DNA of 64,000 nucleotides, taken from the NCBI GenBank assembly GCA_022695795.1, contig MU404143.1, positions 62,001 through 126,000 of the forward strand, given 5' to 3'. Under the pieces are notes generated by a model that saw nothing but the letters and a program-made list of their open reading frames with translations, had not been told where the DNA came from and ran no database searches. The position numbers and the translations under genes were made by a program. Below are positions 1-64,000 of the stretch, piece by piece (within the stretch, counting starts at the first letter, position 1; every line of letters begins with the position of its first letter). The DNA comes from Biscogniauxia marginata (Eukaryota; Ascomycota; Sordariomycetes; Xylariales; Xylariaceae).

Positions 1-1161
1 TTCAGCTTGGTCGATACATACCTTCAGGAGCCCTGCTAAACCAGCGGCGCCCTCTGCGTGTCCAAGAATAGTCTTGATAGACCCGACAAGCATCTTCCTG
101 TTGGCGTTTACTTGTGGTTCGGAGCCCCCGCGACCGGCGTCGAAGAATGCTTCGTTGATCGCCTCGGCTTCTTTGGGATCTCCAGCTTGCGTTCCTGTCC
201 CATGGGCTTCAAAGTATTGACAGCGATCGTTAGGATCAAGTGGATTTAATCCGGCCTTGTGGTACGTGGACCTAATCAGGACCGCTTGTGCTTTGGGATT
301 AGGCATTGTTATTCCTCTTGTTCGGCCATCCGAGTTGACTCCTGTCTCGCGAATTATAGCTTCAACTTTGTCGCCGTCTGCAAGTGCTTGGGAAAGAGGT
401 TTGAGAAGAAGCGCGGCGACTCCTTCGCCACGTGCATATCCATCTGCATCAGCATCCCACATACGGCTCCTGCCTGTAGGACTCAGCATGTGCAGACTGG
501 ATTCCACCACGAACTGTTCTGGCGTAATCATCATGTTGACACCGGTAACACAGGCCATGGTCGCCTCCCCATTTCGCAGGCTCAGCACAGCCTGATGTAG
601 TGCCACGAGGCTTGAGCTACATGCTGTGTCGATCGTCATGGAAGGCCCCTTGAAATCGAAGAAGTACGAGATTCGGTTTGAGATGATGGACCGCGCATTG
701 GAGGTGGCATACCACGAGGATGTCACAAGTTCATCGCGTTGCGAGAGGGTGTCGTAGTCCTGAGTCATTACACCAGCCCATACCCCAACGTCTTTCCCGC
801 TATACTGATTGAGGGTGAAGCCAGCAGATTCCATGGCCTCATAAACAACTTCTAGGAGAAGACGTTGCTGTGGGTCCATAGACTCGGCCTCCATTGGGCT
901 AATGTGAAAGAAGCCGGCATCAAAGACACGATGGTCCTGGTCTAGCCAGTAGGCTTTGGTGGAGTCAGTAGTACCATGATGCTCTCCATCTTTATGATAG
1001 AAGCCTTTGGCACTGAACCTCTCTTTTGGGATTTCTCGAGAGAGATCTGGGGCTCTGCAAAGTACGTCCCATAATTTGGATGGAGAAGTGGCACCGCCTG
1101 GGAAACGGCAGCCGCTGCCAACCACCGCAATCGGTTCGGAAGATAGATCTTTATATGCCAT
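1..1161 (-). CDS. Type I (highly reducing type) polyketide synthase, ketosynthase N-terminus, partial
   Basis: The frame is open from the ATG at 1161 to the left edge (about 386 residues) with no stop or frameshift. It begins directly with a beta-ketoacyl synthase domain: an N-terminal '[16 protein letters not shown]' stretch near residue 9, the active-site Cys in 'DTACSSSL' at residue 181, the 'EAHGTGT' His near 316-320, and 'GHAEGAAGL' with the last catalytic His near the edge. The KS condenses malonyl units onto the growing chain. Starting at the KS without a SAT domain is typical of fungal highly reducing or partially reducing PKSs rather than non-reducing ones, but AT, DH, ER, KR and ACP lie outside the window. 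The frame stays open some distance upstream of 1161 without another ATG, so a short upstream exon cannot be excluded. No other biosynthetic cluster gene is recognisable in the next 20 kb, so this would be the edge of a cluster extending left or a lone PKS. Confidence 0.93.
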
Positions 1162-4100
1162 TTCGACAATGGGTTCAAGATCCTGTTGCTGGTTTGGAGT
1201 TGGATGTGATGATAGGTCGTGACTTGTCACCTCTAGTTGTGAGGCTCCTACCCAAGAGGGAAACAGGAAGATGAGTAGGGTGAGGATGGGAGAAGGTGGA
1301 TGGTGTAGTGTCTCGAAATTATTGGAAGAGTCGTGTTACAGACCAAGGTTTATAGATACTCCAAGGAGCTGTGCAAACGTCTTGGTCTCCAGGAGCTAGG
1401 TAACCTCGGGCTTCGTGCTTATGAGTGATCCTTCACCGAACGGGACTGGTGATGTTGTTTGTCTCGGTAAATCATTCAGTGTTCAGAGGCCTAGAGGGAA
1501 ATTTAGCCTTGGAGGGACAACGGTGTACGGCTAAGCTTAAGATGTTGAGTGACGGTGATGGCGTTGCCTATGAGTGCCTCGGTCACGCAGGTATATATGT
1601 CTTTTGTATTCACGAAAGACTGTGATCGAAAATTGGAGGTCCAAGTGAATGCTAGCATTCCCTTGTTTCAGGCCTAATCGGTAGAATACTGAATTTACCA
1701 TAAGGGGTAAGCATAAAGAATAGAAGACAGAAATATTAATTGTTTACAAACTCTACCTGATCATCCCTCGCCTTCTTATCTTTATCTTAATTTGTAATTG
1801 TGGTGAATAAACTATTCTCAAGGTAACCCTATCTTATTGTGAATGATAGATAGCTAGACTCCTAATTGTTCATTACCCCCAAGCCTTACATTCACTATTT
1901 ATAAATGGGTGATTCTCAGAGAATTATTCCGATGTTCCGTTGCTTGGATGCTGAACCTCATTCACTCTCAACACTACTACTGGAGAAGGGATGAATTTAG
2001 GACCCATACCAAACACCATGTTCCATGCTCATTTCATACATCATTATTACATATATAATAGGTACCTAAGTATATATACTAATATTCATGGGTGTACATC
2101 TTAAGTAGTCGACGCCATTTATTCCTCTTCAGCGAATTATATCTAGTTAATAAGTAATATTATTGTTGATAGCAACAAGACGAGAGGTTGATTAATACAC
2201 CATAACTCTCTTATCTATGGTATTATAGTTACCGTGTCCCATAAAATACCACTCTCAGATCAAGGAATCGAATTAATAACAAACCTCCCTTTACTGTGAT
2301 GTAACCTATTATTACCGTCCTGTTTTAAGTATTGCTGAAGCGAATTTGTTCAAGGATATAGGTCTGAGGGTAGACTAACTCAACATCTGCAAAGGGGTTT
2401 AAAACCTAGCAACTCGAATTTTATATTCCCAAAAACATATTGGTAATGTAGGAATAGTTTGATCTACAAAACGGTTGGGAACATTCTAAATTATATCCCG
2501 TCATTGCTTGTCTGGACTAACCCATATAAAGACACCAGAAAGCTTTCTAGACCTAGAATATCTGCCGATTTCATTGAAGCAGTTGAGAGTCCTGAAATGT
2601 CTCTCAAGTGACTGACAAAGTCCCGTATTAATTGCAATGCCTGTTTACCTACTTGACTAGTAAGAGCTAGCTAATGGGAGGGAGTGAAGTTCATTAACAG
2701 CGAGCCCATGGTAGTATTGGGAAGCTTCAAAACATATAAAACTGATGTTGAAGGGGGGTTATTAGAGTCTCTGTAATGGTCTATGACCTCATAAATATCT
2801 AATATTTGCCAGTAGACTGGAACTATTAGTAGCCATACCCCTTATTGGTAGTAGATTCCGCTCCTAGAAAAGAGGATGCGTGTTCGGCTGCTCTGGTGTC
2901 TTCAAAAGTGACCGAGAATATTTGAGTGAGGTCAAGAAATTTATCTATAGATATATAGGTCATGCGGCTTTTGCAGCATTGACAAATATTTGTAGATAAG
3001 AAATGGTTGTTTGCATTATTTTCGATAGAATGCCAAGCCTCACATGCCAGGAGGTTGGGATCGGATAATTGACGTAGATAGCTGATTCGCGATGGCTGCG
3101 TCGAGACGTGAAAAACTGTGTACCGGGAAGAAGTACAAAAGGTGAATTAGGCTGACGAGAAGATATGAGAAACATGCGTATGTCGGCTGCATCTGACGTA
3201 GGTGTATGGAGAGATTCGCCCACCTCCGACACAGACGTCAGTTCTAGACCCCAATTATCGTCTTCAGGGGTTTGGGATGTGAAGCTGTCAATAATGCTGA
3301 ATCTTAATGCGTCATAACGGTGAGTCTCATCTGGTCTTGTGTACTGAGTGAAACCTGGTGGACCGCCCAAATCAAGCTCATCTGGGGCACCAAAGTCGTA
3401 GTAGGAAGCTCTGATCTAGACACCGAGTTGTACAAGTCAGCATGTTCCTAGCTTCAGAGATAAGAAAAGTCAGGTTCTGTATGGAAAATGAGAATGTGGA
3501 GAGTACAAACCAACTTCCTGTCTAGGAGAAGTTGGGAATGCATCGATACCCATCCGCCTGTTGTCGGTGTGGTTTCGATGCTGGCCTCGATTTTCCGGGT
3601 AGCGCAAGGAAGGACTGGACTTGCATAATTGTTTGGCCTTCAAACTACGATCGCATGCTCCATATCCTGTCCGCTTGCAACTCAGTTTCTGGAAGTGACA
3701 TCAGTTAGAAGCTTTTCGGTTTGGTACCCCGGCTATTCCTATTCTCCTTTGGTGATTTCCCAGAAACCAGAAGTAAGAACGCTCAAAAAACTGCGTTTAA
3801 GAGAGACTGAAGTTTACATATGGCCTTGGAATATCACTCACCAAATTTAAATCCAACTTTGTTTAGGCCTTGGCATGTTGTCAAGTAGATCGTTCTCCTT
3901 CACCTAACCGTTTAGATCTAGTAACGTGTGTGCCACCCTTGTGCTATGCACGAGTTTGTCAAACGTCTCTTAAACTATAGCTCGCTCAGAACGTATATAA
4001 AGTCGTTAGCGGATTGTGTTAAGTTTGCTTATCACACGCTCCAGGATTGGTTGTCGTCTAGGATTGTAATAGTGGGCCACCCAAGACGTTCTACAGGGAC

Positions 4101-6746
4101 TACAAGTTCCTTGCCTCATATGCACTTGTTCTTGGAAAAACGGGAAAACCTGCCACAAGAAGCTCCCAGCCCTCGGTTCTAGGTCTTATCTGTAGTTTAG
4201 GAGGCACAGAGGACTTGAAATACAGGAGGTATAGTTTGGCAAACTGCCAATATGATCACAATAAAGCTTAAAATATAACCCATAAAACCACCTACGGGAT
4301 ACTCCTTTACTTACAACACTAATTTAACAAACCCTTTCCATTTCTCTCTACAAATACTGAATGCTCAAATGATACAATTCAAAAGTGAGTATATCTGGTA
4401 ATGTCTCACCCTCTATCAGCTACCCCTTGGACTTGCTTTTGGGAGGCAACACGTAGCACATAGTTCTCAATGTGGCAACCCTTTCCATGTGGTAGGACGG
4501 GTTCCTAAGCAAATAAAGTTGTGAGCAGGCCGAGGCCCGCAAAATTGCAGGTTCCCGAAACTACGGGCCATACATGCTTAATCGAGATACCCAGAGCACA
4601 CCTAACTTTGTGTTATGTCGGACTAGATCTGTCCGGATCTGTCTTCTTTCCGCCTTGACAGACCTTCTCGTGTTACTACATCATTTATCTAAGTATGTAG
4701 CCAACCGATGGTGCAGAACCCCGGGGAACAAGCGGGTACAACTTATTCGTAGATCCATGTCATGATCCAAGTATAACGCCGCAAGTCTAGCTCTCACCTA
4801 TCATTGGTGTTCTACAAGTTAATTTGGGATGGCATTCCTATCTCATACCCCCTCTTGCCTTAGCTATTTTCCCCCTCGCGAGTCAAGACTGAATTCTCTG
4901 ATATATGTCAAGTAGATATTGCTACTGGCATGTCCACCTAGGTACCAATACTACTATCCCTACCAAAACTTCATAACACAGGCTAAAGGACGAAACCGAT
5001 CCCGTCTTAGGACATACACAGGGACCAAGTATCATAGTGAAACTTCTAAATCAATTCAAGCTGATTAAGGACCCCTACTCGGAAATCTACCGCGATTATG
5101 GCACCTTGCCTTCGAGCATCTGTTTGTCATCAGGTGACGAAAATGTCTAGTTTTCGCCGCCTCTCTATCTAGACAGTCAGCTCAATTTGCAGCATGAATA
5201 GTGGGGACGATCCACCTGTAGGAAGCAGTCTCACATGTTGTCAGTAGTATCTCGATATATTTTAACCTATTAGACATTCGGTCCTTTGGAACAAAAGTAC
5301 CCTTAGCTTGATGAGGGAAGATGATGATTGAGATTTGCCTGAAACTCCGTTGTGGGGACCCGGCCGTAAGATCTAAGAAAGTTACGGCTGATCAAGTTCA
5401 GTCCTCGCCAACATCGCCGTTGATACTTAGGTAGTTTGGGTAGTCGAGATCAAAATGGACACATGCGATGAGCTGTATACATAGTCACACTCGATCGGTA
5501 CCCAATCACCGTCTAAGCCCGAATGTGCATAGAGTAATTACAGCTACGGTCTTATAGGAGAAGAAGATCGGATTTGCCACGCAGCCAAGTCTGTTGATTT
5601 GGAATTTTTTATCCCCGATTATCGGGCCTATTGGGATTGAGAAAACATAATCTTAGATTTTTAATTGACGGCCAGTGGCACTTCAGCCAAGATATTCCAG
5701 TCTTGATAAATCGTCGAGGTTTAAATCAATCTCTCTAGGGGTGTTCCAAAGAGTAATTAGACCTAGGCGAACTTCTTAGACGGATACAGCACAATGGCGC
5801 CATTCGCACAACATTCAGGCGTGGTCAAATTGAAAAGCTTGTCGGCTTTATTTCGCCCTTTTCAATAGAAGCTGTACAACTGTCCTCGAATCAGACAGTA
5901 TGTCGACAACTATACAGTAAGCAGCTAGAATATGTTGCAAAACTCAAATATATATACTATCAGATGCTGTTCTACAAACCTGCAGGACTAACATGACCAC
6001 ATAACCAAGTGACGTATTTACGAAAAGGGCTAAGTGAGACCGGGACATTATCACATAGTAGTGACAGCCATCATAGCGGCCGTCGTCAAGCCCGGGGTGC
6101 CCGAAGCTACGCTCGTGCCCCGTTAGTTTCCCCGGTTTTGGGATTTCAACGTGATGATGAACGGCATCTAAGGAAGTACGACATCGAAGCAGATAGAGCG
6201 TGGCTGAGAGAAAATCCGAGACTATATCTATTGAGCCGTTGGCCGCACCGACGGATGTTCTTGGCGAAATTAACGCTTGACTTGGGTTATTCTGACTAAT
6301 GTCAGAAGCCTATATCCAGGATCGCTCGGTTATCCAATCGATGTTTTCCTTTTCCGTAATATTTTCCAAATTGGGTGTGTACCACAGGCCAGGCGCTTAG
6401 TACTGGGATGCTGGAACGTATATCTTGCGTTCGGGAGGCCCGTTCAGGTTAGGCGAAGTAGGTATACTATGTCTTTCAACAGATATAATTAAGTCTTTCC
6501 ACAATCTAGACTAGGAAGGACTTGGCAAAATTTGTGAAAGAGAGGCCTCATTTGCGCCATGAGATAGAAGTTAGTAGAACAATATAGTATGAAAATGTGG
6601 CAGAGTAGAATAACGCGCTATCTATGGAAGCCAACACGAGAAAATCACTCTTAGTCTCATTTCGAACGCCGAAAGCACAAGATGGATATTCGGGTTTGTC
6701 TCTTGAAAGACAAAAAAAAATTCGATATAATCTTTTAATCTAGTTG
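1162..6746. other. Gene-poor region between PKS and flavohemoglobin
   Basis: About 5.6 kb of moderately AT-rich DNA with only short frames lacking recognisable domains. The first few hundred bases upstream of 1161 must hold the PKS promoter. I see no tRNA, LTR pair or terminal inverted repeat here. It may be decayed coding DNA, because several short frames have fairly balanced composition. Confidence 0.5.
2960..3400 (-). other. Uncharacterised ORF, possible terminal exon of a hypothetical gene
   Basis: A minus-strand frame of about 140 codons ends at 2960. Its composition is protein-like: acidic and polar in the middle ('TPEDDNWGLELTSVSEVGES'), with no low-complexity bias. A 'tctag' just upstream, near 3410, could be a 3' splice site, so this may be the last exon of a small gene whose 5' part lies near 3420-3620. 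I could not assemble a convincing complete gene and recognise no family. It may equally be a chance frame or a relic. Confidence 0.2.
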
Positions 6747-7973
6747 TCACTCGTTTCCAGTACCGAAAACCTCAAGGTGAACCCGTTTTACGCCCACGCC
6801 GGCATCGGTTAGGAATTTGCGTGTGTCCTTCATGAAAGAAGACGGTCCAGAAACATAGTAATGTGTATTTGCATCCCCAATGAATAAGTCGCCTTGTTGA
6901 TCAACCTTTCCCAGGTCCATTCGCCCTGAAAAATGGTAGTCAACCCCATGGATATCCTGCTCTCGGGTGGTCGTCAGAAAGATTTTAGCCTTAATGTTGA
7001 TGTGTTTCCCACAAGCATCCATGATGGTCTCCTTAAAGGCTTGCACCTCGGAACTGTGCGCCCCGTATAGCAGAGAGATCGGCCTTGAAGAGCCTGTAGC
7101 CACAGCACTGTTGACTATCGCTATCATTGGTGTAATGCCTACACCGGCAGAAATGAGCACAATAGGTGTTTTCTTATCCTCCTTAGGATCCACGAAGAAC
7201 TCTCCGGTAGGGTGCGTGACTTCTAACACGTCACCTTCTTCATAGTTTTCGTGTAACAGATTGGATATCAAGCCCGGGGTTCCTAGCTGCTGGCCTTTCT
7301 CCTTTTTGACACTAATTCGATAATGGTCACTATTCGGCGCGTCACTTAACGAATACTGCCTAGGCTGCAAGTGTCCTAGTTGCGGAATTTGCGCCCGTAA
7401 GCTGATATACTGTCCGGGCAGATACACAGGGAGCTTGCTTCCGTCTTCGGGTACGAGGTAGAAGCTAGTGATCTCGGTTGCTTCGGGCACCTTTTTCTGA
7501 ATCTTGAATCGGCGCCAGCCCTTCCAGTTCTCGTGGGCAGCGTAAATCTGCTTCTCCCGGTTGATGAATATGTCGGCTAGAGCCGCGTACGCCGCTGTCC
7601 ATGCCTCAGCGATCTCTGGCGTGCAAGCATCTCCCAGCACTTTTGCCACTGCATCAAGCAAATACTTCCCAACGAGGGGATAGTGCTCTGCTTGGATGTT
7701 CAGGCTAGCATGTTTACGGGCAATGGTTTCGACTGCCGCCTTGAGCTGAGCGAGGTCGTCGACATAGGTGGCGTAGGCGAGGACAGCTGCGGCGAGGGCA
7801 CGAGGTTGCGCGCCCGTAGCTTGATTTGTCAGGTTAAAAACATTCTTCAGCTCGGGAACGTCCGATATGATATTATCGTAGAAGAGTGTTGTAATTGCCG
7901 TGCCATGCTCTTTCAAAGTAGGCGCGGTGGCTTTGACAGTAGCAATTTGAGACGGAGTCAGGGGCGCGGCCAT
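6747..7973 (-). CDS. Flavohemoglobin (nitric oxide dioxygenase)
   Basis: Intronless, 408 residues from the ATG at 7973 (the frame is open to 7991 but only via a GTG). Residues 1-140 are a globin domain with the proximal haem His in 'ARKHASLNIQ' (His88) and a distal-pocket Tyr in 'LFYDNI' (Tyr32). Residues about 150-260 are the FAD-binding ferredoxin-reductase domain with 'RQYSLSD' (205-211). Residues about 265-408 bind NAD(P)H, with 'SAGVGITPM' (275-283) and the C-terminal 'EVFG' element. The family uses NAD(P)H and O2 to turn NO into nitrate and protects against nitrosative stress. There is no targeting peptide, which suggests a cytosolic form; fungi often also have a mitochondrial paralogue. 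It is isolated between gene-poor DNA and the AT-rich block, and its codon use looks intact, with no RIP damage. Confidence 0.97.
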   Translation of the reverse strand: MAAPLTPSQIATVKATAPTLKEHGTAITTLFYDNIISDVPELKNVFNLTNQATGAQPRALAAAVLAYATYVDDLAQLKAAVETIARKHASLNIQAEHYPLVGKYLLDAVAKVLGDACTPEIAEAWTAAYAALADIFINREKQIYAAHENWKGWRRFKIQKKVPEATEITSFYLVPEDGSKLPVYLPGQYISLRAQIPQLGHLQPRQYSLSDAPNSDHYRISVKKEKGQQLGTPGLISNLLHENYEEGDVLEVTHPTGEFFVDPKEDKKTPIVLISAGVGITPMIAIVNSAVATGSSRPISLLYGAHSSEVQAFKETIMDACGKHINIKAKIFLTTTREQDIHGVDYHFSGRMDLGKVDQQGDLFIGDANTHYYVSGPSSFMKDTRKFLTDAGVGVKRVHLEVFGTGNE

Positions 7974-9599
7974 CTTAGTTCTTCCAGTCACAGGTGATAG
8001 TGGACGATGATTAAATGTTTGCTAAGCCACTTGATAGCTCTCTCTAGTATCACAGATAGTGGATTGAGCGTGATATCGAAACCAGCACAAGACTCTTGAA
8101 GTACTTATACAATAGTAGTAGTAGTGATATGGGAGGGAGATTGAAGCTTATATTGCCGTGAAGGAGATTTTGATCTGATTCCTGACAATCCAACTGCTCG
8201 AGGGCATTTTCCTCGCCATATCATACATCATCAGATATCATGCCATTACTAAATACCGCGAAGGACTTTCAGGGCCCAAGGTAACGTAAAGGTCAGAGCC
8301 CCTCTATGTGAATTTCTCTTCTCCGGCGGGGTCCACCAAATCTTGGGATCGTCATCTCCGCGGCATCAACCCGGGCCGCCAACTTGGCATTTATGGCGAG
8401 CCTAAATCGTACGTTCGTTGCGAAATATGCCACAAAGGTCGGGCTGCTATTTCCAGTTGGGCTTGACTACCATATGCATCTTCCAGTCGGAAGAGGACAT
8501 GAGTCGCCAATGTCACTAGAGTTATTGGAAGAGTTATCGTCCAGCAGAGTGGAGTTTCCGAGAGGATTACTATTCCCAAGTGTGATGAAAGTACGTCCTT
8601 AACGAATCAAAAGGGATAGCTTAAGAGAAGATAAGCAGGCACACGCAAGTAAAATATGGATGTCTGGCTAGCAGCGTTACATTCACATTACATTTACATA
8701 CTTATATGTAAGATTATGACTTATTTACTGATCAAGCTCCCGACATTGAGAATACGACCAAGTATTCGACGACGAATGCAGAGCGGGAGCGAAAGTCGTA
8801 GATTTTGGCAATACTTCATACGTACCTACCTGGCATATTATTATTATTTAAGAATATCTCTTTCTTCGCCACACTATATTATACTGTAGAACCATGCCAG
8901 CTACTCCTAGCTTTAACTAGTGGTGCTTCTAGAAAGTCAGGCACAATGGGGCGTTGTTCTAATCCTATATTGATCCATTCATGTCTGCAGCGGAATGGTA
9001 ACGACTACATGTATTGCTAAAAGTCTTGAGTGACAACATGTTGGACCTACGTTACATCCGGCCACCAATAAGAACCCCCGTTTTAATCAGCGCTGTTGGT
9101 GTCTCCGCGTATGCAAGGCCCATGCATACAACCTCGCAGAATGCGAGCAAGCCTTCGAATCATACCAGGACTAAACGTATATAGTATATACATATATAGG
9201 CCATCATTGAATAGGAAACATGTACTCCTGCTGTGGGACAAGAGTACCCCCTTTAATCGGAATATATCTCTATCTCATGTTGGTTGCCTCTAATTCTAGA
9301 TATAACTGATACTTATTTCAGATATATTACCGTTACCCAGTATGGATATAGACCCGGCCCAGTTTCTCTATGTCAGCTGCATAACGTGTATCTCTGTAGA
9401 AATATGCCGACATAAAGAAACAACCAGCCACGTATGGGAATATGGAGGGGGAGGGCCCACCAAGAAGACCTCAATCACAATACCCTTTCCATTTCCTGAA
9501 GGTGTAGCCGCCATTGAGTTTATCAAAATGGTGTAGTATCAACTCAGTACAGAAGTATCAACCATGCATATCAAGGGGCATTTAATAAAGCATTAACTG
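7974..9599. other. Intergenic region, flavohemoglobin promoter side
   Basis: No gene recognised. The 5' flank of the flavohemoglobin gene lies at 7974-8300, with a short run of TAG triplets near 8115. Two small opposing frames near 8384-8602 overlap each other and have no recognisable domain. Composition becomes steadily more AT-rich toward 9600, the border of the RIP-affected block. Confidence 0.5.
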
Positions 9600-9777
9600 A
9601 CACTAAGGTAAACGACAAATAAATACAACTAAAAACAGGTATTTATTAAAGACTTATTAGTTTAATTAATTAATAATATAACGTTTATATTATAATGTAA
9701 TAAAAGTAATATTATTAATTATATATAATAAAAATAATATTAATTTAATTAATAAAAAAGGTTTTTATATAATATAC

Positions 9778-10455
9778 CTTATAAGTAAATAAGTTATATA
9801 AACGAGTAAGTTAATTTTTATAACTTTTATAATTTTAATTATTAAAAAATATTTACGCGGCATTAAAATTAATTAATTATTATTATTATTTAAATCGTTT
9901 TTAACGTGTAATTTAAATTAATTAATTTATTATATTTTCTAAGTTAAAGCTTTTTAAAATTAATTATAACTCCTTGAAATCTAAATTATTAAATACCTTT
10001 TTATTTATTATATAAATATTATTAATTATATTGTTATTTTTTATATTATTAAATATATTTTTATTCGCTATATAAATATATATATTAACGTGTCTTATAA
10101 GCGAATAAGTTATACAAGTAAGTAAACTAGTTTTTATAATTTTCGTAGTTTTAACTATTAAAAAACATTTACGCGGTATTAAAATTAATTAATAATTATT
10201 ATTATTCGAATCGTCTTTTTTAGTTTTACGCTTTAAAAATTAAATATCTCTTTTATATTAAATATTCGGTTTTTTAACACGTAATTTAAGTCGATTAATT
10301 TATTATATTTTTCGAGTTAAAACCCTTTAAAATTAAAACAAAAAATTAATAATAAATAAAATTAATTATAATTCCTCGAAATTTAAATTATTAAATACCT
10401 TTTTATTTATTATATAAATATTATTAATTATATTTTTATTTATTATATAAATACG
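9778..10455 (+). repeat. Two tandem copies of an AT-rich terminal repeat unit
   Basis: Two direct copies (about 9778-10085 and 10086-10455) each begin with a 'cttataagYgaRtaag'-type start, continue through 'acgcggYattaaaattaatt', and end in repeated 'ttattatataaatatt'. The second copy has about 50 bp absent from the first. The same unit recurs at about 56115-56530 and, inverted, near 19455-19660, so this is a dispersed family. Differences between copies are mostly C/T and G/A. Confidence 0.7.
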
Positions 10456-10459
10456 CGTA

Positions 10460-10938
10460 TGTGACGAACCTCCCTGTATATTCCTAGTTAGCTGACTTTA
10501 CAGGTGAGTACGTACTAGGTTTTCTTAATTTAAAGGTATTAATAGATTAAGATTAGTTTAAGTGATTTACAATGTTTTATTTATTAGAGAGATTTTAAGG
10601 TACTTTTATTATAGTGTTAAAAAGTGATTATAGTTTTAGATTGATAGCTAAGGAACTAGAATAAATGACTAAATATATACGAAATCCCATCCTTTTTATA
10701 CTTATTTTCCTTGGTATATATTCTTCCCGTTTAATATGTTAAATACCTTTAAATCTAGATAAATCTAAAGATTAACTTAAATTTATCGTTTTTAATTTAT
10801 TTTAATTAATAAATTAATATAAATTTAATATTACGTGATATTATATAGAATATATGTTATCTTTATAATCTTACACATTTTTAGTTTATATTTTAACACC
10901 CTTTTTAAAGTTCCTTTTAATAAAGTCGATTTATAATA
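10460..10938 (-). repeat. Left LTR of chromovirus (3' LTR in coding orientation)
   Basis: A 479-bp direct repeat of 17637-18115, starting TGTGACGAACC and ending in TTATAATA. Its outer (left) half keeps more C and G than the other LTR, whereas its inner half is more AT-converted. Differences from the partner are nearly all transitions. The LTR in this orientation carries the polyadenylation function. Confidence 0.92.
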
Positions 10939-10960
10939 TTATTTCTTTTCTTTTTAGATC
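10939..10960 (-). other. Putative polypurine tract
   Basis: On the minus strand the bases just before the left LTR are nearly all purine (read 'aaaaagaaaagaaataa'). This is the expected position of the plus-strand primer tract when the element is coded on the minus strand. The opposite LTR border has no such tract. Confidence 0.55.
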
Positions 10961-11249
10961 TTTGTTTTAAAGATTTTAAGTAAGTTTTTTCCTTTTTATT
11001 CTTTATAATGTTTAATGTTTTAAAGCTATTTATAAAACCTCGCAAAAGTTAGCGGGAATCCTGTAATTTTTTCGCTATATATATTTAGTTCTTTGGTTTT
11101 AAGGTATTTCCTTGTTTTAACTACTTTAAATTAATTTGCCTTGTTTTATAGTTCTTAAATTTAAAACTTATTTTAATTATATAATTAAAGTTCGTTATTA
11201 TTATAACGGTTTAAGTATTAAGATGTTTAACTTATTTGATATAAATTAA

Positions 11250-11630
11250 AAACGAGAGAGATTAGCGGTCGAGCGTCACAAGACAAAAAAGGAGCTTTAA
11301 TTCTTTAATAATTAATTATAAACCCTCGCAAGGCGGTTAATTTGTATTTACAAGTAAAAGGAGTTTCTTTAGAGACGGGGTTTGGAGATATTAAAACGTG
11401 GTTTTTTTTCTATTAAAAAGATGGAGAAAGTGGAAAAGAAGGAATAAAAACGTTTAAAAGAGAAGTAGGCTAAATTAGAGGCCGAATAGCGTTTGCTAGC
11501 CAAGTAGATTAATGCTGCTTTCGAGGCTGTCCCCTCTTTCGACCTATTCTTTCTAAACTAGGATCCCGACTTTCGGGCCCTCTTAGCCGATCTGGGTTTT
11601 AATGGTGAAAGTTCTTAAGCTTAGCCGTTA
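11250..11630. other. GC-richer island between chromodomain and LTR
   Basis: This stretch keeps noticeably more G/C than the rest of the element. On the plus strand, 11419-11628 reads as a Lys/Glu/Gln-rich helical segment interrupted only by TAA/TAG codons in places that suit former CAA/CAG (Gln), ending with 'LLADLGFNGESS' and a stop. On the minus strand the same DNA would be the polyprotein tail after the chromodomain, including 'GPESRDPSLERIGRKRGQ'. I cannot decide which strand was coding. Confidence 0.4.
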
Positions 11631-11760
11631 AATTCTTTAAATGCTTAAGTGGTTTTTAAATATTTTTTTCGGGTAAATAACCTTCTTATTTAACAAAATA
11701 TTATAATTAATCTTTAACTCGTTTTAAATCCAATATTTTTTTTATTTCGTATTTATTAGG
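11620..11760 (-). pseudogene. Chromodomain remnant of the chromovirus polyprotein
   Basis: The minus-strand translation, with RIP stops shown as *, gives 'NKYEIKKILDLKRVK', then 'YFVK*EGYLPEKNI*KPL' and 'KHLKNL'. This matches the chromodomain pattern YEVEKILD...YLVKWEGY...NTWEP..HLKN, with the two conserved Trp codons turned into stops (TGG to TAA/TAG, a RIP change). In chromoviruses this domain follows integrase and targets insertion to modified histones. Confidence 0.85.
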
Positions 11761-13899
11761 GTTTTCTTTAAATTTTAGTTAGTTTTTTAATAAGGCGTTT
11801 TTTAATGCTAGTTTTAAAAGTAAAACATGGAATATAAAATGTATTTTAAATCTTTTTAATAATGCTAGTTTGTAGTTAATTTTCGAAATAACCTTTTTAA
11901 TTTTATATAGTTTTAACTTTTTAAACTTAAGTTTTTTGCTAAGCCGTTTTGTTTTAATTTAAGGTGTTTTTAATATTACGCCTTATTATTAACGGAGTAA
12001 ATAAACTATGTTTTTTTTCTTAAGAATTAGTTCTTTAATTCTTTTTTTGTTATAATACTTTATTATTTTATTTTAAATAAATTATAATTCTTTTTATAGC
12101 CGTTATTATACTGTTTAAACCTTTTTAGATAATATTTCTATTCTTGAGGCTTTTATTTTGACTTTTGGTGTTTTTATAAGTTTAATTAGTTGTTTTTAAA
12201 CTTCCGCTTTCTATTTATATATTGCCTTATATAGTGATATTTTTATGTTTTTGTTAACCGAAGTGTTATATATTATTTAAGTTATTAATAGTAATTCTAT
12301 TTAGTTGTTTATTTCCTAGTTAATATAGTTTTGTAAATACTGTTTTATTATTTAGTTTAGTTTCTTTATTTATTTGTTTGTTTGAGGATAATACGTTATA
12401 AATAACTTTTATTTAACTTTTATTCGTTTTATTAGGTTTATTTAAAATTTTAAAGTAAATAACTTATTTCTATTTAAAATAATGCGTTTCGATAATTCAT
12501 GTTTATTAATATATTTTCTTAAGAAATTAAAAGTTAGTTATTTTATTATGCTTGATTTGTTAAATAGTAAGAAGTAGATATATTTCGTGAGTTTATTAAC
12601 AATTACCTATATACTATTATAAGGTACTTTTATAGTAAGATCTTTTAACTTAAGGAGTTTCACTACGAAATCCCATGTAATTATATACTATGCTTTATTA
12701 AGTATTTAAGTTAATTATAATAATTTATATGGTTTATATTATGATGCTTTAGCCTTATTATAAACGTTATAATTCTTTATAATTCTTTTAATTATTTGTC
12801 ATATCCCTGGAAAATCGAATTCTTTTCAAAGTCGTTTTATCGTTTTGAAAATTCCTTAGTAACTATGTAGAGAATGTTTATGGAATTCTTTAACGAATTC
12901 GTTTTATATTCGTTTTAATATGTAAACCTTTTCCTTATATAAGAGAAATTCGTCGTTAGATCCTTGTTAAAATTATAATTGTTTTTCTTTTTAATTATAA
13001 TTTTCCTTGAAACGATGTTTTTAGTTTTTTATGTTAATTCGTATGTAAATTAATATAACTAATTCGTCATTTTGTTATTTAAATATTTAAATATCTCTTT
13101 TGTTGATTTTTGACTTATAATCTCCTTTTTTATTAAGTAAGTCTATTTAAACGTTTTCTTTTCCTTTAATATAATGGATTTTAAAATTAAAATTGAATAA
13201 AAAATTATTTAACGTTTATGTTTTTAATTAAGCGTTTATATTATTATGAATCGTGTAAGATTTTTGTGATTTAAATAAATATCGATAAGTTCTTTAGTTT
13301 CGTTAAGTTATAATTCTTATTTTTTAATGCTTTAATAACTATTAATAATTCCTTGTTATAAATTTGATAGTTTAATTTAGCACCGTGTAATGCCTTGAAT
13401 AGGTACGCAACTAAATATTATTTTTTATTATCTTTTAATTACTCTAGGATTGCTTTAATGGCGAAATTTAAGGCGTTTATCTTTAGTCGTTTCTTTTTAT
13501 TCTCGTTTAGAAGTTTACATATAACTTTATTAATTATAACTTTTTTTAGTTGTTAAAAAGCCTATTTAGCTTTTTTAATGAAATAAAAAGCTTCTTTTAT
13601 TTTCGCTAAGGTAATTAGTTTTGTTAATAATTTAGTTATTCGCTTGAAATCTTAGATGAGTTATTTAATATAATTAATAAAGCCAAGAAATGCGCATATG
13701 TTTATAATACTTTTAGGTTTTGGTTAATCCTTAATTATTATTTTTTTTCCCTTTTAAATATGGATTTCTCTTGGATTTATTATAAACCCTAAATAGTTTA
13801 GTTTTTTAATATGTTATTTACTTTTAATTAAATAAACGAGTAGGTTTACCTTTTTTAAGGCTTTTAATACTTGTTTTATATATTTCTTATGTTCTTTCT

Positions 13900-14070
13900 C
13901 GCTTTTTAAGTAAATTAGTATATCGTTTAAATAAATAAATATAAATATATCTAGAAATTTATAAAGGATCGTTATAATTATATGTTAAAATGTAATAAGT
14001 GCGTTAATAAGTCTAAACGGCATAACTTTGTATTTATAATATTTATATATTATTCGAAATGCGGTATATT
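13900..14070 (-). pseudogene. Reverse transcriptase remnant (Ty3/gypsy type)
   Basis: The minus strand decodes to 'KVMPFRLINALITF' (family consensus KVMPFGLTNAPATF), then after a gap 'KFLDIFIFIYLNDILIYL' (consensus KFLDIFVFVYLDDILIYS). The catalytic YLDD has become YLND, a G-to-A change. These two blocks identify the RT palm of a Ty3/gypsy element and fix the coding strand. The wider RT/RNase H region must span roughly 13-14.6 kb but is too decayed for me to delimit. Confidence 0.88.
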
Positions 14071-17000
14071 ATTTGTGTTTTTTAGTTATTTTAATTATGT
14101 AATAACTATTACGAAGATTTAATATTATAAAGATTTAAACTTTGCTAATTTGTCTTTTTATGAGTTTTATTAATAGTAATAAGTGTTTATTTTTTTTAGT
14201 TATTTTATTAAGGTGTCGGTAGTTAATTACTTGTCGTTATACTAAATTTCCTTTTTTATTAATACGTTATTTCTTGTTTTTATCGTTTTTTAGTACTATA
14301 ATTACTAGGTATTTTAACGAGGATTTTAATTCTCGAATATATTCTTTATTAAAATCCTTTTAAATTTCTTTTTATAGTGCTTTTTATTTTTCTTAATTTA
14401 TAAGATATATTAAGAATAGTTTTAGTTATTTTCTTTTCTTAAAGTGGATTTAGTGGTTTTACTAGTTATGTTTTAGTAATTCTTTTTTTATTTTGTTTTT
14501 AAATAATTTATAGAAACAGAGGTACTTACGTAATAATTTTTTTATTAAATTTTTAGGCTTGGTTACTCGAATTATATAGGCGATATGTTTCGTTTTTATA
14601 TCTGTTTTTCTAGAGTTATTTATAATACTTATTTCGTAACTTATAATAATTAACTCCTTTTGTTTTTAATCCTAATAAAGCGTGTTTATTTCGAAATTTA
14701 TTTATAAATTGTTTTTTTAAACTAATTCATTTTTAGTATTATATCGTGACTTAATATATATATAATGTTAAAAATGACTTACTTAAGATGTTTTTAAATG
14801 GTTACCAAGAAAGAGATTATTTCTTTTAACACTTTATTATTTTTATAACTAAATATATATTTTTCGAAGTTTCGTAATTAATATGAACTTTGTTTATATA
14901 TTTATAATATTTTATTCTTTTAAGTTATCTCAATTAAAATATAGCTTTTATTTATTTTTAAGTTTATAAGGGCTTTATACTTCTTTTTATTATACCTAAC
15001 TTTGGTTATAATGGTATTATTAAGTCTTAACTAGACTTTATATAAGGACTTATTATTTATGGCTTCTCGCTGCCTTACTAGTGAGAACTTTTATCGTTTT
15101 TTGGTTTTCCACGTCCCTTCTTTTTTGGGTTTCTTTAAGTCGCTACGGCCTAGATGTCTTTCTATTTTTAGGCTTTTATAAAAACGTGTTTTTAGTAATT
15201 ATTATTTAAATAATTTCTTTAATTACTTTTCATGTAATAAAGAGTAAAAGGTTTATTTTTTATATAGAATTTTGTATATTAAAACTTTAATTCTTTTTTA
15301 AGGGCCTTTTTATAGTTTATATTTGTTTTCTTATTAACTCGAAATCTTTTAAGGTTTTAAATTATTTTCGAATAAAAGGTATAATTCTCGAATTTGCTTA
15401 TTAAGAGTAACTTAATATCTTTTTATAGGTTTATATTAATTTTTAGAAACTCTCCCTTTTTTTAATATATATTTTAATAATTTGTTTATAACTTAGTTTA
15501 GTTATACGTGTTTTTATTTATTGTTTTGTTAAGTGCTTTTTTATAAAGCCGAATAAATTAATATTATATTTAACTTGTTTTTTAAGTTATTATAAAAGAC
15601 ATAATCCCTTTTATAATTCTTATAATTCTTCCTCGATTTCGTCTTTTTCGAAACCCGTTTCGAGTAAATTGTATATATCGCATAGTATTAAAGTATAATA
15701 TATATAACCCTTAGTAATTACTTCGCGGCTTTTTTCGGAGCTTAGGTAAAAATAATATGCTTTAAAATAATGTGATTATCGTGAGACGTTGTTATAAATA
15801 TATTTATTTTCTTTTATATTATTATTTTTTAGTTTTTAAGGATAATAACTAGTTTTATCCTTAAAAATTTTATGTATTTAATAAGTGTCATTAATATAAA
15901 AGCTTTAATGTAACGATATATATTCCTTTTTCGGTTATTTTTCTATTTTTAGCTTTATTTTAGGTTTTTTGCTTAGTAGCTTATTAAGCTAGCTAGCATT
16001 ATTTAAGCTTTAATAAATATCGCAATTATTATTTATGTAAAACCTCCGGTTTAAACTGTTATGCTGGCTTTTTCTTTAATAAGTTTCGCATTTATTGTTA
16101 TTATAATGGCTTTAATGTAATTCATCATAATTTAACTTAATTTTTAAGTCGTATCTTAGTTTATAAGTATTATATTTGTATAATAATTCGCTTTTATTAT
16201 ATCCTTGTTTAGTTTATTTTAGCGTAAGGTACTTTAAATATAAATAGTTATACTTTAAATAGTTTTTGTAGTTAACTTAATAATCTTTATAACTTTTTTT
16301 ATAAGGACCTCCTCATTTTTCTCTGCCTTAATAATAATAATAATAAATACTTGGTTTATTTCTTTGTTATTTTCGAAATGAATTTTTACTTTAAAGGTTC
16401 TTTTCTCGGGTTAAAAAATCTTTTTTATTTTTAGTTTTTGTTTTTTAAGACTTCGATATTCGTTTTTATAGTGTTTTTTTTATAGTTAAAACACTTAATA
16501 GTTAATTTGTTTTATTTCTTTTATTCTTTTTAAGTAGCGTTAATTTTAATGAGGTTTAACTTAGTTCTAGTGCTTTTCTTTATTCCGGCACCACTTTTAT
16601 AATTTCCTCTTTTTTGCTGCTCGCCGTTCCTTCGTTATATTGTCTTTTTTTTTTAAGGTACCGTTCGAAGTTTTCGTTATTAATGGTAATTACTATTATA
16701 ACGTAGTTATTAAATTTTCTTAGGTTTCTTTCTTTATATAAACTTGTTTTATATAGCTTATCCTTTATATAGTTTTTTAATCCTTAATAAAATAAGTAAT
16801 ATAAGCTTTTAATAAGTAGTTATAATTAACTTGCGAGTTTCTTAAACTTAATAACGTAATTTAAAACTTTTTTGTTTTGTCGTAATTTATAAAGTTAAGC
16901 TTTGGCTTGTTACTTAAAAATTAAGTTATTAAATATAAACCTAAATTGTTTTTTAAACTTTTTATAATTCTTAAAAACCTTCTTTATATCTCTTTAGGCG

Positions 17001-17636
17001 TTTAATTCGTTTTTAAATAATTTTTTAATACTAGTTAAAACCAAGTTAAAGCAGTTTTAACGAAGAGCTAAGATACCATGAGAACTTTTTGTTTTTTAAT
17101 AGTAATTATTTTGTGATAAAACCGTAAATAAATTCCGGCTTAAATTAAAAATCCCTTTAAATCGCTCGACTTATTATATTTATTAAATATAATTAATTTA
17201 AAACCTTTTATATCGAGAGTCGTTATATTGTTTTCGTCGTTTAAGTTATTAAAATCGCTATCGTTTAAAAGTAGTTTTAATTATTTATCTTTAAGAGGTA
17301 AAGGTTATTTTGCTTATTTATTTTCTTTTTTAAGTGTTTTTTCTTTCTTCTTTTTTTTTCTTTAAATGATTCTTCTTATTAAGCTTTCGAGGTGTTCTTT
17401 TAAGACTCTTTTTTAGTTATAATTATAATTAATTTTTATATTGGTTTTTTTAAATCTTTTTATTATATCGTAAAAAAATTTAAAGTTTTCGTTTGAAAGC
17501 TTGTTAATTGTTATTTTTTTACTTGTTTTTTTTTGTTACTCTTTAGTTTTAAGGGGTATACTTATCTTGAGACTTGTTTAATCGAGAGTCCTTTTTTTTA
17601 AACTAATATTAAGTATTAATTAAAGAGCTATTAAAA

Positions 17637-18115
17637 TGTAACGAACCTCTTTATATATTCCTAGTTAACTAACTTTATAAGTAAGTACGTATTAGGTTTT
17701 TTTAATTTAAAGGTAATAATAAATTAAGATTAATTCAAGTGATTTATAATGTTTTATTCGTTAAAGAGATTTTAAGGTACTTTTATTATAATGTTAAAAA
17801 GTGATTATAATTTTAAATTAATAACTAAGGAACTAGAATAAATAACTAGATATATATGAAATCTTATCTTTTTTATACTCATTCTCTTTAATATATATTT
17901 TTCCCGTTTAATATATTAAATACCTCTAAATCTAAATAAATCTAGAGATTAACTTAGATTTATCGTTTTTAATTTGTCTTAATTAATAGATTGATATAGA
18001 TTTAATATCACGTGATGTTGCATAGAATATGTGCTGTCCCCATAGTTTCACACATTTTTGGTCCGTGTTCCGACACCCTTATTAAAGTTCCTTTTAACAG
18101 AGTCGACTTGTAACA
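17637..18115 (-). repeat. Right LTR of chromovirus (5' LTR in coding orientation)
   Basis: A 479-bp direct repeat of 10460-10938, starting TGTAACGAACC and ending CTTGTAACA. It should carry the promoter for minus-strand transcription. Its outer (right) part keeps clear GC content ('gtccgtgttccgacaccc') where the other LTR is AT-converted, while its inner part is more decayed. Confidence 0.92.
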
Positions 18116-18120
18116 GCGTA

Positions 18121-19660
18121 TTATAATTAGTTTAATTATTTTTTCGAGACCTTTTTTTATTATTATTAATTATAATATTTTATTTATATTAAATATTTTT
18201 TTTATTTATAATTACTTATTTTTAGTTTTATATTATTTATTAAAAATATAATTTATTTCTTAAAAACGAGTAATTTTATCTCGTAATAAAACTACTTTAT
18301 ATATTAATAATAAAATAGTATTTATAATATTTATAATAAAATAAAATTATAATAATATCTCGCAAATTATTATAAATATTTTAATTTCTTAAAACATTTA
18401 ATTTATATTAAAATTAAAAAAAAGTATATACGCTTTTTATATAAAAATAATATAATAATAACCTTTTTTAAATTAAAAAAAACTAATTTAATTATATAAA
18501 ACTTAATTTATATATTTAAAATAATTATTATATACTTTTTTAAAAATATTAAAATATATAAAATTAAAAAGTTATAATTTATATAATAAATAATTAAATA
18601 TATAAAATATAATAATATTAAAATTTTTATAACATTTTTCGAATTTTATAAAATAATAACTTTCGTAATTATTTAGAATTAATAAGCGTTTAAAACTTTA
18701 TATTTAATTTTTAATATAAAAATTAAAATGTTTTATAAATTTTATATTAAGCTTATTTATTATTTAATTATTATTTATTTTTTATTTTTTATTTTTTAAT
18801 AATAATAAATAATTACGAATTATAAAGTTAAATACTTTTTTCAATTAATATAATAAATAATAATATAATAAAACTATTAATATTAATAATTTAAATAATT
18901 ATAGCTTATTTTTATTTTTTTATTAAACTTATTAAAGTTATTTATATCGTTTTATATTTATTATTATTATATTAATTTAAATAATTATTTTAAATATAAA
19001 CTTTATTTTATTAAAATTTAAAATTTTATAATTGTTTTACGTATTAATTTAAACTATTTTTAATATATATTTAAGTTTTCGTATAAAGCTTTTTAATTCT
19101 TTATTTATTTATTTAAACGCGTTTATAATAATTTTTTTCGACGCGTCTCGCGTTATATTTACATAATAAAAGGTTTATTATCACGATAATATAACTTAAA
19201 CGAAAAAAAAATTATTATTTATTATTTTTTCGTAAAACGTAAATTTTTAAATATTTAGTTTTATAATTAATTATATAATTATTTTATTATTTTATTTTTA
19301 TAATATTATACGAGAAACATTATAAAGTATTATTAACTTATAATAACTTATTTTTAAATAATATTATTAATATTTAAAATAAGTAAATTATTAATTTTTT
19401 ATTTTTTTACGCGTTTTAATAATAATAAAAAGTATATTATTTATAAATTAGTCGGTTTAAATTACGCGTTAAAAAACTAAATACTTAATATAAAAAAGGT
19501 ATTTAGTTTTTAAAACTAAAAACTAAAAAAAAATATAAATAATAATAATTATTAATTAATTTTAATATTACGTAAGTATTTTTTAATAATTAAAACTATA
19601 AAAGTTATAAAAATTAACTTACTCGCTTATATAACTTAATTATTTATAAAACACGTTATA
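18121..19660. repeat. Right part of the older element interrupted by the chromovirus
   Basis: The sequence from 18121 ('ttataattagtttaatt') continues the family copy seen at 56530-56843, where there is no LTR element. It ends near 19660 with an inverted copy of the terminal unit found at 10086-10300, including 'acttactcgcttatataa' and 'aaaacacgttata'. The ends of this interrupted element are therefore inverted relative to each other. No coding remnant is recognisable. Confidence 0.6.
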
Positions 19661-19906
19661 ACTAATTTAATTATATATATTATATTATTTCCGTTTAATT
19701 ATTACTTTTTAAAACCTTTTTTTATTAATTATAATATTATCTTTTTTAACTTATAAAATTATTTCTTTTTTTATATTAATTTTTTTTATAATTATTTATT
19801 TTTAGTTTTACGTCGCTTATTAAAAATATAATTTATTTCTTAAAATTACTTTATATATTAATAATAAAATTATTATAAATTTTTTAGCTTTTTAAAATAT
19901 TTAACT

Positions 19907-20320
19907 TAACATGTCTTATAAGCGAGTAAGCCACTTAATTTCTTATATAAAATCGACTTTTTTTAAAAAAAAATTCATAACTTTGCGCGTAAAAGTCGTA
20001 AAAACTTCGAACATTTTTTATTAATTATATAATTATACGGTTTAACTAAAAGTAAAATCGAAAAAATATTTTTTAAAAAATGCAAAAAGAAAACACGTAA
20101 AAATTAAAATTAAAATAAAACGTATAAACCTTTTTACATATTTCTTTATATATTTCATTTTTTTTAGTTATATTTTATAATTATATAACTAAAAAAAAAA
20201 AGGCTCGAGATTTTTACGATTTTTACGCGTAAAGTTATGAGTTTTTAAAAAAGTCGATTTTATATGGGAAATTAAGTGGCCTACTCGCTTATGTGGCTCA
20301 CTCACTTATAAGACACGTTA
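19907..20320. mobile_element. Foldback MITE, copy 1
   Basis: A 414-bp element with long terminal inverted repeats. The left end is TAACATGTCTTATAAGCGAG and the reversed right end is TAACGTGTCTTATAAGTGAG. Further blocks are shared in inverted order: 'GCCACTTAATTTC', 'TATATAAAATCGAC', 'CATAACTTT.CGCGTAAAA' and 'TCGTAAAAA'. The right arm has an extra copy of a 'CCACATAAGCGAGTAGG' type motif. There is no coding capacity. Close relatives lie at 59183-59595 and 36887-37245, so this is a mobile non-autonomous family rather than a chance palindrome. Confidence 0.85.
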
Positions 20321-20639
20321 TAAAAATGTTTATTATTATAATTATTATTTTAAATATATAAATTAAGTTTCGCGTTATTAAATTAATTTTTAATTTAAAA
20401 AGGTTATTATTATATTATTTATATAAATAATAAGTATATTCTTTTAATTTTATTATAATTAAAAAGAAATATAAAAAAGCTTTTTTATAAATATTTAAAT
20501 AATTATTAATAAAAATGTTTTAAAAAGTACTAATTAAATAAAAATTATATAACTAATATATATTTATAAATAAATTAAAAAGTGTTTAACGATTTAAAAT
20601 TTAAAAAAATTAAAAAAATTTTATATATTATTTTTAAAA

Positions 20640-20990
20640 GGTTTTAATTTAAAAATTTAATTAATTAATTAATATAAAATATTTATTTTTAAATTATAAA
20701 ATTAAATATAATTATTTAAATAATTATTATTTATTAATTTCAATAATATATGAATAATTTTTAATAATTAAAATTATAATAATTACGAAAACCATCTTAT
20801 TTACTTACGTGGCTTACTCACTTATAAACGACGTTATAACTATTTATTTTTAATGTTATATTACAATGTAAAATCTGTGTCTTTTTATTCGAGGCTCTGC
20901 ATTTTATTAAATTGTTGCGGTGCCCCGAGTAGAGTGGCTTACTCGCTCGGGTGGTTCACTCGCTTGTGGGAGACGTCAAGTCTTCTTGCA
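20640..20990. repeat. Terminal fragments of the same inverted-repeat families
   Basis: 20720-20855 repeats the right-end sequence seen at 19560-19655, ending 'cttactcacttataaacgacgttata'-like. 20930-20985 carries 'gtggcttactcgctcgggtggttcactcgcttgtggg', a much less RIP-damaged version of the MITE end. These mark the right border of the AT-rich block and show the undecayed, GC-containing form of the terminal motif. Confidence 0.6.
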
Positions 20991-21656
20991 AATTAGTTTT
21001 TCGTGTTCTCTCTTACGCACTGCCTTAAAATGGAGCTCGTGCTTTCGATAAATTATACCTGGGTGGGTAGGTAGGTGTGTGAATTTAGTCTCGCATATAA
21101 ATCATGGTTCTCTATCGTCGACTTAGCCAGCGAGCTCTGATCCCGCCTTGATTATTTAAACGCAAGAAACAACCAGTCCAGATAGCTGGCTTTCTATCGT
21201 CTTAAATAAAAGAGCTGTGTATGAGAGCATAATACCTGTTAATAGAGTTGCTGCGGTCATCCGAGGATTGGCCCACCTTGACCTGCCTTGGCTCTTCCCA
21301 GGATGATCTTAATCACGAAGCGCAACCGCTACGGATCACTCTGTGGCCCAGTTTAGATGAGGCCCAAATTATGGTTGTCGACGCTCTAATAGAATAATGG
21401 CACCTCCCATTGCTTATGCTACAAACGTCCTACGCTCAGAAAACGCAATCACCAAGCACTGGAAATGACTTGACAAATTGTCTTGTAGCAAGATTATTCG
21501 ATCCATCCCCATAACAGATTCTGAACCGCGAAAGAACAGCCCGCAACCGCAACTCATGAAGATTCCCCCTTATAACGGTTACAAAACGCCACTTATCGCC
21601 CGCAAAACCCCCTTCACAGCCAGCGCTTCCAAGTCGTTACTCAACACCAACCCACT
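20991..21656. other. Intergenic region upstream of the subtilase
   Basis: Normal-composition DNA between the AT-rich block and the subtilase ATG. No gene recognised. A short plus-strand frame near 21478-21666 has no domain and abuts the subtilase start. The promoter of the subtilase must lie here. Confidence 0.5.
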
Positions 21657-23160
21657 ATGCGTGTAACGGCACTCCATAGTGCTCTGATAGCCATCGGCCT
21701 CAGCCTCGTTTCCGCTGGCGCCGACGCCGACGCCGACGGTGTCATCATCCCCAACGAGTACATAGTCACCTTGAGGAGCGGCATCGATCTAGACGCGGTG
21801 ACGCAGCATTTGGACTGGCTCGACGGGCTTCTCTCATCCATCACCAACAACACCCTGTTGGCGAACCTGACGGCGGCAGCGACGGATGAGCTAGAATTTG
21901 GAGTAGAGACGGTCGCGAGGGTCCTCAAGCGCTGGAACATCGGCCACTGGAATGCCTATGCGGGTGTCTTCGATGTCGCAACGGCCGCACAGATCGGCGC
22001 GCTCGATATTGTTGAGACTGTCGAGCCGGACCGCGAGATCAGTGCCGACGGGGGACAGGAAGTCACACAGGTGGGCGCTCCCTGGGGCCTCGGCACAATC
22101 TCCCACCGCGAGTCGGGACACTACGATGAGTACGTGTTCAACTCGGCGGCTGGCGAAGGCACGTACGCGTATGTTCTCGATAGTGGCGTGCGAACCACTC
22201 ACGAGGAGTTCGAGGGCCGGGCTACGTTTGGGTACGATGCTACGAACGACTCGTTTAATGGGGATGAGAACGGTCATGGTACACGTAAGTGGTTTCGAAT
22301 CTTACCCCTTCCTCTTGAGTCGTTGATATCCATTGCCCTGATAGGCTCCCAATCCTAGTGATGCCATCCTCCTTCTTCCTATAGTGGCCGCTTAGCTCGA
22401 AGGGACAATACTATCGTACCCGGCGGCCCGTTAACTTAAAGAGCAACCTGTTCCCGCTAATCCCACGAACCATCAAACAACAGACGTCGCCGCCACCATT
22501 GCAGGCAAGACCTTCGGCGTGGCCAAGAAGGCCAACATAATCTCGGTGAAGATCCTCAAGGGCCCAAAGGCGCGCGGCAAGGTCTCCCAGATGGTAGACG
22601 GTATCCACTGGGCAGTGGAAGACATCCGGGGCCGCGGCCGATCCTGCGTATCGGTCATCAATATTAGCGCCTCGACCAAGCTCAGCACATCTCTGAACAG
22701 TGCCGTAGCCGCTGCTGCCGCCGCCGTAACGGGCGGCGGTGGCGAGAGCGGCAGCATCCTGACGGTCACAGCGGCAGGAAACTGCTACGCGAACGCGTCG
22801 GCGTACTCGCCCGCGTCGGTGCCGGAAGCGCTCACCGTAGGGGCCGTGGGCCCTGACGGCACACGTGCCCAATTCAGCAACTACGGTGACGCCGTGGATG
22901 TGTTCGCGCCCGGGGTGGGCGTGCTGTCAGCCGGGCCGCGCAGCGACACGGACACTGCGTGTCTCGACGGCACGAGCATGGCTACGCCGTATGTTTCGGG
23001 CCTGGCGCTCTACCTGAAGAGCCTTGTGCCCGAGCGGACGAAGACGCCAGAAGAAACGGTGCGGCTCATCAAATATTTAGCCACGGAGGGCGCGGTCGCG
23101 GATACGAGGGGCGCGCCTAGTTTGTTGGTGTTCAATGGCCATGGCGACGAGAAAGTCTAG
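21657..23160 (+). CDS. Secreted subtilisin-like serine protease (proteinase K type, S8A)
   Basis: Two exons, 21657-22284 and 22484-23160. The 199-bp intron has donor GTAAGT and acceptor CAG and splits the second His codon of 'NGHGTH'; the product is 434 residues. Residues 1-23 look like a signal peptide. About 30-130 is an I9-type propeptide ('EYIVTLRSG...'), after which the mature enzyme would begin near 'QVGAPWGLG'. The catalytic triad is complete: Asp175 ('YVLDSGV'), His207 ('GHGTH') and Ser374 ('DGTSMATPYVSG'), with the oxyanion Asn309 ('AAGN'). Such enzymes are extracellular or vacuolar endopeptidases used for nutrition and, in pathogens, host penetration. It is the first intact gene right of the AT-rich block. 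Confidence 0.95.
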
Positions 23161-23599
23161 AGCTACCGCAGTCAAAGTAGTTTCCCGAGCCCGAGCAAGA
23201 GGCGATGTCGTTGAAGCAAATCCCCTACATAATTCATTGATTGATTGATGATTGCTATACCTTATATAATTCGGTGTTAAAACTCAACCAGGTTCATAAG
23301 CATTTCACCTGACTGGCTACCTATAACAGTTTGTACCAGATTGTGAACAAAGTTTCCAGAGGAGTACATATTCTGGCAATCTGAGGAACCACGACTTGTA
23401 CACCTTTCAGGGGTGAGCTAGGTTTAGGTATGGCATGTATAGATCCATTTAGACAATAGTACGGTTGCACATAGAAAGGGCTTTCCCACTGCGTAGGGCT
23501 AACTAATGCGCTCAGAATCAGGTCCATTCACTTAGCCCGTAACATCACGGCCCAGCCTTTCCTAATGTACACCCGCAATGAGTTCAGCACCGTCCTTTC
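23161..23599. other. Convergent 3' region between subtilase and MnSOD
   Basis: Both flanking genes end here, so it should hold two 3' UTRs. A small minus-strand frame at 23321-23527 shows no recognisable domain. Confidence 0.5.
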
Positions 23600-24443
23600 T
23601 CACGCCTTCTCTAGCCGCTTGGAAACGGTGCCCCAATTAATGACGTTCCAGATGGCGTTGAAGTATTCGGCCTTGCGGTTCTGGTACTGTAGATAGTATG
23701 CGTGCTCCCAGGCATCGATGCCTAGGAGCGGAACGTAGTTGCCAGTGACGGGGTCTTGGTTTGGCCGGGTTATGACCTGCAGAGTGCCGGCCGTCTTGTC
23801 CTTCGCCAGCCAGGCCCAACCGCTACCCTGGATTCCAGCCAGAGCGCTGTTGATCTGCTTCTTCAAGGTGTCGAAGGAGCCAAAGTCTTTCTCAATGGCG
23901 GACTACCAGAGCAGGTACATGTCAGGTTGGTTCTCATTATTTTTCACCTGGCCTGGGGGTCCTGCAAGCGGCGCACAACATACCTTCAGGGCGCCCTCAG
24001 GCTCACCACCTCCTCCCTTGTTATTCGGGGCTAGGTTCTCCCAGAACAGTGTGTGGTTGGTGTGGCCACCGCCGTGGAAGTTAAGCAGAGGCGCAAGAGA
24101 GGCAGCCTGTATCTCGTTGCCTTTTGCCTTGGCATCATCGATGGATTCCAAAGCACTATTCAGTCCATTAACGTAGGTCTGGTGGTGGCCCTTGTGGTGG
24201 AGTTCCATGATCTTGCCCGAGATGTAGGGCTCAAGGGCTCCGTAGTCGTCTAGTGGGCTCGAGTTAGCCAATCGACTGACATCGGGTACTTGACACGCCG
24301 ACCGGCTTACAGGAAAGGTCCGGCAGCGTGGCCTTGCCTCTGGTGAAGGATGTGCTGGCTAGGGTAGCGACGGCGGGCTTCATGGAGCTGGCCCGTAGAG
24401 CTGCCCGTACGGTGGGCGCTGATCGGAAGAGCGTCGTGGCCAT
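23600..24443 (-). CDS. sod2: Mitochondrial manganese superoxide dismutase
   Basis: Three exons on the minus strand: 24443-24311, 24249-23984 and 23902-23600. Introns are 61 and 81 bp with GTAAG and GTATG donors. The product is 233 residues. Residues 1-35 are an Arg/Ser/Ala-rich mitochondrial presequence ('MATTLFRSAPTVRAALRASS'); the mature domain starts near 'ATLPDLSYDYGALEPYISG'. The metal ligands match the Mn/Fe family: His62, His110 ('HTNHTLFW'), Asp196 and His200 ('DAWEHAYYLQY'). A Gly-rich insert ('NKGGGGEPEG', 121-130) is typical of fungal MnSOD. It dismutates superoxide in the matrix. It shares a divergent intergenic region of about 830 bp with psf3. Confidence 0.96.
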
Positions 24444-25273
24444 TTTGGTGAAGCAAAACTGAACTGTATAGTTGGATACTTCTCTCTTGAGGAAGAAAGA
24501 AAGAAAGAAAGTAGGCGGGACGGAACGGATGGGCGAGAATTAATAGGTTAAGCGTTCGTGGTGTGGGGGTGGTGGTAGTGGTGTTTAGAGGTTTAGCTAC
24601 GAGTAAATGCAAAGAAACCTTAGCTTTATCCCTCTTGCTATCATTTTTAGATGATGTCAGTCGCTGGATTTATTAATCATAATTAGCTAGTACCTAGGTA
24701 CCTAAGGTGAACTTCTCAAGCGAGCTCTCCGAAGGCGATAGCTCCGTGGAAGCTTCCATCTCGGCCAAGCCTCGGCAACTTCTTCAGTCTTCCGTCATCC
24801 CGCTGTCCATATGTCCCCGGCCATATTTGTATTTGTATTTGTATTTGTATGTACAATGCCTACATAAAGTGTACCTATTTACTCTTAACCTAGGTAGCGA
24901 TACGAAGTACCTACTGCTCGCCTCGTTGCAAGAAATAGGTACCTCATGCTGGGCCGTCGCTGATGTGGGGTTGTGTCACATTTTGAAGTTGGTGAGATCC
25001 CTTACTTCATGGGCATATATAGGTAGGTACATGTAAGTACCTACCCACTTAGAGGGTACTTTAAGTATATGCATGCATCCATGCATGCGGTGGTAGGTAC
25101 ATAGGTAATGTAGGTAATGGGTTAATTTCATAGACCTAAGAGGTAGAGGCGGGGTCAACTAAACGCGTCGATATCTAATTATCGCGTCTTTTCCCCACCC
25201 CCATCGTTCCTAGAGATAAACTAACATTTCCTCTCTTCAAAGACAACATGAGCCATAACGGGGTGCGGGCAAG
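24444..25273. promoter_or_regulatory. Divergent promoter region, sod2 / psf3
   Basis: 830 bp between two divergently transcribed genes. It contains a short tandem repeat of TATTTG near 24823-24850, several GGTACCTA/TAGGTAGGTA-type motifs (24690-24705, 24890-24945, 25020-25060, 25095-25120) and the palindromic 'gcatgcatccatgcatgc' near 25070. No individual factor site can be named with confidence. Confidence 0.5.
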
Positions 25274-25895
25274 ATGTCCTACTACGATATAGACGCCATC
25301 TTGACAGATGCCGAGGTATATCCGCCTTTTACCTCTCTATTGATCTTATCACTAACCAGTCGCTCGGTAGAAAGTTCCTTGCAAGTTCGAGCTCGAAGTC
25401 CCCGAGCTAGGCTACCTCGACAACAACCCGGCGCAACCACTCAAGGCTGGCACTTCGGTCGGTCTCCCGCTATGGCTCGGTGAACTTCTCGCCCTCGCCA
25501 GCAGGTCCCCGAGTAGCTCCGATGAGTATGCCAAGTCTTTCATCTCCTTGAATCTACCGCCTTCCCTCTCCAACGAGGTTATGTCCGCCCTCAAGGCGGA
25601 TCCCCGCGCCGTGCCCCTCCGAGACCAATCGCATAATTTCTACGGCCTGGGAACACGCATTCTAGATCTATTCGAAGAGAAGGAGATATGTGCCATATTG
25701 CGGAGGACCTTTGTTGCGAGGGCTGCCGATATCGCCCTCCATGCGCGCAAAGCTGGTGCTACCGATGATATGAGCGTCGGGGGCGGGGAGGAGTTCCTGA
25801 GAGGACTCGAGGAATGGGAGAGGAACTTGTTCAAGAAGGCCCATGATGGTACCAAGGGGACTAAGGAATGGATGGAGGGTGTCAAAAAGCATTGA
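25274..25895 (+). CDS. psf3: GINS complex subunit Psf3
   Basis: Two exons, 25274-25315 (14 codons) and 25371-25895, with a 55-bp intron; 188 residues. The N-terminus 'MSYYDIDAILTDAE|KVPC' followed by 'FELEVPELGYLD' and 'GTSVGLPLWLGELLA' is the Psf3 signature, and 'FYGLGTRILDLF' with a helical C-terminal half completes the family length. GINS (Sld5-Psf1-Psf2-Psf3) joins Cdc45 and MCM2-7 in the replicative helicase, so the gene should be essential and S-phase expressed. The first exon ends after a dozen codons, a common arrangement in fungal replication genes. It lies head-to-tail with the next gene. Confidence 0.93.
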
Positions 25896-26360
25896 AGGTC
25901 AGATTCGAACCTAGGGGGGTGATAAATAATATATACCTAGGTATATATCAAGGTACCTTAAGGTTAGGCAAATACGTAGGTAGGTACATGAAGTCATCTA
26001 CCTATGGGCTGTGTTAGGGGCGCTAGGTAGGTACCGCCTATGATGCAGGTATACAGTTTATGCGCATATATGTTGACTGTGTTTGCACCGTACGGCGCTT
26101 GGGCTTGCCGACCTACCTGGCTACGACTAAAACGTGCGTACCTACACTAGTACCTAGGTACCTAAGGTACAACATACATTAGCCCAGCTTAGGAAAGTAC
26201 TCTAGACTTGTCCTCAGTGAACTCTTAAAATTTCCCATCAACATCTTCAAAGTTGGCAAGCCATGCAACTCTTCTGAATAACCCCACACGGAGACGCGTG
26301 CCGCACGATCTAGACGGTGACTTGACACTCATAGTGCTAGATTGCTCCAGCGTTACTAAA
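25896..26360. promoter_or_regulatory. psf3 - tfip11 spacer rich in GGTACCTA motifs
   Basis: 465 bp. It contains repeated palindromic TACCTAGGTA / GGTACCTAAGG motifs (about 25935-25990, 26025-26035, 26145-26170). The same motif recurs at many gene flanks in this window. An upstream TTG-started extension of the next frame begins at 26253 and is probably not translated. Confidence 0.5.
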
Positions 26361-29183
26361 ATGTCGTTCGATCCAGCTACTATTTCCAAAGCTGATGCTA
26401 CAGCCTATTCTTCTTCCGATACCGACGAAAACGACGACGACGAATACCTGAAACCATCCGTTGACCCTCGTGATGACGATTTCCTCGGCTACAATCCTCG
26501 TAAACGACGAAGAACCGGCCGCAATGCCAAAGAAAGCGCTGCACTGGGGATATTTGGCTCGGACAGCGAAGACGACGGTCCTGGGAGGCGGTCGAAGTCA
26601 AAGACAGATCTACGACACAAGAACGTTACCTTTGTGTCTGCTGGACGACAGAATTTGACCGAGAGCATGGGCGACGACGACGATGATGATGACGATAGCG
26701 AGGCTAGTGATCAGCCTGATCTAGGCGCGCAAGTGACTGCACGACAGGAGAATGACAACTATGAGGACGAAGGCGGAGATGATGATAATGATGATGAGGA
26801 TGAGGCTATGACTGGCGTCGGTCTCGGGTTTCGGCCTTCAGTCCCAGGGCTCGGCTGGACGCCTCTAGCCCGACCCCAAGACACACCCACCAAGTCGACT
26901 AGAATCAGTACCAAATACAATGGGAACACACCTCCAGGAAAAGGTTTCGTTCCTTCATCCGCCAATAATCCTGTACTTGATCCGAACCTCCGAGATGAAC
27001 CGCCAGCCTCTCCTCAAACCCCGAAGCCCAGTGTCTTTGGCGGTAGAGGAAAGACCAAGTCGTTCGCGGCGCGAATGATGGCAAAGATGGGTTACGTCGA
27101 AGGTCAAGGTCTTGGTGCTCAGGGCCAAGGTCGTAACGTCATCATCGAAGCTACCTTACGTCCACAAGGTGTTGGTCTCGGTGCTGTCAAGGAAAAATCA
27201 GTGCAAGAACGAAAAGAAGAAAAGCGCCAAGCACGCATGCGAGGGGAGGAGGTCATTGATTCAGATGAAGAGAAAAGAAAGGCGAAACGCGAAAGGAAAA
27301 AGAAGGGTCTGGATATTGCAACCGGCAGCGGTGCAAGCACACCAAAGAGACCCAAGGCAAGATACTTAACCGCTGGGGATATACAGAAGGCGGCACCGGG
27401 TCTACACATACCTGATGCCTTTGCTCCTATTTTAGATATGACCGGACGGGACCAGAAGCTATTGACATCTAGTTCAGGGCTTTTGACTCCCACAGCCGGC
27501 ACTGAGGTAGTTGAACAGACAGAGGAGCGCAAAATAGCAAGACGAGCCCGGGGTGATCTTGCTGCGTTTGTGGAGGAATGGAAAGGCCTGGGGGAGAGGA
27601 AGGCATGGCTAGACATGGAAATGCGTCAACGCGAACAAGAGTTAGACGAGCTTGAGAGTAACTTTGCGGTGCTCAAGATTTTCTCTTCAGTCTTAGATCA
27701 AGTCTCGCAGGCTGCACGCGATCAACAGTGGGATACAGTCATCTCCGGCCTGAAGCAGGCTGAGGTCACCTCGTCTGCTCATAATGAGGAGTTGACGGGC
27801 ATTACGGTTGCCGCCATCCACCCCTTCTTGCGCGATGCCGTTCAAGGTTGGCAGCCACTTGATGACCCAAAGCTAGGAAGCTTTGCATCTGACCTGTCAG
27901 ACATTCGAGGTCTCCTTGGCCTCAAGAATAAGGCTGTTACTGATCATGCTGTGACCAAGTGGGAGGATACCGAGATCGATGGCACCCACCGTCATCATCA
28001 GAAATCGACGACTCCTTATGAAAGCATGATCTACAAACTACTTTTCCCAAAACTCGCCACTACTGTTTCCCAGACATGGGACGTTTACAATGCAGCCCCC
28101 CTCTTAGCCGTTTTCGAAAAATGGGAACAGCTCTTCCCAGCATTCGTCCGCTCCCAACTGCTTGAGCAAGTGGTCAGACGCCTTGATGACGCTATTGGAA
28201 GTTGGAAACCGAAGAAGAGGCAGCACAATCTGCCACATCTATGGCTGTTCCCCTGGCTTCAGCATCTACCCGCCCACCACCTCGAACCGAAAGGCACTGG
28301 CCTTGTCGCCGGCGTCAAACGTAAATTTCGGCAGCTGGTTGATGTTTGGGAGTTCGAAAAGGGGGTTATTCCTGGTCTCAAACAGTGGAAGGATGTCTTC
28401 CGCCCATCTAAGACCCAGGACCAATGGAAACCCCTTGTCATGCATCACATTCTCCCGAGCATGGCGCGATACCTACGTACGAACTTCCGCGTTGATCCGA
28501 GTGATCAAGAGCCATACCTAGAGATACTCAGTGGCGTCCTGAAATGGACTGACATCATCTCCACATCAATGGTGGCAGAAGTTATCGTCGCCGAGGTATT
28601 CCCTATGTGGCATGAGGTTCTATACCAGTGGCTCGCCAGCAGCGAGGCCAATTATGAAGAAATAGGTGCTTGGTTCCAATGGTGGGAAGAACAGGTGTTC
28701 CCGACGGATATCGCTTCTTTAGAAACTATCACAGCGGAGTTCAGGAAAGGCAATGCCATGATTGAGAAAGCTCTCGATCTTGGTGACGATGTACAAAAGC
28801 TTCCGCGGCCAGACGGCATACCCGCTCATCAGCCAAAATCCCTCTCTCGCAAACCAAAGCCAGATGAGAATGTTCCCTTACAGCCATCATCGCAACTCTC
28901 GGAGAAGCCAGAGTCTACCTACCGCGATGAGATGGAGGACTGGTGTCAGGAGAACGACCTACAGCTCATACCGGTTCGCAGGGCCAACGAAGCAGGCAAA
29001 CATTACTTCCGCATCACAGCCCGCATGGATGGCAAGGGAGGTGTGTTGGCTTATTTCAAAGGTGACATTCTGGTCATCGAATCTCGGAAGACAAACATGG
29101 AATTAAGAAGGGATATGAAGGACGAGTGGGGATTATTGTTTGATCCTCTATACCAAGAGGTCGAAAGGGTAGGGAGAAGGTGA
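26361..29183 (+). CDS. G-patch splicing factor, TFIP11 / Spp382 (Ntr1) homologue
   Basis: Single exon, 940 residues from ATG 26361 ('MSFDPATISKADATAYSSS'); the frame is open to 26253 but without an ATG. The N-terminal 200 residues are acidic and serine-rich, with a basic 'PRKRRRTGR' nuclear signal and the conserved 'GLGF' motif of TFIP N-termini. The G-patch spans about 235-280 ('MMAKMGYVEGQGLGAQGQG...GVGLGA'). The long C-terminal half is the helical GCFC/TFP11 domain with 'IHPFLRDAVQGWQPL' and 'WLFPWLQHLP'. The family activates the DEAH helicase Prp43 through the G-patch to disassemble intron-lariat spliceosomes. It is a core nuclear gene. A second G-patch splicing protein lies at the right end of the window. 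Confidence 0.93.
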   Translation: MSFDPATISKADATAYSSSDTDENDDDEYLKPSVDPRDDDFLGYNPRKRRRTGRNAKESAALGIFGSDSEDDGPGRRSKSKTDLRHKNVTFVSAGRQNLTESMGDDDDDDDDSEASDQPDLGAQVTARQENDNYEDEGGDDDNDDEDEAMTGVGLGFRPSVPGLGWTPLARPQDTPTKSTRISTKYNGNTPPGKGFVPSSANNPVLDPNLRDEPPASPQTPKPSVFGGRGKTKSFAARMMAKMGYVEGQGLGAQGQGRNVIIEATLRPQGVGLGAVKEKSVQERKEEKRQARMRGEEVIDSDEEKRKAKRERKKKGLDIATGSGASTPKRPKARYLTAGDIQKAAPGLHIPDAFAPILDMTGRDQKLLTSSSGLLTPTAGTEVVEQTEERKIARRARGDLAAFVEEWKGLGERKAWLDMEMRQREQELDELESNFAVLKIFSSVLDQVSQAARDQQWDTVISGLKQAEVTSSAHNEELTGITVAAIHPFLRDAVQGWQPLDDPKLGSFASDLSDIRGLLGLKNKAVTDHAVTKWEDTEIDGTHRHHQKSTTPYESMIYKLLFPKLATTVSQTWDVYNAAPLLAVFEKWEQLFPAFVRSQLLEQVVRRLDDAIGSWKPKKRQHNLPHLWLFPWLQHLPAHHLEPKGTGLVAGVKRKFRQLVDVWEFEKGVIPGLKQWKDVFRPSKTQDQWKPLVMHHILPSMARYLRTNFRVDPSDQEPYLEILSGVLKWTDIISTSMVAEVIVAEVFPMWHEVLYQWLASSEANYEEIGAWFQWWEEQVFPTDIASLETITAEFRKGNAMIEKALDLGDDVQKLPRPDGIPAHQPKSLSRKPKPDENVPLQPSSQLSEKPESTYRDEMEDWCQENDLQLIPVRRANEAGKHYFRITARMDGKGGVLAYFKGDILVIESRKTNMELRRDMKDEWGLLFDPLYQEVERVGRR

Positions 29184-29887
29184 CAATGTCCTCGAGATAT
29201 CTTGTGATTCACAAGAATAAGTAGTGTTGAATAGCAGGTTACTGTCTCGACCCTCATATACTAGCTTGCATCTGTTTTGGATTGTGATGGGCGGCTATAT
29301 GTTAGCTCAGGTTTGGTTGGCCATCCTTCCATACTCCGCCATACACCGAGTAGAGTCACAAGAAGAAACTCGATTACTCGTAGATGCTTATGTTACTGCC
29401 TTCAAACAATTAGAAAAAAGGCGGCCTTGAATATTTCGATAGGGTTAACTAATCCTCAAAGTGTGTAAAGTAATGCAAGGATCCAGTAGATGACTGCCGA
29501 CTTGAACATGAACGGGACGGATTACGCTGTTCATCTTCTTCATTCTATATATCATATTCGAAGTTCCAATACGTATCCCCTTCACATGCGTTGAATGAGC
29601 TAATATCGGGTCGCTGACTACGATCACGCCCAGTCTAATAATATCATCATCAAGTATATAATCCATCAAACATGGTTAAGTTCCATCATGATTCTATGGC
29701 GTATGTTATAAACATCAGAGACTTCTCGGCATATCGAGTAGATAATCCTACACACATATTATTACCAAAGTATCGCAACAGTTTGTCAAGATCTAATTGC
29801 AAATGTTCAGGGTCCCAGTGCCTGTCGGTTCCTTCTCGGTCTCCTCGAGGCTGACATGTCCGCCCACCCCCGTACCAAAATTATCCC
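29184..29887. other. Convergent intergenic region, tfip11 / oligopeptide transporter
   Basis: About 700 bp separating two convergent genes. Small frames at 29224-29468 and 29672-29854 have no recognised domain. It presumably holds both 3' UTRs. Confidence 0.5.
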
Positions 29888-32800
29888 TTAATGGAATTCA
29901 CCGTATCGCGGGCCGAAATAGTCACCCTGTTTGACCTTAAGCAGTGTACAAGCATCACCTTCGCACCCCTGACTGGTAACGGTGTTACCCCACCAGTCAA
30001 CGGAGATTTCTGTCCATTGTAAGGAGAAAAATATAATGATAGCAGCGACCGCGACCGCACTACTAAATGATGCCGATAAAACGAAGTTGTACTTAGACCA
30101 CAGTCCCAAGTAGCGTGTCTTAAGGTAAATCCACGAGGCATACGCAATGGGAACCGCCGGCCATATGTAAGACAGATTGTAGGGAGCCCACTGCAGAAAA
30201 AGGAGTTAGTAATTGCTATGTTTGGACTTTTTTTAACCCATGAAACATGTCTTGGGAGCAAAAACTCGTATAAAAAAAGGCCAGAATAGGCAGGTTCTAC
30301 CCCTGAGACAGGCTATCAGAGGCAATAAATAACTCCAATATTAACTTACGCTCAGAGCGCCGTAGAACATGGCAACGGGATGGATCTGCCTCATCCAGGG
30401 CTTATTAAATCTCTTGTTCGTATAGTAGATGATTATTGGGACGACAAAGCCGATGGGAAATCCGGCCAGAAGCCACGTGTACATGCCGCCCTTTCCAAAG
30501 ACCTTTATAGGCCCGACTGTTCCCCATAGAACAGATGCTGTAAAGAACGTGTTTATTCCGGGGCAAGTGAATCGATTCGGTGCGTCCACGGTGCATACGC
30601 CAGAAATCTGGTTCATCTGAAAGTTGAGAACACCTGTGCACTGCAGAAAAGAGAATCAGTAATTGCTATATTCGGGCTGTTTTAACACGTGAGACATGTC
30701 TCGGGAGCAAAAACTCGTATAACAAGCCAGAATAGGCATGTTTAACTCATGAGCCAGGCTATAAGGGGTAATAGAGAACTCCGAAATTAGCTTACTACGA
30801 AGGTGGAAATGAGTGTTCCCACCATCTGTGCGGCAAAGGTCTGGCGCGGCGGTATCTTGATATAATGGGCGAGTTTAAGATCGTTTGAAAACCAAAGAGC
30901 ATCTACGGAAAACAGAAATTAGTACCTGTACTCTCTCCCTCAATCTTAAGTGGCAGCTACTAGAAATATCCAGATCGTGTCGCAAGAGCAAAAGTGGAAC
31001 CGGCTATACATTAATAAGGGGCGCTTCCTGTAAGAATGTAAAATAAACTACTGGGAGTACTTACGTGCACAAACTACGTAGCCGTAACTCTTGAAGTAGT
31101 TCATGGCCAACGCATTGCCTTGGACCCAAGAGCCGCCAATAAACTCGGCGAGAACATTTAACGTAACCTCGACGCCGGTCATGGCCTTAACGATGCCAAT
31201 CGGGATGACGAATAGCGCACAAAGAGCAAGGCCGTAGAATACCACAGCGGGTGACGTGTACGTATCCCATGCTGCTATTCCAGCGCACCCAAAAGCAATC
31301 GCTATCACCTATTGGATGTCTGCTTAGTGTTCAGGGGCCAAAAAGATAACACACCGGTATCGTGTATATAACAACTAGAAAGCAATAGTTATCGCTCTAT
31401 ATCGGAAGAACTTACAAGCACAATAGTGTACCACCATTCGGGCACTTCTGGATAATGGGACATTAAGCGGTTATGAACATCTTGGTACTGCACAAGATTG
31501 CTGTTCTTGTTCTTCCGGAAGCTGTTGATAAGGTTCTTGAATCCCATAATAATCTCGTGGCGGTGGTAAAGATATGCGTATGAGATTATAGCCGCGTAAA
31601 TACCAAAAAAGAATAGGTACACGACCAGGTTACCGGCAGAAAGGAAGGGGAAAGAGTAAGCCTCGTACTTGGCAGCATCGAATAGACCGTGCTCATCTAC
31701 CGCGTTACTAACGTTGTATATCCCGCCCTTATTATCAAATACCCGGTTCGAGTTGATCGGCAGATATGCAGTGTTATACGTGTTAGTATACCAGAACGCC
31801 GCGATGACTGCGGCTGAGATACAGGCACCGATAAACTTGTTAAAAGTGGAAAAAAAGGGAATCATGAGAGGGTCCGTCTGCGTCACGCGCAAAAGTTAGC
31901 AATTACTCTCATCAAAAGCTGAGCTGGTTCCCCGACGACTTGGAGAGACAATTGACACCCCCTTTAGTATATTAGAATCCCCCGCCCTTGGGCCTTGTTG
32001 CTCCTTCTGTCGCTTGTTTCCCAAAAGAACCATAATATGCCCTACACTGACCTGGTCGAAAAGCAAGGTATTCCAGTCCCAAGTGGGCCAGGGGTTTATA
32101 CCAAGCCCATTGTTAAACCCAGCGATAGTATTTAGGTTCAAGTTGTCAGGAGCAATCCAGGTCATCCAGCTAAAGACACTGAGAGCCGTGAAGATGTAGT
32201 TTGGAAACCAGAAATAGACAAACATCGCGGCGAATGTTAAGCCGAAAAACCTGATCCGCGAAATGGTGAAGATCTTGCGGAACGGACCCATAACGGGCGT
32301 GTTGTTATTCTTTTCGTTATGGAAAGCAGCGTTGAGTGCAATCGTCACCAAAGATGCTGGCCAAACACAGTGTGATGGGTACACCAGGAATCGTCGGATA
32401 ATGCCTGCCATACCGTAGCCGATAAAATTCGTACTAAGGGCAATGAGAATCTGATATGAGAATTGACCGGCGTAGCTCTGGTTGAAATAATCTGGCAAAT
32501 ACTGCACCCAGATGATGTTGTTGGTATAAGGGTAATTCCACGACACATTAGCCATCACGGTGATTAGCACTTTGTGAATCAAGTTAGTAATTACAACTTC
32601 TTCTTCATCTTAAGAGCTGGATGGGGGAGGGGGGGGGATCATAGGTGTATTGTTATTAGAGAGGCGTAAGCAGAATTCCTGAAATTCCTTACTATGTTCC
32701 TTTCTCGAAAATGGGCCAGGGTTTAAGCTGTGCCGAACGCCCCAAAGAGTAAAGCCAACATCAGGAAGCAGTTTCTCACACGCTTTCCCTAGAGGATAAG

Positions 32801-33487
32801 CCAACAACTGGGCAACATTTGCCTGGACAGTGATCGGAGGCTTGCGAATCGAGAAAAGTTGATTGATGAAGGCAAGTAAAAAAGAAAACATCATCCCAAG
32901 GGCCCAAGCGCGTAGAGTCCCACAGGGCATGTTCACATCGTCATGATTATCGACAACGGAGCGCACCTCGGCGTAGGGGCTGTTGACCGTGATCAGAGCA
33001 GCCTCAAGCTTCATCTCCTCGATGAGGACAGCATGCTTTTCGGGGCTCTCAAAAATATCGTCGTTGCCTTAAGAGTGGCTAGTTCAGCTCTAATGCTACG
33101 AGAAAGGTCAACCCCACGACACGAAACCTACCTAGGAAGGCCTTGATTTGCTCAATGATGCTGAACGGGAAATTCGGGTCATTCTCGTGGATGGCCAGGA
33201 CATTCTCCATCAAAGGCCGAATTTCTTCGAGGGTTAGCGTGGCAGCGAACTCTTTGGCCTCAACCAGATCATTTTCGGTAACGTTGAGATCCCTAGAAGC
33301 CTAAAGCATCAAAATTGCGTCCTGCAAGTTGGGGGGGAGGGTCCATTGGAATTATCACGGAAACATACGTCTGAACATGGGCGTTTATCGGCACCTCAAC
33401 ATCGCTACTACGATAAATATCTGAATCAGCCTTTTCGTCCACGCCCTGGGACGCAATAGCCTTCTGGCTTTCGACAGTGTCCGCCAT
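29888..33487 (-). CDS. Oligopeptide transporter (OPT family)
   Basis: Nine exons, minus strand: 33487-33369, 33292-33132, 33067-32693, 32569-32052, 31877-31416, 31308-31065, 30902-30796, 30640-30350 and 30190-29888. Phases close to 859 residues, the normal OPT length. Residues 1-120 are cytosolic; then come many hydrophobic membrane segments with OPT landmarks: 'NMPCGTLRAW', 'YPLGKACEKLLP', the 'WNYPYTNNIIW' stretch, 'FDQTDPLMIPFF', 'SYGYVVCAHALWFSNDLKLAHYIKIPPRQTF' (about 35 residues joined across intron 6), 'WGTVGPIKVFGKGGMY' and 'HPVAMFYGAL'. These transporters import tetra- and pentapeptides, glutathione or related ligands with protons at the plasma membrane. Introns 7 and 8 (30795-30641 and 30349-30191) are near copies of each other and of an intron in the glycosidase gene. 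Introns 2 and 3 use AAG acceptors, so those two borders are slightly less certain. Confidence 0.92.
30191..30349 (-). mobile_element. Introner-like element, copy A (intron 8 of the OPT gene)
   Basis: A 159-bp intron, phase 0, exactly coextensive with the repeat: it begins GTAAGTTAATATTGGAG and ends CTTTTTCTGCAG. It contains a perfect TACTAAC branch-point motif near the 3' end. It shares long blocks in the same order with copies B and C, for example (plus-strand reading) 'gagcaaaaactcgtat' and 'ccagaataggcaggttctac'. The exon junction is AGC|TGG. Confidence 0.88.
30641..30795 (-). mobile_element. Introner-like element, copy B (intron 7 of the OPT gene)
   Basis: A 155-bp intron, phase 0, beginning GTAAGCTAATTTCGGAG and ending CTTTTCTGCAG. 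It aligns along its whole length with copies A and C, including 'gagcaaaaactcgtat', 'gccagaataggca' and 'agagaactccgaaa'. It is more diverged than A is from C. The exon junction is GTA|TGC. Confidence 0.87.
30903..31064 (-). mobile_element. Possible degenerate introner-like element (intron 6 of the OPT gene)
   Basis: A 162-bp intron of similar length. The 3' end ('ctacggaaaacagaaattagtac' in plus-strand reading, against 'ctgcagaaaagagaatcagtaa') and a central block ('gtgtcgcaagagcaaaag...ggctata..aataagggg') resemble copy B at matching distances. The similarity is weak and could be partly chance. Confidence 0.4.
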
Positions 33488-36400
33488 GATAGTTGGTGGG
33501 AAACAATCTAACGAGCTCTTGGAGATTAGAGGGGGGAAAGAGTAGCTCAATGCTTTCCAGGGTGGAATGGCATTATAATATAGTTTCAGGCCCAAGTACA
33601 CAGCACACCTTATTATTTCTTCCCCACCTTACGTGGGAAACTCAACGGCAACGTATGGTGTGCAACGTCGGAACGTGAAAGAACCATAAGTTGGCAGAGG
33701 TGTTCCAGACGCGGACACGGTGCCTTCTAGTTTGGGTTCTTGGGAATACAGCAGACAAGGGTCTTGACATCCCGCAGTCGTGACGGGGCTTTGTTATGAC
33801 CCAAAACGACCTTCCATAAGGGGCCGTGCATGCCGAGGACAGATGGTGGTGAGACATCCCACCCTTTCCCGTATCTGAGGGTGATAGGCAAGCCTCGCTA
33901 GTATCATCAGCAGGGGTCTATGTAGAGATCGTGGGGACAGTTTTCGCTTATTGCCATTATCGGATCATTGACGGTCATATTCGGTCTCGAGACTTCGTGC
34001 ATAGAGGGATTGGTTCAAACGAGAATCACTAGAGGGTGGCACTGTCCAAGTCACATTTCTTGGCAGCGAGATGTTATCAACACATAAAATTGTCAGCAGC
34101 GAATCAAAGTAACTGTAATTATTCCCCATGAGTTACGAATTTGCCTAGGTTGGAATCGTGAAGCGTGCGCGGTTGCACAAGCTTGCGTATAAGTCGGGTG
34201 GTGACCTCAATGATCGAGACAAAGAAATGCCGAATAATTGTCCGGATGTGCTGCGCAGGACCGAAATCAAGACCATCGACCAGGGAGAGTGTCTAGGTTA
34301 GGCGTGTCGGCAGCATCCCAGCTGGGTTTGATAAGGGTCAGAACCTGACTTTAGAAGCATTTGTTCTAGCCTTAAACGTCATGAATCCAGGTTACGAGAT
34401 GGCCATACTCCGTACGTAGGTAGCTGGCTATACAGGCCTCATGCGTGCTTGATAGCACCGAATAGAAATCTAACATTTTTGTCAGGAGTGCCGAAGACAC
34501 TCTAACTCTAGACCGGTTTTCCACTTCAAGTAATTTAAAAAGATGAATACATCCCATGTATTACAATGAGGAGAGGGGGGCTGGTGTGAGACGTGTCGTT
34601 GCAAGTCACATACTGTACCCGATGCTCTTGCCGGAGTGGTACTCGGCACGGTCGTAACGGCTCCGTATAATCAACATTGCCATATTGCTAGTCTTATAAT
34701 ATGGTCAGTTTTAACTGCTCACTCCGCTACTGTTCAACGCATAACGAGTCAAACACACGAACTGCTGACAAGGCCAATTGAAGAACCGTCTTTATAGTCT
34801 TGATAGAACGGGATTCTAAACATCTTGTTTATTTATTGCTCACGTCAATCATATTTTGTCGTTTTCTCGTCTTGCAAGACAATTTGGTTGATATAAACGT
34901 TAGCAAGGGGTTTGATGCATACAATGAACCCCGTACCACAATCCTATCTTCAACCCTGGTCGGTGCCGGCCACCACCCGCTCACACAATGCAACCTAGTA
35001 TCCTCTCAGATCATTCGTCGAGATAAGGGGCCCCTGGTCTAGAAGCCTCCAGGTGATAGATAAGTAGCATTACGCGCAAATAAGCTAGGTAAAGGGATCA
35101 ATTTGGAATGTGGATCGCGACCGACGGTCGTTTATACCCTCCCCCTCCCCCAAATTTGAACCATAGGGTCGGAATTCTAATGGGCCATCAGCACACGGAC
35201 TCGACCAGGTTGATTTAGAGTGCTTACTGGTAGGCAAGTTTGCTAGAATGGCAATGCCCCCTCGTGGCGCAGCCATGGTATACGATGTGTACGGATGTAG
35301 CATCAGTCTATCAGTCTTAATCATGACGCCTTACTCTCAGCTCAATTCACGGTATACCTACCTATCTACTGTGTATTGGAAAGCTGGTGGCGTTGGTAGC
35401 ACTCTTACGGCTAAACCTCAATCAACTACCTAATCTAACCGCTCCGTGAGAGCTATTCACAAGGCACCTACTCTGACTTGCCTTATCTATTCGTAGCCAT
35501 CCGCAAATGCTTTCACATATCGGCTAATGAGGATATAGGTCAAGGGTTCAATGTCACACAGGATTCCGTATGCTTGATTAACGTTTCACCCGCGAGGATC
35601 ATAGATTGCCCATCCCAGGTTCGCCTTGTTGTCATCTGCGATTGGCCAGGACTACATTCATAACTGAGGTGCAACATGAACATGTGTTCATGTATGTAGG
35701 CAGGTAGGTAGGCAAGTAGATAGGTAGATATGATATGATATATGATATGACATGGTTTACCATGGCAGGCATTATGTATCCGGCAGGCAATTTCATTGTG
35801 GTACAGCAAGTTAAGAATTTCCATACAGTCGCTGTTCAATACCAAGACACCACAATCTATGCAGACGGGGTTTCGTGGCTGTTAGCCCCAAGCTTCCGTG
35901 GTATTGGTCGTGACCACCAATCCAATTTTCAATCGGCTAGTGTAACCTTCGCATTCCCAGCGTGTCATTGCATAGAACAAGATAGGCTGGGTAGCTTCTG
36001 GAAGCACCGTTGTCCTTGTTCCCAGCGGATAAGTGAGGTGGTTAAAGCAAGCTAGGTGTTACCATGAACATTCTGATTATGAGGTGAAGGCCAAGTATTA
36101 GAAAACAGAGATTTCCAGTACTATATTCAACGCTACATCAAGAGCTTTATGAGGTTTCATAGGGGCGAGCTTGTATAGTACTTTTTATAGCCACTGCATA
36201 AGTTCTCACAGCACGGATTATGTGCATCCGGAATCCCTATTATATTCTATTCGCGATAATTAATTATGTAAATAGCATACATTCGTCTTCATTTCTCAAT
36301 ATGTTCTCTTAAATCATTGTGTCTCGTTTTTGATCACAGTTCCCAATTCTAGGGACTGCAATATATTATCACGATGTCCTGTATGATTTTGTTATGAACG

Positions 36401-36886
36401 GCTTTTTGCATGAGGAGCTAGGACTATAGGTACCCTTAGAGGCGATCTTCTACACATAACACACTCTCTTTGATCATAACTAGCCTTGTATTCATGGCTC
36501 TGCTTACTAGCATGTCCATTGCCCTGCTCCCAACGAAGCTTCTCATAAGATCTCACAACAAATGAATCCTCCTCACGACAGAGTTACCACATCTTCTATG
36601 TGTTGAAACATAGAATTATGAAGTTACTTGATTGAGTGAAGAGACTGTCTGGAGAGCATGAGAGTATACGTTCCTCGTATGGATGATGGTTGATAATGCC
36701 TTGCACCTGTACATGGCATTTGCCCCCTTGACACCTATTTCAGTACTGTATATCTCTGCTCGTGCCGTTCAATATCGACGACACCCCAAAGGGCGCCGCG
36801 CTTTGACTGATAAATCGGCTCTCGCCTAGGAACATTAATAGGGATTTACATATAAAATGAGGTTATTCAATTAATTAAAGTTATTA
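33488..36886. other. Gene-poor region upstream of the oligopeptide transporter
   Basis: About 3.4 kb with no recognised gene. The first few hundred bases left-adjacent to 33488 should be the transporter promoter. Short frames are scattered and share no protein signature. A simple repeat built on 'gtaggcaggtaggtaggca' and 'gatatgatatgatatatga' lies at 35690-35750. AT content rises sharply from 36840. Confidence 0.5.
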
Positions 36887-37245
36887 TTCATATATTATAT
36901 AAACGAGTAAATAAAACAAGCTTATAAATAAAATTGTTTTTTATATAAAATCGGCTTTTTTTAATATTAATAACTTTATTAAAGAAAAATCGAAAAAATC
37001 GAAATTTAAATATATGAAAAAAAAAAACCCCGGTATAATAATTTATAATTTTTATTTTTATTTTTCGCGTTTTCTTTTTACATATTTTAGTTATTATTAT
37101 TTTTCTTTTAGTTAATTTATTTAAATATTTATATAAAGAAAAAGGTCCGATATTTTCCCGACTTTTTTTAATGAAGTAATTAATATTTAAAAAAAACATT
37201 TTATTTATAAGCTTATTTCGTTTATTTATCTATATAATACGTTAT
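36887..37245. mobile_element. Foldback MITE, copy 3 (heavily decayed)
   Basis: About 360 bp bounded by inverted ends: the left 'tatattatataaacgagtaa' and the reversed right 'acgtattatatagataaat'. Both arms then run into 'aaacaagcttataaataaaa' or close variants, the same order of blocks as the MITE at 59183-59595. The inner arm 'tatataaaatcggctttttt' also matches. A minus-strand frame inside it is a by-product of AT-rich sequence, not a gene. AT-rich flank continues to about 37390. Confidence 0.7.
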
Positions 37246-37740
37246 ATTTATAATATTATAATTATATAATTATTAAATATTAAATATCATATTACTTTTT
37301 AATAAACCTCGCTTTATATTAAAACATTTTTAATGTTTATTAAATTGTTTATTAGTTTATAAATAATAATTAATAAATTTATTTAACAAAAGGCGGTAAA
37401 TTTCGATCAAAGAAACTTAGAACGTGGCTTAAACATTAAAGAAGCTTTATAAAGGAATCGTTCTTTAACTGTATTAATCTACCTCTTTATAATCTCAAAG
37501 ATAACTGCATTGAGCAAGAGTAATCCCCGAAGATAAATTAAATCCTTCGCCAGCGTTGCATTGATTTTGATTTTCTTCAACCTTTGAAGCACGTACTCTT
37601 TCCAAACCCGGCTACGAGATAGCCAATTTAGCCAACCGGCCCAGATACTCTTACAGGCAAGTCCTCCTAAATTCAGCACACCACAAGCTTTTCAGAAACG
37701 GAGCAAGCTGGCTTGCCAATATAACCAATATCTATTCAAA

Positions 37741-38874
37741 ATGTTGTTCAACCCAGAATCAGCACCATTCGTACCAACTTTCCCCTCCTTCTCCAAAGAA
37801 CATATCAAAGGTCCCCTATTGGACCCGGAACCAGATGTCACCACGAAATCCCAGCCCCAATCAATTAATAGCCAGCACGAAGTTACTAGATTTTGTCAAG
37901 CAATTTTCTTGTACTATGCATGCGGATGTCGTACCAAGGAGCCCGTATACTGTTGTAAGCCGATCCCTCATTCATATTCTTCAAGTACTCCTGTTGCCTC
38001 AAGATACAATCCATGCGACCATGAAAACATCACGCTAGTAGTTGGCAGTCTACCGTTATCGTGCAAGGATTCAGTTGGTCTCTCTGAGGCCTGTATGGCC
38101 GAAGATCCAGCGGCAAGAGGATTCCTTCGTGAGGCTGACACCGCAGACAAATTGGAGACACTCTTAGTTCTTGGTGAGTGCCCCAAGTCAGACCTAGGAG
38201 CCGCTTTACCGCTCACGGTGGGGAACGGGTCTCTATCACTGGAAGGTGAGATCCGTAACCACTATCAACAAAACCGGAACCCGAGTACTCTCAAGCCATT
38301 ATTGGTTTCCCAGACGCCTACAAGCTCCCATGATCAGGTTCAGAGACGGCTAGAAGAGGAGGAGCTCCCCGGAGACAAGCAAGAGCGGAAAGAGAAAGAT
38401 AGCTCGCCTATAGATATGGACGTCGATACCAATACAGGGATTGAATCCGACACAAACTCCATTGACAATCAATCGATCGAAACTGACGATGACCGAGAAG
38501 ATTTCGACAGTGAGTCACAAGCTTCTGAAGGCAAGTCTAAAGAATCCGAAGGCGAACCAGAAGAATCTTACCAGGAAAGTGAAACGCAAAATATGATGGT
38601 GCGAGATCTCACGAGTGATTATAGGGACAAGTGCGATCTTGATAGCGCCAGTACGGAATTAGTCGTCGATACAGGAAACGACGAAGATGTCACCTTGGAA
38701 GTGGAAACGCCCGACAACGCAGACTATACCATTGATGATGTCGATGGAGTTGCCATAGACGTGATCGATTTCCTGGATAAGAGCGAATTTCATAGCGAAC
38801 CCCGTGATGAGTACCAAGACGAACGGAAATCGACAGAGGGCTTTTGGAAAAAGCTTTCTTTCCGGGTATGGTAA
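37741..38874 (+). CDS. Acidic hypothetical protein with a Cys-rich N-terminal segment
   Basis: A single open frame of 377 residues from ATG 37741. I recognise no named family. Residues 50-92 contain a Cys/His cluster ('FCQAIFLYYACGCRTKEPVYCC...CDHE') of the kind seen in many fungus-specific short proteins, possibly metal-binding. Residues 200-290 and 320-360 are strongly acidic and Ser/Glu-rich, likely disordered. The C-terminus ends in a short basic-aromatic 'FWKKLSFRVW'. There is no signal peptide or membrane segment. It lies 350 bp right of AT-rich repeat DNA and upstream of a broken kinase gene. Codon use and lack of stops suggest it is real and intact. Confidence 0.6.
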   Translation: MLFNPESAPFVPTFPSFSKEHIKGPLLDPEPDVTTKSQPQSINSQHEVTRFCQAIFLYYACGCRTKEPVYCCKPIPHSYSSSTPVASRYNPCDHENITLVVGSLPLSCKDSVGLSEACMAEDPAARGFLREADTADKLETLLVLGECPKSDLGAALPLTVGNGSLSLEGEIRNHYQQNRNPSTLKPLLVSQTPTSSHDQVQRRLEEEELPGDKQERKEKDSSPIDMDVDTNTGIESDTNSIDNQSIETDDDREDFDSESQASEGKSKESEGEPEESYQESETQNMMVRDLTSDYRDKCDLDSASTELVVDTGNDEDVTLEVETPDNADYTIDDVDGVAIDVIDFLDKSEFHSEPRDEYQDERKSTEGFWKKLSFRVW

Positions 38875-39069
38875 ACCATCTACTAACGAGGATTGGCTTT
38901 AGAGCTTGTGCTAGGATTCATTGTTGTTGGGTCTGGCTTGATGTTCATAGTATCGTGCTATAGATAAATAATACGTCGCAGCTTTTTCGTCCTACTTGAT
39001 AGTAAACTAATTCGCATAGTTCATAATGTAAGTTCTCAAATGTAGCGATCTCGAGAGCAATCATCCTTA

Positions 39070-40635
39070 CTACATCAACTGTTCATGGAGTCGCTTGCCT
39101 AGGCTATCCGGCCTGCATCCCTTTTCGATAGCCTCAACCCAGCTCTCCACTAGATCGTAAGCAAATTCATTATCGCAATTCTGCACGGCAGCTTCGTAAT
39201 CCCTTAAGTCTCTAGCGTCACTATTTGCCCATGCCTCCACAAAAGCAGGGCATTGGTATACCATCTCCTTTACGAACAACTGCCGGAGCCGAGTCGTTTC
39301 GTATTGCTTCAGGTCCCTCCAATAGGTTGTTTCTAGCTCACACCGGCCTTCCGTTCCAGTATCGAGGTAGCGTATCATGATTGGCTCGGTGTATCAGTCA
39401 TTCGACTGCTGTAAGAAGGCTGGGAATTGACAAGCCTCGTGAAGAGGCAGGCAAGAAACGCACTGCCAGTCCAGGACACCACATAATATTCCATTCTCGT
39501 CAACGAGGATATTGTCTAGGGAGATATTGTCGTGCCAGAGCATAGTGGGGGCTGGAGTCTTTTCTTTTTGGTTCTCATCCGCCGCCCTTGCTTGGTAGGA
39601 AGATTTAGGTGACGAAAAGAATCGATCTTCGAGCGCCTCTACTCGCTCGATAAGTGCCAGCATCCTCTCGATGATTCTCCGGTCGCCCACATTTTCCAAG
39701 TCCTGCATTCGTGTCATGAGGTCGGAATATGAAAGACGTAGACGGCTACTTGTCCATTCGGAGGCATGAAAGAAAGGCCCGCGGCGGTGATCGAAACAGG
39801 CGCGCTCTCCCTAGAAGAACGCCATGCATGCCATTTCACCAGTCTGGGGTCCAGTGATGGGAGTGGTCGGAGAGGCTGGGTAAATGTTGCCGATTCCTCC
39901 GCGAAACTGCTTCTCGAAAGCTGAAGCAGCATATGCTGCAATTTGTTGGACAATGCGCTCTTTCGCTCCGAAGCTAGTTTCTTTCCAACATTGCGAAAGA
40001 GGAATTCCATCCATTTGACTCATGAGGATCCACTCAAAACTAAGAGGGTTTCTCTGCGAGGAATCGTAGCACTCCACACGTGGGACAGGTAAATTGGTGT
40101 TTTGGTGTATCCAGGCTAACGTGGCAACCTCACTCGTGGTCTGGGTGGTCGAGCAAACGGGGAGAGAGATTCGCATGACGAAATGCTGCTGATCGTATGA
40201 GACACGATAGAGCTTGCTGTAGGTCCCATCATGCATATGTTCTACATGAAATATCTTCTCAGGACCGATCGTCTTCTTGAGCATTGCAATAATAGATTCG
40301 GTTGTTGGCTTTGCAGTCCATTCCGGCCGAAGGGATAAACCGTCCCGAACCCATTTCAGGCCATAGTTTGGGTTGTATTGGCATGGATCTATCGTGAACG
40401 TAGAAGCGGGAGTTTCCGATGTCTCTGTATGAGGTTGAGCTGTATCCGGATAACTACTTTTGCAAGCACCTCTGGGCGATGGTGTTTTGGAACTGGAGAG
40501 GTCGCCAAAGTCGAATTGCAAGTCGGAGCATTCGAACAATGAGTCGTAGGAGGACGAGCGGCTCTGTCTGTTCCTTTCTACGGAGGAATCGCCGGGACTG
40601 CCTTGTATTCGTATGTCATCAACTTGTGAAGTCAT
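39070..40635 (-). pseudogene. Aminoglycoside-phosphotransferase-like kinase, broken by two nonsense codons
   Basis: One continuous minus-strand frame of 522 codons from ATG 40635 to the stop at 39070, interrupted only by TAG at codon 275 (39813-39811) and TGA at codon 414 (39396-39394), without frameshifts. Homology continues through both stops. Residues about 95-250 are the APH N-lobe ('HDGTYSKLYRVSYDQQHFVMRI', read as two parts, and 'PVPRVECYD'). The catalytic loop 'HDNISLDNILVD' and the metal-binding 'GVLDWQ' lie between the stops. The TAG falls in 'MAFF*GER', where family members usually have Trp; TGA in 'SND*YTE' would suit Arg CGA. Both are C-to-T/G-to-A changes, as RIP makes. No splice pair removes the TAG (the only GT-AG around it would be 29 bp). 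A readthrough product is possible but unlikely. Confidence 0.8.
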
Positions 40636-41725
40636 CTTCAGCTAGATCGGTGGATTGTATGCATATTTATGGGACGAGTTTCCTGTTCAGTTGTCTAGGA
40701 AGGGGATATGCAAGTGGGAGAGGCTAACTCGGCAGCCAATAGAGGGCGGAAGAGAAGGGGAGATTTGAAAATATAAGTTTACCTATGTAAAGGGACCATG
40801 GAAACCATGTTAGCGAAGAATAGATATTGTGTAAATATATATATACCTTGGAATAGGAGTCTGACCTCTCGGCAGCAGCGTCCAACTTCCGCATTCAAGA
40901 AAACCGGTGACCTGTAAGCGCCCTACGTCTTTAAATATGCAATTTTATTGTTGGAAGAGGTGGTCGTTTTTTTCTAATTAGTAGCTATGCAACCGACCAA
41001 AACTAGGCCTCTGAACACAACACTATTTTCTAGATACGACATGATTGATGCCTTTTATGGTACAAAATTTGTGGACATTATTTATTTACATGACTTCTCG
41101 CATGTAATCTCCAGCTCTAATAATAACTTGTATATTTGGGAGGGGGGGGGCACCAGCCTTTTGTTCCTTCGGTTAGGTACTGTCTGTATGTGATGCTATG
41201 TATGAGATGTATACTAAGCAATTTCCGTAGGACCGGAGGGAAGCTTAGGTAATGCTTCACATTTATGTAATGTTCCCGTTTTAGTGGGGCTGGAACTCCG
41301 GGCTTTCCCCGATGTTGCACTGAAGCAGTAAAGGCTTCCGGCATCTAAGCCCTAAACGGTATAGCGTCGCAGAATTCTCGACAGCGCTTCCGTCGGGTCT
41401 CGCGAAGGTAGTAGGTACATACCTAGGTAGGTAGGTACCTACTTGAAGTATAATTCATTGAATTAAACCCACATTCTCCGGTCCTCGATTTACACGCCTC
41501 TTTTCTTTTTTTTTTCTTTTTTTTTTTCAGTGCTTCATCAATCTTTCTTGCCCCTCCACCCTCCCCAAAGTGGTTTTTTTCTTCCAATATTTTCAGATTC
41601 TCTTGTAGAACCATACACTCCTCCAACTTCGCTCTCTAGTTCCCTCTCATCTAGACCTGGGGGGCTTTTGAAATCTGCTGGCCACTTTTATTAGAAAAAC
41701 AAAATAAAATAAAAGGTCATTCATC
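40636..41725. other. Intergenic region upstream of malate dehydrogenase
   Basis: About 1.1 kb. TAGGTAGGTACCTAC-type motifs cluster at 41405-41445 and a pyrimidine-rich stretch (C/T runs) lies at 41490-41600, just upstream of the malate dehydrogenase start, as is common in promoters of strongly expressed fungal genes. No gene recognised. Confidence 0.5.
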
Positions 41726-42954
41726 ATGATTCCCGCGAGAGCTGTTTTCGGTGGCATCCAACGCCGAGCCTTCTCTGCTTCGGCGCGAAATGTAAGTCAA
41801 CGATGGCCCTTCCCCCCCCCCGCCCCCATGGCATGCTTGATATACTAACTCCGTCTGTTCTATATCTCAGCTCTCCAAAGTCACTGTTCTTGGAGCTGCT
41901 GGAGGCATTGGTCAGCCTCTGTCGCTGCTCCTTAAGCTCAACCCCAGAGTTACTGAGCTCGCCCTGTACGACATCCGGGGCGGTCCCGGTACGTGTTCCT
42001 CTGTCTAAGATGCCAATACCCGGTAGTTATTGATGCTCAATGGGCTTCACCTTGCCAATTGACTTGTGATTGCCGAGCCTGGTATTCGAGGCTAACTGGG
42101 GAAATTCCCTCACAGGTGTCGCCGCCGACATCTCCCACATCAACACTAAGAGCGTCGTCAAAGGCTACGACCCCACGCCTACAGGCCTCGCCAACTCCCT
42201 AAAAGGTAGCGATGTCGTCCTCATTCCCGCTGGTGTCCCCCGCAAGCCCGGCATGTCCCGTGACGACCTCTTCAACACCAACGCCTCTATCGTCCGCGAC
42301 TTGGCCAAGGCGTGCGCTGAGTCCTGCCCCGAAGCCAACCTTCTTATCATCTCCAACCCCGTCAACTCCACCGTCCCCATCTGCGCCGAGGTCTTCAAGG
42401 CCCGTGGCGTCTACAACCCCAAGCGCCTCTTCGGTGTCACTACCCTCGATGTCGTCCGTGCGAGCCGCTTCGTGAGCGAGATCAAGGGTTCCGACCCCAA
42501 GGACGAGAAGATCACAGTCGTTGGTGGCCACTCGGGTGTCACCATCGTCCCGCTCTTCAGCCAGAGTAGTCACCCCGACCTGTCCTCCAACACCGAGCTC
42601 ATAAACCGCGTCCAGTTCGGCGGTGACGAGGTTGTCAAGGCCAAGGATGGTGCTGGTTCTGCTACTCTGTCGATGGCTATGGCCGGTGCTCGCATGGCCG
42701 AGTCTGTCCTCCGTGCTTCCCAGGGAGAGAAGGGCATTGTCGAGCCCTCCTTTGTCGATAGCCCGCTATACAAGGACCAGGGCATCGAATTCTTTGCCTC
42801 CAAGGTCGAGCTGGGCCCCAACGGCGTCGAGAAGATCCTACCGGTCGGCGAGATCGATGGTAACGAGCAGAAGCTCCTCGAGGCCTGCCTCGGTGACCTG
42901 AAGAAGAACATTGCGAAGGGTGTTTCTTTCGTTGCCGCGAACCCTGCGAAATAA
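41726..42954 (+). CDS. Mitochondrial malate dehydrogenase
   Basis: Three exons: 41726-41791, 41871-41988 and 42116-42954, giving 340 residues. Exon 1 encodes only the mitochondrial presequence ('[20 protein letters not shown]'). The Rossmann NAD site '[17 protein letters not shown]' begins near residue 27. Substrate Arg residues lie in 'VPRKPGMSR' (104, 110), the Asp173-Arg176 pair in 'TLDVVRAS', and the catalytic His200 in '[10 protein letters not shown]'. It interconverts malate and oxaloacetate with NAD in the TCA cycle and malate-aspartate shuttle. The C-terminal 'ANPAK' lacks a peroxisomal SKL, which fits the mitochondrial isoform. Introns are 79 and 127 bp. Codon choice is C-ending and biased, typical of high expression. 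Confidence 0.97.
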
Positions 42955-43342
42955 ATGTCTTGTGAGGAAGAAAAACTTTCGAGCATCGAGCTTAGCGGGC
43001 TCTTTGGGCGCTAGTCGAGAAACTTGAGGGCAAAGAGAAGAGAAAGTCGGCTAGCCGCTTGCTTGGATGGAGAGCTTATCTTTTCCCATAGGTCTGTAGG
43101 CCGGCTTGGTTGTCTTTTGTGTTGCCTGTCTCATGGAGTGAAAACACAAGACTTCGTTGAGTTGGCAAACTGTATGATATCAAAGCTTAAGATACCATCC
43201 CCTACTACTATTTTCTCCGCCAGTGCTAGTGTATGGCTGTACCTGCTTGCTTCTATCTTATCCCGGCCTTCGAATCGTGTAACTAAGAGTAGCAATATGA
43301 CCGTACGTTCGACATGACCCATCTTATAGCGGCATCATTATG

Positions 43343-45273
43343 TTACTGCCCGCTTGTGTTCCGGCGACTTCTCAATATCTCGGGCTTGCCCACGATCGCC
43401 TCTAATGCTCTGGCTAAACCCGCCTCGTCATACCTCAGCATCCCATCTACCCTACGCCCGTACACCCGTATACAGTCAATGCCCAGTGCAGCTAGCTCCT
43501 CCTTCTGCACCTTAGGCACCCCTTCACCTTCTAGGTAGATGAGGTGCGTGACGTACGTTCTCACTTCCCCTAGGTGCTTCTCCTTCTCGCCCTTCTCGTT
43601 ACCCCACCCGGAAAAGTGGCTCTGGCTCTCGGCAGCCGCCCGCGCGATAGCCCGGACGAAGTCCGCCGCCGTCAGCGGGGCTGCGGCCGGGCCAGTTTCC
43701 CGGTCGACACTCGAGTTGAGAATCAGGATCTTGGGCCGAAGGCGCCATCCACCGGCGGCGATGGCGGCGCCGACCCCGCGCAGCACGAGACTTGGCACCA
43801 GCGACGTGTACAGGCTGCCGATGCTATAGATGATAGCACTCGCGCCCCCGAGCGCCGATACCACTTTAGCGTTCGCCAGCGGCCAAATCTCGTGTCCGTA
43901 CGGGTTGATGTACCAGATGCGCTCGATGCGCGCCGGGAGGTCTTGCTCGCCCTCACTCCCGCTTCCGCTTCCGCCTCCGTCTTCGCCCCCCGACCCTGCT
44001 CCATCGCTAACGCCGCCGCCCTTGCTAAAGTTGATGTACTGTTTGCGCAGCGACGGCAGAGACCCCGGCAGCGTGGCATCCTCGATGCGGTCATGCGCCT
44101 CCGTCTCCCGCTGCAATTTGTCTTGCTGGTACTGGCGAAATGCGCACTTGCCCGTGCTCATGCTCAGCGCCGGGTCATCCGGGAGCGCTGTCGGTGCCGA
44201 CGGGTGCGATATCGCATTCTGTCCTGTGATCTGTGACCCGTCGGCCAGGCTCGCTGAGATATGGTGCGTGAAGTTGCTATTGATGGCTGGCAGGGCGCTC
44301 ACCGTCGGCGGAATGCCACAGATGGCCGAGAGCAGGTAGATGGCCGACTCGAGGGAGCCCGTAAATACCCGGCCCCTGTTAGGAAAAGATGCGAGATTTA
44401 TCTATCAGTTTCGTTACCATCGGGCTTTGACGGAAGAATAAGAACCCAACCCCCCCCCCTCCCCGGCCCTCTGCTTTCTCCTTTTTTTTTTTGACTGCGT
44501 GGCACGAGACTTACGCCCGATGTAAAAAGAAAAGAAGAGGGAGGAAGAGCGGTAGGGATTTAGAGCTGTCCTTACCCGGTCAGGAATAGGTTTCCAATGC
44601 TAGCCTTGGAGAAGTTGAACACGGAGCTAGGTCTAGCACGCTTGACGATCTCAAGGTTCATAAGGTTGAAGATGGACCGGATGAGCTCCCGCTTCTCGCT
44701 AGCGATATTGCTCCAGAGCTCATCCCGCCCCTCGACGATGTCCAGCCATTGGGACCGCGCCTGTAGCGGGTCGGACGACAGGCGATGGTTGAAGAGCTCC
44801 TTGATGGACGCCCGCTCCGCGTCAGTCTTCGAGTCGGGGATCAGTCGGACCAACCTGCCTATTATGCTAAAGTGTCAGCAAACTCAAACAAACCCAGCAT
44901 ACTAACGTGCTTTCACTGATGCCTAGCAGGACTCTACAGAATAATCGTGGGGCTTACTGCGAATGTCGCCAATGCCTATTTCTCAACCAAGTAACATGTT
45001 ACCCCTCATTGTCAGCTCTCAACCTCTGCCAAACAATAATACGGTGCAGATAAGAGAGGGGGGTTGAGTGTAATCGAGAGAAGTGCTTTCCGTACCGGGA
45101 CCGCCAAAGACACGTATCAGCTCTGAAGAGCTCCCACCGTTGTCACTGATAGGTATGATATAGCTGAGCGAGCAATCCCGACTATTTCGGAGTTCCTCAA
45201 ACACGTCGACTAAGCTATTGGTCGCCGTTCCACCACCAAACACCACGATGCCTCTTGGTCTCGTAGTATCCAT
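43343..45273 (-). CDS. CofD / UPF0052 family protein
   Basis: Four exons, minus strand: 45273-45096, 44975-44958 (18 nt), 44858-44576 and 44375-43343; phases close to 503 residues. The N-terminus 'GIVVFGGGTATNSLVDVF' and 'ISDNGGSSSELIRVFGGPGI' (joined at the microexon, then 'GDIRSRLVRL') are the nucleotide-binding signature of the CofD/YvcK group. The later 'NFSKASIGNLFLTGGRVF' and 'AIIYSIGSLYTSLVPSLVL' are further conserved blocks. Residues about 265-285 form a Gly/Ser-rich linker. Bacterial relatives are 2-phospho-lactate transferases (CofD) or YvcK gluconeogenesis regulators; the fungal role is unknown. It is convergent with malate dehydrogenase, the ends 389 bp apart. Confidence 0.9.
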
Positions 45274-45832
45274 GTTGTGGCCTTAACCAACGGTTGGGTG
45301 TATTTTACGGAGCAGAGGAACAGGTTTAGAAACGACAGTGATGGGTGCCTAGAGCGAATTGATCCAGCTGTTCATTTCATTTCACTTCCAAGTGGTTTGT
45401 CTTTTCGAAACTTCAAAGCCACGTGGCTAGTTATGGCATATCCTCAACCCAGGGGGTTGTCGCAAGGGTTGAGCTAGATCGAGTAATAAGGTAGAGTGGG
45501 TGGTATGGAGTCAGGGGAGGTTTAGCCAATCTTCCATCTTCCGATGTTTGCCCGGTCGGTTGGAGATGGATGCGTACGTCGACAGTCCGTCAGATTCAAT
45601 GATCCAGACAACAAAATTATATGCAATTGCTACGGTAAAGTGGCAGAAGTATCATTTCCAAGACATCCTTCACACGCGCATGCACACATACTAGGAATAA
45701 GATTAGAGACTTGTCAATTCCAAGCTACACCATTTATCTCTAGATACAGTAGTCTATACATCATCATCGGCCTAATTCTCACGTAGGTGACGCCGTCCTC
45801 TAAGCCAAAAGTATACTAGGAGATTTCGTCAT
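45274..45832. other. Spacer between the CofD-like gene and the P5A ATPase
   Basis: About 560 bp holding the CofD-like promoter (45274 upward) and the 3' UTR of the ATPase. No gene recognised. Confidence 0.5.
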
Positions 45833-48800
45833 CTATCTTGCCGCTTGAGCTTGAATACGATTAGCCTCGCTCCATTCGAGAATTTTCCGTCTACTCTCCT
45901 CGAGCTTCCTCTCGAACTCCTCCACCTTCGCCAGCCGCTTTCTCTCTTCCTCTGCATCTTTTAGAGCCTTCTCAGCTTCCTTTCTTATCCTCTCACGTTC
46001 TAGCTGTTCAGCGCGCCGGAGCGCGATGTCTCGGGGTCGGTAGTCACTGAAGAGTCGCTTGAGCACTACCTCAATACACCAGCAACCAAAATAGTCAAGA
46101 ACCATAACCGCCGTCATCGTCGTTTTGAACTCGTCTGTGAACTTTACGAGCTTCATTTGTTCGTTAAGCTCTGGGATAAATTCGGTCGAGCAGGAAAAGG
46201 CGATGGCAGTGACACCGATAATGCCATAGAACATGCCTCGATTCTCGGAAAGAGACTCGCGGAATGGCCTGCCTTGGTAGTTCACAGCGAAAGTAGATAT
46301 CTGCTGGATAAGTTGGAGAAGGTACACGGCACTGTTGAGAAGCGAAGGCTGAAATTCGGCTTCCAAATCGACAACCTCCGAACGTCTATAACAATTATTA
46401 GCAGGTATATCATGGACACAGAAACGCTTAGTTGACTTACGGCTCGAGTTTGTCACAGAACCGAGCAACATAAATTAAAGTTGCGATATGAACGGCAAAT
46501 TGACCAAGTATAGACCCGATGATATAGATGTTGAAAATATTTGGCTGAGGTCGCTCCTTGGACAAGCCCTCAACAGATCGAGCTCGCGAAATAGAGAGGA
46601 AGCACACACTCATGAGCATTCCGCTGATAGTGATTTGTCCGTCCCCAAATTTGATTCCTTCAAGGTAAAGAACACTGAGGCTATATGCGCTAATGAGACA
46701 ATTGAGGGCCAGGATCTTGTACATCTGAATTGTCGCGACAAGGGTGCATCGACCTTGACGAATGATATTAGGGATCGCAATGACATTTCGCAATTTACTC
46801 GTGAAGGGTGCAGCAACTGAAGCATCGCCGAGTTTGAGCGTCGGGGGTTCATCATCACCAAGCTCCTGTTCCATCATAGCGCTAGTCATCTTGTCAGCAA
46901 AGCCGGCGGCCTTCTTCATCGACTCTTGCTGTCGCGCCATTCGAGGGTCATTGTTAACCAACTGTTGAGCAGAAGGAGTCGTGACCGTCTCCACATTGGT
47001 ACCGTTCAACCTAGCTAGTTCATGAACAGTGATGCCCTTCTTTTGTGACTCGCGTTCCATCGCCTTAAGATAGTGTGGATTGGATGGTCCAGGAGGAAAG
47101 AGGTGAGCAATCATCACAGGAACGGGTGGGGCAGGCTGGTTAAACCTCTTCATGAGATCGACTTGTTTTTGGTAGAGTTCTTTCATCTTAGCGTTTCGAG
47201 AATGCTCGGCGATTCTTGTCAAGTCTTCCTGGGTGCCATTGAGGAGTGCAATGCCAATGTGTGCCTGCTTTAGAGCACCAACATCATTGGTGCCATCACC
47301 AGCCATGAGTGTGAAATAACCCATATCCTTAAGCCCCAGTAGAATGTCCTCTTTCTGTTTCGGAGAAACGCGAGCATACACCCAGGTATAACGTAGCAGT
47401 GATCGCCAAGCGGATAGATTGCCTTTGAACTTGGCCAAAGCATATCCAGTGACGCAGATATCTTTCGACTCAAGAATTTTGGGATCAATCGGCTTAGACG
47501 TATCGACTTCAATGCTGATCATGTCGTCAACACTCCGCCAGACTAGCTTCTCGCCTCCGTCATTATGTTCTGGGGCATCAAGGATGAGAACGTCCCGGTC
47601 GACAATTTCAACCTCCCGTGCAACATGTACCGCCGTGAGCGGATTGTCCCCTGTAATCATGACAACCCGGTGACTGCTCTCGTTCAACATTTGCACAGCT
47701 TTCTTCGCATCATCTTTGAGGGGGCACTGGAGAACCAGAAATCCAGCAAAGGTAAGGTCAGCTTCAACCTTCTCACGCTTCAAATCATTGATCTTGCCAG
47801 AACCGAGTTCACCCTCAGTAGTCAACTGCTTATAAGCAAGGGCAAGAACACGGGAGCCCCGTCGGGTGAAGTACTTGTAGGTCTCTTCGTAGTCTGCAGG
47901 CACAGTGACAAGCATCTTCATAATGGTCTCTGGCGCACCTTTTACACCGACGAAAGTACCGCGCATCTTATTACCTGTCTTGAGGTCTGTAGCGTTGATG
48001 GTGGCAACTGAACTTTGGCGTTTCAGGGCGGAAGAGAATTGAAACCGGCGTTTGACTTGAACCATACCAGAAGTGCCACCAGCCGCTGTTACAGATGGCT
48101 TAGCTGTGAGGGTGTCATTCTTGCCGAGAGTCCATCCCAGAGAATTCAGAGTGGCTTTCTCCATAGGATCACCTACGATCTCACCCTCGTCGAGTTTGAC
48201 TAGAGCATGCGCTGACGCGAGCACAAGAGTTGTCTCCATGCCAGCTTCTTTGACCAGGGTCATGTGGCTGTGTGCGCCATCAGTTTCTCGAGGCGTGTCT
48301 GTACCAGCGTGGCCGAGGCCCAAACCGGCGATACCTTCGACAACCAGATCCTCGCCCGTCAAAGTCCCCGTCTTGTCGAAACAAGCAATATCTATACGAC
48401 CAGCAAATGGGATACGGAAGGGCTCAGTGCAGAAGATTGCGAACTTAGCTAGAGCTGCAAGGCTCGTATTGACAGCAAGACTAAGTTCCATGGGCAGCTC
48501 GGGAGGCACAACGCTCGTAACAATCAGGATGCAATCCAAGAGTAGTTTGGATCTCTTCCGGTCTTTCTTGACACCCTCGTCCCAGACATACCAAGAGGCA
48601 GCCAGTGCGAAAATCAGCAGGAACAGAATGAAGAGCAGCGCCTCAACGTTGTTTGCAGATACGCGCTCAGTCGAGTAGATCATGGTTCTGACTAGATTAC
48701 CCTGTGACGTCTCGAAACCGGTCTTTATGACAATAGCCATAGCGCCATAATCGGGAGCAGCGGGAACCCCTGAGGCCAGCTTTAGCTTCTCCTCTTCGGG

Positions 48801-49936
48801 ATTACCATGTGTAACCTGTAGGACTTTGGTGCCGCCCCATAGGAAGGCGTTTTTATCAAGACCCTCGGTATCGATATGCGCATCTCCGGGGCGTAATTGG
48901 ACAGAGTCTTTCAGCAACGGTGTGCTTTCACCAGACAACATTGCTTCGTTGACGATGGCGGCACCTTCGACCAAGAGCATGTCACACGCAACACCGCTAT
49001 CCTCTTTGGTGCGCCCGACGGAAACGAGATCACCGGGAAGTAGTCTATCGCTCTGGATCTCGGTCCACTTACCCAGGCGATAGACCCACACGTCGTAGGG
49101 CTTGATACTCATGCCGCGGAACTCGTACAGGGTCCGCTGCCGTTGCCATACGACAGTACTCTCAAAGGCGACGAGCATAAAAAGAGTGAATAGGGAGTAG
49201 TACCAGTATTCGTCCAACATCCAGAGCCCGACACAGAAGACCTGGAAAACGAAGAAAGGAGCGACTGCATGTTCCCGGAAGAGTTCCGTAAAGGTGGGCA
49301 CGGGTATATCGAAGGTGTTTGTGCCATAGTGTTGTTCGAGTCTGTTTATTTCAGCCTGGCTGGTAATGCCTTTCGACTGCTGGAAATGTTCGATCTTAGG
49401 TTTCGGCTCGGCATCGATACCGTAGGTCAGGGGACTAAATGACTGTTGCGCAGGGTCGTAGAGGAAACGGCGCTTTTGGAACAGGAACGACAAGTTCGTC
49501 TTGTCACCAACCTATAGAAAGACGTTACGGGTTAGTTTGGGCTGGGGATCGAGTGAGTCAACAGATGCGGAGGAAAGGGTACCTTCTCGCGGTTGATAGT
49601 GCAGATTTCGGCAGAGCCGGCGTTGGCGATTGGAATGACCTTGATCAACTGGGCTTCTTGGACATTCTTGGCCTTGGTCGCAGTGAAAGACGCTTTCAGG
49701 TTGACACTCCAGTTTGTGCTGAGCCAGACCAAACTCTGAAGAGTGATGATAGTAGCCAGCCATACGAAAGTCCACTCGGACGAAGCAATGTACTTCTCAT
49801 ACAACTCGGGGGTGTAGAAGTATCGGGCAAAGATGGGCCATATTATGGCGAAAGGCCAGATATATGCGTGGAGGTAGATGGGGAGCGGCGAGAGCAGCTC
49901 GGCGCCCTTGATCTGAGAATTGTCGACGAGAGCCAT
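45833..49936 (-). CDS. spf1: P5A-type ATPase of the endoplasmic reticulum (Spf1 family)
   Basis: Three exons, minus strand: 49936-49583, 49511-46441 and 46385-45833, with introns of 71 and 55 bp; 1325 residues. It has the full P-type ATPase plan: N-terminal membrane helices, actuator loop 'LSGESTP' (about 310), the P5A-specific 'VVPPELPMELS' in the M4 region (about 453-463), phosphorylated Asp497 in 'DKTGTLTG', 'MITGDNPLTA', and hinge 'MAGDGTNDVGALKQAHIG'. C-terminal helices are followed by a charged coiled coil (last 80 residues). P5A pumps act as ER dislocases that remove misinserted tail-anchored and signal-anchor proteins and affect ER lipid and glycosylation homeostasis. An insert before the last membrane block carries 'TVTTPSAQQL' and acidic stretches, typical of fungal members. 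Confidence 0.96.
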
Positions 49937-50602
49937 TTGATCGACTCTTACAAAATGGCAACACTCATCGAGAGCATTTGAAGGGGTAGGGGAGAACAAG
50001 AATTATCATCCAAGTCCAGAAATGTTGCCGCGAGCATTTGCTGGTCGCTGTTTATTGCATGTATGTTGTCGTGGTTTTGTGAGTGGTACAAAGTTTCTTT
50101 ACTTACCTAAATCTTAGGTAGACTAAGACAGATCACTGCCAGCGACCGACGGGTGGCAAAGCCCAGATATGCAGCTGTTGACGGCCCGGTTAATCGTATT
50201 ATCGGAGGCTTAAATGGTTTAGTTTAATACACCTTTTTAAAGATTATTATAATTATTTAAACTTTATAAAAAGATATTTTATTTATTTATTTAAATAAAT
50301 AAAAAAGAGGATGGTTTAAAATAATATTATAAAGTTTTAATATAAAAATAGTTAAACTTTTATTCTCCGTATAAGTAGGTTTACATATTAGGTACAGCCG
50401 GGCTGTTAGTAGTAAGTATATACCAGATACCTAGTAGGTAGTACTGTACCAGATATAATGTTAGCAAGTAAAGCTAAATATCGTCAATATTTATGCAGAG
50501 CTCTCAAACACCTCCAAGTTCTTTTTATACCTAATATGAGCTTTCGAAGTCCAATTGTTCAGCTTTTGATTCCTATCGATCAAACAAGTATATACATCGA
50601 CA
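49937..50602. other. Spf1-type gene promoter and small AT-rich patch
   Basis: The left part is the promoter of the ATPase. 50210-50380 is a short patch of extreme AT content ('tatttatttatttaaataaataaa'-like), resembling RIP-decayed repeat but too short to place in a family. TAGGTAG-type motifs occur at 50385-50450. Confidence 0.5.
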
Positions 50603-53436
50603 TCAAAACAACGTCAGGGTCTCCAACCTGATTTCCGCACTATCCGAGCCTCCCTTCAAGCTGACATAATTTTTTCCTACCGCGAGCGTGACACTAGCCG
50701 TAGCGTTGAGATACTCCCCCTGTGACGGTAATAAGCGGATGCTAGTTTGTATTACCCTGTTGACCTCGATACTCAAGCTCGCGGCCGCGTTCCCGGAATT
50801 TGAGTAGCTGAGTAACAGAGTACTCGGTTTACCGTCTGACACAATGCCTGAAAGGGCTACAGTACTGTCCGATCTCACACCGCCGACTACAGCTCCGTTC
50901 GCTGTTGCAGTTGACGAGTTATCGAAAACGATGCGAGTTTTAGTTCCAGTTAGATAAGCGTCGACTGCATAATACATAGGGCCATATTCTGGCGGTGTCC
51001 AAACTTCCAGCTCGCAGATTCCGACGAATAGTTGTTGAGACTTTCGATACATGTTGACGGCCAGGAACTCCGTCTCAACTGGATCAAAGTCTATGTGATT
51101 GCGGTCGTTTGGTAGCAATTTCGCACTATCATTATACGCAAAAATCAGGCCGCTATTACCGTATACTTCGAAGCTGGATGGCACATCAATTCCTCCTCCC
51201 CGAACGACATCTGAGTACAAAGCTATCGTAACAGACGACACGTTCCTCGGTCGCGCAAACGTGATCGTAAGCGTGTCGTTCATGTTTGGAGACCCATAGT
51301 TAGTCCACCTATTGTCAGGTATATCGTCATAAAACAAAACACCATCGATAGCCTTGTAAAAGTGGTCTGCGGGGTTGGTGAATGTCGCATTAGCCATAGG
51401 ATACTGACTAGGCCCCGCGGGATTTGCCGCGATATTTATCAGAGCATCGCCTTGTAGGATGGGCGGGGGTACAGGAACCGTAACAGTTTGTCCTGCACCG
51501 TTATGTACCTTACTACCATCCACAAATACCGTCAGTCCCTTCCCAACGCCATACCTAGAGCCATATTTATCGTAAAGTACAGTGACTAAATGGCCATGGT
51601 ATGGAAGATTCTCTAGAGCGAGGTACGTCCAGTTCCCAGGAATAATAGGCGAGATGTGAAGAGTGTTATCTGGCTGCGGCAGGATGCCGAATAGGCCCGT
51701 AATAACATCGTCATTGTTAGTCGAGTGAGCATAGTGCTCAGAATGATTCCAGCCATCAGCACTCCACGAATCCTCAAAGGGGTAGTGAGATTCGGCTACA
51801 TATGGGTGTCCAAGCTTCATCTGAGTTCGTGCGTACATGTGGAGGTAGTAATAATATTGGTTTGCTGTGACATTGGTAGTTCCGGCATGAAAGATAGCCG
51901 CAAGGGACTTCAAGGTGTGACTAGTCGAGAATGGCCACGACATCCCATTCCAATAACAGCCTGGAAAGGGGTTAGTGATGCTCAATGCTCTATTCTCTTC
52001 CTCATCATCCCAAGGCCAACTTGGAGTTCTAGTAGAGGGGTAAAATACAGTATTCGTTTGGACGCGTAGCCATGAACCAAGGGTCGCGAATCTCCAGGGT
52101 GGTTGGGCCAAATGGTGAAAGGAAGCCATTTGTATCAAACAGAGAATCAACCGCAGGTTGAGCGTAAGACTGATTCAGGCCGATGCCGAAGCGGTATGGG
52201 AATAACCCAACCTGTTCCCTTCCAGAGAGACGTGTCAGGTTCGGATTACCAGGGCGGATGATATCCATAAAAAACTGTTGCTCAGTGGCCCACATTCGCT
52301 TGTACATGGCATTTTCGATGTCCTCTGCCAATTTGGTGAATCTCGCCTCGGTAAAGCCATCGCGTGCGAGGTTAGCGGCTCTAGCAATAGCCCTGGCGTT
52401 CGCAACCATATAGGCATTATGACTCGGACGAAAGGTGTCAGGACCATCTTTCCTCAAGTCCCAATCGGTATTATTTGGGTCGGCCGCGAAACCGGGGAGG
52501 GACAGCTCCTGAGCATCCCAGACAGGTTGGTAATAGTACAAGCCACTGCAGAAAAAGGAGTCAGTAATTGCCATTATTTGGACTGTTTTTAACCCACAAA
52601 ATATGTCTCAGGCGCAAAAGCTCATACAAAATGCCAGAATAGGCAGGTTCTACTCCTGGGACTGGCTATGAGAGGCAATAAATAACTCCAAAATTAACTC
52701 ACGCTACCTTGTCAAATACTTCGTCCCACTCATGCCATATACGAACCATGTCGTTAAGTTGATTAGATAGAAATTCCCAATCCCCAGTGACCATAGCGCG
52801 ACGGCTCGCGGCATCTAAGATCCACTGAGTATACTGCAACGCGTCACCCGGCCCACGAGTATAGAGCTGGATATAATCATCTGCGAAGAAGATGTTCCTT
52901 AACCATCTCGCCTCGTCGATATGATGGCCAGCAGCAGCATCGATAGAGCCAAAGGCCTTCGCATAGCCGACTGGCTGCACGAATTCTGAGAACATATAGC
53001 CAGTTCCAGGCCTAATATAACGAAGGTTCCGTTGGATTGATGTCCATCTATAGTAGTATACATCTTGGACAAGGGAGTCAGGAAGATCGATGAAGGGAAT
53101 GTTGTCTCTCAAGAAGGACGCGCCAGCAAGACCACTAATAAGCTTCTCGTGGTTGAGAAACGAGGTGCCCCTAACCTCTATTATCCGGGGGCGTGAGGTC
53201 TTCTGGGCGAAGGCGGTGTATGCGAGCAAGAGTAGGGCTCCAATAGCCAAGATAACAGCAACTATCTTGTGAGGCAAGCAGTTGGCCTTAGACAGCAGGT
53301 TACCTTGCAAACGGTCATCCCGACCCTTTGACATCCTACGGTCGCCGGCATGTTTAGCATTCTCCAGACCGGCTGAGAACGGCAAGTTCAATAAAGAGGT
53401 CTTGAAAGGTTGCTGTGCCATTAGTTGTGCTAACAT
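50603..53436 (-). CDS. Membrane-anchored six-hairpin glycosidase-like protein (MGH1/GH63-like)
   Basis: Three exons, minus strand: 53436-52703, 52545-52049 and 51960-50603; phases close to 862 residues. Residues 1-55 are cytosolic and basic, and about 57-77 form one membrane segment ('VAVILAIGALLLLAYTAFA'), a signal anchor placing the rest outside. The (alpha/alpha)6 barrel spans about 90-530 with 'YYYRWTSIQRNLRYI', 'ASGLYYYQPVWDAQE'-like and 'ATRPNEYCCYWNGMSWPFST', the last restored only when the 88-bp second intron (donor GTATTT, branch CACTAAC) is removed. Beyond it, about 555-690 resembles a galactose-binding (F5/8-like) fold. The barrel resembles mannosylglycerate-hydrolase/GH63-type enzymes; substrate unknown. 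Intron 1 is an introner-like copy shared with the oligopeptide transporter gene. Confidence 0.82.
52546..52702 (-). mobile_element. Introner-like element, copy C (intron 1 of the glycosidase gene)
   Basis: A 157-bp intron, phase 2, beginning GTGAGTTAATTTTGGAG and ending CTTTTTCTGCAG. It aligns end to end with OPT intron 8 (copy A): for example 'ccagaataggcaggttctac' and 'gaggcaataaataactcca' (plus-strand reading) are identical in both. The host gene is unrelated to the transporter and 20 kb away. The exon junction is AGC|TGG, the same as in copy A. Confidence 0.9.
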
Positions 53437-53871
53437 TGGCGCCTATGTCCCCTGGGAATCGACCATGGAGGTGTATAGGTAGGTATGTATATGTATCTAC
53501 ATTAAGGTAGGTAGGTACCTATGTACATGTGTAGCGGGGAAACGCTACAAACGAACCAACCACCTGGTCGCCCCACTTTCAGCATCAGCCTTGCGGGCAA
53601 GCATTACCTGTCCACTACCTAGTAAGTAAGCCCCGTAACACCCCACGCCGAGGTGACTAATCGGGCTGCCAGGCACCTCCGCGCCACATGCATATACCAG
53701 GTACCTACCTAACCTACATATACCTAGGTACCTACATACCTACCATGCAGGTGTATAGGTATGCATCTATCGTACTTCGCCGTGGACAACCCCAAGGTTC
53801 TTTATATTGCATTCGTTTGACTGTCATTTTCAAGCCTTGTCTAGGTGCTACATCCGTTCTACTAGGAAACC
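53437..53871. promoter_or_regulatory. Divergent promoter region, glycosidase / TRIP4-like gene
   Basis: 435 bp between divergent genes. Dense palindromic GGTACCTA / TACCTAGGTA motifs lie at 53470-53525 and 53695-53760, flanking a GC-richer centre. No named factor site is assigned. Confidence 0.55.
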
Positions 53872-55413
53872 ATGTCAACGCATCAGCTCTCGAGGCTACT
53901 GCCCCTGCCCGACGAGGAGCTTAAGCAAGTACTAGATTACGCAGCAACCTTGTCTAAGTCTGAGGTCGTCGATCACTTTCGGAATCTACTTGGTGACTCC
54001 CCCGAGGCCGTCAATTTTATCTCCTCCTTCAACTCCAAGAGACAGGATCCAAAGGCTGCTACCTCCTCAGATGTCGATGCCATCCCAGAGCCCAAAAGAG
54101 CGTCAGGGAAGAAAAAGTTGGCGTCTCTGCATACACCGGCGCCTCGTCGGGTCGTCGACGTCGGTCTTGCACCCGGCATAACTTATAACAAGAAAGATGT
54201 CCAAGGTGATTATATTTCTCGTCGGTCTAGCCCGGTAGCAGGGGCCAGCAGAGGCGTCTCCCCAGCGAAACCTTCAGCGCAGAAATCTGCGACGCCAAGG
54301 CCTCCACCATCTGCTGCCGGTCAGCTGATCTCCGACTTACCCAAGCCCAAGCCGAGGCCGACGCCTAGTTCGCGTTCCTCAACACCGGGCCCCAAGACCA
54401 AAGTCAATATATCCGGCGGGGCCGCTATGCATGGTGCCTCAACTGCCTTATCCGACTTGGACCATGCCATCCGCGCACTGGAGATAACAACCAATCCCAC
54501 GCATCTCTCGGACGACGCTACGAGACGATGCAATTGCGTCGCTGCGCGTCACCCCCTTCAGACTGCTGCACCAAATTGCCTCAACTGTGGCAAGGTCATC
54601 TGTGTAAAGGAAGGTCTTAGCCCCTGCACATTCTGCGGAACGCCACTTTTGAGCTCAAATGAGGTCCAATCCATGATTCGCGAGCTCCGAGCTGAGAAGG
54701 GGAGAGAGAAAATGGCCATTGACCGCGTGACCCACAAAAAGGCCGAGGTATCCAAGACTCCCGCTCCGTTCTCTCAACCACGTGAGTCCGTAAGTGCTGA
54801 GGAAGCAAAAGCTCTCAAGCATCGAGACCGCCTACTTGGCTTCCAGGCTCAGAATGCACAGCGCACTACGGTCAAGGACGAGGCCGCAGATTTTGATGTT
54901 ACCGGGGCCATAGCCAGAACGGGGGGTAACATTTGGGCCAGTCCAGAGGAGCGTTGCCGAGAACTCAAGCGCCAGCAGAAGATTCTGAGGGAGATGGAGT
55001 GGAACGCTCGGCCAGATTATGAGAAGCGACGGCAAGTAGTCAGCATTGACCTCGTTGGGGGGAAAGTGATGCGAAAGATGGCTACGATAGAACGGCCAGC
55101 CAGCATTGAGGATGATGAGGAACTACCTGTAGGTAGCCATTCCGTCTTGGCGGAGACTAGTGGGAACCGGTTTGGTGCCAGTGGTGGTACATTCAGCAAG
55201 AATCCTTTGCTAGGAGGGTTGATCAAGCCAGTCTTCGATGCTAAAGGTAAGGGCATGCCATTAGAAGGTCGCACGGCTGGCACAACTTGGTGGAGGCGAG
55301 TTCAAGACGATTTGGACGACAACGAGGCAATCATTCTAGATGGTAGCTTATATGGCAGGGTTGCTTTTCAAGATCATGGTTCGGTTGAAGATGAACCTGT
55401 CTATGGGTATTGA
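53872..55413 (+). CDS. TRIP4 / ASC-1 zinc-finger protein, Rqt4-type
   Basis: Single exon, 513 residues. The N-terminal helical segment (about 3-55, 'LPDEELKQVLDYAATLSKSEVVDHF') is the conserved N-domain of the family. The C2HC5 zinc finger lies at residues 220-265, with 'CNCVAARH', 'CLNCGKVIC' and 'CTFCGTPLL'. A basic helical region ('RHRDRLLGFQAQNAQRT'-like) and a C-terminal 'TWWRRVQDD' motif follow. The human protein is in the ASCC complex and yeast Rqt4 in the ribosome-quality-control trigger (RQT) complex, which splits collided ribosomes marked by ubiquitin. The fungal form lacks the C-terminal ASCH domain of human TRIP4, as expected for Rqt4-like proteins. Confidence 0.85.
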   Translation: MSTHQLSRLLPLPDEELKQVLDYAATLSKSEVVDHFRNLLGDSPEAVNFISSFNSKRQDPKAATSSDVDAIPEPKRASGKKKLASLHTPAPRRVVDVGLAPGITYNKKDVQGDYISRRSSPVAGASRGVSPAKPSAQKSATPRPPPSAAGQLISDLPKPKPRPTPSSRSSTPGPKTKVNISGGAAMHGASTALSDLDHAIRALEITTNPTHLSDDATRRCNCVAARHPLQTAAPNCLNCGKVICVKEGLSPCTFCGTPLLSSNEVQSMIRELRAEKGREKMAIDRVTHKKAEVSKTPAPFSQPRESVSAEEAKALKHRDRLLGFQAQNAQRTTVKDEAADFDVTGAIARTGGNIWASPEERCRELKRQQKILREMEWNARPDYEKRRQVVSIDLVGGKVMRKMATIERPASIEDDEELPVGSHSVLAETSGNRFGASGGTFSKNPLLGGLIKPVFDAKGKGMPLEGRTAGTTWWRRVQDDLDDNEAIILDGSLYGRVAFQDHGSVEDEPVYGY

Positions 55414-55900
55414 CTCTGGATCTCCTTATGTGAGACATACACTCACTTATCATCTTGGGCGAGTCAATCTTGCACGGCCAGTCTACGTTCTATATCATAT
55501 CCCGAGATAGATGAGGCTGTTACTAAACCCTAGAATAATCCATAGTACACACTAGACATGTCAGTCAATAGAACCACACTATTATCATGTCAATACTGTA
55601 CTATCTACCGAAGAAATATCGGATGTCTTAGCGCTGCTTCTACTATTAGCTGCTTATTAGCTGCTCTTCCGAAGTCCTAAGAAGGGATAATCAATGGTGA
55701 CAAAGCAAAATGCCTATTCAGCATGCACACTCGATTCCCCGGGTAAATTTATTACCCCAAGGCCATTTAACCCAGGTTGTTGATTGAGGAAGACCAAACC
55801 AAAAGAAAACGAACGTGGGTTGTAATTCTAATGGTCCAAGGAATCTGGTGTAGCTACCGAAATTTTGCATTTAAACCCTGGGTGTATTAATTACCTCTAT
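55414..55900. other. 3' flank of the TRIP4-like gene
   Basis: About 490 bp of ordinary composition between the TRIP4-like stop codon and the AT-rich block. No gene seen. Confidence 0.5.
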
Positions 55901-56114
55901 ATACGGCTAAATCTCTTGAAACAGCTCGTTACGAGCGTTTATTTATTTACGATTATAAAACTTATAACGTATCTTATAAACAAGTGGGTGAAATAAGCTC
56001 GTGAGTAAAATTTTATAATTATTACATTTTTAACTATTAAATTTATTTATATTATATGAAATTAATTAATACTTAATATTAATATATTATATAAATAAGT
56101 AAGTTATATAAATA

Positions 56115-56843
56115 AATAAATAATTTATATATTAACTTATTATATAAACAAGTAAACGAAACAAGTTTATAAATAAAACTTTATAATTATTATACTTTTA
56201 ACTATTAAAAATCATTTACGTCGCATTAAAATTAATTAATAATTATTATTATTCGAACTATTTTATTTAACTTTACACTTTAAAAACCAAATACCTTTTT
56301 TATATTAAGTATTTAGTTTTTTAATGCGTAATTTATAATATTTAATTTATTACATTTTTTAAGTTAAACCCCTTTAAAATTAAAATAAATAAATAAATAA
56401 TAAATAAAATTAATTATAACTCCTTAAAATTTAAATTACTAAATATTTTTTATTTATTATATAAATATTATTAATTTTAATTTTATTTGTTATATTATTA
56501 AACGTATTTTTATTCGTTATATAAATATACATATTATAATTAGTTTAATTATATATATTATATTATTTTTATTTAATTATTACTTTTTTTCAAGATTTTT
56601 ATTATTATTAATTATAATATTATTTTTTAATTTAAAAAGTTATTCTTTTTATATTAAATAATTTTTATTTATAATTATTTAATTTTAATTTTATATTACT
56701 TATTAAAATTATAATTTATTTCTTAAAAATAAATTTTTTATTTTATTTATAATTAAATTAAATTTTAATAATACTTTACAAATTATTATAAATATTTTAA
56801 CTTTTTAAAATATTTAATTTATATTAAAGTTAAAAAAAGTATA
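56115..56843. repeat. Dispersed repeat copy with the empty chromovirus target site
   Basis: It aligns with 10086-10455 and then, without interruption, with 18121-18430. At the point where the chromovirus lies in the other copy, this copy reads 'aaatatacatattataa' (about 56521-56540), i.e. the RIP-altered form of the unoccupied target cgcgta. This independently proves the LTR element's insertion. Confidence 0.75.
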
Positions 56844-58704
56844 ACGTGCTTTATTAGTACCCTGCGCATATTAATACCCTGCGCACTTTCCTTTATTTTA
56901 TACTTTATAAACTTTGACACGCGTTTTTTTAATAACTATAAATGGAAATTTAAACCTAGGAAGCATAAATCATTTTAATTATCGAGGCTATTTATTTATT
57001 TAAAAAGCTAAGTCGTTAGTTTATTGCGAAAATCTATAAAGTTCCCGAATTTATGTTTCGATTTAGAATAAACGGTTATACTTCTTTTAACGAACGTTTA
57101 CCCCTAAACCTTAAACTAAATAAAGTAGAAAAGGATATAATTATTCGATATATACTTAATTTAAATTCTCGAGGTTTTGCGCCTCGGCTCGTTAGTGTTA
57201 AAGATATAGCAAATTTTTTACTCGAATCTCGAGGGGTATTACGCGTCGAGAAGAATTAGGCATATTAATTCGTATAACGATAACCAGAGTTAAAAACGCG
57301 TTTTAATCGCGTTTATAATTTTTAAAGAGCTTTATACGAAGATTTAGAGCTAATTAGCGCGTGGTTTTAACTAGTTAAAAATATGCGGGCGAAATATAAT
57401 ATTTAAAACTCCGATTTTTATAATTTCGACGAAATAAGCTTTATAATAAGTGTAATCTTTTTAGTAATAGTTATAACTCGCGCAAATCGATATAATAGAA
57501 ATAAAGTAGTTTAGCTAGATAATTAAGAATAAATAATAATAAATATTTATATTAATAACGAAGGTTAAAATGTTCCTCCGTTTTTAATGGTTTAAAAGAA
57601 AAATCATTTTATAAGTTAATATACTAAGGGCGGCTTTCTATATAACTAGGTAATTAAACTAACTAGTAATAATTAGATAAATAATAAAACAAACTTGAAA
57701 TAACTTAAGCATTTTAATAAGCATATTTCTACTCGAGCTAAGGATTTATATTAAATACTTGTTTTTAATAAGCATAAAAATCATAAATTAATAGAATTTT
57801 AAAAGTATTATAAAACATATAATATTATTACTTTTTATTTACCTTTTTATTTTTCTTATTTAACTTAATTATTAAATATTAAGTGTTTTAATGTCTTAAA
57901 ACGGGTATATAGTTAATAAATTAAGACTTTTATTAAGGCTTATATTAATTATATTATAAAGATTAAGTTCTTCCTCGCCTTTAAAGCAACTTATTTAGCC
58001 TTTATAACAGCTCAAAATAGCTAGACTAAATTCCACGGAGCTGGTTTAATGCCTTTCGACTTATAAGCTATAATTTTAAAGCTTAATATAAGGTTATAAA
58101 CTCCAAATTTTAGTATACCCTTCTTGATTAATACTAACCTTTAAGTCTTTTAAACCCTTTATAATGCGACTAATACGCTTTTATAATTAACCTTAATAAA
58201 AAGTCGTATTACACGCTATTAAAAAAGCTCTTTAACCCCCATTTTTAAGATGATAACGGCGTTAGCTAAAAACATTAAAATGTTAACTCATGAGATAACG
58301 TTTTTATTAGCCGAGGTGCGCATATTTTAAGTAATAAATAAGGCACTTAATAAACATCGTAAAATTAAAAAGACTCGAGTCCGTCAAGGGGGGGCACTTA
58401 TTATAAAAGATATATAAGACGTTTTAACTTAAAAGAAAGCAAAAAAGTAAGCTCGACGCGATAAGCGCTTTAAGGGGGGTAAGCAAAATAAGGGGCAGCT
58501 TTCTAGGCGACGATATGGTACTTACGAGGAGACTAGTCATAATGCGCGTACTTATTAAGATATTATAATTATATTAAGTTCATTAAATTTTAAGTAATTT
58601 AAATTAATTTTATACGTTATAATTATTAAATCCTAATTTTAATATAAGAAGATAAAGGAAAGTGCGCAAGGTATTAATATGCGTAAGGTACTAATAAAGC
58701 ACGT
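56844..58704 (+). mobile_element. Fot1/pogo-type DNA transposon, RIP-decayed
   Basis: 1861 bp bounded by TIRs of about 53 bp (left ACGTGCTTTATTAGTACCC, reversed right ACGTGCTTTATTAGTACCT) and flanked by TA on both sides (56842-56843 and 58705-58706), the target duplication of the Tc1/mariner/pogo superfamily. The two TIRs differ only by C/T- and G/A-type changes. A single plus-strand transposase of about 530 codons can be followed across it through RIP stops. The homologous copy at 18421-18432 lacks this element and gives a likely empty site ('aagtatatacg'). Confidence 0.92.
56980..58560 (+). pseudogene. Fot1-type DDE transposase remnant
   Basis: Plus-strand translation, reading through TAA/TAG, shows the family order. 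There is an N-terminal helix-turn-helix ending 'RINGYTSFNERLPLNLKLNK', then 'YILNLNSRGFAPRLVSVKDI' and 'ANFLLESRG' (CENP-B-like DNA-binding part, the only stretch still open, 57053-57259). Next comes 'VKNMRAKYNI*NSDFYNFDE', the first catalytic Asp-containing block. The C-terminal 'NKHRKIKKTRVRQGGALI' and 'YGTYEETSHNARTYQ' follow; the last is a CxxC...HNxxxC knuckle with both outer Cys turned to Tyr by G-to-A changes. No frameshift is needed over most of the length, so decay is by point mutation. Confidence 0.88.
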
Positions 58705-59182
58705 TATATATTTTATTATAATTAAAATTTTTATACGTTTTTTATATAATTTAATAAAAAGGTTTAAGATTTTTACGATTTTTATATAGAAAGTTATAAA
58801 TTTTTGAAAAAGTCGATTATATATAAAAAACTATTTTATTTATAAGCTTATTTTATTTATTCGTTTATATAATATATTAAATAATAATAATAATTAATTA
58901 ATTTTAATATTATATAAATAATTTTTAATAATTAAAAGTATAATAATTATAAAAACTAATTTACTTATTTATATAATTTATTTATTTAAGTAATATATTA
59001 ATTAAAATTTAATATAAAACAATAAAAAGGTGTAATATTATATATAATTATTAAAAATTAAGTTTATATAAAAAAGCTTTAATAAAGCTTTATAAATTAA
59101 ACTTTTTATTATTAATATATTACCTTTTTTCACACTTTTATATATTTATATTAAAGTTATAAAAATGTATTTATATAACGAT

Positions 59183-59595
59183 TAACATATTATATAAGCA
59201 AGTAAACGAAACAAGCTTATAAACGAAATAAATTTTTATATAAAATCGACTTTTTCGAAAATTCATAACTTTATATATAAAATTAGAAAAATCTCGAACC
59301 TTTTTTTTTAGTTATATAATTATATAGTTTAATTAAAAAAACATAAAAAGAAAACGCGTAAAAACTATAATTATAATAAAACGTATAAACCTTTTTACGT
59401 ATTTCTTTATATATTTCACTTTTAATTTTTTGATTTTTCTTTAGTTAAATTATATAGTTATATAACTAGAAAAAAAGGTCCGAGATTTTTTACGATTTTT
59501 ACGCGTAAAGTTATGAATTTTTAAAAAGTCGATTTTATATGGGAAACCATTTCGTTCGCGAGCCTGTTTCGTCCACTCGCTTGTGTGGTACGTTA
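59183..59595. mobile_element. Foldback MITE, copy 2
   Basis: 413 bp, almost the same length as copy 1. The inverted arms extend at least 150 bp: the left 'taacatattatataagcaag' and the reversed right 'taacgtaccacacaagcgag', then on both sides 'acgaaac', 'cgaaat', 'atataaaatcgacttttt', 'attcataacttta' and 'ctcg.accttttttt'. The right arm keeps many C/G that the left arm has lost. No coding capacity. Confidence 0.87.
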
Positions 59596-59863
59596 TATTA
59601 TAATTAAAATACTTATTAACTTTTATTTGACGTTTCCTTAAAAGGGGACCAAGGGGTAGCTCTAAGTAGGTATCTTTAATTTAACGTCTACCGATATCCG
59701 AACCTTCCAGGCCCTTTAAGCATACAACGATTCTAGGTTAGTAAATAATCAAAGTTCTCCTTAGGATTACAGCCATAATGACGTGGGGTTAACTAGGTAC
59801 TGCTATGCAGTTTTCAATAGGACGCCTTGACAGAATGGATAGATTTGATCTGCTACACCTCCG

Positions 59864-60427
59864 TTATCGATTGATAGCTCGGTCCAGGATCGTATCAGGC
59901 TCGGAAACTTTCTGACCAATTGCACCGTCTCTGTTGGCTCTCCAAACACCTTCCTCGTCTTCAAACTCCTCCCTCTTCCATATCTCAACGCGCTCCTTGC
60001 AGTCTTCGAGGGCTTCTTCGGCAGCCTTCCAAGCAGCTTGTCTATGTGGAGCAGATACGGCAATCAGAATGCTCTCTTCCCCTACGGGTACGGTGCCGAG
60101 ACGATGCACCATAGCGATCGCCTTGAGTTGGTGTTTCACTAAAACGGCTTTACAAATAGAAAGCATGGTTTTCAGAGCCAATGTCCCATATGCCGAGTAA
60201 TCAAGCACCTTGACTGGCTTCCCAGCAAAATTGTCTCGTGTAGTCCCTAGAGATCATCAGACACGGGCTAATAGAAAGTACAGTTTCCCCGACTTACCGG
60301 CGAACAAGACGATAGCACCGGCCTGGGGACTACGGACCCGGTCCATGACTTCCTGCACACGAAGGTGATTGTGGGTAAGGGCGACAAAGCACCGATCCTC
60401 GTATTGCTCGGTCCTTTGCGAGTCCAT
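59864..60427 (-). CDS. Molybdopterin synthase large (catalytic) subunit, MoaE/MOCS2B
   Basis: Two exons, minus strand: 60427-60298 and 60246-59864, with a 51-bp intron; 170 residues. It matches MoaE throughout: 'AGAIVLFAGTTRDNFAG' near residues 36-52, 'LDYSAYGTLALKTM', 'IAMVHRLGTVPVGEESILIA', 'SAPHRQAAWKAAEEAL' and the active-site Lys segment 'CKERVEIWKREEF'. With the thiocarboxylated small subunit it converts precursor Z (cPMP) into molybdopterin, needed by nitrate reductase, sulfite oxidase and xanthine dehydrogenase; cnxH is the Aspergillus counterpart. The small-subunit gene is not in the window. The gene sits only about 270 bp from the AT-rich block yet is undamaged. Confidence 0.95.
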
Positions 60428-61399
60428 TTGTGAAATCCAGTAATGTGCTAGCCTAGTGAGATGGGGGAAAATCAGAGTGAGATTATTGTCCTAAACCCAC
60501 AGTAGTATATGTACTATCACGTGGGAACTTGGCGTCTATCAGGCATTAGGTATGGTACCTAAGTTTTCCGGCATGGTTGTCGCATTCCTACCTTACCTAG
60601 GTACAAGCAAGAATATTCCTGGCGCTACGGAGATGGGCGAAGTTTAGTTGTTAGGAAGAACATTAGTCACGGCGATAGCGATAGTAAGTATTAAATTAAA
60701 TACCTACTTATGCGGGGGATAAAAGGTTTAAGTCATTTTCATATTAAAATAATATTATTCTTTATTTCATTTTTATATTTATCTTATAAAGATATAATTT
60801 TTAAATTATTAAAACTTAAAAATTTAAAAATAATTATTATTATTATATTAAAATAAAATAAAAAATTATAAAAAATTATTATTATTATTATATTAAAATA
60901 TTTTATAATAAAATATTATTTTAATTTAAATTATAATAAATATTAATTACTTTTTAATTAAAATTTCGGTTTAATTATATTGTTATAATAATTTCGATAA
61001 AAATAATATGCTTAATAATTCTTACTAGCACGGGTATTAAGACTTTATAATGTCCTAGACCCCCCCTCCCCTTCCTAGTATGCTTCCCATTATTTAGCCG
61101 AAGCTTTGCCAAAATGCACGGTATGTATGCACAGACCCTCCTCAACACCAGCTTTGGTTTAGGCTCAGGTTATGTACCTAGGTACCTGTTTACAAGGCAT
61201 TGGCATTCCATTTTCTTGCACGTAACTCCATACACACATATCTAGGTACCTACCTACAGTAAGCATTGTAGGTACCTTATTTGCCTCAGAACATAGACAA
61301 TACCGACATCTACACAGCTATCTGCCCCATTCTGCCCTCTACCAAATGACCTTTCCAAGGGCATGATCATTCCTTGGCCATACAGTGGCCACCGCCGAC
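60428..61399. other. Divergent region between molybdopterin synthase and RBM5-like genes
   Basis: About 970 bp. It holds both promoters and, between them, a 60720-61020 patch of extreme AT content (ATTATT and TTAAAATA runs) that looks like a RIP-decayed remnant. GGTACCTA / TACCTAGGTA motifs occur at 60545-60605 and 61175-61275. Confidence 0.5.
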
Positions 61400-63931
61400 A
61401 TGTACGACGACTACGACCACCGATCCCGCGACGAGCGGGACTACTATAGGCGTAGATCCCCTACTTCGAGGGACCACCAATATCGTTCGCGGCATGGTAA
61501 AACATTGATATAGCCTGGAGGATCATTTGTCAACTCCGACATTGAGCTTGCGCTGACTCTCCTGCGAGCAAAGACTCTTCTAGGTCGCCTAGAAGAACCC
61601 CGCCAAGGGGTCCCCGGGGAGAGGATTCCTATCGTGGACGAAAGCATCATTCACCCTATCGACGCGACCCTTCGCCGTCACACCGACATGGGCATTCCGC
61701 GAGAGATTCTTACGCTCGCGATCGCGATCATTATGCGGCCAATGACAACGGCCGCGGAGAATCACCCGATCGTAGTCGCGACCGATACTATCATTACGAT
61801 GACCCCAGAGCCCGACATAATCGCAGTCCTGGTCGCGGCGACTCGCGTGGCTCCTCACCTTTCGATTCCGCCGACGAAGGCTCCTATCACGGCTCTGGCT
61901 ATCGTTCCGGGCCGGGCCGACCCTATCATACCTTGAAGCTGGATGATATTCCCGATTGGATGGACACACGAGAGGTGAGCTTCTTGTGTTTTGATCTCGC
62001 TAGAGCGGACACGCTAACTCCCAAGCAGGTGGACAATGCCTTGCGGGATATGGGCGCAGCTGGCCTTGTCGAGGTCCGCATCAAATCTGACGAGAGAAGC
62101 GGTACGCCACCTTGCTATATCATATGAGCTCCTAGGTTAATTACAATCTCGTAGGAAGTCGACGATGCTACGCCTTTGCTGAGTTCAAGTCTGACGATGA
62201 TGCCATGGACTTCCTTGGAAGGCATTACCCTGCCCTTGATATCAATGGCGCTAATGGTTCCTCTATTCGTATCTATTTAGAGTATAGTCGAGAGCGCCGC
62301 CAGGTCGCAAATCCCGACGATTGGAAATGCACCATGGTACAATCTGGTGAACCCTCTACTTATCTCACTCAACTATCTAACTGGGCGTCAGTGCCACTTC
62401 GAAAACTTTTCCCGTCGAGCAACGTGCAAACAGTGTAAAGCACCACGATCTAGTCAGTATACATAGTCTCAGAAGAACCAGGGCAATTTTAAATGCTTAC
62501 TTATATCTAGTTGAGAGAACTGCGGAAATGAAGCTTGACGGCAAGAGCGACGAGTGCCCTCAACAAACTCCATCTCAGTTTATTGTGATTCGCGGATTGC
62601 CTTCTTCTGTTACTGAGACGGTCCTGGCCGCCGAGATTAAGAAGCTCTACGTCAACAAAGATGGCGAACCAAAGCTACCATCTGGCACTCCTGCGAAACT
62701 CAAGAGCACTGCGCCAATTGGCAACACGACTGGTCTTGGGGCGAAACCTGGCTCGTTAGTCCGGGTCTTTATGATCAGAGACAAGTACTCGGAAATCAGT
62801 TGCAATTACGGATTTGCCGAGTTCTCAACGCTCGATGATGCCCGGGCTGCTATGGCAAAATACAGTGCTTCTCCTCAATTCACTATCTCCTCAAAGCCCG
62901 TCACGATTGCTTTTATCCACTCTGGTGTTTTCATCCCCTACATGCATCCAGTTCAAGACCAGGAGCACAGGTTCACATTTTCTGCAACCCACAACCCATC
63001 CCTAAGGCTAGTCTACTGGAATCCTTCTGTCTATGCCAGCGAATTATTGATCTTTAATGAGTCCCTCTATGAGGACAATCAAGACAAGCAGCAGGATGTA
63101 GGACAAGCTAGGAAAGACTCTAATCAAGTGTCTGGGAAGGACACCAAGAAAAGGAAGGCGGATAAGGAGCTTGCTGGCCCAACTGGTAAGAAAGTCATTG
63201 CGATGGCTCCCCAGCTACAGATGTGGGCGAACAAACACGCAGAACTTCATGGGCCCAAGGAACCAGGAGGTGATGCCGCGACCGGAGATGGCAAGATACT
63301 CGCAACTGGATCTAACGCCATAGGTCCTGTGGTTCCAAACGTCTCCATTACACCTTCTGTCCCTTCGGTGTCGTACGCCGACTTAGACCAAATGTGCTGC
63401 TTATTATGCAGGCGAAAGTTCGGTAATGAACCATCGCTTCGCCGGCACGAGCAGATCAGCGACATGCATAAAGCAAACATTAAGGATGAAGCGCTTGTCA
63501 ACAAAGCCATTAAAGATCTCAAAGCTCTGGGTAAAGAACCTACATCTAATTATCGGGATCGGGCAAAGGAACGACGCATGGCCCATAACCAGCCCAGCAA
63601 ACCAAAACCCCACCTACCCCGGAAGAATGTGCCAGGGCCCAAAGAGCCCGACGAAGCTAAGGAAGCCTCTGTGAAGCCCACGATATCCAAAGGCGCCGGT
63701 TTGCTGGCTAAGATGGGATGGAGTTCGGGCGAAGGGCTTGGCGCTGAAGGAAGCGGACGAACTAGCGTTATCGAGACGACGGCCTATACTCCGGGCGTCG
63801 GGCTGGGAGCGGAGGGGGGTAAGATAGGGGACGCAGCTGAGGAAGCGGCCCGTGCTACGAAGAATGACTACGCGGATTTTGTCTCGAAGGCGAAAGACAA
63901 GGCCAGGGAACGATATGAGAGGATGGGCTAA
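61400..63931 (+). CDS. RNA-binding splicing regulator, RBM5/RBM10-like (RRM, RanBP zinc finger, G-patch)
   Basis: Six exons: 61400-61496, 61574-61974, 62029-62101, 62155-62336, 62392-62452 and 62511-63931; phases close to 744 residues. Exons 1-2 encode an Arg/Ser/Asp-rich tract (about 1-150). RRM1 follows (about 158-240, 'CYAFAEFKSDDDAMDFL'). The RanBP2-type zinc finger 'DWKCTM|CHFENFSRRATC', ending KQC, is created by joining exons 4 and 5. RRM2 lies about 265-390 ('QFIVIRGLP', 'YGFAEFSTLDDARAAM'). Near 555-575 is a C2H2 finger ('CLLCRRKFGNEPSLRRHE'), and near 675-725 a G-patch ('GAGLLAKMGWSSGEGLGAEG'). This order is the RBM5/6/10 architecture, regulators of splice-site choice in the A complex. 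The 3' site of intron 1 (AAG at 61573) and the exon 5/6 junction are my least certain borders. Intron 2 is 54 bp and frame-neutral. Confidence 0.88.
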
Positions 63932-64000
63932 AAGTTTTGTTGTCAGTTACCTTGCACAAGGCTGCTTCGCTCAAACTTCTGTTCAGTGCCGTGTTGTTTC
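63932..64000. other. 3' flank of the RBM5-like gene, to window edge
   Basis: 69 bp of presumed 3' UTR; nothing else visible. Confidence 0.4.

What the first reader, a model, noticed from the sequence alone, without database searches (positions are those of the whole stretch)
30191..52702. Multiplying introns: three near-copy 155-159 bp introns in two unrelated genes
Seen: OPT introns 8 (30349-30191) and 7 (30795-30641) and glycosidase intron 1 (52702-52546) align end to end. Blocks such as 'ccagaataggcaggttctac' (A and C) and 'gagcaaaaactcgtat' (A and B) are identical. The repeat boundaries coincide exactly with splice donor and acceptor, and all end in CTGCAG preceded by a T-rich tract and a CTAAC/CTGAC branch site. 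Known: introner-like elements were described in some Dothideomycete fungi and in certain algae. Inference: an active or recently active introner family in this genome, probably present in many other genes.
Basis: partly seen in the sequence, partly recalled or inferred. Interest (0 to 1): 0.9.

Follow-up and report, generated by a model that had tools for sequence, protein, structure and literature searches.

The report
Self-multiplying intron family in Biscogniauxia
A fungus carries dozens of copies of the same short intron, each set seamlessly into the coding part of a gene at a preferred four-letter site, which gives a clean case for asking how genomes gain new introns.

Summary
In detail: three 155-159 nt introns (window 30349-30191, 30795-30641, 52702-52546, minus strand) align from donor to acceptor at 77-85% identity. 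Deposited Biscogniauxia marginata proteins splice out all three, so the genome is that fungus (Xylariales), not a Dothideomycete. Genome scans give at least 76 copies; 60 of the 75 measured are 150-165 nt, the longest 216. In 51 copies with long flanks, removing the intron leaves 30 or more open codons on both sides in 47, against 26 and 19 for frame-shifted joins. No target-site duplication of 3 nt or more occurs in 75. Two features differ from the fungal introners I could read about: a sharp target, YR^TS (55 of 75 against 3.3% background), and a consensus symmetry that runs from the donor to just before the branch point. The tree is star-like and the closest pair differs by 4.5%, so present activity is not shown. 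Best reading: a fungal introner family copied in the transcript sense by a sequence-choosing, probably RNA-linked process. The mechanism is unproven; RNA-seq and sister genomes were not available.

The parts
30191..30349 (-). Introner copy A (OPT intron 8), 159 nt, junction AGC|GTAAGT...CTGCAG|TGG, phase 0
   Evidence: spliced protein identical to deposited protein
30641..30795 (-). Introner copy B (OPT intron 7), 155 nt, junction GTA|GTAAGC...CTGCAG|TGC, phase 0
52546..52702 (-). Introner copy C (glycosidase intron 1), 157 nt, junction AGC|GTGAGT...CTGCAG|TGG, phase 2
29888..33487 (-). Host gene 1: OPT oligopeptide transporter, 9 exons, 859 aa, deposited as B. marginata protein
50603..53436 (-). 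Host gene 2: six-hairpin glycosidase-like protein, 862 aa, deposited as B. marginata protein
32570..32692 (-). OPT intron 3, 123 nt, possible strongly decayed relative (junction CATA|...|TGCT also fits YR|TS); weak
   Evidence: global alignment z = 2.2 against shuffles, the highest of six OPT introns tested; below threshold

Best explanation
These are members of an introner (introner-like element) family of Biscogniauxia marginata: ordinary GT-AG spliceosomal introns of about 156 nt that multiplied into at least 76 sites, nearly all of those testable being coding. Shown: end-to-end similarity bounded by the splice sites, seamless joins with no target-site duplication, placement in the sense of an open host frame, and a preferred target YR^TS (insertion between R and T). 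Inferred: excised intron RNA, held by inverted-repeat arms that run from the donor to just before the branch point, is written back into transcribed DNA or into mRNA followed by recombination. A component with sequence preference chooses YR^TS sites. One or a few master copies gave a burst whose products have since diverged independently. Which enzyme writes the copy is not known.
For: Pattern scans with up to 3 mismatches gave 53 (3' end), 63 (5' end), 43 (middle), 33 and 27 matches, with the reversed-pattern control 0 each time. The union is 75 plus one more = 76; the last two scans added 1 of 33 and 0 of 27. Genic and sense: 47 of 51 joined frames open at least 30 codons on both sides, against 26 and 19 of 51 for frame-shifted joins and 4 of 51 unspliced. 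The longest joined frame is on the intron's own strand in 49 of 51. In 10 of 10 translations sent to Pfam (picked from 42) a domain match crosses the junction. No TSD: 0 of 75 flank repeats of 3 nt or more, 3 of 75 of 2 nt. Target: YR|TS in 55 of 75 against 258 of 7914 background positions, P = 7e-65; T at +1 in 71 of 75. Among 21 ordinary intron candidates 1 has YR|TS and 7 have T at +1. Symmetry: consensus against its own reverse complement z = 5.0, 0 of 500 shuffles as high, spanning consensus nt 1-138. Star-like tree: 11% of tree length is internal.
Against: No RNA-seq was read; splicing rests on frames and on three deposited junctions. No sister genome could be searched, so gain rather than loss is inferred from spread over unrelated genes and from distant OPT paralogues that read through both OPT positions in one frame (38% and 31% identity); a third paralogue match carries a stop. 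The RNA fold is not backed by covariation: 91.4% of cells paired, the same as column shuffles; slid versions pair less (26-51%), which is expected because the structure came from the consensus. RNAalifold found almost no consensus fold (-0.53 kcal/mol). Individual copies are only weakly symmetrical (mean z 1.7 over 60 copies) and weakly folded (mean z -1.85 over 51). YR^TS is not a proto-splice site (AG|G), so plain reverse splicing does not predict it. Four of 51 copies (L002, L013, L035, L040) have fewer than 30 open codons on one or both sides, and the 24 copies fetched later were tested only on 60+60 nt, where shifted joins do almost as well (24 against 21 and 18).
Confidence: 0.6

Rival explanations
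1. Non-autonomous DNA element: an inverted-repeat (foldback or MITE-like) DNA transposon whose ends happen to be splice sites, moved in trans by a sequence-specific transposase or nuclease that inserts without duplicating its target.
For: Strong short target motif centred on R^T; imperfect inverted-repeat arms; introners elsewhere mostly show DNA-transposon marks (PMC9860276, results section read).
Against: No target-site duplication of 3 nt or more in 75 copies. The right arm ends 18 nt short of the element end, by the branch point. The longest joined frame is in the sense of the intron in 49 of 51, and 47 of 51 sit in open frames, although the pattern scans were blind to genes. Both termini were scanned genome-wide at 3 mismatches, and the 75 copies read from it are 88-216 nt; an element with more diverged ends would have been missed.
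Confidence: 0.25
2. Rolling-circle (Helitron-like) origin: seamless insertion between A and T without target-site duplication.
For: A|T in 46 of 75 copies against 5.4% background, R|T dominant, no TSD of 3 nt or more.
Against: The ends (GTRAG... and ...CTGCAG) lack the TC start and CTRR end with 3' hairpin expected of canonical Helitrons (recalled, no call). The Helitron_like_N search found nothing, but its control genomes were silent too, so that is uninformative.
Confidence: 0.05
3. Old introns kept alike by gene conversion, not newly gained.
For: Two copies share one OPT gene 450 bp apart, and two lie 706 bp apart in what looks like one polyketide-synthase gene.
Against: 76 copies on 49 contigs, with ten sampled host genes of different families; cluster mates are not each other's closest relatives in the 7 of 8 pairs that the tree holds; shared target motif at the insertion point.
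Confidence: 0.02

Closest known systems
Introner-like elements (ILEs) of Dothideomycete fungi (Collemare et al. 2015, PMC4457414: abstract and passages seen)
   Same: Spliceosomal introns present as many similar copies in unrelated genes; they degenerate with time.
   Different: Described there as hundreds of near-identical copies; here at least 76 copies with the closest pair 4.5% apart. An AG/GY preference is attributed to Dothideomycete ILEs (second hand, PMC8469720 discussion); here the site is YR^TS. Different class of fungi.
[quoted passage not shown])
   Same: Same order (Xylariales), seamless insertion in coding sequence, no target-site duplication, internal inverted symmetry that fades in more divergent copies, unknown mechanism.
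   Different: Those are twin introns starting GGT, or shorter derivatives (93 nt in one example) with a TTTCTAGAAA palindrome, and their junctions show no sequence preference. Here they are single canonical introns of ~156 nt, none of 75 with that palindrome, with a strong YR^TS site, and the symmetry ends before the branch point.
[D1,2] stwintrons with NTIRE-10 stems in 14 Xylariales (PMC12403724: abstract, first part of results and passages seen)
   Same: Near-terminal complementary RNA segments; no TSD.
   Different: Integration sites reported as seemingly random; the 3' element lies between branch point and acceptor there, upstream of the branch point here. The words Biscogniauxia and Graphostromataceae do not occur in that main text.
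Introners of Gozashti et al. 2022 (PMC9860276: abstract and results section seen)
   Same: Ascomycete families there also lack TSDs and TIRs by their criteria.

Membership tests
Introner (sensu Gozashti et al. 2022) | Group of introns (5 or more) whose similarity extends to both splice boundaries | tested here: met
   51 loci aligned from donor to acceptor; 76 places in all
Introner (sensu Gozashti et al. 2022) | Copies lie in genes and are spliced | tested here: met
   Frames (47 of 51), Pfam across 10 of 10 junctions, three deposited junctions; no RNA reads were examined
Introner (sensu Gozashti et al. 2022) | New intron positions absent from relatives | not testable with these tools
   No other fungal genome could be searched; only OPT paralogues at 38% and 31% identity read through both positions
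Fungal introner-like element (Dothideomycete type) | Stable or symmetrical intron structure (as cited in PMC8469720) | tested here: inconclusive
   Consensus symmetrical and folded (z -3.5), but copies weak, RNAalifold near zero and covariation no better than shuffles
Fungal introner-like element (Dothideomycete type) | Preference for AG/GY insertion sites (as cited second hand in PMC8469720) | tested here: not met
   Junctions are YR|TS; AG|TG once in 75, and no AG|GY
Hypoxylon sister stwintron family | GGT start with nested internal intron; TTTCTAGAAA palindrome; random junctions | tested here: not met
   -1 is G in 16 of 75 only; palindrome in 0 of 75; junction motif strong
Cut-and-paste DNA transposon (MITE) | Target-site duplication | tested here: not met
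   0 of 75 with flank repeats of 3 nt or more; 3 of 75 with 2 nt
Helitron | 5' TC, 3' CTRR with hairpin (recalled) | tested here: not met
   Donor end GTRAG in 74 of 75 and acceptor end CTGCAG in 53 of 75

The most novel reading that the evidence does not exclude
An unrecognised intron-writing activity with DNA or RNA sequence specificity: it places whole introns, without loss or duplication of a base and only in the transcript sense, at YR^TS sites, and it reads an inverted-repeat signal that starts at the donor and ends by the branch point, the two places joined in the lariat. If so, fungal intron gain is site-directed and not a random by-product of splicing.
Probability: 0.3. Interest if true: 0.88.

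Novelty: new variant of a known kind. Interest (0 to 1): 0.62.

Why it matters
How ascomycete introners spread is open: they lack the marks of DNA transposons, and reverse splicing has been proposed without a target rule that I could find. A family with a sharp insertion motif and a symmetry tied to donor and branch point gives concrete, testable constraints on the machinery. It also adds canonical-intron introners in a genus of the Xylariales, the order in which proliferating stwintrons were described.

Tried and rejected
Gene conversion of old introns: disfavoured by copy number and gene diversity. Autonomous partner with the same ends: the 75 copies read are 88-216 nt; ends with more than 3 mismatches would escape the scans. 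Helitron: PF14214 gave nothing, with an uninformative control. Conserved RNA fold: RNAalifold -0.53 kcal/mol, and explicit pair counting no better than shuffles. A smooth series of decayed copies: a two-ended matrix scan of the window and ~161 kb of fetched loci found only known full copies; OPT intron 3 is a weak candidate (z 2.2). Local copying as cause of clustering: in the 7 of 8 close pairs held by the tree, mates are not neighbours. TSD 'AGT' at both junctions: the A|GT...AG|T pattern looks like a 3-nt direct repeat, but splicing would then lose one base of the original frame, and the tryptophan codon at copy A needs its own T (argument, not a call).
Full report
OBSERVATION. The similarity stops at the donor and acceptor. 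Splicing gives an 859-aa OPT transporter and an 862-aa six-hairpin glycosidase. Both are identical over their whole length to deposited proteins of Biscogniauxia marginata whose contig is 178,106 bases long, and the window's contig has the same length. The organism is therefore B. marginata, Xylariales, Sordariomycetes.

COPY NUMBER. Pattern scans of the 5' end, middle and 3' end (3 mismatches allowed, reversed-pattern control zero each time) raised this to 75. A scan of a fourth segment matched 33 places, 32 of them known; the new one (L077) is a full copy with flanks CA|TC. A subfamily 5' scan added none of 27. The total is at least 76; more diverged copies can have escaped. Over 75 copies the median length is 156 nt, range 88-216, with 60 of 75 at 150-165. 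The shortest carry internal deletions or, in L072, an unrelated 3' half.

GENIC, SENSE, SEAMLESS. For the 51 copies with 1.5-kb flanks, the join leaves at least 30 open codons on both sides in 47, against 26 and 19 when the join is shifted by one or two bases and 4 without splicing. At least 50 codons: 42 against 16, 11 and 1. The four that fall short at 30 are L002, L013, L035 and L040. For the 24 copies fetched later, all 24 joined 60+60-nt windows are open, but the shifted controls are open in 21 and 18, so this adds little. The longest joined frame is on the intron's own strand in 49 of 51; the exceptions are L012 and L040. Ten translations, picked by eye from 42 for recognisable proteins, were sent to Pfam and in all ten a domain match spans the junction; that choice is biased. 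OPT paralogues in the same genome read through both positions in one open frame (C58, 38% identity, query 1-201; C80, 31%, query 2-177). One at C36 carries a stop, and one at C23 matches in two pieces. They are distant, so gain at the OPT sites is likely but not proven.

TARGET SITE. Over 75 copies: T at +1 in 71, C or G at +2 in 72, A or G at -1 in 65, C or T at -2 in 64. YR|TS holds in 55 of 75 against 258 of 7914 positions in the flanking exons. Information is 1.88 bits at +1, 0.69 at -1, 0.65 at +2, 0.41 at -2, 0.27 at +3 and under 0.1 at the other positions shown (-8 to -3, +4 to +8). Ordinary intron candidates found by a strict screen of the window and fetched loci show YR|TS in 1 of 21 and T at +1 in 7 of 21. 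Flank direct repeats: 3 of 75 of 1 nt, 3 of 75 of 2 nt, 0 of 75 of 3 nt or more. Intron phase among the 47 with clear frames: 25 phase 1, 12 phase 0, 10 phase 2. The motif is not the proto-splice site AG|G. At copy A the +1 T begins the tryptophan codon of the nearly invariant W760 of the OPT alignment (16 proteins), so that T was most likely in the target before insertion.

STRUCTURE. The consensus matches its own reverse complement from nt 1 to nt 138 (z 5.0, 0 of 500 dinucleotide shuffles as high). The donor GTAAGCTA faces TAGC(AA)TTAC, which ends at the branch motif CTGAC; the last 18 nt lie outside. Single copies are weaker (24 of 60 with z > 2, mean 1.7). The predicted RNA fold is modest (mean z -1.85 over 51 copies, 22 below -2, consensus -3.5). 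Pair counting on 49 sequences shows no covariation beyond column shuffles. So the symmetry may be inherited from an ancestor and fading, as reported for Hypoxylon sister introns (PMC8469720, discussion).

AGE AND ORDER. In 69 alignable copies the nearest-neighbour distance has a median of 11.3% and a minimum of 4.5%; distance to consensus has a median of 9%; internal branches make up 11% of tree length. This looks like a burst from one or few masters followed by independent decay. No near-identical copies were found, so current activity is not shown. Copies are clustered: 8 pairs within 10 kb against 1.2 expected (0 of 2000 simulations as high; the null ignores contig ends and gene density). 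All 5 pairs within 5 kb, and 5 of 8 within 10 kb, have the same strand. Cluster mates are not nearest relatives in the 7 of 8 pairs that the tree holds; L076 was too short to place. That points to shared susceptibility of genes or regions.

MECHANISM (inference). Seamless, sense, exonic insertion speaks for a link to transcripts. The arms ending at donor and branch point fit a function in the excised intron RNA. The YR^TS rule needs a sequence-choosing step that plain reverse splicing does not supply. A DNA element with a TSD-free integrase remains possible.

LITERATURE. No paper in the held library contains both 'Biscogniauxia' and 'introner'. The term 'introners' from 2023 on gave 11 papers; by titles and abstract openings none concerns this family. 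Of 46 papers with two of 'helitron', 'introner', 'intron gain', 20 were listed, and one of those (on MSH1 genes) holds both 'helitron' and 'introner' (not read). Most subscription papers are not in the library, and supplements could not be opened.

Noticed in passing
Genome G000, clusters on C3:504896-514609, C5:11718-14887, C5:779616-785960, C159:47956-52118, C193:30414-31274, C89:92191-92795: Copies are locally clustered (8 pairs within 10 kb against 1.2 expected) although cluster mates are not close relatives where placed.
   Followed up: partly
L045 and L046 (G000 C193); L017 (C141); L009 (C24): Several copies sit in genes that look like polyketide synthases (acyltransferase domain in L017; others by eye); two lie 706 bp apart.
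   Followed up: partly
L021 (G000 C80:49104-49259): A second OPT transporter gene carries a copy at another place (OPT domain across its junction).
   Followed up: partly
L054, L055, L056, L069: Some copies have runs of T inside the intron (longest 15, 28, 8 and 9), apparently homopolymer growth.
   Followed up: no
L072 (G000 C71:45393-45480): An 88-nt intron whose 5' half is the family and whose 3' end is unrelated: an introner cut down or fused to another acceptor; its junction CG|CT no longer fits YR|TS.
   Followed up: no
window 50220-50350: A stretch of 90% A+T beside the glycosidase gene, possibly a mutated repeat.
   Followed up: no
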